This document shows, one piece after another, positions 1-64,000 of a stretch of DNA of 64,000 nucleotides. This DNA comes from Apostichopus japonicus. Taxonomy: Eukaryota; Echinodermata; Holothuroidea; Aspidochirotida; Stichopodidae. Within the stretch, counting starts at the first letter, position 1. Each line of letters starts with the position of its first letter. The translations under genes were made by a program, and so were the position numbers. The stretch lies in assembly GCF_037975245.1 (NCBI RefSeq), contig NC_092580.1, positions 34,257,001 to 34,321,000 of the forward strand. The letters are read 5' to 3'. The notes beneath the pieces were generated by a model, which was not told the origin of the DNA, did not search any database, and saw nothing but the letters and a program-made list of their open reading frames with translations.

Positions 1-206
1 CACCTTTATGTTCCATTAAAGTTTAGGTACTTCGGTTCCAATGTAACATTTGATGGATCTTCTCGGTGAGGCCTCCAGGCCGGAATTGTAATTGTGAGTT
101 TCAATATTTATTATTATGATCTTTGTACAAACACGAGACAAACAACTTCGTTGCATGGTCAGTCACGTGGTTGGGTTTACTTTCTTCAATCACATATGGC
201 CATCCT

Positions 207-1463
207 TCAGTTAGCGGTAAACCGCTTTCCTGGTGTATAGCCATACTTTGCTATCCATGCTTTACTGCTGCAACCTTTACAACCTCCCAGCCAGGAAGAC
301 CCGTACAAGTCGAACGTTTCCTTCTTCTCTGGGACTCCATTTTGTAGAAAATCCATCAACAAACAAGCCGACTTGTTATATACAATTCTCCTATCAAGAT
401 ATTCTGTTTGACTGACGGTTCCAAACTTTTTCCATTTAAAGAAGGAGTTATACAAAACAGAGTTATTTGCTACTCTTTGTAAGTAGGTAGCAAGGTCTTG
501 CATCGAATTAAAGTCATCCACATGGATAAAAGAATTTGGCGGTCCTAACCTTTTGTAGTCCTCTTTCTTTGCCCCAATAACCACAGGGATACTCACACCT
601 GTGCTAAGCACTTTCCAAAACTTTTCAGAAATATATTCTTCACAGCAACTATTTTCGAAGGCTAAAATAAACATGTAGTCTCGTTGTAGCCATCCACATT
701 CTGAGGAACGTCGTTCACATTTAGGTGTCATGTTACCACATTTTCCGAACCTGTCAATGGGCATGTATTCCGCCAGATCCTTCACGAACTTAGTGCGATC
801 CCAAGAAATAGTATAACAGTGACTGGACATCCACATGGCAAACTTGTGGTGCAACTTATGATAATCCACGTCGATTTCGTCATCGTTAAAGGTAGCGTAG
901 GGTTTGTAACGGCCATAAGGTACTGAAATATCCGATTTGGAATGGTAAGTGTATGTAACGTTAAATATATTCCTTCCAATGTTGTACTGTTTGGGCGGAA
1001 TGTAGTCCATTGTTGTTAATGGGCTTTCGTCGGTAGTAAATACCCATATTTGTCGTGGTGTTCGCTTCGCTAGCAATCTCTTCCACAAGCTTTTGTCTTT
1101 TAAACCACCGGCGAATATAACCACTTTCGATCTCCTAAATTTAGAGGAATTTATATCTGCTCTCTGAAAATTAACAATTCCATTCTGACAGTCGTATCTT
1201 TTTGGTACCATATTTTGGTTAAGCCAAAATGCTCGCAAACTGAACCACGTCCACAGATGTGTCCGATTCTTATGTTGGGTCCGATTTGAAACATTTATTG
1301 ATCGATCACCAGTCGATAAATCAGTTTCAGAATTCCGAACGGCAAAGCTTGCAAACGTTCTCGAATTATAACCTCCCATTTTATTTGAAAATGTAAGAAT
1401 AACACAGGCTAAAACTGATATTATAACAAAGAACAGTGATTGCATTACTTTGTAGGGCACCAT
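207..1463 (-). CDS. alpha-1,3-fucosyltransferase (GT10 family), type II Golgi protein
   Basis: Predicted to transfer fucose from GDP-fucose to N-acetylglucosamine-containing glycans in the Golgi lumen. The single exon encodes 418 residues from the first ATG (1463). The open frame continues upstream to about 1640 without an ATG, so that part is read as 5' UTR or an upstream splice. A short cytoplasmic start and one hydrophobic anchor (residues 8-24) give type II topology, followed by a Ser/Asn-rich stem with several N-glycosylation sequons. The diagnostic GT10 signature is present: FAFENS-type motif (F269-E-N-S272), then Y-I-S-E-K (to K281) and I-P-V-V-I-G (292-297). Upstream are W-V-F-T-T-D-E-S-P and a conserved P-Y-G-R-Y segment typical of FUT3-7/9 relatives. 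The length is slightly above the usual 360-400. The C-terminal tail of about 35 residues is Cys- and Gly-rich and is not part of the core fold I know. Acceptor linkage (Lewis x or other) cannot be told from sequence. Confidence 0.9.
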   Translation of the reverse strand: MVPYKVMQSLFFVIISVLACVILTFSNKMGGYNSRTFASFAVRNSETDLSTGDRSINVSNRTQHKNRTHLWTWFSLRAFWLNQNMVPKRYDCQNGIVNFQRADINSSKFRRSKVVIFAGGLKDKSLWKRLLAKRTPRQIWVFTTDESPLTTMDYIPPKQYNIGRNIFNVTYTYHSKSDISVPYGRYKPYATFNDDEIDVDYHKLHHKFAMWMSSHCYTISWDRTKFVKDLAEYMPIDRFGKCGNMTPKCERRSSECGWLQRDYMFILAFENSCCEEYISEKFWKVLSTGVSIPVVIGAKKEDYKRLGPPNSFIHVDDFNSMQDLATYLQRVANNSVLYNSFFKWKKFGTVSQTEYLDRRIVYNKSACLLMDFLQNGVPEKKETFDLYGSSWLGGCKGCSSKAWIAKYGYTPGKRFTAN

Positions 1464-2040
1464 GATTCCGTTTGTCACGTTGAAGATTACATACAAGGCT
1501 AGAATTAGGCAGACAACCTGCGCTGATAGAGGTGCACGCAAACTGTGTGGAATCAATGACTCATAACGGTGGTCGATACCCACAATGGTAGTTATTATTG
1601 TGCAATTGTATAAATATATAATAAAACTGGAACTATTCAATGCTCACAAAAGTATTGACAATGCAATTGTAAAGGTTTATGACTGTGTACTATCACGTTA
1701 TTCTTTGAAGGCATGTAGGCTGCTACTACTGAAGAGAATTGAACATAGAGAACGCATGTTGGTTGTATGTAAGGTTGTAATCGTCTGCACGAATATCACT
1801 AGCTGATTGAACATGTTGGTATTGGCCATATATATATATATAGGCTTATATCGTTAGGCTCGTAATACCTAGGCCCCCTTGTGGTCATGGAGAGTCCATC
1901 TTTTCGAGATAATCATGGTGTATCTCGAGATAATTCCGTGCATACGTACGTAAGTACGTACGTTAGGTTTGACGTGATATATGATAACGGATCGCGTAGC
2001 CTATATCATGCATGTCAATCATATATGTTGGTAAATCCCA
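1464..2040. other. Intergenic stretch upstream of the fucosyltransferase
   Basis: No gene seen. 1464-1640 stays open in the fucosyltransferase frame and encodes a second hydrophobic stretch but lacks an ATG. A short TA run lies at 1831-1844. A cluster of small palindromes (TCTCGAGATAA types near 1905-1935, CGTACGTA types near 1944-1966) resembles the TCTCGAGAT repeats at 2.9-3.0 kb. Confidence 0.4.
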
Positions 2041-2499
2041 ATGAACAAGGTGGCTGATCTCCTAATTGTGACCATCTGGGCAAAACTGGTCACGACTTAC
2101 AAAGATATCCGGTTAATGTTCGCCCAGTGTCATAACATTGTGATAAGTGAAAGACATACCAAAGGGAAATTAACACGTAGTAAACCTTGGGCGCAGACAC
2201 TGATGACCGATTTTGTTAGATTCATTTCAGAGAGGTCGATAAGTTCAGAGCAGTTATATGGATATAGGATGATACATACAAAATGCTATGATGGTGGATT
2301 TCGTGTAAAGCAAGAAGATGTTCGTTTGATTCTTTAACAACTTGACCCTGAAGAAGTACAATGCAGGAAAGGAAGACTCCTTAGGAGACGCATATTATGC
2401 AAGAGGGCCAAATTATATATGACATGTGGACGATGGATATTCAAGAAAACTTATATGGCTCAAAGTGTATCATACCAACAACGATCCACGGTTAATATT
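2041..2499 (+). pseudogene. Decayed integrase-like (rve/DDE-type) gene fragment
   Basis: The frame starting at 2041 resembles the region before the catalytic core of integrase-core proteins found in many copies in marine invertebrate and fish genomes: G-Y-R-M-I-H, then G-F-R-V-K-Q-E-D-V-R. It hits TAA at 2335. Beyond that, the same frame reads LDPEEVQCRKGRLLRRR. A +1 shift then gives A-R-G-P-N-Y-I-stop-H-V-D, with TGA at 2420 where the family has Trp, and then D-G-Y-S-R-K-L-I-W-L-K-V. Compared with the family order (G-P-N-Y-x-W-H-x-D-G ... I-D-G-Y-S-R-K), the segment between the two D-G motifs is missing. It is therefore a dead copy with two stops, one frameshift and an internal deletion. Family assignment is from memory of the motif order. 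Confidence 0.6.
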
Positions 2500-2513
2500 G
2501 GGGGGGGGGGGGG
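2500..2513 (+). repeat. Poly-G tract
   Basis: A run of 14 G abuts the 3' end of the integrase remnant. It is one of many G/C homopolymers in the window. Confidence 0.9.
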
Positions 2514-2884
2514 TTCTTGAAGTAGTTATGGAATGTGAAGGGTGCTCTTCTGTGGTACGTGCTCACCGTGGTGCACGTAATATGCACTGAATATGCACTG
2601 AATATGCTGAATATGCAATAAATATGCACGTATCCTTGATTTCAGAGAATTTGTTATTACATCAGATCTGCACCTTGTTCAGCAGTGACAACTTACGTTA
2701 CTGTTGCTGTCGTATTGCTATTTTTTTATCAGCCTTGGATTTCAGACAGTTACATTATCCATTTCACTTTGGATTACTAAATTAATACATTATTCATATG
2801 AATTTGAAAATTCTCAGTTAATTTGCTGAAGGTACTCCAAATACATTGAACGCAACCGTGCCTACGACCACGTTCCCTTATCAT

Positions 2885-3035
2885 AAATCTCAAGAAAAAT
2901 TAGCTCGAGATAAAATATTGTTTCAGATTAAGTATGATCTCGAGATAAAATATTATCTCAGATGAAATATGATCTCGAGTTAAATATTATCTCAAATTAA
3001 ATATGATCTCGAGATAAAATATTATCTTGGGATAA
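2885..3035. repeat. Degenerate ~39-bp tandem repeat built on TCTCGAGATAA palindromes
   Basis: About four units each pair a palindromic ATCTCGAGAT core with AAATATTATCTC/AAATATGATCTC arms. Related single motifs occur at 1905-1935. It may be the terminal or subterminal part of an uncharacterised element. No clear target duplication was found. Confidence 0.6.
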
Positions 3036-4850
3036 TTAAGCGCAGTACAGTAGCAGCCGGGAAGCTATAGCTGAGTCACGTATGAGATTGTGGGTCATGC
3101 GAGGTCAAAGGTGCTTTTGGGAATCTGCAATTGTTTTACCTGTATTACGAAGTACGCTTTTGACATTTTGTATCATTAATGTATGATAGCTCTTGAGATC
3201 TGTGAGTTTACTCGATTCGCAGTCGATGGCATTTCACAAAGATTCAAAACTGTACAGCGCCATCATTTTTGCCCAGTCTATTTCACCGCCAATGTTATAA
3301 CAGAGAGGTGGGACTTCACAACACAACAGGCCTATATTGCCGCTCCATTGATAAAAACACCCTACAACAAACTAACATGACAAGATCGTAATAGTGCCTT
3401 CTATGGATGTTATACCTTTTCTTTGGGTTGGGCGGAGAGGAGTAGGGGGGGGGGGTCGGATAGAGACAAAGAAATAGCACACATTGTTCACATACGAACA
3501 CATCACAAAAATCCGTTTTACGTGTTTACTGTGCTGTTTATGAAAGACCTACGCCTGAGGCTTGGAGTTAGAACGTTTACGACTGACTTACTCAGCAATT
3601 CTAATTATTTCCTTATTATATAAGGAAATGTATATTTATTACATATATATGTTTCATGTAGGCCTCTCAGTTCATTGTTAGCCCATAGGCTTAGCCAATA
3701 TCAGTCCCCAATTTTTGTTGGAAGTGTTACCTTCTAAAAGATAATATCTCAAAATAAAGAATGTGATTTGCACGGCCTGCGAAGTGCCATTTCCGGCAAT
3801 CTGGGATGCATTTTTGGCAAAAATGTTCCTGCTACTCGGCTCGCAAACTGACGGTGGCGCCCAGCCACTAAAAATTTCTTAAAAGAGGCCCTAGTATATA
3901 CGCACATCAAAGCATCACTATGTAACATTTGGACGATAATTAATGTTTTTCGATGTTCCTCAACTGCCCCTTGGGATTCTTCAAAGGCTACGCCCCTGGT
4001 GTATCTTTATTTCAAAGGGTTTTATGTTTCACTTGTCACAGGTTACCCCACCCGATGAAGGCAATTTGCGCCAGGGCGCTCGCGGTCACTCCTTCAGTTT
4101 TATCCAAGTCCGCCCCCCCCCCCCACACTTTCAATTGGGATAGATGCCGCTGATCAATAGATCAATTCGATTACTACCTAGATGCTTAACAACAGCACTA
4201 ACACCTATCCACGGTACGGATGTGTTCGACCGCCAACATAATATACCTATCTCTGCTTGGGGACACCAAACGAACTTCACCGGTAAAACAATGCCAATTA
4301 TAACTGAGCATTGTTATCAATTTTGTGTATAGACAATGAACTCATTATGTTGAATTCCAACCAACCAATCAGAGATCGCTTGTAAGTGATACGTGTATCA
4401 TAATGCACTATTGTATATTTATCACTGTATCGTGTTTCCTTTGTGAAGGAAAGCGAACGACAGAGTCATGAACCAGGAAACAAACAACGTGTTATCAATT
4501 AATTCTATATAGTATGTTTGACTTTGAGAAATCATCTTTACCTCGAAACAAAGGATAATAAACTTGAGAAATTCTCTGTATACTTAACTGGCATTTAGTA
4601 AAATAAGCTTCACAAGCAAGCAGTCGTGCCCTAACAGGTATGTGGAAGAGACTCGGGAAATGTAACACATTTACATGAACACGAAAGGGGACTGCTTGGG
4701 GTGAGAAATAGTAAGTATGGAAATGAGAATAACCAAAACATAACTACAGCCCAAGCATCGAGGAAGACTCCAACGTCGTTAGTGTGGAGAGTATTCCGTT
4801 TATAACAAACTACAACTAAGGCCCTCCTGGCCTACCCATACAGACATCAG
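3036..4850. other. Intergenic DNA, no gene recognised; one transposon module copy
   Basis: Small open frames here have no recognisable domains and overlap G/C homopolymers (G run 3447-3456, C run 4108-4121). The only recognisable content is a copy of a dispersed module at about 3770-3870 (see that entry). Confidence 0.5.
3770..3872 (-). mobile_element. Fragment of dispersed ~150-bp transposon module
   Basis: This shares GCCATTTCCGGCAATCTG followed by a ...GGTGGCGC... segment with copies at 13545-13680 (same orientation) and 21615-21775 and 48520-48657 (opposite orientation). This copy is the most diverged and both ends are lost. Confidence 0.6.
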
Positions 4851-5094
4851 CCCACTACACTCCACCAACCCACCACAACCAATCCCACTACACTCCACCA
4901 ACCCACCACAACCAATCCCACTACACTCCACCAACCCACCACAACCAATCCCACTACACTCCACCAACCCACCACAACCAATCCCACTACACTCCACCAA
5001 CCCACCACAACCAATCCCACTACACTCCACCAACCCACCACAACCAATCCCACTACACTCCACCAACCCACCACAACCAATCCCACTACACTCC
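4851..5094 (+). repeat. Minisatellite, 33-bp unit, ~7.4 copies
   Basis: Nearly perfect tandem copies of a C/A-rich 33-mer beginning CCCACTACACTCCACCAACC. Because 33 is a multiple of three, it leaves open frames on the minus strand (GLVVVGWWSVV repeats). These have no start context or flanking coding sequence, so I do not call a gene. Confidence 0.95.
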
Positions 5095-6421
5095 CTGCGT
5101 TTCAACAGGTTGACAACCCTCTTTCTGTGATGATATAACCTGTTACTATATATAAAAACCACCAAGCATTGCGGTTAAACTTAACCTCATACCAAAAATA
5201 AACTAACTTGCATTCTCCGATATTGACATATTACCCCGAATGTTTGCTTGATTTATTGTGGCAATACGGTTCCTTCATAAAATACTGAACTAAAATAAAA
5301 ATCCCACATATGTTTTCCACATCACGGGGTCAAACAGTTCTGCCACATAATGTTATAATCGTTTATTTCTGGGAATGGCGGCGCAGGATCCCCTGTATCG
5401 CAATAGCAAATAGTTTACTCATAGACAGAATGTCACGTTGCCGGGAGAATGTTTTGAAAACGGGAAAAGAGTATCAGTACAGAAGATCTACTTTATTGTC
5501 CAGCATTTCAGCGTTAGTTCGTGTAGTTGTTATTTATTAATGCTATGTCATTAAGGAAGCATTGACACCATTGCTCCCATAGTTTCTGTTTCAATCAGTT
5601 GTTTCTAAGCACAATGCATGCATGTGTAAAGCTAAAGGCGTCAAAATAACTAACACACCCACGTGAAACTTATATTTTATTAACGGCTCTCTACATACTC
5701 AATCTTGACGAGCAGACCTCCGTACGTTAGCCGAAGCAGTGGGAAGTTGACTTCAATCTAAGCTTTGTTAAGATTAGTGGAAAGTGGTTGTAATTTAAGA
5801 GATTCTGAGATGGTATGAACAAAATATCCTATCCTAACCAAGCTTGAATTAGACCAATCGCACTGTCTGAAGCGCCTCAATAATAGAAGAAACACTGCGC
5901 ATGCTCTTCGGCACAAGTTGAGGGTTGGAAATAGAATTGAATGGACTTACAGGATATTTTGTTTCAGCGCTGTTAGGCTCTTTGCCAGGGTTATATGCAA
6001 GATGCTCGAGTATCCAGAATCATTGTACAGGATGCTGGTTTGAGCGTAAACACACACATAGTGTCAACTCTAAAACTTGGGCAACTCAAGTCGTATCGAG
6101 AGGTCTTTACTGGCAACAAGAGAGCGTTCAATGGTTCTAAACCTTTTGAAGAGATTCAGTGACTTAATTGGGTAGAATTCAAATCATGTTTGTTTTAGCA
6201 CACACTTTTAAAATGTAATTGATTTTTCCCACGGAAGAAGAGGAGCGGATTTAACCATATACAACATTTTAACAGAAGTTATTTCGCTTTTGGAAGAGCA
6301 GAACTGGATTTAAATGTTGCATATTTGTGAATCGCGTTTTTGAGGTTTCTTTCATTTAATACAACTGTTCTTACACATATACAGTCTTGTTTATGCAGTG
6401 GATGTAATAACTATTGCCGGT
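5095..6421. other. Intergenic region upstream of the GPCR
   Basis: No gene recognised. Just before the GPCR start, a CAG at 6396-6398 follows a T-rich stretch and could be a splice acceptor for a 5' UTR exon. This is not provable here. Confidence 0.35.
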
Positions 6422-7633
6422 ATGGAGTTCAATTGCACACTTTTGACTACCACCGAGGAAGTTGATCCAGTTGAAGATATTGCAATTAACCGTGGATTTC
6501 GATTAATCCTAGTGGAGATAACCGGGGCTTTGTGTATTGTTCTAAATTCTCTAAACATCGCGGTGTTACGCAAAGCACCCCACTGTTTCGGTGAAAGTAC
6601 CACGTTATTGTTTACTACCCTCGCTGTAGTGGACCTGTCTACTGGAGTCATCATTATGTTTTCGGAGATATTTTACGTTCTTACGGAAATACCAAACAAG
6701 TATCCTGAGTTTTGTGTTCTCATATATCCTTTGATCGTTCTCTTTGGAATTCTCTCCGCTATGTTACTTGCCTGTCTTAGTTTCGATAAACTCATCGCCA
6801 TTACTCGCCCTCTGCGTTATTCGCAGATTGTTACGCAAAAGCGCGTCAAATTTGTGGTTGTGGGAGTGGTGCTACTCAGTGCTATGAACATGATAGGATA
6901 CTGGACGTTAATTCTCCGCGATTCCTCGGAAATCATGTACTTCCATCAAAAATCCTTATACTGCAGAATGCACATGGAAGAAAGTAACGGAGACCGTTCC
7001 AATGCCATAACTCTGCTTCAAACATTTGGTTTCATATGTATGTTATTGCCTTTAATTATTGTAACGTATGTCAATCTGCGCCTGTTGTTCATTGTGTACC
7101 AACACAACAGACGTCAGTCGATAGCACCATTCGCAACTTCCAGGGGACAAATACGCAAAAGTGCTACCTCAATGACGCTGGTTAATGGAGGTAGCAGCCC
7201 GAGAGGTAGTCCCTGCTGTAGTCCTGACCCCAACAGGAGAGAATCGTCAATGCACCCCCCACCCTCGGAATCACGAACAACTGGAAAGGACAGACGGACA
7301 AGTTCTCGTGTTAGCTTGGCATTACTTAATTTAAAGGCCTTACGCAAGCATCGTGAATCGAACGTGAGCGTCGGTACCCACCAACGAAGGTCCCATTACA
7401 AGGGCTTAAGGACCGTACTTGTTATGGTCATAGCGTATTATCTAGCTTGGATGCCACTATTGGTTGATGTCTGTATAAATATTATTTTAAATAACGCTAC
7501 ATCGGCCACTCTAGAGTTTGTGACTTTCTTTATGGCATATTCAAACAGTTGGTGGAATGCTTTGGTGTATTTGCTAATGAACAGTGCCTATCGTGCAGCT
7601 GCATACAGAATAATCAGATGTGATCGATACTAG
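6422..7633 (+). CDS. Class A (rhodopsin-like) G-protein-coupled receptor, amine/adenosine-receptor-like, orphan
   Basis: A seven-transmembrane plasma-membrane receptor of 403 residues from the first ATG (6422). The frame extends to 6398 only via a GTG. Residue N4 is a glycosylation sequon. TM1 is about 27-50. TM2 has L-A-V-V-D71. TM3 begins at C98 (partner for the usual extracellular disulfide) and ends F-D122-K123-L-I-A-I-T-R-P-L-R-Y, so the DRY Arg is replaced by Lys. Intracellular loop 3 (about 227-340) is long, basic and Ser/Pro-rich, with many potential kinase sites. TM6 keeps the W-x-P toggle (A-W-M-P). TM7 has N379-A-L-V-Y383 in place of NPxxY, followed by a short tail ending C-D-R-Y. 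The coding region is intronless. The ligand cannot be predicted. The context around TM7 (N-S-W-W-N-A-L-V-Y) is closest in style to biogenic-amine and adenosine receptors. The frame is intact and it is probably functional. Confidence 0.9.
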   Translation: MEFNCTLLTTTEEVDPVEDIAINRGFRLILVEITGALCIVLNSLNIAVLRKAPHCFGESTTLLFTTLAVVDLSTGVIIMFSEIFYVLTEIPNKYPEFCVLIYPLIVLFGILSAMLLACLSFDKLIAITRPLRYSQIVTQKRVKFVVVGVVLLSAMNMIGYWTLILRDSSEIMYFHQKSLYCRMHMEESNGDRSNAITLLQTFGFICMLLPLIIVTYVNLRLLFIVYQHNRRQSIAPFATSRGQIRKSATSMTLVNGGSSPRGSPCCSPDPNRRESSMHPPPSESRTTGKDRRTSSRVSLALLNLKALRKHRESNVSVGTHQRRSHYKGLRTVLVMVIAYYLAWMPLLVDVCINIILNNATSATLEFVTFFMAYSNSWWNALVYLLMNSAYRAAAYRIIRCDRY

Positions 7634-8480
7634 ATCCAGACATACATTATATCTTCTTGTCGAACTAAATCGATCAATTTATCGGAAGGAACGAGGGAGG
7701 AAAAAGGAACATGTTTAACTAGTTTGAATCAGTTGAGAATTTACTGTCGTTAAATCATAGTCAAGTGAAAGAATGAAAAAAAACGTTTGAGTTCCGTTTC
7801 TCTGTTCATTGTGACTTTTTCTTTTTAATTTCATTTTCAAGAGAAATCACCTTGGAACATTCATATGATATGATGAATGACTGGAATGTTCGTTTTGGCG
7901 GAAGCTAGTGTTTATGTTAATACTACAGATTACGATTCCCTGTGTCATCAATTCCAGTAACTTGTCCATCACAAAACGGTGGTTGAACTTAACGGATCAA
8001 CAACGAATGGAATCTGATACCGATAAACATTTCACAAGTTTGCAATCAATTGTGACTTTGTCAACTTATCATTTGAGACAAATACGTGGGGTTTTAATAT
8101 TCGGTGGAGTTTTTCGTTACCTTTGAGTAGTTAAAGAAACAAAATTCTTATGTCAAAATGATTTCTATCCAGTTTGGTGAATGTGCTTCAGATGTATCTA
8201 GGGTCATGTAACTCGTATACGTGAAGATTTGGTTTATTAGAAGCAATAACTTCGCGTCCCCAACTCATTCCCTAAGGGCTGACCATTTATAACTGTTGAT
8301 GAGTATCCAGAGACTGTCTACTCATTTAACTATATGCATATAAGTTAGCAATCATATAGTTTGGCATTCCGAAGGAAACATGTGCAATATTAACGATCTT
8401 ATTTTTCTTTTAGTAAACTAAATAACAGTAAACTTAACTATAGGGATAAAGTAAAGGAACATGAATCATTGGTTATAGTG
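7634..8480. other. Region downstream of the GPCR
   Basis: It probably includes the receptor 3' UTR. No further gene, repeat family or RNA recognised. Confidence 0.4.
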
Positions 8481-8730
8481 GTACCAAGTTGTACCTAGTT
8501 GTACCAAGTTGTACCAAGTTGTACATAGTTGTACATAGTTGTACATAGTTGTACCAAGTTGTACCTAGTTGCACAAAGTTGTACCAAGTTGTACCTAGTT
8601 GTACCTAGTTGTACCAAGTTGTACCAAGTTGTACCAAGTTGTACATAGTTGTACCAAGTTGTACATAGTTGTACCAAGTTGTACATAGTTGTACATAGTT
8701 GTACCAAGTTGTACATAGTTGTACCAAGTT
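8481..8730 (+). repeat. Decamer minisatellite, exactly 25 copies of GTACNNAGTT
   Basis: The array is 250 bp without any indel. Units are GTACCAAGTT, GTACATAGTT or GTACCTAGTT, varying almost only at positions 5-6. One unit is GCACAAAGTT. A GTAC palindrome recurs every 10 bp, close to one helical turn. Open frames across it are artefacts. Confidence 0.97.
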
Positions 8731-9665
8731 TCAGTGAAGTTGACATTATTCGTTGTTTAAGACTATGGAGTTGTGAACACAAGGTTTGTCAAAACGTTGA
8801 GATGAATACCATGCGACTTGCTATAACCTTTCCAAAATTACTTAAATATTGCTTAATTATATTACTTAAGTATTTTGGGGGACTTTGTTGTGGCCATTCT
8901 TATTCTGATCCCTTCAAAAGAAATTCTGTGGTTTCGTTAAAATTAATTTTGAGGAATATAGTATGGATGTGGGGGGGGGGCGATGCGTGCCGGAGGGGAA
9001 ACTGCCAAACGACTCGAAAGTATATATTTCTTAATATGAAGAATGCACAGCGCAATCGGCAGCTGTGGATGTGTTCAGTTTTGGTACTAACGGCAATTGG
9101 AGGAGGGGGGGGGGGGGAATAAGGGTTTAGTAAAGAAAATGAGGAGGGGTTGATGTTCCTTTTTAGGCAATCTTTCGTTATGATAGTCCTACGAGACACG
9201 GGATTTTAAACGGCTCTTTGTTAAGCTGGACTTAGCTGAATGGAAACGTTTATTCCGAACCTTACTGGAATAGGTAGAATGTGAACATAAAACTTACTTT
9301 ATTTTTTATATTTTCATATCTTTGGTGTATTTTGCTCTTAATTGTCATTCAGTTGCGGTCTGTTATAATACAGGGGATGGAGTTGTAAAATATGACTTCG
9401 CGTATATTCATAAATCCATGTCACTTGTGCAAAATACAGAGTGCACTTGGTCGGGTACGGGGTTGGTGACAGGTTGGTATATAACCTCCCCACTCGCCTG
9501 ACTAAAATGGCAACATTCATCAACTGTGTCTCCAGATATGGGCAACCCGATAATATTGGTTTCACATAGCTAGTCCCCAGAATCTCCTTTAAAATTGTCT
9601 TTGAAATAGAGTGCTCAAATATTCACTGGAAAACTTACCAAACTAAGTCCAACTTGGCTTCACTG
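8731..9665. other. Intergenic DNA between two minisatellites
   Basis: No gene recognised. G runs at about 8971-8980 and 9105-9117 create meaningless Gly/Pro-rich frames. Confidence 0.4.
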
Positions 9666-10560
9666 ATTGATCCAAACAACACGCGGACAGCATGACTTTG
9701 TAACATAGTTCATACTTCATAGGTCCAAACAGCACGCGGACAGCATGACTTTGTAACATAGTTCATACTTCATTGGTCCAAACAACACGCGGACAGCATG
9801 ACTTTGTAACATAGTTCATACTCCATTGGTCCAAACAACACGCGGACAGCATGACTTTGTAACATAGTTCATACTCCATTGGTCCAAACAGCACGCGGAC
9901 AGCATGACTTTGTACCATAGTTCATACTTCATTGGTCCAAAAAAAAAACGCGGACAGCATGACTTTGTAACATAGTTCATACTTCATTGGTCCAAACAAC
10001 ACGCGGGCAGCATGACTTTGTAACATAGTTCATAGTTCATTGGTCCAAACAACACGCGGACAGCATGACTTTGTAACATAGTTCATACTCCATTAGTCCA
10101 AACAGCACGCGGACAGCATGACTTTGTAACATAGTTCATACTTCATTGGTCCAAAAAAAAAAACGCGGACAGCATGACTTTGTAACATAGTTCATACTTC
10201 ATTGGTCCAAACAACACGCGGACAGCATGACTTTGTAACATAGTTCATACTTCATTGGTCCCAAAAAAAACGCGGACAGCATGACTTTGTAACATAGTTC
10301 ATACTCCATTGGTCCAAACAGCACGCGGACAGCATGACTTTGTAACATAGTTCATACTTCATTGGTCCAAAAAAAAAAACGCGGACAGCATGACTTTGTA
10401 ACATAGTTCATAGTTCATCGGTCCAAACAGCACGCGGACAGCATTACTTTGTAACATAGTTCATACTTCGTAGATCCAACCGACACGCGAACAGAATAAC
10501 TTTGTAACATAGTTCATACTTCATTGGTCAACAAAAAACGCGGACAGCATGACTTTGTAA
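9666..10560 (+). repeat. Minisatellite, ~53-bp unit, ~17 copies
   Basis: The units carry CGCGGACAGCATGACTTTGT followed by AACATAGTTCATACTTCATTGG. Most are 53 bp. Several replace the segment before ACGCGG with a run of A of varying length (8 to 11), which changes the period. Edge copies (first, last three) are the most diverged. Confidence 0.95.
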
Positions 10561-12688
10561 CACATACTTACATGTCAAAAGTGTTATTTAGCATAAGCAG
10601 AATGAATCGGTGTTGTGACAAGACACTCTTAGGGCGCTTTGGAAGTCGAATCGGGTTTCACCACGAATGAATTCACTTGTAATGAAGGGTCGGGTAAGTA
10701 TATCCATTATTTACGTGTGGCCCACAAATTCCCTCAGACATTTGAGGTTAAAATCGTTTTTGTCGAACCAACACATTGTGATCGAGTAGGTGTCAGCTCT
10801 TACCGTGGAATTATTACTCTGTCCGGATGATTTATTTTAAATACTCTTATAGAACATAGAAAAGAAAGACAGAACCAGATAGCAATTAATATCGAGCTAT
10901 AAGTATTATAATGAAACAACAGTTCATGAAACAAAATACAAATTTGACCATTTTTGGAATCTGCTACGCACACTTTAGTTGCAGCAATGTCTTTTGAGAA
11001 AGTTTTTTATATATATATTTTTTTTATAGCAGTCGGTTTTTGTGTTGCTCGGATGATGTAATATTTGCAATGCCAGTCGGGTTTTTCTATAACTCTACAT
11101 AGCACTGGCACCCTGCCGACCACAAAGAAACCCCCAAAACAACAAACTTGACTACTTGGAAGTTTCCACAAAACTCCGTCAAGTGTAATCCTTCCCTAAG
11201 GAATCCAATAATCCCTTATCCTGTCTTCTAAGAAATCAGCCCGTCTGGACTATTAATATTTAAGTTTGTCGGAAAATGGAACACGATTCACTTGTGACAT
11301 TTTATTAACGTAACTATATAAGAAGTCAAATAATTGACATGCTCTACATACTGTATATAGTAGTGTGCGTGTATGGGCTGTCTGTCAGTGCACCAGGGAG
11401 TGTGTTTATTATGCCTAGAGATATGACTTTGATATCCTTTTGAAACTGTTGATATTGCCATCTTAGGTCGAGCCAACTACAAAACGTCTGTATCATGTCT
11501 TTGTTCTGGGGGTTATACAGCGAATGCGTCGGAATGTTCAAATCAATACTGAGGAAGGAATTGGTGTATGATACGTAGGCCTATAGCCTAACACCCCCCC
11601 CCCCCCCCATTGTATATACAATCCCCTCATTAATTACTCACTCCAATCGCCCTCATCATTTCTTTTAGGTTTTGAGAAGCCTATCATAAACTATGATATA
11701 TTGGCCGTGACAACAACAAAAACACGACGGAATACAGCTTTCTGTTTATTGGTGTGGGTTAATCTAGAATCATCAATATCAACATGTCAAACAATCGCTA
11801 ACCGTTCACTATTAAGAAACTTGTCTTGCAAAACAAATATATGTGTGACAATCTTTCTACATTGCATGGATAACTAGAGAAGCTCGGTTAAAACGTTTCT
11901 TTCCGCACAGACATTTACACCTGACAATTCAAACCATAAGTTATTCATAAAATAAATGAGTTTACTTTGGAATTTGGAAATTTAAGAAGCACTTAATTTT
12001 GAAAACTCTCAAACGCAAGAAGTATCTCCAAATACGATTAGCATCATCAAACAACACGCCCTGCTGCAGATCATTCACACACACTGAAGTTTATTCAGCG
12101 AGTTATCATATTAATACATTTGATTCGGTTCGCAACATTTCGTCATTCAAGAATTTAAAGTATGCTATCAAAATAGCATTCACACAAATTACTTTTCAAG
12201 AATCTAAAGTGAAAGGTATGGACACGGAAGCGGGGTAGGGTAGGGTGGGGTGTGAGGGAGTCGGAATATAAAGTGTGAGGATAGAAAGATGCATGTATGT
12301 ATGTGTGGACTATGAGTGAGGGGAGATGAGATTGAAGTAATAGGAGTGCAATGCTTGGTGGTGAAATTTTAAGTTCAGAGGCAAACTAAAACACAATATG
12401 AATAGAAAAAATCATTATTTGATATTATTTAGAGATAACCAAACAGTGCTATGGACAGGGTCACTACTGACGCAATTTTAAGTGTATATTCAATGAGTAG
12501 CATTCGTCTAAAGGACGTATGCTGAACTAGGCCGTATTAATGTATTTCGCTGATCCTCCTTTAAGTTTGTTCACTTCATACATTCAGTTTATGGAAGCCA
12601 TGACTATTCTGCAGTTTGGCCAATTTGTAAAACCGTAGTTTGAAAACCACGAGACCGTCAACAAGGCTGAAGTGTATGAGAGCTATGG
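10561..12688. other. Intergenic DNA, no gene recognised
   Basis: AT-rich, with a C run at 11594-11609 and no recognisable coding, RNA or repeat family. Confidence 0.4.
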
Positions 12689-12696
12689 ATGTTACG

Positions 12697-13724
12697 CATA
12701 GGCGTACGAGGCGGGGGGGGGGGGGGGGGGCAGGTGGGGCAGACTGCCCCCAAATTTCCAGAGGACAAGAAATTCGGGCAAAAGTCCTGAAAAATTCGGG
12801 CAGCCTAAGAGGAGAAAAAATATATATATATAAATATGTAGTAGCTTGCCCGAATCTTTTTCATATTTTTGCCCGAAAATTCCGTGGAGAGCGTTCTGTG
12901 TTATTTGTTTTGTGACATTAATATTAATATAGGCCTAATGATTTTCTTTATTTAGCATCATGATGCCCGAATATTTCCGTGTAACACCACCGTAAGCGCA
13001 GCTCATCTGGGCTACCACGCTCTTTGCACTATCGCCCAAAATTATTAAAAGGGAACCGCCGCTCACAATCGTGGTGACAAGCATGCATGGAGATTAGCAG
13101 TCTCTGAAGTGAAAAAACCGCAGTAAACATTTTTTTTCTAACTAGTCAACTGTATACCTGGACATCCCAGACATGAGTGTATATAAGAAACATTTTCTTT
13201 TTCATGGATGATGGGGGGGGGGGGGGGGGTGCCTACAAGCCTAAAGTACAGGTTTATCATATTCTTTGTTATTTTTTATACTTTTTTGTGAGACAAATTG
13301 CAGTCTCACCCGACACAGCGACATTTTCCCGCCTACGTGTCGTTGAACAATGTATGTTTTTCTGGGAATAGCTGAGTACTGTGTTAAAATAATAAATACC
13401 GTAACTAAATAGGAGTTAAAAAATATGCTGTCCTAGTTTTCCCCGACAAAGTGATGTTACCATTTTTTCTTCTTCTAATTTACCAAATTTTTGGGAAAGT
13501 GTAAATTTCTAAAAGTGAGATTATAAAATAAAGAATGTTTAGATGCAACTTGCAAGGCCTCAGATGTGCCATTTCCGGCAATCTGAGAGGCATATTTTGC
13601 CAAAAAAATTCTTCTACGCTACGCGCCAACCGATGGTGGCGCTCCGCTTAGATAGTGTCACGGGAAATTTCGGGCACAAAAGTTTCTGCCCCCCCCCAAA
13701 CCGAAATGGTCCCGTACGCCTATG
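12697..13724. mobile_element. Complete non-autonomous DNA transposon (hAT-type), 1028 bp, 8-bp TSD
   Basis: It begins CATAGGCGTACG and ends with the exact reverse complement CGTACGCCTATG. It is flanked by the direct repeat ATGTTACG at 12689-12696 and 13725-13732. Subterminal copies of GCCCGAA (both orientations) occur near 12775, 12797, 12848, 12870, 12965 and 13670. G and C runs lie just inside the ends. There is no transposase frame. It contains the dispersed module at 13545-13680. The 8-bp duplication points to the hAT superfamily, though the terminal CATAGG is not the textbook CAG start. Confidence 0.85.
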
Positions 13725-13732
13725 ATGTTACG

Positions 13733-14924
13733 TGGATTGTGGCACGAGATTAATTACAGGTACTTGAAGCTGTATTTTGTGTGGGCTATAACTTAGTGTC
13801 GTATTGCCGTAGCTGTGTAAAATCCCAACAAATTGTATAATCCTCAGTCAAACAATATTAGGGATCTATGAATGGGATCTTTGCCTACTCTTGTGGTTAG
13901 GCAGGTGTTGAACGCTTCATTCTGCACAGAAGATATTAAAGGATTTTGTTCTTACTCGCAAAGCATTATAAGCCTTATTGGCCTACTTCATCATGTCTTC
14001 TGCAACGTAAGTAGACTAAAGAAACATGTTCGGAGGTAGGTGAATTGCGCCGGTAACTGACAGATATAACATTAATCGAAAAAACTATTCCTATAACATA
14101 TGAAACGGACATGCAAGAGTGTTAGCAGGCAGCGGATGTAAACCAGACGATAACATGTCAAATACAGTGACTGACACTGTTTCATATGGGCATAGGTGAT
14201 TCATTGACCCCGCGCTTCATAGTCGAGTTTACATAAGTATTTACATACTTGGCTAACGATAACAGTCATAGATTGAAAAAGTCGCCCGCAAGACTGATTA
14301 TCTTTCACGATGCTTGGCCGAAGGAAACTCGGTTTTCTAAAAGGATAACTTTAACGTGCAGGAAACTCATGAGTAACACGTGGCTTAGTGTACTGTATCC
14401 ACAAGTGGGGTGCAACAAAGTGATCTTGCGGGCCACACGGTATAAGTTCATACCCAATACGATGGCCACAACACATGCCCTTAATGATCCAACCGTCCCG
14501 TGAAATGGGTCAAATATATAATCAGAATACGCCACAGGCACATTTTCCATCTATGTCAAAATCCCCCCCCCCCACCCCAAATGCACGTTTTAATATTTTT
14601 ATCCTTGTCATAAAGGTTCTGAAAGGGGGGGGGGTGGAAGATTCGTAGATCAAACAAACTTTGTCCGAGGGCGGCAAGCGGCCCGCACTTTAAATTGTTC
14701 ACCCGTGATATGCGGACGAGTAAAGTTTAAAATTTACAGAGTGTCTGGAAGAAATAATAATATCAATCAGCAGTTATTTTTACGTGATCACAAACGTGGG
14801 AGAAACCAGCAAGGGCTTATGGATTACAACATGGTGGCTTCCAATTCAACATTTAACTCAATCTTAAAATCTTTTTCAAGTTAGAATGTCATTTCATATG
14901 GGGAAAATCGTAGATTGCTCCGGG
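13733..14924. other. Intergenic DNA, no gene recognised
   Basis: It contains a C run near 14564 and a G run near 14626. No repeat family or gene recognised. Confidence 0.35.
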
Positions 14925-15045
14925 ATGAAAAACCCACCTTACCATGACCCAGCCGGGTATCGAACCCGGAACCTCCCGATTACTAAGCCTCATTGCTTTA
15001 AATGCCACCGCCTTATTCACTCGGCCACAGCACCGGTTTGATCTT
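14925..15045 (-). mobile_element. SINE head derived from a tRNA-Ser/Leu-like gene
   Basis: Read on the minus strand, it has a class II tRNA-like A box (TGTGGCCGAGTG...AAGGC) and B box (GGTTCGATACC), spaced as in Ser/Leu tRNAs. The acceptor-stem halves do not pair, so this is a tRNA-derived retroposon and not a working tRNA. A different SINE family from those at 23.2, 26.2 and 56.2 kb. Confidence 0.7.
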
Positions 15046-18000
15046 AAATCTTCAAAGAGAAAATTCGATCACCGAAGTATTACATGATTTTAGAGGTTGA
15101 CTCCCAGTGGAGACTATATGATACATGATTCGCCTCGTTTTTTAACGATCAATATGACAATTTTAATACCGGTAGAGTATGGCATGGACTAATGGGGAAA
15201 ATATGTAGTATTCTTCACAGCCTTTCTGTCCCTTAATTAGACCTACTTCAAACATTTTCTTATATGTTCAGTTCCTCCCATGCAGACTACATGTAGGCCA
15301 TAGAGAGGTACCAAGGGCATTACGAATACTATATTACTTCCCTTACTTTAGGAGGTGAAACGTAACTAATGCGTCTTCCCCGTCCTACTTATAAGGTCGT
15401 TCCTACATGTCACGTGATCTTCTATCTTATCCATACTGAGTAATCTGTTGAGTTAGACGACAACAATATTTAAGGAGATCATTGTGTTAATCAGAAACGG
15501 AGTTGATTTGTTTCGTGCAGAAGAGTTCATTTCCCTTTTAATTACATCAAGCGGAATTAGAGTATACGTCAAGTACCTTTCCATTTGACAAGTGACGTCC
15601 ATTCACTGCCACTGGACATACATGAGGAGTTGATATGTCACTAGCCCTCAAGTGTGTACCTAGGGTATAGGCTTTTATTGCTGGCAGTTTTGATTGAGTT
15701 GTCAGAAGTGGTGTTGAAATATATATAAGAGACCATCGAATAAAAGGGGTCCCTCCGAGTGTGATGTACGTTACTGTAAGATATGATGGAGTGTTCAACT
15801 TCCAATGTCTGTTGAGCTTCAAAAGAACCAAACGATACGCTTTCTCCTCTTTCAGTTCCATAAGTTAGGTGTACGATGGCCTGCCTCGACTAAACAGTGT
15901 TAGGGTCAGTATAATATCACATAAAGTTGCATAGATGTATGAATGCCTCGAAAATCCCATACATGTTCCTGCACGTGATAGTTCGTGTAAAATCTGGTTA
16001 ATCTGTTATTGCTGCAGATCCGACATATCAAGGCTGCATTGATGTTGAGAGGAGCAATGTGGAGGGGTGGGGCGGGGGGGGGGGGGTGGAAGTCAATCGT
16101 CATCCCATTCTGATGCCTTCATCTTGATTGAATTCCATGTATAGAATGCAAAGTTTGACATTCTGTACTATCATAGATAACTTCCTTCAGTATAGGAGTA
16201 TTGTCTTGAAGTAAAGAAGTAACACAAAAAGCAAATAATGTGTAAACAAAGCAAATACTGTAACAACTGTAAGATTATATTACAAACGACAAAATGCACT
16301 ACTCAGCTAATAAGCTCAAAAGAAAAACAAACTATAATTAACAATAGCAACTGCACTTGACAAAAAAAGCAATAAATCAATAAATTGAAAAGTGGTAAAT
16401 GTGAGATACTAGTAATATCAAACAGTCTTGTAAAACTACTTAGTACAAAGTCAATGGCTGTATTCTACAATTATCTCAGCTTTGATCAGGGCTCAAGTTT
16501 GAAAAAAAATCTATGTAGTAACTCTAGAGTTGTAGGAAATCGCTATTTTTCAACCTGTACATTGAGTGCAATTTTCCCTATATTTAGCTCGTGTTCCGAA
16601 TGCTATCGGAGTTTGGACTCATTTTTTAACTGAAGTAGCTTTATTTTTAACTCTTATCACTGACTGCTGTCGTTCAACTTCAAGATTAGTCTGGTTTTCT
16701 TTTCAGACATCATTCCTAAATGACACTGGCATCATGTATGTGCCTTCTCTAACTGCTGATGGTTTTTACTCTAAATTCAGCTTCTAGTTTTCAACTTAAT
16801 ATTGTGTTTAAGGTAGACACTTTGTGCCTCTCTGACCAAATTATATGTGTTATGTATGACATGTAATTGGATACACATTAGTATAAGAGATCTATGCAGG
16901 ATGATACAACAATTTGGCTGTTTCTCATACATACCAGGTATTAACAAGTAATCCTGATACAAACAAATCTGTGTCCCCCACACATTCAATGGCAATGTAA
17001 TATAAATTATCAATGGCAAACATTTGGAGTTTTTACCTAATTCAATCCAACCCTGGTTTGGCTTTGATAAATTTAAGTAACAGAGAACATTTACAGCAGC
17101 TACTGTACGTGTCTTTTGTTTTGATTTGTTGAGTATCACTGGGGGAGGGGGGTATGGTCAAAAAACAGTTAGAGAACACTTACAGCACCTACATGTGTTT
17201 TGATTTGATTTTTTGAGTATCACTGGACACTGGGGGTTATGGTGAAATAAATCTTCAAATTGCAGCTCTCGACCTCTGTTCTTGAATGTTCGTTAGTATA
17301 ATTTATACTCAAGGTACAACTTCCCGCCTGCAGTCTCAGCTAGTAATTAGTTTCATGTTTTTTACTATTTTCCTTGGCATGAGCTTAGTACCAAGCTGTT
17401 CAATAAATACTTGTGAATGTAAACTATACTTACAGGAAATATAAAAGGAATCATTTAGCTTCAAATAAATATAACAAAACCCGACCAATTACGAGCATAT
17501 TCGGAAGTGATGATTATTAAAGTTAGAAACTTGAACTTTTCTGTTACTTTCTTTTTATTTGAACTGAAGTTTTTCATTTTCCAAACTCTCACCAACTTTT
17601 CTCTGTAACACAGAGCTTTAACTTTTAACACTATATTAACCAAATTAACAGATTATGTACAAGAAAACCAACTAAACAAGAACTAAAACATGTTTTTAAT
17701 AAACAGAAAGGAATATTTTACAAATGAAGATAATATTACTTAATCTTGTCACTTCTTTGCTTATTCCACATTACATGTCATTTTCCCTTGGATATATTAT
17801 ACTCTTGCTACTGCAAACAATTACCTTCAGAACTTTATCTGTGAAAAACTTCCTCCAATTCCAGGTATAAACAGCGATATAATTTCATATAGGTTTGCAT
17901 ATTTGTTCACACTACGGAATGCCCAAAAGGTTACATTTCCTCGATTGAAATGTCAATTCCTATGTTACTACTCATAGGTAAATAAAAATCATGCAGCTGC

Positions 18001-20053
18001 TGTGATTACATGTCATTGCAACTTGATAATAATTACATAAATGTTACAAATGTTTCCAATATCCAGAAAAAAAGGTTATGAAAGTGACTTTGAAATTGAA
18101 TAAGTAGCAATTCCAACCGTCATCTTACAGTTGAAACACTGTGCATAAAACCAAGATGCTTATGTGAGGAACATCTTCTCTCTATCCCCTCTAACCCTCC
18201 CCCACCCTCAATATGAATTAACTTCTGTCTAGAGATATCACAGGTTAAAAGTAATGATGAGACTGCTATTCTCTGAAAGCAAATTGCCATGGTATCAATC
18301 AGAAGTCAAGCACTTTGTTTTCCCTGCTATTTTTTTTGGAACACCCATTAGAAGCTGAAGAAGATCCTGCTAGGATTGAAAGATTTGGCACTAGGCTAAG
18401 TTGTGATGGTAGACAAAACTGTTAAAATCAGAAACTGATCTTATAAAACATTACTGTTACGTTTCAAAATGAGATGTTTATGGTTCAATGTTTTCACCCG
18501 AAGATGGCTACTTCAGAATTTCAAAACATTAACAAAATAAATCAATCAGAAAGCTTTCCTTTAAGCATTGTTATAGGACTTTTCATGGATTTTACCATTT
18601 TTATTAATTATCCTCATTTCCGAATTTCATTAATAAAATCTATCCCAAGCTATATGAACATATTATAGACAATGAAATATTTCATAGGTACTGCAGCATT
18701 GATGCCATCATCCTTCATATAATTTTATGTTCATACTCGGTATGTTGTGACTAGTCTGAGTTGTTTTTTAGTAGTGTGTCGACCAGTACTACTTTTATCT
18801 GCACCTTCTCATCCAAGGTTCTTAGAAACAAGTAATTTTTCTAGAACTATTTGTCTAAAATGAAAATTTTTTGAGGAAAGTAAAAGTAAAATAGATTAAA
18901 AAGATCTCATAATACATAATTAGACTGTTTGTCATAAACTGCTCCTCCATCCAGTCACCTCTCTGCTTCCGTTCACAATGTAAGAAACATCAAAAGTCTC
19001 TCTTCTTCAAAAGAACATTTAAGACATCCGAAAAACCAGACTAATAACTTACATCTGGGAACCAATAACATTTCTAGTGCAAATGATTCCTCTGTGGATT
19101 GAGAAAATGTTTTTAATTTGCTGGCATAATAAAAATTTGGTTTCTCTTAAAAGCATCTGCAAGTGTTTTTATGTACTTGGGTGAAAATAACAGTCTTTAT
19201 TGCTAACATTTTATATAAATGAAAAGAAAAAGATGAAACATAAAATGATGCCTGCGGCAATAAATTGACTGGATCACCTCGCTATCCAGTCACTCACCAA
19301 CGTATCGGAAGATTCCTTTTCTTCTTTAAGAGATATATGCCATCAGGGAGCTAATGATAATTGGTTCTATCTATAGAAGTTTTCTCTCTAATATCATTAA
19401 TTGCCTGGTTTTAATTTCTGTGTTTGAGGAATTATACTTAGACAGAATCTGCACTCATTTGCAATTTCCTGTTGATGCTTACATGACTACAGTGTCGCTT
19501 CTTGCAACATTTGACATCATAAGCAGCAATACATTTATCTAACACATTATTTATCTAGTGATAAACAGTGTGCTTCAATTTGTTTTTTTGTCTTTATGAA
19601 AGTATATGTAATTAAGCAAGGAAATTTTTTAAAATCAATTCACTTGTGATCAGGGTGCAACCTACTATATCCAGAAGAAAGTCAGAGAGGTTCAGCAAAC
19701 TAACCCCCCCCCCCCCAACCCTCCACTGGCAGACAAAATGTTACAAAAATCCCAATTGAACAGTACATAAATAAAGTACATGTTGTATCAATATTGCAAA
19801 ATAAGCACATTTTGCATCCAAGGACCCCCAATTAGACCCCTTCTCTGGACCACATAACACCTTAGCTTACCCCAGCTCAAAAAGTTGGTTGTGCCCCTGC
19901 TTGCAATATCTGATGTACACAGGAACTTAGTTTTGGTTAAAGTCAAATAAAGTTGTGTCTTAGAAGCAGTTTTCTCTGATAATTGTGAATCACACAAAGT
20001 GATGTGCATTTATGGCCAGAAACATCAAAAACAATACGGTAGCCAAAACTCAC
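15046..20053. other. Non-coding or unassigned DNA downstream (3' side) of TERB1
   Basis: No coding exon could be supported. A last TERB1 exon and 3' UTR may lie here. The interval has a G run at 16074-16086 and a C run at 19704-19716. Open frames (for example minus 16777-17139 and 17461-17643) have no recognisable domains. Confidence 0.3.
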
Positions 20054-20251
20054 CACAAGTCTTCTGTATTTATCTTTCAAATCAATACCAGTTCTCCCCT
20101 TTTTGAAGTGATATGTCCACAAGATAGCATTCCAGTGCTTGCCATGACGTTTAACCCCCTTCATGAGATTACGGATCTCTCCTTCGCTGAAGTCCTGCCT
20201 CTGCCTCCTTGTTGTGTCCTTAATTTTCCTCTGTAGAAGTTTCTTTGGTAG
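20054..20251 (-). CDS. TERB1: TERB1 exon h (C-terminal Myb-like domain)
   Basis: 198 bp. The acceptor is TTTTATGATCAG (AG at 20253-20252), giving L-P-K-K-L-L-Q-R-K. The donor is GTGAGT after R-R-L-V. The Myb-like domain spans D-F-S-E-G-E-I to D-K-Y-R-R-L, with G-K-H-W-N-A-I-L-W and K-K-G-R-T as in vertebrate TERB1. If the donor is not used, the frame continues about 40 codons to a stop at 19943-19945, an alternative C-terminus. The last exon was not located. Confidence 0.9.
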
Positions 20252-23200
20252 CTGATCATAAAATCAATTTAAAACAAATATTTTTCATTTCAGGTTTCTT
20301 AGCAAAAAATATCAAGTCTCTGTCAACTGCTTTGAAAGGAAAGAATAGAGAGGGTGTTTACATTTACAATACTCCCATTTGCTAATTTTTCACAATTATT
20401 TTTCTTCTGAAATGCTGCTTCCATTGAAGACCAACATAAGACTATTTGAAACTATCTATGGCACAGTGCTAGCCTACTTCACAATTTTTAGGAGGAACAG
20501 ATTTAAAGGAACCTACAAATGCAATCTAGCATGGGAACAGAAAGATTGTATTAGTAGGTGGGTGTATACGCATTGCTTTAACAAACTAGCAGGTATTTTT
20601 ACATATAAGTTTTAATGAAAGCTAAGCAATCTATACTGATGAAATTAGATCAAATTCTAATTGTTCTGTTATTAAAGATGATACTGCAATATTGGTTAGA
20701 ATGTTCTAAATGTTCTTATAATGTAGATCATGAAACTTATACACCTGTTGTGTCTCATGTTGCTATTGTTTGTAATTGAAAAAAAAAACTTACTTTTAAA
20801 CCACAATGAAATCAAAAGAAAATGATGTTTGAAAATATCAATATCAGGCATGAGGGCTTAATTCCAACGAAAGCTAAGAAAACTGTAATACAAGCTACTT
20901 GTTGATTTCACTGAGCAGACAATGTATTTAGGGGTACAGTATGTAGTGATGTAAACTTAATTTTATGAATCATATTTCAAGAATTTTAAGGACAGTGCCA
21001 AAGACCAGAAATGAATACAAGCCTTCTTGAAAGATTGTGCCAAAGTTTTTCATCTGGATTTTGATGTGTTACTTAATAAGATTAATACGATCAGGTTAGA
21101 TTTTGAAAGGGCTTGCTGATAAATTCAAACAGATGAAACCCCCCCCCCCCCCCCTTGACGATGAGCTGAAATCGCTACTACGACAAACCAAAATAATTTA
21201 AGAAATCAATCAATCACCCCTAAATTCAAAACCACACATTTTAAGAATTCTTTTTTTTTTTAGGGTGGCTGTTTTTTTCAGGTTGAGGTTTTTAAAAAAT
21301 TAATTTGACCCTTTAAATTAGTTTAGGCTTTGTGAGTATATTCTTCTCTAAGTTTGTCTATACTTTTTTATTAATGGTAGTTTTTAAAAACTATTTATAT
21401 AGCAATATGCATTTTATATATTTAAATAATATATATATATAAATATACATATATATATATATGGTTGCTACTGCCCTATTTTCCTTTTTTTATCGGCAAA
21501 CCAAATTTCATTACGGATGCGGTCCGTCTAGCTATTCATTTCGAAAAAAAAGTAAAAACTACTTTCGGTCATATATAGTAACAAATTGTGACACGGTTAG
21601 ACAGACGCCTTGCGAGGAATTTGACAAGGGAGGGGCGAAGCTTGTAGGCAAACTATCTAAGCGTAGCGCCACCATTAGTTGGCGCGAAGCGCAAAAGAAA
21701 ATTTTGGCCGAAAATGCCTCCCAGATCGCTGGAAATGACACTTCCCAGGCCTTGTAAGTTGCATCTAGGCATTTATTTTGAAATTACTAGCGATATCATA
21801 AAAAAATACAAAAAGATGCTTAAAAAAAAAACTATGCCAGCAAATATTGGGGGGGGATATTAAATACTATATCCCCCCGCCTAAAATATTGGGGGGGACA
21901 TGTCCCCCCGTCCCCCCACATGATCGCCGCCCATGAAGGTCACCACTGCATCATAAATTATATGAAGCATTCAGTGATTTCCTGGTTGTACTTTGATATT
22001 CATGTATTGTATTGCAGGCTAGGCTATTCATTATTTTGTAGGGTTACGGATTAATATCTTTTGCAATTTTCTTTTAATTGTATTAATAAATCATAAATGA
22101 AAATGGTACCTGATGGAAGCGCCATGGGCAGTTACTCGTTTCCTGGAGTGGCGCTATATATATCTACATTATTATTATTATTAACCTGTAATGCATCATC
22201 AATCATCAATATTCTCACTGAACAGTTTTTGAAGGGTCATTCCATATCAAATCACCAAACTTTTGAGTATCTTGTTGTCCCCCCTTATAAAGATTATAAT
22301 TTATTGTATGCTTTGGACACCATAAACTAAGCATATTCTGAGAATCTCAGTTGCATTGCTTTAAAATTTGGCCTGTTTATCACACTTTGAAATTCGGCAA
22401 ATTTGTGGCCAGCAGTGCTTTTTCTTGACTTTTGAGGTCTCATTTCTCAGCCATTAAAACACCCTAATAACTTCCTATTACAGCCCATTGATTCTATCAC
22501 ATAAAAATGGGAAATACAAAAATTAGTCTATGAATCCATAGCCTTGTATATAGTTAGGTCAACTCAAGTGTCAAAATATTCAATTTGGTATTTTTAGCTA
22601 CAAATTGTGCTATTTTTAGTGATAAATTGCTCCTAAACTATTGCTTCAGGATACTTGAAAAGTTCAGAGATAATTAAGTCCAGTCCATACAATAAAAAAT
22701 AATGATAAGTGCTTTCCTGTAATATATTTGCAAGTTGTGCAGCTCAAAAGTTGCTATTTCATGCTGCAATTCAGCATGAGAAAGGGGTTTTGATGCCAAT
22801 TTTTTACCAATATACTGTACAGTACCATGTGCAAGCTGTGAGGGTATAAAGTTTGTACAGCTTACCAAAGTTCAGGGTTCTAGCTATTCAAGATATTAAT
22901 TTATGAGGTTTTAAAGTTGCTCTGATGTACAAAAGAGATTGTCTTTGACAGCCAATGGCTCAAAACCTGTCACGTTGAAAAAATCTATTATTTTTTCTAG
23001 AAGAAATATAGTAACACCATATTGCCTTACTGTGAAGATTTCAATGTCCTATAAACCATGGAGCTATTAACAAAATAACTCCATGTATAAACAAATAATA
23101 TTTGCAATGTGCTGTCTGCCTCTGGTTTAATTCACTTAAAGCCAGGAAGGTTATTGGATTCAAATCTCTGGGCACACAATCAGTGTCCATATCTAAGTTG

Positions 23201-26200
23201 GTTAGGGTGTCCGCACATAAAGCTTGAGCCCCAAGTTCCAATCCCTATGGAGGCTGGAACTTTTTTCACTGTTCTGGATTTCCAACTCATTAATGATTCA
23301 TTTACCTTGGTTGTTTATTTCCATTACAATTAACAGAGTCTGTTCAAAGTATCTCTATCGAGATCCGACCCTATGGATTCACAAATGATTCAAGTTGGTT
23401 AGCATCATGATTGATCTCTAGAGTAAGGCAAACTATGTCACTAAAGCAGACTAGCATTGTGTGATACAGGTGGCAAAAGCCTAGAGTGGAATGACGACCT
23501 AACTCACTAGTTTCTAACCTCGCAAACAAAGAGGTAGAGAGTATGGTACACTGGGTCAAGTAATGTTGAGTGTTTGCAGATTAATTGTATGCGTGGTCAG
23601 TGTAATAGGCAATGCCTCTATGATCTGCTGGTATTATTGCATTCATGTTTATACAGTACTGAGCTGCTTTGTGGATGTGTGATGAGTTGCAGCATCAAAT
23701 ACATCAAAGCTACACAGTCAAATACCTCTCATAAATGCATGGTAGCATGGTAATAAAGGTTTCACACAATTTGGTGTAGGTCAGAGTTTATTTATGGTCA
23801 GGAGGGGTTAAAACTTGAAATAATTGAAAACCAATATCTCCAGATAGGAAACTATAATGACAAAAGGAACTCCCATTGTTTTTGGGTGGGTCAAAGGTCA
23901 TTTAAGGTCATCAAATGTCACTCTATGAAGCCTAGGTTACATCACATAGCTCACATTTGGCATGTGTCTTTCTTATAGTGAGTAAATTAACCCTTCTATC
24001 TTTGGTGGAGGTCAAATGTCATTTGGGGTCAGCCGAGGTCAAATATCAAAATAAAGTTCTAATGGATCCCATCAGGTTAACTATCACAAATTCAAAGTCA
24101 GCTCCATGTCGATGAGCTAATATGGACAAAGAAATTGAAACCATAGATTTTTGAAACAGTCATATGGATCCGATGGAAGTTGATATTTAAAGGTATGCTA
24201 CTGTATAATGGACCCAAGTATGCTAGATATTCAAATATAGTCACCTTCGGTCAACATTCTTAAACTGTTTTTATTACAACCTTCAAAGAAATTTTCCTCA
24301 CTGGGGCATTCAGGCATCTGTGTGTTCCTTAAAAATGTCTGAGAACAATTTGGAGAGTCAAGACCTCCAGGAAATTAATTTCTGAAAACTTCTAGCAATT
24401 AAAGCGTGCTATAATTTGGGGCCAATACTGGCTACCTTTAAGAAGGTAATTTATTTGGTATTCATACTGGATCCTTGTCAGGAAGTTGGTGGTAACTTTG
24501 ACCAAATTTATTTGGTATTCATACTGGATCCTTGTTAGGAAGTTGGTTGTAACTTTGACCAAACCACATCATGATAATGTATTCACATAACTAATCATTT
24601 GTCTAAATAGGATACATCTATTATCTATGCTGTTAGTTTTTCAACAAGGTGGCTTACTGTAGTCATGGTTTATTTGGTACTAACTCCAACAGTGCCACTC
24701 ACACATGTCATGCATACTCAAAAGAATTGTCTGGTAGTCCTTAGAAGCTACCTCAAATATGTCCAAACATGTCTCAAAGTATGAGAACGCTAATACTGCA
24801 TTTGACAGAAAAACGATTTTTAATCGTTTAGGGATGGGTATTTCTAATATACTTGAACAGTAGCGAATGTGACTTCATCTGAGCAAATGCAGATTGCGAC
24901 ATAACCCACGCTGCATACAGTGATCACAACATAACCGCGTTTGAATACAGATTAATTTCTTCTTTAATTTTCAGGGAAGTTTCTTATAAATTAGATATGC
25001 TTTAAATAAAATCCTCAAGCCGTCGTATATGTAGTGCATCAGTGATTTCGTGGTCTTTGTGTAACACAAGATAAGTTTGAACAGCAGACTCTTCATTGTT
25101 AACATTGCGCTGTCCAGTTCCAATTCGAAGAATGTTCGTACTGTAGGTATGCTACTGTATCGTTTACATTCAGACAGTTCTACGAAGCCTAAGCTTCCAG
25201 GTACAGTACTTCATTCAACTAGGCAGGTTAGCGAAGGCCTTGTGTGGAATGAAGCCTCAGTGCCAGGCATTCCGATGTAGTAATTTGTGTGGATGCGTGA
25301 ACGAAATGGAGAAAATAAAGTTCTTTGCTATTCCTGACCCAGAAAAGAGGAAACTAAATTTTTATTCTATGTAGAATGTGTTAGGGTTGTTAGGAAAGAA
25401 TGGTGTGTAAACTTTGGTTTGTGTGTGTGAGTGTATTATGTGCAATGCTATGTACGTACCAACTGGGCATGGTAGGCTGTACACGTACGTTCTTGCTGTG
25501 AACATAATATATATTGGGCAATCACCTGTGCCTGTACCTGCGAGAGTGTATTTGTTGCGGAAATGGGATTGCTAACTTCAAGTCCCTTGTTACGCCTATT
25601 TGCATGCACTACGTCATTCACCATATTGATGCGTTCGAACAAAGGTGCCTTTGGTGAGAAAAGAAACTGATGAATTTGAAAAACAGAGTTCTACAAGAAG
25701 AAAACATCTAATGGGGACAATTTTCACATGGTTAGAAAGAGAAAAATAAGAACTATGAGGAGAATGTATCAAAATCTTCCACCAGACAATTCCTTTAATT
25801 CATTGTGTTACATTTTGTGCTTTGAATTCCACTGCCAAGTATTGCTGACAAAGGTCCCAGGGGGAGGGGGGGGGCCCCAAAACTTCCACTATTTTCTAGA
25901 ATAGTACTCCTTATTTGTCAATTATGAGTCATATCCTATTTCTATAATAATAATCATAATATTTTCTTTTGGATTGTACACATGGATTTTCTTTATAATA
26001 TATTAATATTACATATATATTTAGATAGACATGTACATATATATATTTATATATATATACCTTCAAGATCAGGCTGTAGGAATCACAAATGATTTCGAGT
26101 TGGTCAGCATCATGTTTGATCTCTAGAGTAAGGCAAAATTTGTCACCAAAACAGAACTAGCATTGTTCAATACAGGTGGCAGGTGCTTACAGTGGAATTA

Positions 26201-29200
26201 CGACCTTCCTTACTGGTTTTGAACCTCTGGACATGCCAGCAGGGTCCATAGCCTAGTGGTTAGGATGTCTGCATATCAAGTGGGCGCCCAGGTTCAAATC
26301 CCGGTGGGGGCTGGAAGTTTTTCCACTGTTCTGGATTTTCCAACTCACTAAAATTTCTAATATATATATATATTCATATACCTTTGTCACTTATTTCCAT
26401 TTCATTTAACAGAGTCTGTTCAAAGTATCTCTTTTGAGATCCGGCTTCGAGAATCACAAATGATTTCTAGTTGGTTAAAATCATGTTTGATCTCTAGAGT
26501 AAGGCAAAATATGTCACCAAAACAGAACTATAGCATTGTTCAATGCAGGTTGCAGATGCTAACAGTGTGCTGAACTCAATCAAGCCGCTTAATTCTTCAG
26601 GATAATTGGTTGCAAATAATACCCTTATTGCAGGATACCTAAGAATAAAGAACCCTTCTTGATAATAAATTTTATAAATCAGCCCCTTAAACATCGAATG
26701 AAAGAAGAAATTTTAGGAATTTCAAACTAACACAGGTGGCAAAATTTATGTATATATTCTATGCACTCTTTAGACTTTCTTTAAATAAGCAGATAAAACC
26801 ATTCAAATATTAAAACGTACACCAAAGATAGAATGCTAATTCATACATTGGTAAAGTTCAAACTAAATTCAGAGTCCATTGAAGAACTTCCTCCCTAGAT
26901 AAATTATATGAAATAGAATAAATCTAATTTTCTTGGAAATGTCAAAGTATTTATGAGCAGTTCTAAAGTACTGTAGCTTAGATCAAGAGGTTCCCATTAT
27001 TCACTCGCACAATTATCTTTCTCAATGGTTGAACAGTAGCATGCACCATAACCTTTTGTACAAGTGTGGGTAATCAAAAATAAAAATGGAACTATTTGTC
27101 ATCAGTTAATATGATAAGAATATTTTATTTGAATCCCTTTTGGATAATATCAAAGATCCTTCTGATATAGCCAAGATATATCAAGATCAAATGTTAAAAG
27201 CAAATGTTATCAACAGTAGCTACTTGTAGCTTCTGACACTATTAAGAGTTGGGTGAAAACGCTCATTACATGAAAAATACAGATAAAATACAGACTAACA
27301 GTGAACAATGACGAGGGACTTAGAAATATGATTTTACTCTGTCATGCCCAAGAGCACTCAGTTCAAATCATAAGTTTAGTCACTCAAGGAGGGGATGCGT
27401 GCACATACTCAAAACAGTCTCATTGGCTAAAGGTGATTTAGTGACAGCAATCTGATAAAATACATGTCGTTTTGCATTCAATTGATGATTGGTCAGAATG
27501 CCTGACCATTGTGAATATGAAATAGCTGTACATATGAAATCATTCCATCCCTCAAACTGGTAAGAACCAGTTTGACAGCTAGATAAGCTGGCAGAGTGCC
27601 AGGTATACAGAGTATTAACATATCATGACCTTGGATTTACAGACATCTTCAACAACTTAAACTTCCACTGAGAGATAAAAAAAAAATACAGAGTACAAGC
27701 AAAGAATAAACATTGAACTGAATATTACAGAAAGCATATCACACCCTACCTAGGTCATGAATGACCTCTGGTAACTTTACAATTATGCAAATAATATACT
27801 GTCAATTTAAATCTTATATCCACGGTATAAAAATTCATTATTAATGATGATCTCCATTGAGTTCAAATTGAAAGATGAGGAAATGGTTACATCATAATCT
27901 TCAGGATTTTATATAATCTCTCAAATCTCAAATACTCTGTTCTTCAATTTTCCATTAAACAACAATCTCAAAGGTTGTGTCCTTATAAGGATTGAAAAAT
28001 CAATAATATAAAGTCATATTACTACTTGGAAGATTGTTGATAAACTCTCTTGATTGTTAGTATGTTCATGCTCATTAAATTAGGTTTGCTGAATTGCTGA
28101 CCTGTCAGTTTTAGAAAGAAGTGTTTAAAGTTTGAGTCACATGAACCACTAATATGAGACTTTTATGGATAATATAACAAATAAGTCATAATCTCTGGGG
28201 TGTGAGAACTGAGCTTTGTGAATTGTCCAGGTACAGTATCAGGCACCTGCTGACAGCTTTGCTTACACTTATATTAACTATGCATCCTTTACACAGAGGA
28301 CAATGAAACATGAAAAAGGGGCCTTGCTTCACCAGACAAAATTTACATGCTAATTGGAAACCGAAGGTTGCACGGAAATGAACATCGATAATTAATTAAT
28401 CATGCTAGTCTATATACGATGCAACGTTAGGCAAAAATTTGTCAAAAGAATTGTTAAGAGGTTCATTGACAATTTTGGAGAATCTATTTGTACAGAATGC
28501 TATTCAAACTTTTAGGACAACCTTGTTATTACCAAGATTACATGCGATCACCCAAACTGAATTTATGCCGTTAGATTGTTTTCACAGTTGCATTATTGGT
28601 ACCAGGTGATGCTTAATATTGCTGCATTTGATAGCGATCCCCTTTAAAGTATGCAATGAGAAGAACCTAAAACAAGTCATAATTAAGGAGGTATATACTA
28701 GCAGCATATTAGATACGAGATCTTTGCAACAAGAAATCTTATTTTACTATAACTGAAAGTGAGAGTCTGCAGTAAAAATACATTTTAACGACCTAATGGA
28801 GAATGGTTTCAAGAGCATTGAAAGTTACATGAGAGAAAGAAAGTAATAGAAAGTAAAGAGAGAAAAGATATGTGACAATTAAGGGTTCCCATCAAACAAT
28901 TCCTTTCAAGATCTCTCACTCAACTCAAGAAAGAAAGGATGTAGTAATTACAATATATTTCTTCTGTGTTAATTTTTTTCTACTTTGTGATCAGTTTGAT
29001 GATTGTTGAGTTACTCATTGTAAATAAGCCTATACTGCTCTTGTAGTAAACAACCATTAAGATCTCAGAACAAATGAAAGTTAAAAACAGATATTTGAGA
29101 AAACTAAAATTACAGATAATTATGTCTGTTCTACCCTTTTATAGCAATTACTTTGTAGTAGACAACATATTTTTTGATTATCTGATGACTTATAGTCCAC

Positions 29201-32200
29201 AGTAAGCTGTATAAAATATGTATTTAGCATTTAATCTGTACTCATTGTACACTCTTGTTTTTTGCAGGTCTTAAATCACTTCTGCCACCTGGGAGGAGTG
29301 AGAAATCCTCCCTTCCCCCTCCCCCACACCACCCCTTCAAATAATTTCATTGCAATGACTTACATGTGGGTGTGGGGCTACCACAAAAGATGCCATGATA
29401 ATACAGGGATCTGATATAGGAGTGTTTGGAACGATTGGTGCAATTAAATCTGGTCACTGGTCATCCACAGTATTAATCTTGTATAATTCATATTAACTAG
29501 AACATTTTTCAAATTTGTTAACTTAACTAATTGTCAATCTAGTCAACAGTCTGACAACATGTTTCATAAATTCTGGTTATTGAGCCAGAAGATACTGCAG
29601 ATCCAATGATAAGGATATGCATATATATGATTGCTACTTCTTAATGTTTCTATTTATATACTATGATGCCAAGTGATATTAACAAAACACTAGTTGATCT
29701 GCTTCATCACCCGTAAGTGGTCTAATGTCCTCTATAAAATTGCTTTGAAATTAACAAAAACCAATCAAGAAAGTGCAAACAACTTGCAGCAAGTACTCAA
29801 TTAGTATATCTACTTTATTTGAACTAAGCGATATACCTTAACGAGACAAACAGCAATGACCTCACGTACGTACCAGCACATGATGTAAGAACTATTTTTG
29901 GCTTGAGTAGACTGAAAGTGAAGTCGGGCACATGATTATACCTAGCGGCGTGCTTACAGAATGACAACATCAGCAAGCATACTTGGCAAGAGGAGACACA
30001 ACGTTGTATTGTTTACCAGCCAATCTCTGGCCTGGAAACAAAACACCAACTTCCAAGGACATTGCAATTGAATAAGCTGTCAATATAATACTTAAACATA
30101 GGCATAAGTGCTTATAATTTCTTGAACAGAATGCAAGCAATATCACATGGATATAAAAGATAGGACCAATGAGTTAGGAAGGGGTGGGGTGGGGAATGGA
30201 CAGTGGGGCAGATATGTAAACCACTTGCACACCATGGACACTTCCTTGGTACCATCACATTTTGCTTGAATGCCTATGGAGAGAGTTCCTGCTAAAACTA
30301 TCTGCTAAACTATCTACTAAAACATTCCAATAAACAACTGTCCATAATAGTCTGGTTAAGGTAACACAAACCCTGACAGTATTATTCATCTATGCATAAT
30401 GTACAACTTTAACAAACAACTAAGACAATTCTTAATCCATTTGAGAGACATCACTGATTTAATTTTCCTTCACACATCTACTAAAACATTCCAATAAACA
30501 ACTGTCCATAATAGTATAGTTAAGGTAACAAACCCTACTATTATAATTGATCTATGCATAATGTACAACTTTCACAAACAACTAAGACAATTCTTATTCC
30601 ATTTGAGAGACATCACAGATTTAATTTTCCTTCACACACAAGGCTTAAAACTTGATCTAAATATGACATAATCAAGCCACATGTGATTAAATTTCTGTGT
30701 TTTTGTTTCTTTATTTATGGTTAATTTTAGCTGTAATAGAGATGGGATTTTGCTAATGCTGAATCTAGCATATTGAAGCTGTTTACATGACCTAATGATG
30801 GCATTGGTTTCAGGGCCTGCTAATTGCTAATTGACTGCTAATTCACATTCTAAATTAAAAATATGGGTTGAAAAAAACAAAGAGAAAGTAAAAGGTTTTA
30901 GATCCTAGTGACATCATTATGACATCACAGACTCATAAAATGACAGACATGACTTTTAAACTACCGTAACTACCGTAACTCCCAAACGGAGCAAGATTTT
31001 TATTAATTTTGAGGAGCTCTTTGCTTGATCATCACAAAGATGGCATCTCATACAGCTAAAGATGATAATTGGGACTTTGTCCCATTTAATGATTTTACAC
31101 ATGTGATATACTGTGACTGAAATTAAGTGTCACACACGTTTTTCATGTGCTGCATTGCCAGATAAATTTGCCTATGGGAGAATAAATATGTTGATACTTT
31201 CTGAATCTTCCAAATATTATTACACAGTAAAGAAATGAAAATTGAAAGCATACATCTAAGGAAGGGTAACCATATAATGCCATACAAGTGGACAACAGCA
31301 GTGGTGTAATAGCTATCTTATAGCATGAGGAATCAGTAAAAAATATCTGTTCAAGAAATAAATCCAGTGAAGATGTCCAACAGGAGCCTCAACTCAGTGG
31401 CGTGTATAGTAGGAGAGGGGGGGGGGGACTTTTCCCACTGTCAGTCTGACATATTCAGTAGACGGGTTTTATGTTTGGCCGACAATACCCTTCCGTAAGG
31501 TTCATGACCTTACCAAAATCAGTTGTCAGATTTTGATATCCTGTGCAAGTCACTACTTCTGATGTGGGGTGTGACATGTGAAGCTTAGAAATGTTGTCCT
31601 CTGATTTATTCTTTAACTAGATCAAACTTTGTTAATTACCAATTAACACTGGCTGCATGAAAGAATTATAGGTCCCCTTTGGAATCAGACCTTTAAGATT
31701 TAGTTCTTTAATCTCACCACATTGACAGAGTGGAATTTTACATTATGAAGCAATTAACTACTGGTATATATGATATTACATACATTCCTAATTAAGCTTA
31801 GCCTCATCAAAAATCATGGCTAAAGGTGGAAGTGACATTTTGATATCAAGAGTTATAAATCTCTTTAAACAAAGAGTATATTTTCCTTGCTGTAGATTTT
31901 CATTCATGTTAGCAGTTACAATGAATGCATGTATGGCTGGTAATGTGGCAATAAATATTTATATTCATTTCTTCCGGATGGATCAGCTTCTATGTCTGAA
32001 TATGTTTATCAATATTTTCAAAATGTGCTCAGAAAGAAATGATGCCATGTAAGCCGAGAACTGTGGGGTGTTAAAAATCTTGTTGGGTGAAATAACAACA
32101 TGAATGCATATATGTCATATATGATAAAAACTGATGGGTTGTCACTTATTTCCCTTGAGGCTCCAGTTCCACATCATGTATCACTTATTTTATTTATTGC

Positions 32201-35200
32201 TGTGAGAGGTTTTATTAACACTGTGGGAGTTTATGACTCTTATCATCCACACAACACTGCCCTCAATGGCTTACACATGCACATACATATACACCCACAA
32301 ATTATGGTGGATTATATTTTTTATCATTGTACTGGAAATTTTTTAAAGTATTCCACAGTTCTAGGGGCTTTGTGTAGTCATGTATTGGGTTTTATGGTTT
32401 ATTATATTATTTAATTCTGTGGATAAGTTCAAGTAAACAGAATTATTAATATATGATATCATTTTGAGTCTTGCAAATTTTGGCATAAATACATGATGTC
32501 TTGTTGTACATGGAATGCGCTTTTCTCTATATAAAACTTTATAAAGTTGTATAGTTAATCTAGTAGCCAAGCTAACATTGGTCCTCTTAACTAAGGAATT
32601 TACAGCATATTGAAGGAGATATCAAGAATTACATTTCAAAAGGAAAGTGACTCCCTTTGCAAAAACTAAGCACAGTGAAAGGACAGCCCACACATTTCCC
32701 CCTTCTATGGGTGTACATAATTAGAACATGCTATCTTTGTTTGAAAAGCAAACATGGACATGAAATTTCAACTGTATTAATGTGGAATATTTTAGTGTCT
32801 TCGAAACAGAATATCCCTTCGAGGGGATGGAAAAAATAAGTTGGCATTTTTTCTATAATTATAAGCTATTTTGTAGTCCTGAGGAAATTACGATTCTTAT
32901 ACCATTGTACAGTAATATTTAATCCTTTTTTAGCTTTTCTTTCAAATTATGAAAGACACTGGTCCCTGAGCTTCTTCTTCTCAGCACCATCAAAGTAACC
33001 TAGAAGTGATGAGATTGGTTAATTATAAGCCTCAAAATGGAAGTGATGAGGATGGTTAAATAAACCCTCAGCTTAAAAGTGATGAGGTTGGTTAATTAAA
33101 GCCTCAGTCTGGAAATGATGAGGTTGGTTAATTATAGTCTCAGCCTAAAAGTGATGAGGTTGGTTAAACAAACCAAAAGTGATGTGGTTGGTTAATTAAA
33201 GTCTCAGCCTAAAGGTGATGAGGTTGGTTAATTAAACCCTCGGCTTGGGAGTGATGAGGTTGGTAAATAAGCCTTGGCTTGGAAGTGATGAGTTGGTTTA
33301 TTAAAGCCTCAGCCTAGAAGGTTTGTTTATTAAAGCCTCAGCCAACAAGTGATGAGGTTGGTAAATTAAAGCCTTGGCTGGAAGGGATGAGGTTGGTTAA
33401 AAAAACCAAAAGTGATGTGGTTGGTTAATTAGAGTCTCAGCCTAAAGGTGATGAGGTTGGTTAATTAAACCCTCAGCTTGGGAGTGATGAGGTTGGTAAA
33501 TAAAGCCTCGGCTTGGAAGTGATGAGTTGGTTTATTAAAGCCTCAGCCTAGAAGTGGTGAGGTTTGTTTATTAGTGGTGAGGTTTGTTAACTTATATGCT
33601 ACAATAAAGTTTGAACTAGCACATAACAGAGTAATCAGCAAATTGTTGATTTACTGATATTATGACTAGTTAACATAAACTATAATTGCACCTTTTGGAT
33701 AACAAGGAAAGTATTCTCACTGGTCATCTATATAAGACACTAGTATTTACTGGAGACAATCTACACTACTTATTAGAAGATCTTGTGGAAGGTGTAGCAT
33801 GGCAATGTAATATTTCATCAATGAAATCCAATTGGTCCATTGCCATACATCCACAGTATGTACAGATACCATATTTAAGATTTTAACTATGAAACTATGT
33901 AAAAACTATGTAAAGTCAAATATTAACTAGTATATTAATGTTGACGGAACCTTACTCACACACAAAAAGGATTACCATTTCTCAGGTTTGATATGACATG
34001 TTCAATACTTACCAATGGTATCTCACATTTATCTACAGTAAATGCTTGTTGAAGTTTCTCATCTTCTGAGAAGCTGTAAACATCACAATTCCCTTGAGAT
34101 GAAATATTTTTCTTAGAACCTGCAGAGAGAGGGAGGGAGGGAGGAAGGGGAAATATTTATAAAGCAGAAGAAAACAAAGAGCTTACACAATAAACTTTGA
34201 GGAAGAAAGGTACCTTGAATTTAGACAAACTAAGGATTTTCACATCTCACTTCCTGATATTGCATCAAATCACTATTAACTTAGGCACCTGGTTAAGTTT
34301 CATGACTAAGCTAATATAGCCCACTTCCCATCCGATTCACTGGGCAAGTAAATATCAATGGACTTGGTATTATGTGACATTATTAAACATATATCAGATG
34401 TGGCAGACAAAGTATCTACATTATATGTGTACTGTGTGCTTTACTATATCTGCATGGGATGCACATTCCTTTCCTAAAAGTCCACTTCTCCCTCATGCAC
34501 CCTCCCTCTCTCTGTGGTAAATATCATTAATATTCAACTGCAGTTAATTCAAGCAAGCAAAAGGTGTTTCCTGAACAAACAAAATTGTAAATTGTACATT
34601 TTCAAGAAATATCTACGCTACAGTACAACGATGCCAGGATAGCCCATAAAATAAAATATGAGGAAATACCCTGCCAGAGTTCAAGCTGCCCATATCAGAA
34701 AAGGAAGGTTTTCTACACTACATACAGTACAAGATGCCAGGATAGCCGATACCCTAATATGAGGAAATACCCTGACAGAGTTCAAGCTGCCCATATTAGA
34801 GAAGGTAGGTTTTCTACGCTACAGTACAACGATGCCAGGATAGCCTATACAATCAAAATATGAGGAAATACCCTGACAGAGTTCAAGCTGCCCATATTAG
34901 AGAAGGAAGGTTTTCTACGCTACATTACAACGATGCCAGGATAGCCGATACCCTAAATATGAGGAAATACCCTGACAGAGTTCCAGCTGCCCATATCAGA
35001 GAAGGAAGGTTTTCTACGCTACATTACAACGATGCCAGGATAGCCGATACCCTAAATATGAGGAAATACCCTGACAGAGTTCAAGCTGCCCATATCAGAG
35101 AAGGAAGGTGTTCTACGCTACAATACAACGATGCCAGGAAAGCTGATACCATAAATATGAGGAAATACCCTGACACAGTTCAAGCTGCCCATTATAGAGA

Positions 35201-38200
35201 AGGAAGTTTTCTACGCTACAATACAACGATGCCAGGATAGCCGATACCCTAAATATGAGGAAATACCCTGACAGAGTTCAAGCTGCCCATATTAGAGAAG
35301 GAAGGTTTTCTATGCTACATTACAACGATGCCAGGATAGCCAATACCCTAAATATGAGTAAATACCCTGTGTCACGAGTATGCTTGACGCAAGTCTAACG
35401 ACTATCGTGCAGCTGGATAAATTTACTGATGAATATTCATTTGTCTGTTTTGCTCACGAAGTTCAAATTAGTAACATACGACATTCTAGTATATGCTTTG
35501 TTTAATTCACTGATTGCTCGACGGGCATCAATGGAATTTGTGCAAGTCTTTGTTTAGATTAATTTGCATAAAATGCAGGTAAAGGGTCGGTATGAATAGG
35601 CCGGGTAAGCAGGTCAGGGCGTGGTAGTCGTGTTTGGTATAGTATACTTTGTGCAAGGGTGCTGGGTGCACCACAGCAGTCACTTGTTGCAGTTGGACAC
35701 GATGTCCGTTGGGCGACATTATAGCCCGCTGTACTTCGCTATTCTAATATAGTATATGTAGGGGCAACTTCAGTTCCCCGCTGATGAATTCGTGGCAATA
35801 TATATCTTGTCATATATCGTAAAGGACATACCCATACGTGTAAAAAGCCGGAAACTGACCGAATTCCGGTTTTGCCCCTGGTAACGAGGACCAAATAAAG
35901 CTTATACAAAAGACCCACGCCATCCGAGTATTTACCTTGTCCAGTCGAATAGTTTTACCATACCCGTGACACCCTGACAGAGTTCAAGCTGCCCATATTA
36001 GAGAAGGTAGGATTTCTACGCTACAGTACAACGATGCCAGGATAGCCTATACAATCACAATATGAGGAAATACCCTGACAGAGTTCAAGCTGCCCATATT
36101 AGAGAAGGAAGGTTTTCTACGCTACAATACAACGATGCCAGGATAGCCGATACCCTAAATATGAGGAAATACCCTGACAGAGTTCAAGCTGCCCATATTA
36201 GAGAAGGAAGGTTTTCTACGCTACAATACAACGATGCCAGGATAGCCGATACCCTAAATATGAGGAAATACCCTGACAGAGTTCAAGCTGCCCATATTAG
36301 AGAAGGAAGGTTTTATACACTACAGAACAAAGATGCCAGGATAGCCGATACCCTAAATATGAGGAAATACCCTGACAGAGTTCCAGCTGCCCATATGAGA
36401 GAAGGAAGGTTTTCTACGCTACAATACAACGATGCCAGGATAGCCGATTCAATCAAATATGAGGAAATACCCTGACAGAGTTCCAGCTGCCCATATCAGA
36501 GAAGGAAGGTGTTCTACGCTACAGTACAACGATGCCAGGATAGCCGATTCAATCAAATATGAGGAAATACCCTGACAGAGTTCAAGCTGCCCATATTAGA
36601 GAAGGAAGTTTTTCTACGCTACAATACAACGATGCCAGGAAAGCCGATACCCTAAATATGAGGAAATACCCTGACAGAGTTCAAGCTGCCCATATTAGAG
36701 AAGGAAGTTTTCTACGCTACAATACAACGATGCCAGGATAGCCGATACCCTAAATATGAGGAAATACCCTGACAGAGTTCAAGCTGCCCATATTAGAGAA
36801 GGAAGGTTTTCTACGCTACATTACAACGATGCCAGTATAGCCGATACAATCAAAATATGAGGAAATACCCTGACAGAGTTCAAGCTGCCCATATTAGAGA
36901 AGGAAGGTTTTCTACGCTACATTACAACGATGCCAGGATAGCCGATACCCTAAATATGAGGAAATACCCTGACAGAGTTCAAGCTGCCCATATTAGAGAA
37001 GGAAGGTTTTCTACGCTACAATACAACGATGCCAGTATAGCCGATACAATCAAATATGAGGAAATACCCTGACAGAGTTCAAGCTGCCCATATTAGAGAA
37101 GGAAGGTTTTCTACGCTACAATACAACGATGCCAGTATAGCCGATACAATCAAATATGAGGAAATACCCTGACAGAGTTCCAGCTGCCCATATTAGAGAA
37201 GGAAGGTTTTCTACACTACAATACGATGCCAGGATAGCCGATACCCCAAATATGAGGAAATACCCTGACAGAGTTCAAGCTGCCCATATTAGAGAAGGAA
37301 GGTTTTCTACGCTACATTACAACGATGCCAGGATAGCCGATACCCCAAATATGAGGAAATACCCTGACAGAGTTCAAGCTGCCCATATTAGAGAAGGAAG
37401 GTTTTCTACGCTACATTACATCGATGCCAGGATAGCCGATACAATCAAATATGAGGAAATACCCTGACAGAGTTCAAGCTGCCCATATTAGAGAAGGAAG
37501 GTTTTCTACGCTACAATACAACGATGCCAGGATAGCCAATACAATCAAATATGAGGAAATACCCTGACAGAGTTCAAGCTGCCCATATTAGAGAAGGAAG
37601 GTTTTCTACGCTACAATACAACGATGCCAGTATAGCCGATACAATCAAATATGAGGAAATACCCTGACAGGGTTCCAGCTGCCCATATTAGAGAAGGAAG
37701 GTTTTCTACGCTACAATACAACGATGCCAGTATAGCCGATACAATCAAATATGAGGAAATACCCTGACAGGGTTCCAGCTGCCCATATTAGAGAAGGAAG
37801 GTTTTCTACGCTACAATACAACGATGCCAGTATAGCCGATACAATCAAATATGAGGAAATACCCTGACAGGGTTCCAGCTGCCCATATTAGAGAAGGAAG
37901 GTTTTCTACGCTACAATACAACGATGCCAGGATAGCCGATACAATCAAATATGAGGAAATACCCTGACAGAGTTCAAGCTGCCCATATTAGAGAAGGAAG
38001 GTTTTCTACGCTACAATACAACGATGCCAGTATAGCCGATACAATCAAATATGAGGAAATACCCTGACAGGGTTCCAGCTGCCCATATTAGAGAAGGAAG
38101 GTTTTCTACGCTACAATACAACGATGCCAGTATAGCCGATACAATCAAATATGAGGAAATACCCTGACAGGGTTCCAGCTGCCCATATTAGAGAAGGAAG

Positions 38201-41200
38201 GTTTTCTACGCTACAATACAACGATGCCAGTATAGCCGATACAATCAAATATGAGGAAATACCCTGACAGGGTTCCAGCTGCCCATATTAGAGAAGGAAG
38301 GTTTTCTACGCTACAATACAACGATGCCAGTATAGCCGATACAATCAAATATGAGGAAATACCCTGACAGGGTTCCAGCTGCCCATATTAGAGAAGGAAG
38401 GTTTTCTACGCTACATTACAACGATGCCAGTATAGCCGATACAATCAAATATGAGGAAATACCCTGACAGAGTTCCAGCTGCCCATATTAGAGAAGGAAG
38501 GTTTTCTACGCTACATTACAACGATGCCAGGATAGCCGATACCCTAAATATGAGGAAATACCCTGACAGAGTTCAAGCTGCCCATATTAGAGAAGGAAGG
38601 TTTTCTACGCTACATTACAACGATGCCAGGATAGCCGATACCCTAAATATGAGGAAATACCCTGACAGAGTTCAAGCTGCCCATATTAGAGAAGGAAGGT
38701 TTTCTACGCTACATTACATCGATGCCAGGATAGCCAATACCCTAAATATGAGGAAATACCCTGACAGAGTTCCAGCTGCCCATATTAGAGAAGGAAGGTT
38801 TTCTACACTACAATACAACGATGCCAGTATAGCCGATACAATCAAATATGAGGAAATACCCTGACAGGGTTCCAGCTGCCCATATTAGAGAAGGAAGGTT
38901 TTCTACGCTACATTACAACGATGCCAGGATAGCCGATACCCTAAATATGAGGAAATACCCTGACAGAGTTCAAGCTGCCCATATTAGAGAAGGAAGGTTT
39001 TCTACACTACAATACAATGATGCCAGTATATAGCCGATACAATCAAATATGAGGAAATACCCTGACAGGGTTCCAGCTGCCCATATTAGAGAAGGAAGGT
39101 TTTCTACGCTACAATACAATGCCAGGATAGCCGATACCCTAAATATGAGGAAATACCCTGACAGAGTTCAAGCTGCCCATATTAGAGAAGGAAGGTTTTC
39201 CTTTGAGGTAGTTGTAAGTTGTTTAAAGGCAGTTCAATTAAGTCGCATCATTTCAAAGAAAGAGCCATACATGCTGGAAATTTAAGACCATTATAATTGG
39301 CACAATGTATGACATATTCAATGCATTTAATAAATTTGCTTGGCAGTACAAAATCATCACTTGTAAGATGCCAAGCAGTTATGATATGGTGTGTTTTGTT
39401 GCCTTTTGTTGTAAGCAAGAAATTATTATTTTCTGGCATATATGTTTTCCATTAGCAGCCATCAAATGACATCTTGTATTATGATTCTGTATATTGTTAT
39501 TTTCTCCTTGTATGTATTAAACTACTTCCAACTAAACAATATTGTATGAAACCCAATACATGACTACACTAAGCCCTTAATTAGAACTGTGGAATACTTT
39601 AAAATTTACAACTACCATCTTATACCCATCTAATGAATAATAAATTAAACCATGCATCAATAGCCTCACTCTTATATTTAAACTTGTGGTTTTAGAAGAA
39701 CTTTTTCATCCCTAACAGCGCACAGAAGCAATGAATTCCTTAATTTCCACATGCATTTAGCTGCATTAGTAGTGCTGTAGAAACACATATTGTTAAATAC
39801 ATATAATGCCATGGGATGCTATTTGCAAAACACTTAAAGGAGCCTGTTGTGTGGTGTAATTGCAACTACCTATTAGGCATAGTCTAATTCCCACCACATC
39901 CACTCATCTGAAGTACAGATGCCATGTTCCATACAAATGCAATGAAGTAGAAATTCTCACCATACAAGTGCAATTAGATTGTAATTAGCCTTTATCAATT
40001 AATGGCTAAACCATCTTTCTATTAAAGGTTTCTAAGATGTATGCTTACACCCACACACACATATTGTGCAGTTAGCTAGCCTACAAAAGGAACTAAAATG
40101 TGCATGTAAGCCTGACACTGCAAACCATTTATTTTTTACATGTACTGTTATGTCTTATCTTTAGTTGCATGTCAAATAGATATACAAGATTATGTTAACC
40201 ATTTGCTCAACTTAAATAACCATGGAAAGTAGCTACTAAGTTTCAGGTTGGAACATATTATGAAATTTGCATACAAATATTTTGGAAATTGGGACAAAAT
40301 TTGCATAGCATGAGATTTTTTGGCAGATTGACCTTCAGAGCTAATAGAGGGGTGATTGATTCTAAGATGTGTATATATGTTGATTTATCACCTCAACCAT
40401 CAACCAATTGTGCTACTTCCCTGTTGAAGATTTAAGTGTGTTCAGAAACAACTACTCTAACATGAACTACGCACTATACTTTCATTGCACTATTATGAGA
40501 GTAAAACGTGAGAGAATCTGAGACTTGAGGACTAGCTGCCACAATCACTTCTCACATCTTGCATGCAAAGAGATTAGATCACTTAATGAGGCACATTTAT
40601 TAATCTGAATTATTAAATGAACCATTTGATAAGTTGATATATCTCATAACTATAGCATAGATCTGCCCTGATGATATTTGAAAAACTGCTTTTAGATAAT
40701 TAACATCAGGTTGGAGATGTCATGTATTCTCACATGAAACTTAAAACAGGATGAAAACACATCAGCAATAATGAATGCTTCATGTTATACATTGATGGCT
40801 TGTAATGGATTGTTTACATGATCCTTCCATCAATGCATGGGTTTGAAGTTAAGTGTATTCATTGTGTAGAACTATAGAACTTAATTACCCACAACCACTG
40901 TTAAACAAACCAGCTACATCTAGTCAATTTTGAATTTCCAATTCACCTTTTAAATGAAGAAAAAAAAGTAAATCTAAATTCCTTATGGAATAAGGAAAAA
41001 TCAAAACTGATAATGCTTATCTATAAAACCCAGCCAACTTAAATTTGCTGTCTACTTATTGTGAGCTTTGGCCATGCACTTGCACAATAACTTAATTTAG
41101 GGATATTATCATGATTGGAAGTTGATTGCTTAAAGACATGCTGTGAATTTTCTGCATCTTGTCAAACCAAATCTTCTTCATGGTCCTTTGCACCAAAGAG

Positions 41201-44200
41201 ATATGAAGATAAAAATATGTTTAAATTGGTGATATGTTATGAATGCACCTGGTAACAGCAGGCATAATGAATGGTGTCATCCTGGCAATTGGGTTCAAAA
41301 TGTCTTTTTGTTTCCTTAATATAATATTACATTAAAATCATTCACCCACAATATAATATTGATATCAAAAATATTGCATTTTGTGAATTCTAAATACAGA
41401 CAATAGTGTCCGCAAAAGCGGCAAACACTCCAAGTTAGTCACATTTCAAGGATTATTCAGCACATAAGATTGTAAAAGGAAAAATAAAGCTAAGTTGAAA
41501 ATACATTTACTGAGATCACATGGCAGATGCAATGAAGTTTTTACAGAACAGCGCAGAACAATTTTATCTTCAAGATAATTGGTACATTGGTCTGACACCC
41601 AAACTCCTGTGAATTATGTTACAGTTTTATGCACAGATTGAATCACTTACCAAGATTATGCAGCTTTCTGTGATACTGATCCTTTATCTTTGATACTAGA
41701 TTTCTGTGATGGTTGCACACATGCTGGCTTGACATCAAGGTCTTAACAAAGCTCTTACTGTGGAGGTGAGTTCTAGTACAACATGCTACAATGGAACAAA
41801 ATTGAAATGATATAAAAACTAAGTGAACATTGAAAACACTGAACTTCCAGAATGGTTATTCTGCTATTGTCATCCATGTTCATAGACTAGGCCACCTTTC
41901 CTATAAAAGAATTCATTGGTAACATCTAATACCACACATCTTACAGATAGTCAAGATAAGTAAGTTCTGCCAGATAAGATGCAATTCAAACTTAACTATT
42001 GTTTTCATTCCTAATATATCTCACCAACTTTGGAGCAAGCAGGCCATGCACATGACCAGTAGTGCCAAACAGTACTAATTACAAAACCACACTGGCCAAG
42101 TTATAGGCCGGTATTATCACTTTAAATTGTGTAATCCTTTAAGTCATGTCACAGATCCATTAGTCACAAATATTTAATTTATTAGTCTGATTGATTGGTC
42201 ATACCAATGCATGACTTAAGCAATAATGCCTGGTTGCTAGTTGGAATAAGGAGCCTGATATTTCATTGACATTTCATATTACACGTTAATAATATATTAA
42301 ATTCAGTATAAACTATACCATCTTAGTGGTGCCTTAGTGTGTAAATGCTAAACCTTTTCTCCTTTCTAATCTAATCTCCTTATTTCCCCCATCGATCCAA
42401 GTTTGTTGATGTTCAGTGTACAGTTTCTTACATGTGAAATTCTACCAAAAACCTTAAGAACAACTTTGGGGACAGTTTAAATATTGCACTTCTGTTTTCA
42501 TTCACCATGGTACAATACAGTAAAGATGACAGTAGCACAGAAGTATATGTTTTTAATCTAGACACTGTACTTTGTCTATGATAGTTCTGTATGTTGTTTG
42601 CAGGGAATGGATGGATGGATGGGTTGGTAGGTGGGTGTGTCGGTGGGTGGGTGAATGAATATTGGTAGTGCAGATGTCACTACAATTAACCAGCTAGACT
42701 AGTCAATTAACAGGCTTATAGTCCCTTCTAAACTTGAGACAAAATGGTTTAACTTCAGATGACTAGGTCACATCACCAACATAAAATAAGCGACAGATAA
42801 CAGTGAGTCAAGAATTACTCAATTTTTGCATATCATACAATGACAATACACACTGCAGAATGACAATACACACTGAAGTAACATGATACTACTGCAGGGT
42901 ATAACCTGAGTACCCTCTATAATAGTTTTTCTTTGTACTGAATAGTTGGCTAACACACTGAGGCTATTAGATTAAAGATTGATAGTTGATAGCTATTGAA
43001 TTTCTGAGACCTTACACCATTTGCTGGTAGGTAATTGTTTGTTCATGTATAGACCTCAATGAACCAACACCAAAAATAAAACAAATCCTGAAACAAAGTA
43101 TTACTTCCTTGAAAACTAGGAAAACAACAGCTTAGTGATTCCTTCCTCATTTTAAGTTTCGACCTCACATGATTTTTTACCTCCACAGGTAACAATAGAG
43201 TTCTGTATTCTCAGTAAGGTGAATCTATGCATTATGAGTTTTATCCAAACTTTTTTTATGTTTTTAGAATCTGACCTCTGGTGACCTCAAATCAACTTTG
43301 ACCTGTACAAAAACAGATAAACCTTTGGAACTCACTAAGGTGAATCAATACGCCAGGCTACAAGTTCATCGAATCTCAGTTTTCACACACTCACACACAC
43401 TCTCACGACAAGGAATCAACATGGGAATGGAATTCACATCTGTGTACATTACAAGTGAGTCAGATCATGAAATTTACACAAACTTTCTATGGCATTGACT
43501 GAAGCACATGAAAATGGAAAAATTACATAAATTTCTCCAGCACTTTATTATAGATTAAATTGCAAACAACAAATTGATGATGAGAGACCTGCTCAGTGAT
43601 GATTCAAATGAAGTCCCTGGCAAATCTTTAATGGTGTGCCTTTTGACAAGAAGACCAAATTCGTGTTTGAACGACCAAAATCAGACTTGCAGGTCGTCCA
43701 GCTAACGACTAATTGCGACATCAAATTCAGATTGCATTGTAAATAAATACCCTCAAAGAGTTACAATGATCAATTGGTATCACAATCTATCACTTTGGAG
43801 ATGTTCCATGAACCACCCTACATATCCCTACTATAGTCTACATACTAGTTGTTCTTTGTTATTTGGCTACATTTTCAGACAACCAATTTTGCTGTTCAGA
43901 CAACCAATAAGTAAGATCTGTTTGTCCAAACCACAACCACAGTAAAAAAAAATTTAAATTAAAAAATGTGCCCTGAAGTATTTGTAAAAGGCACAAATTT
44001 TGTTTTATTGTGATAGGTAGCACAACAAGGTTTAGAATTAATGCTTCAGTGTGTAATTTCATAGTGACGTACATGAAAAATGCTACATAAAAGTAATGGC
44101 AAAATTATTAAAGATTTCACTATATTCTACTTTGAAGAGTATATTACACAGAAAATGGGGGAAGGCTGCTTGGTAGTGGTTGCACTTCCTTTACAAAATG

Positions 44201-47200
44201 AACTTTACACAAAATCTGCAGACTGTGGTAGAATGACCTCAAACATTGTTAGAGCCATTTGAACAAAACATGTGGATTCTACATTCTAGTACTTTATAGT
44301 CCTAAAACATAGGAAGCAAGGTTTGGAAGCAAGCAACAAAAAAATAATATGTTTAATAACTTTAATTACAGATGCAAAGTGGACTGCTAATAAATTATAT
44401 TCAATATCCATCTTGAGCTATGCTTTCTTACTTCATCAAAAGACATTCCTACCTGCCAAAAATGATGATAAATTGTCTTTGCAATAAACAATGTTATTAA
44501 AAAGCCTTGTGATTTGTTTTCCCTGTGTACCATTAATAATGCTTGGTCTTTCCAAATTATAAAAAATATAGGCACCCTTTGATTATGCATGGCTTCAAAC
44601 TAATAGACACTGTCAGGTAGTTTCCTTTCTCAGCTACTAGCCTTTCACTGACTAGTCTAACATTTAGCTTAAAGGAGCAGACTGGTGTGAATTTGGTAAC
44701 TGCTAAGGAGAAGGACTGCACTAGCAGGTGAAAGTGTAATAATTCATAAAGTATTTTAAATTAACTTACATGGTAATGATGTCAGTGGTAAACACTGCAT
44801 GATTCAAGTCTCAGAACATGTTTGCCAAATTTAAACTTCAACCTTTCCAGCTTACTGCACTAAAAGCTCAGTAAAAACGACACCTGTGACCTTGCTATGC
44901 AATTTTCATATAAATATTCATTATTTTTATTGAGTTATCTGTCGTTAAAAATTTGAGCTGAATAAAATTCGCCAGATTTTTTAATGAGTCCGTAGATTCT
45001 ACAAACTACAATCAAAATTTGAAAGCCCCTGCCTAACAGAGATCAAATCAAATCTATCTGTTTTGTTTACTGTTATGCTTAGGCCTACTTTCACTTTTGT
45101 GGCTAGCATATCTTAGGTCCCTTCTCTTGACAGTTGAAGTATCTTTCTCTCGGTCTTACCGAGGTAGCTTGCGAAATTGTGTCATTTCCTTCCATTGCAA
45201 TGAATAAAAAGGTTAATTCAGACGTTTCCTCCGTGTAATTGTAAAAAGTGGACGATACGAATAGGACTGCGTTAAAGTCTTGATTGGGCCACATGTGTAG
45301 ACTATTTATGAACAGCTGATCCGGATGAATATACAACATGTTGACATGGGCGGTCGCAGTGATTGTATGGTAAATTGTTCGCGCCATAAGGGTAACAGAA
45401 TAAACATTTCTTTCTTTCGATTGCAACAGCTTTTCTCCATTAAACCCACCTGGTCCGAGTGCATTTAGAATAAGAAATATTGAACCTACTTCGCAAGTTT
45501 GTTTCCAATATTCATCAGCAAACAGGTATTGAGACTTTAAAACCTATGACTGGCATCAATTTGCTTCTAAGTTCTGATGTAAGTTTTCAGAAACTTTATT
45601 TCATTTCCTCCTCTTACAATAATCTTATTACTTCCTAACACAAGCTGCAAAGAAGTTGTTGTAAAATCCATGTGTATACATGTGTGTTACAGTATATATC
45701 TTGACCACATTTTTTATTTTGGGGGTTTATTTATGCATGTACACACAGTAGTAAACTTAATATTACCTGGACATTCTAATGTCAACAGCTCACATCTACT
45801 GGATAACTCTGAAATAGAAGCAAATGTGAAAATTATTGTCATGTATTTGTAGCTTCAAGATTTGAGTGATTCACTTCACATACTTGTTCATGTGTATAAA
45901 GTCTATAAACCTTCATTTAAATGTCAGATAATTATACTGTCACATCTATCCACTACTATGAATATTCAAGGTTTGTTTTTGATGACTACTATTGTCTTTA
46001 GTCAAGAAGAATGTTTACTATGGAAACCAAGCCATATAGTCAAACAATCATTACAATAAGCTACCCATGATGCAACAAGCAAAACAGCAAAAGTACACTT
46101 AGACACTGATATTCTTTCAACAGCAAGCTTTGAATATGAAAGTAATCTATCTTTTCTACAATTATTCAGAAGCACCTAAGTTTACAGACCTTCACTTTCT
46201 AATCCATCTCCGCCTCTTTCGTTTGGTTTCGGTACTAATGTGGACTTCCTGCTCTTCACTCTCCTATGGACCATTTCATCTTTGGTAGACAGTTCAGTAT
46301 TAGATAGCTCATTAGTACTGTGAATTACAGAATATTCAATGTTTTTATCAATTCCATTCCTACTAGTGTCCTCCTCCTTGTCTTCTTGTCTCCATCCAGC
46401 AAGGCAAGAATCATCGACGATATCTGAGCAGCTTTTCTGTGTTTCATTACATTTTATGCCTTCTGTCTTTGATCCTGTCACACACTTTTTGAGACAATGT
46501 TTACAATAGACATCACCTTTCTCATTAACAGGCTCAGTTTGATTAATAACAGATCCATCCGCTGCCTTCACCAGGACTGAGTTTGTATCTTCGTCTCTCA
46601 TTCTCACAGCCTGTCTGTCTTCATTGTCACGCATTACCTGTTTGTTCACCAAATCATTTCTAATCTGAGAGCTCTCTCCACACGTAATGGGCCTTTTCTC
46701 TTCACAACTTTCCTGTCTTCCACTGGTTTCATTTATTTCTCTGGTAATAATATCTCCCTTGTCTGTATAACTCTCTGCTACATTATTGTTAGTAGATGTA
46801 CCTCTATTGGCTTCCTCTTCATCATTTCTGTTGACATCTTCACTCGCTGAGACATCTTTCTTTGTTACATCAATTGTTGAGACATCTTTCTTTGTTACAT
46901 CAATTGTTGAGACATCTTTCTTTGTTACATCAATTGTTGAGACATCTTTCTTTGTTACATCAATTGTTGAGACATCTTTCTTTGTTACATCAATTGTTGA
47001 GACATCTTTCTTTGTTACATCTGCTTGTTTCCTTGAGTAAACATAATCCAGCACTTTGTCAAACTTATCTTCAAAACTTTCAAGCTTTTGGTGGATATCT
47101 CCATAGCCAGTACTAACTGTATTAACCTGTGATCCAAAAACATAGTACCATACAATGAAATTACAGCGACTTCCAACTTTTCATAACAACATATAAACAC

Positions 47201-48246
47201 TGAACCAAACTTAGAATTGAATAGCATTGTCAAACTTCATGCACTTTGAAATATAGTTCAATCATTCTTGACTGTATAGAAGCTAGGCAAACAATTCATA
47301 GAAATGTGTGCAGACATCACCCTTCATGTCAGGTGACAATACATAATTTATACGGAATGATCTAAACATTTATGGGGATTAAAGGGAAAGTTGAACAACA
47401 TCACTGTAACCAAGAAAATCCTCAACAAGTTGAAGACAGGGAAGCGCATATCGGGTTTGTGTAACCTATGTTTGGAATAAAAGCTGGAAATCCTGTGCTT
47501 AAAGGGTGAAACAGTCAATAAGAGAACCGAGCTCATATCAGCATGTCACCATGGTAACAAACCCAAGCCACCCAACTGTAGTTCATGGAGAGTAGGTCCT
47601 GGAAATCCTGTGCTTAAAGGGTGATACAGTCAATTAGAGAACCAAGCTCATTTTTCGGTAGTGCACTCTACTCTACATCATCATTAGCCGTATCCACATT
47701 TACCACCTTAACTCTGGACCTACTCTCCATGAACTACTCGAGGAAGAATATACCAGTAATCCTAGATCTAGGCACTGGCACCTTCCAGCCATACAGAAAA
47801 CCAAATAACCAACCCTATACATTAACCGCTTGTCTAACCACCCCTCTAGCGATATGAAACAACATCCCCCAAGTCATCAAAAATACAATTTACTCCCTGT
47901 GCTCCGACAAATATGTCCTCGATAAGGCCGCCCTCACCTATGGCAAAGCGCTAAATCAGCGGGGTACACCGACAGTCTTGATCAATACGGTGAAGCATAA
48001 CCAACCAAGGCAACGGAAAAACCAGCAAAGCAAAATCATTTGGTTCAACCCTCCTTTCAGTACAAACGTCAAAACAAAGTTGGCTCTACTTACCTCAAGA
48101 GCATTCGACAAGCACTTCCCGCCATGACACACCTTACATAAGATCTTCAAATTGGATACTATGAAGATCAGTTACAGATCAGCTATACATATATATATTA
48201 TATATATATATACATATTATATATACATATATATATATACATATAC

Positions 48247-48298
<52 letters not shown>

Positions 48299-50657
48299 TG
48301 TATATATATATACTGTATATATATATATATCTAAAAATTTTGGCTTTTTTTTCAGGCAAGTCATTACAGCCCCCAAATCCAATCTGGCTCCTAGGCCTTT
48401 GACTACACACATTGACAGTTTTGAGGCTGTTCATCGTGGAACATGCATTTCAATGCTCATTGATATGATGTTATATCTGCTCTTTGCTTTACAAATTCGA
48501 ACAGGCGTGTAGCGAGTAATTGCCAAGGGAGGGCGAAGCCTGTAGGCAAACTACCTAAGCGAAGCGCCACCATGAGTTGGTGTGAAGCGTACAAGAAAAA
48601 TTTTGGCCGAAAATGCCTCCCAGATCGCTGGAAGTGACACTTCCCAGGCCTTGTAAGCAGGGTTCGACTTATGGCCAAAATATTGCATAGCAACAAATTT
48701 CGACAATTGCTATACAATATTTTTGTTGCATAGCAGTTCCCCAATATTGAATAGCAGTTTTGAAATTACCACAAAACGGACCAAATGTTGGCGATCAATG
48801 TATTAACTACAAAATGTTTGTTTATTATTATTATTTATACTAGTGTTGCTACGATAATCGTTTTCAATATCGGTATCGGCCGATATTTGCAATATCGGCA
48901 GCATATCGGTATCGGTAAAATTTTGCCTAATTGTCGATAACAGCAAACCGATATTGAACTTTTCTTTTTAACAGCAGAGCTACCTGTACTTATTTATACT
49001 TGCAATGATTTGTTAATCTGCCCAAGACGATCCATTTCTTTAGCGTCAGTTAAACTCAGATTCATTTTCGATTAATATCCATGGAAACCTGACTCTCCGT
49101 AACATCTAAAAACACATCTACGGCGCGCGAATATAACCAATGACATTCGTGAACCTTGGCCTACACACAGCATTAGTGCAGCATATATACACTGTACTAA
49201 CCATTCATTTCCTCAAAGGCCTCCGTGAAAACCTTGAACATGATGCATACAGTAACTGCACAGTTCAGCAGTGTTGGAAAACCTTGTTCAATTTCCCGCG
49301 AACACACTGCCGATTTCCCGCCGGTGTTCGCCTGCCTAGCACGCGTAACGTGCGAGCATAAAGGCGTGGTGTCCAGGGGCCCGTCTTAGGGCTATGGTGG
49401 GGTCATGGGTTAGAACCCCTCGTGGGGATCCTGGGGACGAAAGCCCCGGAAAATTGTCATTTTTTGCGATGTCTGGCGATGAAAAAATTCGCAGTTGAGG
49501 ATGCAAAATACTGACAACTTTTTTTATTTAAATTGTCACGAAACTGATGAAAATTTTAAAATGACAAGTTAAAGTAGCTATATTATGTTATAAAATGAAA
49601 AGAGATTTAATCTGTCTTTCAATCTTTAAAAAGTGCAACTTACAAAACTTCCGATATTATGAAATAAACAACGTTCAGCAAAGCCCCGTTTCTAGACTGC
49701 CTAACAATGAATAGCGTGCACTATGCGTACATTTTTACAACTGCAGTGTTTAACCATATACCCAACTACTGTACCACGGTACATGTGCTGCGAATTTGCC
49801 CAGGTACCTTCCCAACAACTGTGAGCTCATCCCCTGTGTAACACCTGTTTGTTAACATTTTTTTGGCACGTTGCCAGGGAGTTTAGTTACGTGAGATCCG
49901 TTACCGCCGAGGTGGTTAGGCTATTTGCTTTACACTTAACTATGGTAGGATAATATTTTTTCAGGTTTTTTTTCGCTATACGGTCAAGTGAATAAGTTGT
50001 ACATTGAGTATAAACTCAATAAAGTATAACTTCTACATTGTGATCGACAGTTCCTAAGTTAATGTTTGAGTGTTTGCTCCCAAATCTGACTAGGAATTTG
50101 TATCGCACAAATCGGCACAATGTGCGATGCTGATTTGGAAACGTCTCGCAAGTTTGTCGTTTTGGATCGCATTTTGCGATGCGATACCGGAAAAATCGAA
50201 CACTGCTTGTAAGTTGCATCTAAGCATTGTCAATTTTGAAATTACTAGAGATGTCATAAAGAAAATTTGCTCGGGGGGGGGGCTATCGCCCCCTTCCCGA
50301 AATGCGTTATGTTCTCCGACGACTCGGTCGAGTTCAAGTACATTAGTGAGAGAGGAAAAACGGAAACGTCAAAAATGGAGTTGTCGGGGTAAGGGGTAGG
50401 GTGAGGCGCACAGCCCCTCCGTAATCCTTGATCTGTCACTGGCTACCCTGTGTATATAATAGGGGTCTTTCTCTTCCCGAGGTCTTGGCTATCTTCTACT
50501 CCCTCCTTTTCTCCTTTTTCTCTCTTTTTTCTTTTTCTTTTCCCTTCCTTCCTCTCCTCCTTTTCTTTTTTCCCCTCCTTTTTTCTTCTCTTTTTTTTTC
50601 TCTCCTCTTTTCCTTACCCGGGGGGCGCGCCCCCAAAGCCCCCCCCTGGATACGCAC

Positions 50658-50704
<47 letters not shown>

Positions 50705-53700
50705 TATATATCATATAGTCTACCTATACAGTAACTTACAGCATGAAACTCGAGTAACAGGAAGGGCAAATGTCAAAGTTTCCCATAATTGTCAAGCAAA
50801 GACTGTCATATTGTCATTGATGATAGCCAGTCATGCAATAGCTACAGGACTCGTTAAGTCACATGAAGGCTAAAACAAGGAAAGCAACACAGCAATGACC
50901 TCTATTTAGTTCATGTGTCTACCAAAGTTTACATTTCTGGGAATACTCAATTTAAGTGATAATTTCTACTTCTGATGAAAAGAGACAGTTAGTGTCGTGA
51001 GTCATATAAATGAAAGAGCACACACCAAGATGTATAAACAGCCCCACGTAACATATAAAATTTGTAGCTGCTGTTAGTACTGTAGGTGACAGATAGAAAC
51101 AGGGACACTATCACTGTATAATGTAGAGAATGATTAAAAATTACAACCATCACACTGTTATAGGACAGAGGTGCTTTTGTAATACAAGAGACAATAAGGG
51201 GTTAATCAATGGTCTAAACGGTGTGTTTATCACAGGATAATGCACAAATAGGAGTATAATGGAAGCATTGAATCATACACGAGGACTATGGCCAAGTGCA
51301 TCCAACAATAGCATCATAATCCCTTCATTCCTACAAACGCTAAATAAACATCAACTTTTTATCTCAGAATGCTACAATTTAATGAAATGTTAAAAGAAAA
51401 ATAACCAACAATTGTCTTATAACTGTAGTTTCCCCTAGTTCTTTACTTTTATTATAGTGTAAGGTCTCGAAACAACGTAAATGAATCAATAAATAACAAG
51501 AATGACAGTAATAGGCTATGTATATACCTAGTAAATTGAATAACACTACGTTATGCTATGGAAGGTATTTGATCAGAAGGAAATATGGGTGAACCAGGAC
51601 TTGCAATGTTTACTTTCTTTTGGAATATGACATTTACTGATCCTTGAAACATGTATTTCATGAATACATTTGCTGTTGTATTCCATTTACATTTACATTC
51701 AGTGCTGTGTGAAACATGTATCTCTTGAATAAATTTGCTGTTGTATTCCATCTACATTTACTGTTCCTTGAAACATGTATTTCTTGAATACATTTGCTAT
51801 GGTATTCCCAATCATTATAGATGCCATTGCCTAACGGTTAGGCATATATCGTTAGATGTTATGTGTGTTAATATCGACAATGGTGCTCTGACATTGGCTA
51901 GTCAATTCTTGTGTACTTATAACTGTCTATTGTTGGATTGATTGTTTGGATCGATGCTCTCAGGACATTTGAACATTGCTTCTTTTTGCTGATTTGAAGT
52001 GTCCAATTACTTCTGATACAAATGCTTATTTGTTTTGATGGCTACTTAACAGCATTACAGTTAACATTAACAACATTAGCACTGGATTGGAAGCTGGCAT
52101 TGCTAAACAAGGTTTTCTTTGTTGCTTGTATGCTATGGTTAGTATACTTCATGCTGGAAGCTAGCTTTCTCGGAAGTGTTGGTCATCATCTTGCCAAGGG
52201 GTGATGATACTGAGGGACTTGCTGCCATACTATACTTGATCTGATTCATTTGCTTTGATTTAGCTTAGTTGAGCTTAAGCCGCTAGTTGGGATTAAGCTT
52301 GCCGAGATGCTAGTTTTTGCAACTGATATTCATTCGTCGGTAAGTTTGCTGTGCATTATCCCTGGTTAATGAACGGTCAGCTGACAACAAGCCAATCAGA
52401 TTCAAGGGTTTCTAAAGTATGAATTAATGAACATTAATTGCTACAAAAGTCATAAAATTGGTACTACACAGACTTTCCACTCATTATTAATACATTTGCA
52501 GGATCTGAGAAAAGATCTAAGACGAATGGAAACAAAAGCGATATATGCTGAGGCCATCCATTTTACACATCATTTCTAGAACCCTCTGTGCTCCCATTCA
52601 CACCCACTTACCCCTGTCCACCCCAACCCTCACCCCCCTCCCCCTTCCACACTCAATAGGATTTCAGCAATGGCTGCAATAAACATTGTGATAATTGTGA
52701 ATACTGCAATATTTAGATGAAACTTACATCAGATGTATCATCAGTAGGTTCAATGTCATTCAAAGGAAGGGAGCTAACTTCTGCTTCAACTCTCTTGATC
52801 CTCTCATCAGTCTGATTAGACACAAGATGCAGAAGCCTTGTGAGGGGATTTGTGTCTTGAATATTCTGATCTAAACAACTGAGCTTCTCTGATTGCAGAG
52901 AGTTATTCCAAGTGTTCAACTCATCTGAATTAAGTCCTTCTATTACACATCTTTGATAAGGTTGTTGAGTTTTTGGATTTACTCTTAATAGTGAGTTTTT
53001 GCTTGCTCCAAGTATTTCTTGGAACTGTTTCAATGGATGATCAAATGCAGTGGGCTTGACAAAGACATCAGCTTTGCTTTGGTTCACCGTACTATCCAAT
53101 GCTGGGGTGTTTGAGTAAAGCATGTCTTCCGCCCCAAGAGCAGTTACTGTTGAAAAGAAAGCAATAAGCTGAAATGGAGATTGAAGACAACATGACAGAG
53201 TTCACTGAAACCTTTATAGTTTACTGTTCAAGGTATGTAGAAAAAACATGACTGAGAATTAGTTGTAGAAATAATTATGAAATATGTCAAAACGTATGGA
53301 AATGTTATGAGTCAACTATCTGTTTGCACTTGAATGCTCTTCAGTTGTTAAGTCTCAACTTCAAGTTACAGTGCAATATTGACTCACCCCACCGAAGACA
53401 AGACTCCAAAACTGATGAAATGGTCTTCCTCATTTCATTATCATCTTGATTCTGAAGCAATATCTGAACCAACAGAGCCAGTCCATCACTCCTAACTAGT
53501 TGCTTCTGACTAAGCTCTGTCACAAAGAAAACATCCAAGAAAGAGAATGGATTCATTAATGGTAATATCTCATAACAGTAAATAACAATTGATTACAATA
53601 ACCTGACCATGTCCACAATGTAGTTATAATGACAAGTAAGGGAGCAGAGGTGACTATACTACTAGAATGTAATAAGTACCAATTCATTAGCATATTGATG

Positions 53701-56700
53701 AAATGGCTGGCTGAATACTTCACATTGTGTGTGATTAATTAAGCTTTATATATAATAGAGCCATAGAAGTAGGAGCCCAATTTGATTTGGGGGGGCTGTA
53801 AAAACTTGCCCGAAAAATATAACCGAAATGTTTTGCGCTCCGCGCGTGTTCAACATGTTAATGTGCATATCATATAGGCATGCATCGGTTATTACATCGC
53901 ATGCCAATAACATGCAATCATTTACCGTTTTATTAAACTTCCATATTGGTTTTAATTATTTGGGAAGTCGTTACAATAATAATGATAACAATAATATCAG
54001 TTTAACCATTGAAAAACACATTGCAAATTATTTTTCTCTCAGTAGGTGCCCGAAAAATTCTCAGCATATTGCCCGAATTTTCACAAAAAAATTGGGTTGG
54101 GGGCTGCAGCCCCCCCCCCACCTCCTACCCCTATGAATAGAGCCACATGATACTTTCTTACACTACCATCAGTGATAGCAGCATTCAACTATGGTATTCT
54201 ATTATTTGTAAGCACTAAAATGAGTTTTAATGAGACTATTCCATCTAAATGAAAAACTGTCATCCTACTATATCCTCAGAACTATACAAATAATTGTCAA
54301 TAGCTTGAAACAACCCCTGTCTTGAGACGATTCTCCAAATTTGCAGATTTTGTCCTTTATATTCAGAATGTTATTTAGCAATAGATAAAGAGTCTGCAAC
54401 AGGGTCACTTTTTAATGGTAGTCCACTGAGACAACCAAATTTCTGTTCAGATGAACAAAATCAGCTTTGAAAGTCTTCCAGCAGAAGTCTGGTTGTTTAC
54501 ATCAAAGTCAGACTGCATTGTAACTAATTACCCTCAACTAGGTAAAATGATAAGTAGGTATCACATATCCATCCCTTGGAAGATATTGATAGAAAACAAA
54601 AATAGCAGAAGGCCTAAGATCCACCAGAAGAGGAGTTTTACAAGGCCAAAGTTGGTATTCTATTCACAAAAGCTACACATCTCTCCTACAGTGTACATAT
54701 TGGTCATTCTTTGGAGAATGTTAATGAGAATAGATACAGAAAGCCACCTTTGTCTGAGCTTGTACAGCACATTGGTCTCTAATTAACTGTCACATATCAG
54801 ACATGGATAAACTGTATTTCTCAGATTGTCTATGTAGCTTTCCCATCAGTATTCAATTCATCCGACTGATTCACAGGAACCTTATGCAGATTTTAGTTGA
54901 ATACAAAATTTATCCACTACAATCCCCTATTTCTCTGTTATATTTGTTTTCATGACATCATCAACTTTGCATGACATCATCAATGGATCTGGTCATCAGC
55001 CATGTATTAAGGGTTACTGCAATACGCTGTCAAAAAACTCCTGGTTTTTTCCAGTCATAACCTAGTTATATTTCCTTAGCCATAGAAAGATTTGCTAATG
55101 AGTGAAGTTGTGTACTCCAAAGTCTATTTGCTTTATACCATATAGTAATGTAAAATACACACACTGCTTATTTGTGAATCTAGAATTAGATTTTCACAAA
55201 CATTAACATTCCATATTAGGCGTAATGCTGTAGGCATCATTTCTTGTTTGTGCAGTATATACAGAAATCTTACATGGATTTAAAATGAGATTGTCGTCTA
55301 GTATAATCAGTACTATGTTAAAAAAGATTAAATGCAAAAGCATATTGTAAATATCACCTTTATTCTAATGACAACTATAGCTCACTTTACAGTTTAACAT
55401 ATTAAATTTGAATACGACCCCTAACAGAAATGAACAAGTCCCTTTTCTCTCATGTTATTGCTGTGTGCAAGAATAAAGTCACCCAAAACCACAAACTTGA
55501 AAAATTGAATTTAGTAGGGGGCATTGAATTTCATTATGAAAGATGAGAAGTGGATGAAGGTATTGTTTTTTCTTTCTTTTTTTCTTTTTTAGTAAGATTC
55601 AGGTTTAAAGTTTATTAATACAACACATTGAAGACCTTAGACTTCAACTACGATGTAATAAAGCGTAAGTGAGTAACGACCAAGGTTTTTGTAACTTAAT
55701 TCTTGATGAAGCACTGTAATGTACAGTAATTAAGTCATCTGTGCCAAACATCAAATGACTGCTTACACACATAGCGCAGTGTATTCATTTAATTTGGATA
55801 TTAATTACAGTTTCCAATAATTTAAGATAGCATAGATAGACAACACATCAAACATTCTGTTTCATTGATTCACTGTATCTAACTTAGGATCCTCTAAGCT
55901 TTCACAATTGAAATTACTCTTTAATGGTGATAAATCCAACAATCATACCTTAAAGTTAAAGGTTTGCAGTTCTGTATGAGACCAATTAAAGGCCCCCTCA
56001 CACAACATTTCAACTTAACCCCTGGTCATTGAGTAACTTGTCACACCTAAGTATGCACAATTCAAACAATCCCTCTGCATCTCTGTGTCCCCCGGGGACT
56101 TCCCATAAAGTGCAACTAGAAACCAGCGCACCCAACTATATTTACAAGTTACCTCGCAAGTTCCCATGTACACGCCTGGGCAAAGACAGGCAATGGAGGT
56201 AAAGTGCCTTGCACCTAAGGACACAATGATCTGGTCAGGATTCAAACCTACAAACTTTAGATCACAAGTCCACTGCCTTAACCACTTGACCACAACATTC
56301 TCGATCCAATAATATCCTGTCACGCAAATGATTATTTTCCAAACCTATGTAGTTCAATTTCAACATCATTGGATCTATATTGCATGCAGTGTCAGTTATT
56401 GAAGGAGCTGGCTGCATGATCTCTCTAATTGAATGTTGTCCATGTACATTAACCGTCACAAATCCAATAAAGTTAACAGTCTTCCTAGCAAATTACAATA
56501 TAGCTGTCTTACAGAGACTGATCTAGAGGATTTGATCATTTAATCTATTTTTAGCAAAAATCCTTTCATCCTTAATAATCTTGAGAAACTTCCTAATGAT
56601 AACAAAGTAATAAATGAGATAGCACTTTGACATTAAGGTGATTGATTTATTCAAAATCAAGCATTTTTTTACTTTACTTTTTTAGGGGGGGGGGGTTGGG

Positions 56701-59700
56701 GGGTGATCGGGTAGCTGGACTGTATGCAAACATTTGGATGGTTTGGGTAAATGTCAGTAGGTCACACTATGATGGCTTTCCTTTTATGACTACATATATG
56801 AGCACACACCATTGGAACAGTTCATGAATTGTCTATTTTTAGGAACATCCTTGATAATTTTGAGAAACTTCCTAATGATAACAAAGCACTAAATGAGATA
56901 GCACTGTGACATTAAGGTAATTGATTTATTTATAATCAAGCATTTGTTTATTTATTTGGGAGGGGTGGGGAAGGGGCATCGGGTGGCTGGACGGTATTCA
57001 AAATTTTGGAAGGTTTGGGTAATATTAACATTTTATTACTGAATAATTTATTTTGTATTGTAAACAAAAAATAATTGCTCCATCTGAGTAGGCACTGTGC
57101 TGTTCAATAGAGAGATCCACTGAGAGATCTGAGCACACACACTGTACAAATGCTGTACATGTTATATATACACTAAAATAGTTTTAAATGCAGGCTTGGG
57201 GTAATCGTAATCAGTAATCGTAATCAATTACAATCGATTACATTTTTTGAAGTAATCGTAATCGTAATCGATTACTTTTGTGAAAATTACAAAGTAATCG
57301 TAATCGTAATCGATTACTTTTGTGAAAATTGCAAAGTAATCGTAATCGTATAACATTTATGATTACAGTGAAATTTGAATGAGAAGGGCAAAATCAGTAG
57401 AAATGATTAAAACTAATTCTTACTATTGGCTTTTAGTGTGACCAAAGAAGTGTTCCTGCTTCTAGAATTCTGTAGCACAATAAACTTACACTAAGAAGTA
57501 CTGGGGATTTGATCACCATATTCAAGGATTTTTTATCACCTGAATTATTCTGTTCAATGCTGCCTCTCAGCGTTCACAATCCTTTTGCATACACAACTGG
57601 TTGGCATTAGTTGACATGGTGTGCTGATTATAGAAAGTTATTTCATTAGTATATTAAACACTTAACAAACAATAACAGTCAGGCTGACAAAATACACCCT
57701 TTAAATTCATTTAAGTAATTTTGTTAAAGTAAATTTGATAAATAATTCCATTTGCCATGTTCATTGGGCCACAAGGCTCAGGTGTAGCAGCTATTGAAAG
57801 CACATTGCTATTTATGTCAGTCTATTGTTCTCATTACCAGAGTTGACCACTTTTTGATGAAAATAATTTACTTTTACTTGGGCCTTCCATGTCCCATGTA
57901 CTGTGGAATCATTGGAATGCCCCATTTCAAAGCTGTTTAGTTTTATTTTGGTGTTATAATGTTAAAAGAGTTTTTAGTTTTGCTGCTATGCAGAAATTAT
58001 TAGTTTACAAAATATAGTGTTGCATGAAAATCTTCATTTGTTTTACTTTAGTATTTGTCTGTTTACTCTTTGTCTCTTTAAATTGTATTTTTTACTGGAC
58101 TTATGGGTTACACATCTTAAACATGTTAAGGCATAAATGTGTAATGCCTGGTAGGAATTGTAGATATACTTCCACAATTTTGTCCGTATATACTGTAAAT
58201 GCCCTTCCTTTGCCCTATTTCATTGCCCTATTTCCTGGCAGAGAGTTATATTAACAGATATACAGAGGATTGTGCAAGTAACCACAATGTAATCGTGATT
58301 GTAATCACGATTACATTACAATGTAATCGTAATCGATTACTTCAACTTTAGGCTGTAATCGTAATCATACATTCTCAAGTAATCGTAATCGTAATCGATT
58401 ACATTCAGATGTAATCGCCCCAAGCCTGTTTAAATGCAAATAATACATGAATGTTAGAGAAGGATAATAACAATATGTTTTTGCTTTTGCAAAAGTGAAT
58501 CACATAGACTTCTTGTAATAACATAAGATATCGTTGACATGGCTTTAAACAAGAATAGGAAGTACAGTAGGGAATCTAATTTGTAGCCTATGTGTCAAAA
58601 TTTTCTACCTTGGTGATGTTTCTCTATGGGGGTGTCCCCTTTGTGTGCTCATGTGGAAAGAGAGGTAAGGGAAGGGGAAGAGGGAGGAGGGGTAGGGGAG
58701 AGGGACTGAAAAGGGGGGAGAAGGGAGGAGAAGGAAGGAGGCAGACCAATGGATGCTTTGGTTTTCAATGTTACTGTTGTTGTTGCATGAAATATCAATC
58801 CACTTCTAAAGCTTATAGATCCATGTAGGCAACATTTGGTCAATTACGTAGTTTCAAGTAATGAAGAAATAAAAAAATATGTTCTCTCAAGCAACAATTC
58901 CAAGTGACCATTCACAATTTCCATCACAAACTTTGAATAGATTGCAAGAGTCTCCAGGAGTACGACAAAACTAATACACATTTACATCACTCATACTTCT
59001 AGCACTTAAGCATAATGTCATATAGTTCTAATCCTAGTTAATAGCAAGTACTCCTTTGAGCAATTACCGCTTCTCCTGTAAATGGGGTGTGAAAGGATTA
59101 CTTCAGGGTAAGTTAAGATAAGAAACTAATACTCTAATTAACTGCAATGGTCAAAACTGCCTCCAGTACCATTAAAGTCATTTTCTACACATCTATTGTT
59201 GTAAAACACAAAATAATAATGAGTCCACCATACAACCTTCAGTTTATGACCTTTTGAGAAGCCACATCCATTAACCACTAAGTTGGAAGTGCATGTGACA
59301 ACAGATTTGTATTAGTCATATTGTTAAGTACACTGTGAGAAATAATAGCATGAGAAGAATTAGGAGCATGAGAAAGTGACTAAACAATATCATCTGTAAA
59401 TATAAACTAGGCTGCTTGCTTTCAGGAGCATCATTCTTACAGTCTGCAGGTATTACTTGCCATTTATCATGCTAGCTTGACAACAATGCATCGATATATT
59501 CATACACATACATTGCAGGACAAAAGTTTTGATGGTAGTCCTCTATTCAGAGATGACCAATTTCTTTAATGACAACCAAAATGCTATAAAATTGCTAAAA
59601 AGACTAGTTGTTAACAGCAAATTGCATTACAACTAAATAAGGCCTATTCCTAAATAGGTAAATGATGATTTGCTATAACCCTTAAAGCTTGTGTTCTGTT

Positions 59701-62700
59701 TACCAACCTACACATCTCTCCTACAGTAGGCCTATACATATTGGTGTTCTGCGCACCAACCAACACATCTCTCCTACAGTATGTTTATTGGTGTTCTGTT
59801 CACCAACCTACTCATCTCTCCTACAGCGTACATATTGGTGTTCTGTTCACCAATACACATCTCTCCTACGTGTATATTTTGGTGTTCTCTTCACCAACCT
59901 ACACCTCTCTCCTACAGTGTATATATTGCTGTTCTGTTCACGAACCTACACATCTCTCCTACAGTGTATATATTGGTGATCTGTTCACCAACCTACACAT
60001 CTCTCCTACGTGTATATTTTGGTGTTCTCTTCACCAACCTACACCTCTCTCTTACAGTGTATATATTGCTGTTCTGTTCACGAACTTACACCTCTCTCCT
60101 ACAGTGTATATATATTGGTGTTTTGCTTTTATTGGTGTCAGACTTCCTCTGACAAAATATACTAAATTATATCAATATAAGAATTTTCTTCCAACCCCTG
60201 TATATCATCAAACTCACAATGATGAGAAGGGAATTATTCTATATCGCCTCTACTCCTCGCTCCCTCCCTCCATTCCCTGCCTCCGTGGCATTATATTTCT
60301 CCATGAATCAACAGTGCCTACCTGATGATTGTGTTACAGAGGACATTGTCAGGATTATCTTCAGCTTTACTTCATTTGTGAGTACCTCTGAAGACAAAAG
60401 CTGCACCAACAGAGGAATCAATCTTAGTTCTGTCAATATTTCACAATTGCTCTCTGTAATATGAAGAGAAGTTGACAATTAATTAATATCATTTGAAGGT
60501 TGTTTTTAACATGTTTCACATGACAACTTACGACCAGAACAATTTGGCATATATGTACATACGCTAACGTGGAAGACATTTGTATAATTGATAACACAGG
60601 GTACTTTGAACTATAAATTTGATTCCTTTTGCATTTTTCTTCCACTTTTTGTAACTCTTTTAGGATATGAGTGACAACAAGTTTTCCCATAATCTTCCCA
60701 GTTCTCGCATGATACAGAGTGTGTCATGTTTATGCCATAAATCAGCAATTCAGAGAACTATTACTCACCATTGAAGTGATTTGTCATAAAAATAAAAAAA
60801 AACTAGTAAACTTCCAGGCTGTAAAGCTTCATTAAAGAAGAAGATGAATCCATCAAACAAGAAGATTACCGAGTAATCTCGAGAGTAAATTGATTTTATG
60901 TGAAGACAGTTAAAACTATTCATTTTCAGATATCACAACCATTATCTCTTAATTTAGAAAAGTGATAACTATGGCAAGTTTGAACTAATTGTACATCATC
61001 GCTGCTTAATAGGTGATAAAAAGAAAAATAAAGTCTTTCATTACCATCTAATAAGCTTCCAAATAGGGTTCAATATCTCTGAAATTGTTAAATCTTCAGC
61101 ATCTGCATGAATGAGTAGCCCTGGGCAATCAACAAATTTGGAGAACAATGGATATACTTAATGCACTCACTAGCTGACCTGACTATTTATAGATAATTAC
61201 AGATTTACTTTTTTATTACATGAGCCTTCACTTTGCACTGAACCACTCATCGATTGCGCTTGTTTGCTTCAGTTCTTGTCTTTTAATGGACTTTTTTGTC
61301 TTTGCTAGGGCTGTGGGAATGGAGGATTGGGAGCTAAAATTTATTGCCAAGTATCCACTATAAGAAATCAGACAATTCTGGAAAAGACTGAAACTGTTCT
61401 GGATTGAGCTGTGTTGTCATAGATTAAATGTAATCATGAATGTTCTGAGAATCACATTAATCATTAATTAATTGGTATAAAAATGGCATTGATTGCTTTA
61501 AAAAAATGAATTGACATCAAACCTGGCAAGTATGTTAAAAACATAACAAACACACATGGCTCAATAGATGGACGTTTTGGGAGCAGTTGAAGCCATCAGT
61601 GTTCCTAGAAATTACTTTTAACAGAAACTATCACTGGAAAATAATTTCTAAATATATTTCAATGCATCCAATTTGGGTTTAATGTCACTAACACCTTTCA
61701 CTGACCGCTTCATACATTTGTACCATGCAGTGAAATGGACAAATTAAATGAACTAAAAGCAAAATTGTTTTTCAACAGATTTTTATGGATTAAAGCCACT
61801 ATACGTAAAGAAAATTGAAAACAATTTTAATGAAAAATTCATAGCAGAGATAGAATCTGATCGATGTAGCAATTTGGTATTTGGTTGCAACAGGTACTTC
61901 ACTGAGGTGGGAATGAATCAAGAACAGAGAGATTCTTTAATTAGAAATGATTGTATCATCTAAAACTGTTGAGAATGCATCATCATGAATTCTATCTTTA
62001 GTAATAAAATATTGTTTCAACTGTTAAGACCAGGGTCATTGGCCACATACTGGATCTTGAAAACCTCACAGAATGAGTAAAAAACCGTATAACCAGGTTG
62101 ATGGATGAGCTGAAAAACTTTATCTTAATGTATGTGAATGTAAAGTAGTGGACTTGGTTTATGAAACTATAAAACAACTAGAAATAATTGCAAACTTGGC
62201 AAACTTCCAGAGCTCTTCATAACAACGGAGCTGTCTATAAAATTATACTCATTGTGTAAGTGTATCTTATAGCATCATACCTTTCCTGCTGCTGAGAGTG
62301 CCGTACTACTCCCCCCCACCCACCCCCCCCCCGCAAATTAAATAAACAGTCATCCAGATCCAGGGTATTTTATTGATAGGTCTTTAAGATAATGCCCAGA
62401 CACAATTGTGCGTACACACCAAGATATGTGTAGTAATAACACTGCAGAGTACAGCTGGCATCATAAGTTGCAATGTATAGATTAAAAGAGCACTCAAGTA
62501 ATAACAGCTTCCAGAAATCTCTGCTTATTTATATACTACACAAGATGAACATTCGATTTTGAAGTTCCAACAACTGAGTCTGATTTAAAATTTACTGCAT
62601 GCTGACTACACCAGAATTTAAATTTCCTCTTTACAAGAAGTTTTCTAAGTTATCTCAACATTTCTTAACGGGTAATAAAGTATGAAAGACATAATATCAT

Positions 62701-64000
62701 AGAATATTAGCTTACTATGGTCAGTGGCTGCGACACCCAAGGTGGTAACAAGTCCTGTTATAACAGTCATTTTCTGCTTGTCTGGGACTTTGATAAATGA
62801 TTGCACCAAATCTTGCAACGCAGAAATAATTACATCCAGTCCTCCAAGGATTCCTAATCGGGTTTGGTTTGCTGCTGGAAAATAGGAGAGAAAAGAAGAA
62901 AAGTTTACTTTGCATCTTCCATAAAAAGTGGATTTATAAACGAATAATACAGTTAACTACGATAGAGAAGGAAAATTAATTTGCAATAGCATGTTTGCTA
63001 AGGAATCAAACGTAATGCATTTTGAATAACCTCTGGATTAAAGTATCGCAGTCATCTCATGGTCAACGTTTGTGTTAAAGTACATTAAGTTGTTTGCATT
63101 TCTATAGGTTACTTCCTGATCAGTTTAAAAGCAATGAAATGGTGGTAGCGGCATCTGAGGTCTTCTCCAGTCAAACTAATTTCTGTCTTGATAAATATTG
63201 GCAAACCGCTGCAGCCATGTGCCAATCAATGTCTGCTATCAACAATTGTGAGAGTCTTAAAGACATTTCTGCACTTTGAATAATAATAATCATGATAAAT
63301 AAGTTCTTAATATAGCCCCAAATACCAAAAGGCCTCTAGGCGCTTTACAAAACCTAAAACAAATCAAAAAATCTAAAAGACAGAGAAATCAAAGGAATAA
63401 AAAAGTCTAGAGAATACATAAACAAAAATTAAACAGTATGTAAAATAAGAACACAAAAATCTAAAAACACAAGAAGACTATAAAACAGACCAAAACCTTT
63501 AAAAAACAAAACAAGGCTTTGCTACTTTCAAGCTTTCCCTAAACCCCTAAATGTAAGTCTTTCATTTCCACAAGGTACTTCAGCCCAACAGTTTATGAAG
63601 ACAGTATCACATTATCTATTAATTTCTGGTGGAAACAAATAATCATGCGGCGTCATTTGCAACTCTTGCTAGAACGTTCACAGTATTATGATTCCACATG
63701 TAACATCCCCACCCCACCATTCGCTTCTCCTCAGACACCCTTGAACATATTAACACAATTAATACAGAAACATAGATACATATATGTAAAGTATGGTCTA
63801 GTTAAAGCTCAGCCACTTGTATCATTGAGATTTGAGACTTTTCTGCTCTAAAATGCTTATTTTATGCTCTTGTAATTTGAAATTTGTCATATTTTCAGAG
63901 CATGGTCTCCACTCTCTCTCTCTCTCTGTACTAACCATTATTGCTGACAGTCAATGAAAGTAAGGAAGACACCTGCTGTAGTACTACCCCATTATCAGTC
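20054..64000 (-). CDS. TERB1: Telomere repeats-binding bouquet formation protein 1 (TERB1), partial gene, 8 exons visible
   Basis: The meiosis-specific protein that, with TERB2 and MAJIN, fixes telomeres to the inner nuclear membrane and links them to the SUN-KASH machinery. Exons found: 63936-64000 (cut by the window), 62716-62874, 60322-60453, 53388-53516, 52728-53146, 46190-47126, 34013-34119 and 20054-20251, about 2146 bp (715 residues). Every junction has AG/GT and matching phase. The first four exons encode armadillo-type helices (L-T-V-S-N-N-A-N-Q-T-R-L-G-I-L-G-G-L-D-V-I across the first junction) that align well with vertebrate TERB1. Next comes a long linker, then a C-terminal Myb-like domain whose motif G-V-K-R-H-G-K-H-W-N-A-I-L-W matches the vertebrate protein at most positions. 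The N-terminal exons are outside the window. No alternative family combines this ARM and Myb order. Confidence 0.87.
21595..21925 (+). mobile_element. Dispersed transposon-module copy with G/C-rich right end
   Basis: It starts near CAGACGCCTTGCGAGGAATT and matches 48500-48657 (CAGGCGTGTAGCGAGTAATT) through the ~150-bp module, then continues like 50206-50260. The right side alternates GGGGGG and CCCCCC hairpin-like runs and stops near CGCCGCCCATG. A precise target duplication was not found. Confidence 0.6.
23185..23530 (+). mobile_element. tRNA-derived SINE (family 1), diverged copy
   Basis: A degenerate tRNA-like head (TTGGTTAGGGTGTCCGCA ... AAGTTCCAATCCC) is followed by the same tail as the 26.2-kb copy: CTGTTCTGGATTT, AACAGAGTCTGTTCAAAGTA and TTGATCTCTAGAGTAAGGCA. 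Confidence 0.75.
23888..23900 (+). promoter_or_regulatory. DR1-like nuclear-receptor half-site pair
   Basis: GGGTCA-A-AGGTCA matches a DR1 consensus, with further AGGTCA half-sites nearby. It is intronic and may simply be part of a repeat; no functional claim. Confidence 0.25.
24446..24562 (+). repeat. Tandem duplication, ~61-bp unit, 2 copies
   Basis: ATTTATTTGGTATTCATACT followed by GGATCCTTGTYAGGAAGTTG and AACTTTGACCAAA occurs twice back to back with few differences. Confidence 0.85.
26060..26560 (+). mobile_element. tRNA-derived SINE (family 1), tandem-like arrangement
   Basis: The best-preserved tRNA-like head is at 26243-26316: A box TAGCCTAGTGGTTAGGATGT and B box GGTTCAAATCC. The family tail follows to 26560. 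A second copy of the tail (26060-26200) lies upstream of the head, so at least two insertions are abutted. It is not a functional tRNA gene because it is embedded in the repeat. Confidence 0.8.
30314..30640 (+). repeat. Tandem duplication, ~164-bp unit, 2 copies
   Basis: CTAAAACATTCCAATAAACA through GATTTAATTTTCCTTCACAC is repeated almost identically (copy 2 begins near 30478), with small differences around AATAGTCTGG/AATAGTATAG. Confidence 0.9.
32995..33595 (+). repeat. Degenerate minisatellite, ~36-bp unit, ~16 copies
   Basis: Units combine AGTGATGAGGTTGGTTAATT with AAAGCCTCAGCCTAGA. Sub-blocks are themselves repeated (33170-33330 resembles 33400-33560), indicating block duplication. Confidence 0.9.
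34013..34119 (-). CDS. TERB1: TERB1 exon g (pre-Myb exon)
   Basis: 107 bp between acceptor TCTCTCTGCAG and donor GTAAGT. Only one frame is open; it reads S-K-K-N-I-S-S-Q-G-N-C and ends K-C-E-I-P-L in phase 0. Phase fits both neighbours exactly. It is short and poorly conserved, so the call rests on splice sites and phase. Confidence 0.75.
34612..39200 (+). repeat. Satellite array, 99/100-bp unit, ~40 copies
   Basis: The unit contains AATATGAGGAAATACCCTGA, AAGCTGCCCATATTAGAGAA and ACAACGATGCCAGGATAGCC. Units ending CCCTAAATATG are 99 bp and keep a plus-strand frame open (repeats of MRKYPDRVQAAHIREGRF...). Units ending CAATCAAATATG are 100 bp and break that frame. From about 37560 to 38460 the array is strictly 100-bp periodic and very homogeneous. 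It is interrupted by an LTR at 35370-35971. It is treated as non-coding satellite within the TERB1 intron. Confidence 0.95.
35370..35971. mobile_element. Solo LTR (Ty3/Gypsy-like), 602 bp, 5-bp TSD
   Basis: It begins TGTCACGAGTATG and ends CATACCCGTGACA, an imperfect inverted repeat with TG...CA ends, and is flanked by CCCTG at 35365-35369 and 35972-35976. The duplicated CCCTG is part of the satellite unit, so the empty site can be read directly. An AATAAAG lies at about 35895 in a position suitable for a plus-strand LTR poly(A) signal. There is no internal retroelement sequence, so it is a recombined solo LTR. The superfamily is inferred from termini and TSD length only. Confidence 0.85.
42605..42660 (+). 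repeat. TGGA/TGGG tetranucleotide simple repeat
   Basis: An imperfect (TGGN)n run of about 55 bp. Confidence 0.8.
43590..43870 (+). mobile_element. Dispersed repeat (family R47), diverged copy
   Basis: It shares ordered blocks with 54415-54715 and 59535-59760: GACCAAATTCGTG-type block, CAGATTGCATTGTAA, TACCCTCAA, GGTATCACA, and CCCTACATATCCCTACTATA near the right end. Class is unknown; no coding sequence is visible. Confidence 0.6.
45103..45465 (-). other. Unexplained open reading frame inside a TERB1 intron
   Basis: The minus-strand frame is open for about 120 codons and ends at TAG (45103). It has higher GC than its surroundings and mixed residues (for example H-I-T-A-T-A-H-V-N-M-like and F-N-A-V-L-F-V-S-S-T-F). 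A possible acceptor (CTCGGACCAG) precedes it near 45455. I recognise no domain. It could be an exon of an unknown nested gene, a retrocopy fragment or chance. Confidence 0.3.
46190..47126 (-). CDS. TERB1: TERB1 exon f (large linker exon with in-frame minisatellite)
   Basis: 937 bp. The acceptor is TTGGATCACAG. The donor is GTCTGT (46189-46184), chosen because its phase fits the next exon. A slightly later GTAAAC donor would not fit. It starts V-N-T-V-S-T-G-Y-G-D-I with a short coiled-coil-like helix. Then come five full and one partial copies of DVTKKDVSTI (30-bp DNA unit, 46850-47025). The acidic, low-complexity remainder holds a Y-C-K-H-C-L-K-K-C cysteine cluster, possibly equivalent to the vertebrate Y-R-C-S-G-C stretch near the TERB2-binding part. 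No stop occurs before the donor. Confidence 0.85.
46850..47025 (-). repeat. In-frame 30-bp coding minisatellite in TERB1, ~5.8 copies
   Basis: The copies are essentially identical at DNA level (GAGACATCTTTCTTTGTTAC plus ATCAATTGTT on the plus strand). Each encodes DVTKKDVSTI on the minus strand. The perfect conservation suggests recent expansion. Confidence 0.95.
47580..47736. repeat. 19-bp inverted repeat with an adjacent ~50-bp direct repeat
   Basis: GTTCATGGAGAGTAGGTCC (47580-47598) is the exact inverse of GGACCTACTCTCCATGAAC (47718-47736). GAAATCCTGTGCTTAAAGGG plus following sequence occurs at about 47487 and again at about 47599. Confidence 0.85.
47655..48185 (+). pseudogene. Penelope-like retroelement remnant (C-terminal part of RT/linker)
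   Basis: One frame reads D-L-G-T-G-T-F-Q-P-Y-R-K-P-N-N, then after TGA (47855) N-I-P-Q-V-I-K-N, I-I-W-F-N-P-P-F-S-T-N-V-K-T, F-D-K-H-F-P-P, TGA (about 48124), L-H-K-I-F and M-K-I-S-Y. This order is characteristic of the region before the GIY-YIG part in widespread marine invertebrate Penelope-like or related retroelements. Two in-frame stops and the missing catalytic RT motifs mark it as dead. It runs into a TA microsatellite. Assignment is by remembered motif order. Confidence 0.6.
48184..48330 (+). repeat. TA/ATAC-type microsatellite
   Basis: Nearly pure (TA)n with interspersed TATACA and TACTGTA. It generates spurious Tyr/Ile open frames on both strands. Confidence 0.95.
48500..48657 (+). 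mobile_element. Left part of dispersed module element, split by a hAT insertion
   Basis: It starts CAGGCGTGTAGCGAGTAATT, contains the shared module and breaks off at CCTTGTAAG (48657). The expected continuation TTGCATCTAAGCATT... resumes at 50214, exactly after the insertion. Confidence 0.8.
48658..50205. mobile_element. Non-autonomous hAT transposon, 1548 bp, 8-bp TSD, nested in an older repeat
   Basis: The ends are CAGGGTTCGA and TCGAACACTG (9 of 10 bases inverted-complementary). The flanks are CTTGTAAG at 48650-48657 and 50206-50213, fitting the hAT target preference NTNNNNAN. The interior has no transposase. It holds short palindromic blocks: an ATTGCATAGCAA type near 48690-48770, and ATCGGTATCGGCCGATAT near 48870-48950. 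A weak tRNA B-box-like GGTTAGAACCCC lies at about 49409. Removing it restores a continuous host repeat. Confidence 0.9.
50214..50445 (+). mobile_element. Right part of the split dispersed element
   Basis: It continues the 48500-48657 copy (TTGCATCTAAGCATT..., GAAATTACTAGAGATGTCAT), then a G8 to C5 hairpin-like segment (50274-50294) and ends near CCTTGATCTGTCACTG, a hAT-like terminus on the minus strand. Flanking 8-mers do not match, so the outer boundaries are uncertain. Confidence 0.6.
50460..50660. repeat. Pyrimidine-rich tract with GC-rich palindrome
   Basis: About 150 bp of CT-rich, T/C homopolymer-like sequence is followed by GGGGGGCGCGCCCCC near 50619. On the minus strand, CAGGTGCGTATCCAGGGGGG looks like another hAT-type end, but its partner was not found. 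Confidence 0.5.
50659..50712 (+). repeat. TA microsatellite
   Basis: (TA)n of about 50 bp. Confidence 0.95.
51630..51825 (+). repeat. Direct repeat, ~60-70-bp unit, 3 copies
   Basis: GAAACATGTATTTCATGAAT (variants TCTCTTGAAT, TTCTTGAAT) followed by ACATTTGCTGTTGTATTCCA occurs three times. Confidence 0.85.
52728..53146 (-). CDS. TERB1: TERB1 exon e (linker)
   Basis: 419 bp. The acceptor is TTTTCAACAG and the donor is GTAAGT, ending phase 0 at T-S-D. It begins T-A-L-G-A-E-D-M-L. The rest is a polar, probably disordered linker followed by a heptad-like segment (D-E-R-I-K-R-V-E-A-E-V). Confidence 0.85.
53388..53516 (-). CDS. TERB1: TERB1 exon d (armadillo repeat)
   Basis: 129 bp. The acceptor is TTTGTGACAG and the donor is GTGAGT. 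It reads L-S-Q-K-Q-L-V-R-S-D-G-L-A-L-L-V-Q, ending V-L-E-S-C-L-R-W. It resembles the last vertebrate TERB1 armadillo repeat (L-F-K-N-N-G-L-P-L-M-I-Q). Confidence 0.87.
53762..54135. mobile_element. 374-bp MITE related to the 12.7-kb element, 8-bp TSD
   Basis: The ends are CATAGAAGTAGGAG and CTCCTACCCCTATG (imperfect inverted repeat). The flanks are AATAGAGC at 53754-53761 and 54136-54143. It has subterminal GCCCGAA motifs (near 53810, 54049 and 54071) and G/C runs just inside the ends, as in the 12697-13724 element. There is no coding sequence. Confidence 0.87.
54415..54715 (+). mobile_element. Dispersed repeat (family R47), copy
   Basis: Same block order as 43590-43870 and 59535-59760, ending with a single CTACACATCTCTCCTACAGT plus GTACATATTGGTCATTC unit that is tandemly amplified at 59.7-60.1 kb. 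The open frame across it is not a gene. Confidence 0.65.
56025..56312 (-). mobile_element. tRNA-derived SINE (family 2)
   Basis: On the minus strand, the head has A box TGTGGTCAAGTGGTTAAGGC and B box GGTTTGAATCC (56225-56310). A tRNA-unrelated body follows (GCCCAGGCGTGTACATGGGA, CCCCGGGGGACACAGAGATG). The open frame across it is not a gene. Confidence 0.78.
56550..57020 (+). repeat. Tandem duplication, ~300-bp period, 2 copies
   Basis: CTTGAGAAACTTCCTAATGA ... GATAGCAC...GACATTAAGG ... ATCAAGCATTT, a G-rich patch and GCTGGACxGTAT occur in the same order at about 56570-56745 and 56855-57020, diverged in the G-rich patch. Confidence 0.85.
57191..58428. mobile_element. Non-autonomous hAT transposon, 1238 bp, 8-bp TSD
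   Basis: It begins CAGGCTTGGGG and ends CCCCAAGCCTG (exact inverse), flanked by TTTAAATG at 57183-57190 and 58429-58436. Both ends carry dense subterminal GTAATCGTAATCGATTAC repeats (57205-57350 and 58285-58410) in both orientations, as expected for transposase-binding arrays. The interior has one small frame (58024-58254) without a recognisable transposase domain. Confidence 0.92.
59535..59690 (+). mobile_element. Dispersed repeat (family R47), copy adjoining a minisatellite
   Basis: The left and middle blocks match 54415-54660 (GTCCTCTATTCAGA, GACCAATTTCTTT, CAAATTGCATTACAACTAA). It then passes into the 47-bp array. Confidence 0.6.
59691..60123 (+). repeat. Minisatellite, ~47-bp unit, ~9 copies
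   Basis: The units are TTGGTGTTCTGTTCACCAAC plus CTACACATCTCTCCTACAGT and GTATATA. Some copies lack ACA after CTCCTAC. Each carries a CTCTCCTACAG motif that resembles a plus-strand splice acceptor. It leaves overlapping open frames that I do not call genes. Confidence 0.93.
60322..60453 (-). CDS. TERB1: TERB1 exon c (armadillo repeat)
   Basis: 132 bp between acceptor ATATTACAG and donor GTAGGC. It reads S-N-C-E-I-L-T-E-L-R-L-I-P-L-L-V-Q-L-L, the next helical repeat. Phase 2/1, like its neighbours. Confidence 0.86.
60454..62715 (-). other. TERB1 intron (2.3 kb) between exons b and c
   Basis: AT-rich, with a C run at about 62309-62332. No repeat family or gene recognised. Confidence 0.55.
62716..62874 (-). 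CDS. TERB1: TERB1 exon b (armadillo repeat)
   Basis: 159 bp. The acceptor is TTTTCCAG and the donor is GTAAGC. The frame reads N-Q-T-R-L-G-I-L-G-G-L-D-V-I-I-S-A-L, an armadillo helix pair matching the vertebrate V-G-G-L-D-V-L segment. It starts with 2 leftover bases and ends with 1. Confidence 0.87.
62875..63935 (-). other. TERB1 intron (1.1 kb) between exons a and b
   Basis: It contains a short dispersed motif at about 63310-63350 (CTCTAGGCGCTTTACAAAA) of the kind often found at the ends of marine invertebrate repeats. A CT run at 63914-63927 adjoins the exon a donor. Nothing else recognised. Confidence 0.5.
63936..64000 (-). CDS. TERB1: TERB1 exon a (partial, armadillo region)
   Basis: Encodes about 21 residues ending ...L-S-L-T-V-S-N-N, then G and donor GTTAGT (63935-63930). 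The leftover base plus CA from the next exon gives Ala. The 5' part lies beyond 64000. Confidence 0.75.

Follow-up and report, generated by a model that had tools for sequence, protein, structure and literature searches.

The minus strand of the window (the whole stretch of DNA analysed, 64,000 nucleotides) very probably carries the C-terminal part, perhaps three quarters, of an invertebrate TERB1 gene, as judged from its sequence. Eight exons (A to H, Table 1), each flanked by AG and GT, extended from position 62874 to 20054 and together formed a stop-free frame of 2210 or 2216 bases, which encodes 736 or 738 residues. The case for this gene model rests on the homology of separate pieces (ARM-type repeats, TERB2-binding (T2B) segment and Myb domain), on their vertebrate order, on their location on one strand and on compatible phases. 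Identification as TERB1 had already been put forward in a preliminary description of the same DNA, and was supported here by the Myb exon, the T2B exon, the armadillo match and the order of the parts. The gene is a further member of a known family and, in kind, an ordinary orthologue; it seems, however, to have retained features of telomere contact that are absent from mice and humans or were thought to be restricted to vertebrates.

Gene model and splice sites

The preliminary description had announced eight exons with consensus splice sites and matching phases in a complete-looking gene, without exon coordinates. Eight exons, presumably those meant, were recovered, the total length fitted, AG and GT were present at all of them and phases agreed at seven of the seven junctions of the joined model; completeness did not stand (see below). 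Two sites were chosen among alternatives to fit the phase, namely the acceptor of exon D (53146, not 53168) and the donor of exon E, so that the seven agreements do not amount to seven independent tests. The consensus character of the sites held for the AG and GT dinucleotides but not beyond them at the acceptor of exon H (20251, scoring -1.1 by a simple site score), at the donor of exon A (62716, below 2 as deduced from its absence in the candidate lists) and at the two possible donors of exon E, both non-consensus (GTGAAG and GTCTGT).

A blind splice-plus-codon score delivered 88 candidates (31 non-overlapping, both strands) and did not single out the eight exons. Three of them were found in rows of their own (ranks 14, 15 and 29), two were overlapped by variants, and three fell below the site cut-offs (the exons with acceptors at 62874 and 20251, and the full long exon E, a shorter form of which ranked 18). 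This score was trained on two intronless neighbour genes, both located within CpG-rich DNA, and the training set may therefore be unsuitable.

The intron following exon E contains an open frame of 146 residues (45103-45543, minus strand), located in a 1-kb bin with a somewhat raised CpG ratio (0.52). It was considered as an additional linker exon and rejected: nothing scored above a Pfam cut-off, and the phase of its best form (45449-45160) did not fit exon F.

Table 1. Coordinates of the TERB1-like gene and associated features in the window
Feature	Positions	Strand	Evidence and remarks
Exon A, ARM-type repeat	62716..62874	-	Splice contexts; phase 1 in and out; ARM match of joined exons
Exon B, ARM-type repeat	60322..60453	-	Phases; joined ARM match; Pfam Arm 14.2 bits (cut-off 20.6)
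Exon C, ARM-type repeat	53388..53516	-	Phases; ARM match of joined exons
Exon D, linker, possible coiled coil	52728..53146	-	Phases; Pfam coiled-coil match, but weak (18.2 bits against a cut-off of 60)
Exon E, long linker	46196..47126 (donor 46196 or 46190, each weak and of phase 1)	-	
30-base in-frame minisatellite in exon E	46848..47021		5.8 identical copies; DVTKKDVSTI repeats, 5 exact peptide copies
Exon F, T2B segment	41651..41785	-	Human T2B match; counterparts of C618 and H621
Exon G, with CEIPL at its end (opening half of IxLxP form)	34013..34119	-	Acceptor 10.0, donor 4.4 (GTAAGT)
Exon H, with LPKK at its start (closing half of IPLLP), followed by the Myb domain	20054..20251	-	1x58 match; donor GTGAGT
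3' end of TERB1 transcript	16000..20053	-	Probable; from CpG change point

ARM exons and linker

The ARM query was composed of 149 residues (exons A to C and the first ten residues of D). It retrieved 12 different sequences from PDB up to E=10, of which the first eight were designed armadillo constructs, with E-values from 1.8e-7 (best) to 9.8e-5 (worst of the eight); the reversed query gave no match up to E=10. Taken alone, none of the stretches making up this match was significant (best 0.42). The Pfam Arm score of the query (14.2 bits) remained below its cut-off of 20.6, and two unrelated families scored above Arm while staying below their own cut-offs (FNIP_M, 14.6 bits; Cortexillin coil, 18.2 bits).

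The linker had been called expanded, and this was supported: about 450 residues (positions 140-591) separate the last ARM exon from T2B, against about 200 in mouse, where the ARM region extends to residue 384 and T2B begins at 593 (PMC7227075). The linker is about twice as long as in mouse and human TERB1 and, in contrast to these, contains a perfect 30-base coding repeat accounting for about 58 of its residues, which is probably a recent in-frame expansion. Exon E displayed no Pfam match up to E=1. Coagulation factor IX, to which all seven of its PDB matches belonged, was dismissed as chance (E 1.5-3.4).

T2B exon

The T2B query consisted of the first 48 residues of a piece of human TERB1, which agree with the T2B segment of PDB 6j07_B. 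Among the 3533 ORFs of the window (six frames, at least 12 residues), the best match was 41646-41855 on the minus strand (E=0.036), followed by one at E=1.1. In the reverse search of exon F against PDB, 6j07_B came first of two matches (E=0.18). None of 5000 shuffles attained the local score of 54, their maximum being 49, and the second-best ORF had a score of 42. Both E-values (0.036 and 0.18) are marginal, but place, strand and phase are right.

Human T2B binds zinc through C592, C595, C618 and H621 (PMC6361898). A cysteine and a histidine of exon F align with C618 and H621, so that two of the four human ligands were aligned; C592 and C595 lack a clear counterpart, two adjacent cysteines standing at the matching place instead of CxxC, and the sole CxxC of the protein, at 487, precedes the T2B exon by about 105 residues. 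The predicted structure of exon F was poor (mean pLDDT 69.9) and displayed one long helix, as opposed to the helix-turn-helix of human T2B.

IPLLP motif

Exon G ends with CEIPL and exon H starts with LPKK, and the spliced protein consequently reads IPLLPKK between T2B and Myb, at the site where human TERB1 displays ILLTP. No other [IFY]xLxP occurs in the 738 residues. Among 200000 shuffled linkers, IxLxP appeared in 1.0 % and [IFY]xLxP in 2.3 %; the ORFs of the window contained 0.014 and 0.041 of these forms, respectively, per 56 residues. The motif is formed only if splicing uses the acceptor at 20251, the first AG for 46 bases; it would be lost with the alternative at 20230, which scores almost as high (-1.4), or with that at 20242. 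Compared with mouse and human TERB1, about 27 extra residues separate T2B from the IxLxP form, and the position of the human phospho-site T648 is occupied by leucine instead of threonine.

The analysis of PMC7227075 did not find the IxLxP TRF1-docking motif outside vertebrates. Binding to TRF1 is at least 100-fold weaker for the short peptide of the motif than for the wider region (PMC6297230), and the motif alone need therefore not suffice.

Myb exon

Exon H matched 25 PDB chains up to E=10. The best was 1x58 (54.3 bits, E=6.1e-14), the structure of the mouse TERB1 MYB domain (PMC8867601), and TRF1 came next with 24.5 bits. Pfam PF00249 was matched with 30.3 bits (cut-off 24.4). The predicted structure of exon H was poor (mean pLDDT 58.4). 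A scan of viral contigs and genome contigs with the Myb exon returned no relative. In local alignments, 25 of 49 residues were identical to mouse TERB1 and 20 of 47 to human TRF1, while mouse TERB1 and human TRF1 shared 14 of 44; the Myb domain looks less derived than that of mouse TERB1.

The third helix reads IDLKDKYRRL, with the lysine, aspartate and arginine contacts all as in TRF1 (LKDRWR), and nearly matches the telobox VDLKDKWRT (consensus VxxKDxxR, PMC6175992). The three residues, critical for major-groove binding in TRF1 and TRF2, are replaced by Ala, His and His in TERB1 (PMC8867601). According to the same source, the human and mouse TERB1 MYB domains do not bind telomeric DNA, and restoring the three residues still gave no evidence of binding. 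Since the contacts of TRF1/2 are kept here, unlike in human and mouse TERB1, this Myb domain may itself read telomeric DNA.

CpG distribution and ends of the gene

The CpG observed/expected ratio per kb was 0.59-1.13 in the first 16 kb; over the remaining 48 kb it was 0.07-0.57, with the exception of eight 1-kb bins (21, 35-38 and 48-50; 0.58-0.99). Bins 35-38 correspond to a minisatellite, and bins 48 and 50 contain TA and other tandem repeats; no tandem repeat was listed for bins 21 and 49. A change-point test over 0-21 kb placed a step from 0.84 to 0.27 at position 16000, with a log-likelihood of 31.4 compared to a maximum of 11.1 among 1000 bin shuffles. This fall probably marks the border of a transcription unit that is methylated; on the simplest interpretation, the TERB1 transcript extends down to about 16 kb. 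Low CpG from 16 to 64 kb, the eight bins excepted, fits with one transcription unit. Such a CpG mosaic is expected of invertebrate gene-body methylation and not of a vertebrate genome; it supports, short of proof, the invertebrate origin announced for the gene.

The gene was open at both ends, and the description of it as complete-looking had to be abandoned: the model lacks a start codon, the initial ARM exons and a terminal exon. A search for further internal exons upstream, over 63970-62900 (acceptor score at least 0, donor at least 1, length at least 45 bases), yielded none whose exit phase fitted. Exon H ends GTG/GTGAGT directly past the Myb core, which is why at least one further exon is expected. 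Below 20054 no convincing terminal exon was encountered; three acceptors in 20053-15500 scored at least 4, one of them followed by an immediate stop.

Neighbourhood

Two intronless genes were detected in the first 8 kb of the window. The first (207-1643, minus strand) encodes a GT10 fucosyltransferase (PF00852, 157.8 bits; FUT9 structure 8d0o, E=6.7e-26). The second (6344-7633, plus strand) encodes a class A GPCR (7tm_1, 92.5 bits), whose nearest solved structures were, weakly, the histamine H1 and alpha-1A adrenergic receptors. A 53-base tandem array occupied 9666-10562 (16.8 copies, with a higher-order period of 216 bases). The intron between exons F and G harbored two arrays of units of about 100 bases, at 34612-35369 (7.6 copies) and 35971-39200 (32.5 copies), with CpG ratios of 0.58-0.83 over the bins of 35-38 kb. 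Rfam gave no match at gathering scores.

Alternative explanations

The exons could be split between two adjacent genes, with A-D or A-E in an unrelated ARM-repeat gene and F-H in a TERB1 or TRF-like gene. The ARM assignment is indeed general rather than specific to TERB1, and exon E displayed no family match; but all exons lie on the same strand and in the right order, phases are compatible through D-E-F and the region is CpG-poor throughout, bar the eight bins, which makes this division unlikely. Less probable still is a decayed TERB1 pseudogene. Weak sites at the Myb-exon acceptor and the exon E donors would agree with decay, as would the minisatellites in and around exons, whereas 736-738 codons free of stops and frame shifts, a conserved Myb core and a coding repeat with a period divisible by three all speak against it.

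The lysine, aspartate and arginine contacts would also be accounted for if the Myb exon came from a TRF (TERF) gene, since the KDxxR core of the telobox is kept (I-x-x-K-D-x-x-R here, VxxKDxxR in TRF1/TRF2) and 20 of 47 residues are identical to human TRF1. This was judged the least probable of the three, and very improbable: overall, the Myb domain is much closer to TERB1 (about 30 bits better to the mouse protein than to TRF1), T2B and ARM exons lie upstream of it, and Pfam scans of the visible exons revealed no TRFH domain.

Comparison with known TERB1 and possible function

Mouse and human TERB1 (CCDC79) share with the present gene the order of ARM-type repeats, T2B, IxLxP form and C-terminal Myb domain; they differ from it in the third Myb helix, where they display A, H and H in place of K, D and R. 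The family was published as distributed across Metazoa, including, among invertebrates, mollusc, annelid, brachiopod, echinoderm, Hydra and sponge (PMC7227075). Likened by description only, these invertebrate proteins have the ARM and Myb architecture in common with the present one; on the same descriptive basis they differ at the motif, IPLLP being present here while that paper reports no IxLxP outside vertebrates. Among the literature matches listed, no title or opening of an abstract mentioned an invertebrate TERB1 with K, D and R contacts or with IxLxP.

The ARM region of TERB1 connects telomeres with SUN1, and T2B connects them with TERB2-MAJIN at the inner nuclear membrane (PMC7227075, PMC6361898). 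By homology with the mouse and human proteins, the ARM region would face SUN1 of the LINC complex and T2B would bind TERB2, partner of the membrane protein MAJIN, while IPLLP would serve for docking to a telomere protein of the TRF type, and the Myb domain would act at telomeric chromatin. Telomeres would in this manner be attached to the nuclear envelope, and cytoskeletal force would move the chromosomes during meiotic prophase. Attachment to the telomere may be twofold in this copy, combining docking to a TRF-type protein with direct reading of DNA. That this TERB1 both docks a TRF-type protein via IPLLP and binds telomeric DNA via its telobox Myb is a tentative proposal, to which we attach rather low confidence. 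If true, TRF docking would predate vertebrates, the TERB1 Myb domain would have lost DNA reading later, on the way to mammals, and docking would operate here without a phosphorylation switch at the T648 position.

Many of the invertebrates sequenced to date may share IPLLP and the K, D and R contacts. If both features hold in other invertebrates, the view that TERB1 has no TRF1-docking motif outside vertebrates, as given in the analysis of PMC7227075, would be revised, and the loss of telomere contacts by the TERB1 Myb domain, as described for human and mouse in PMC8867601, would be limited in its extent.
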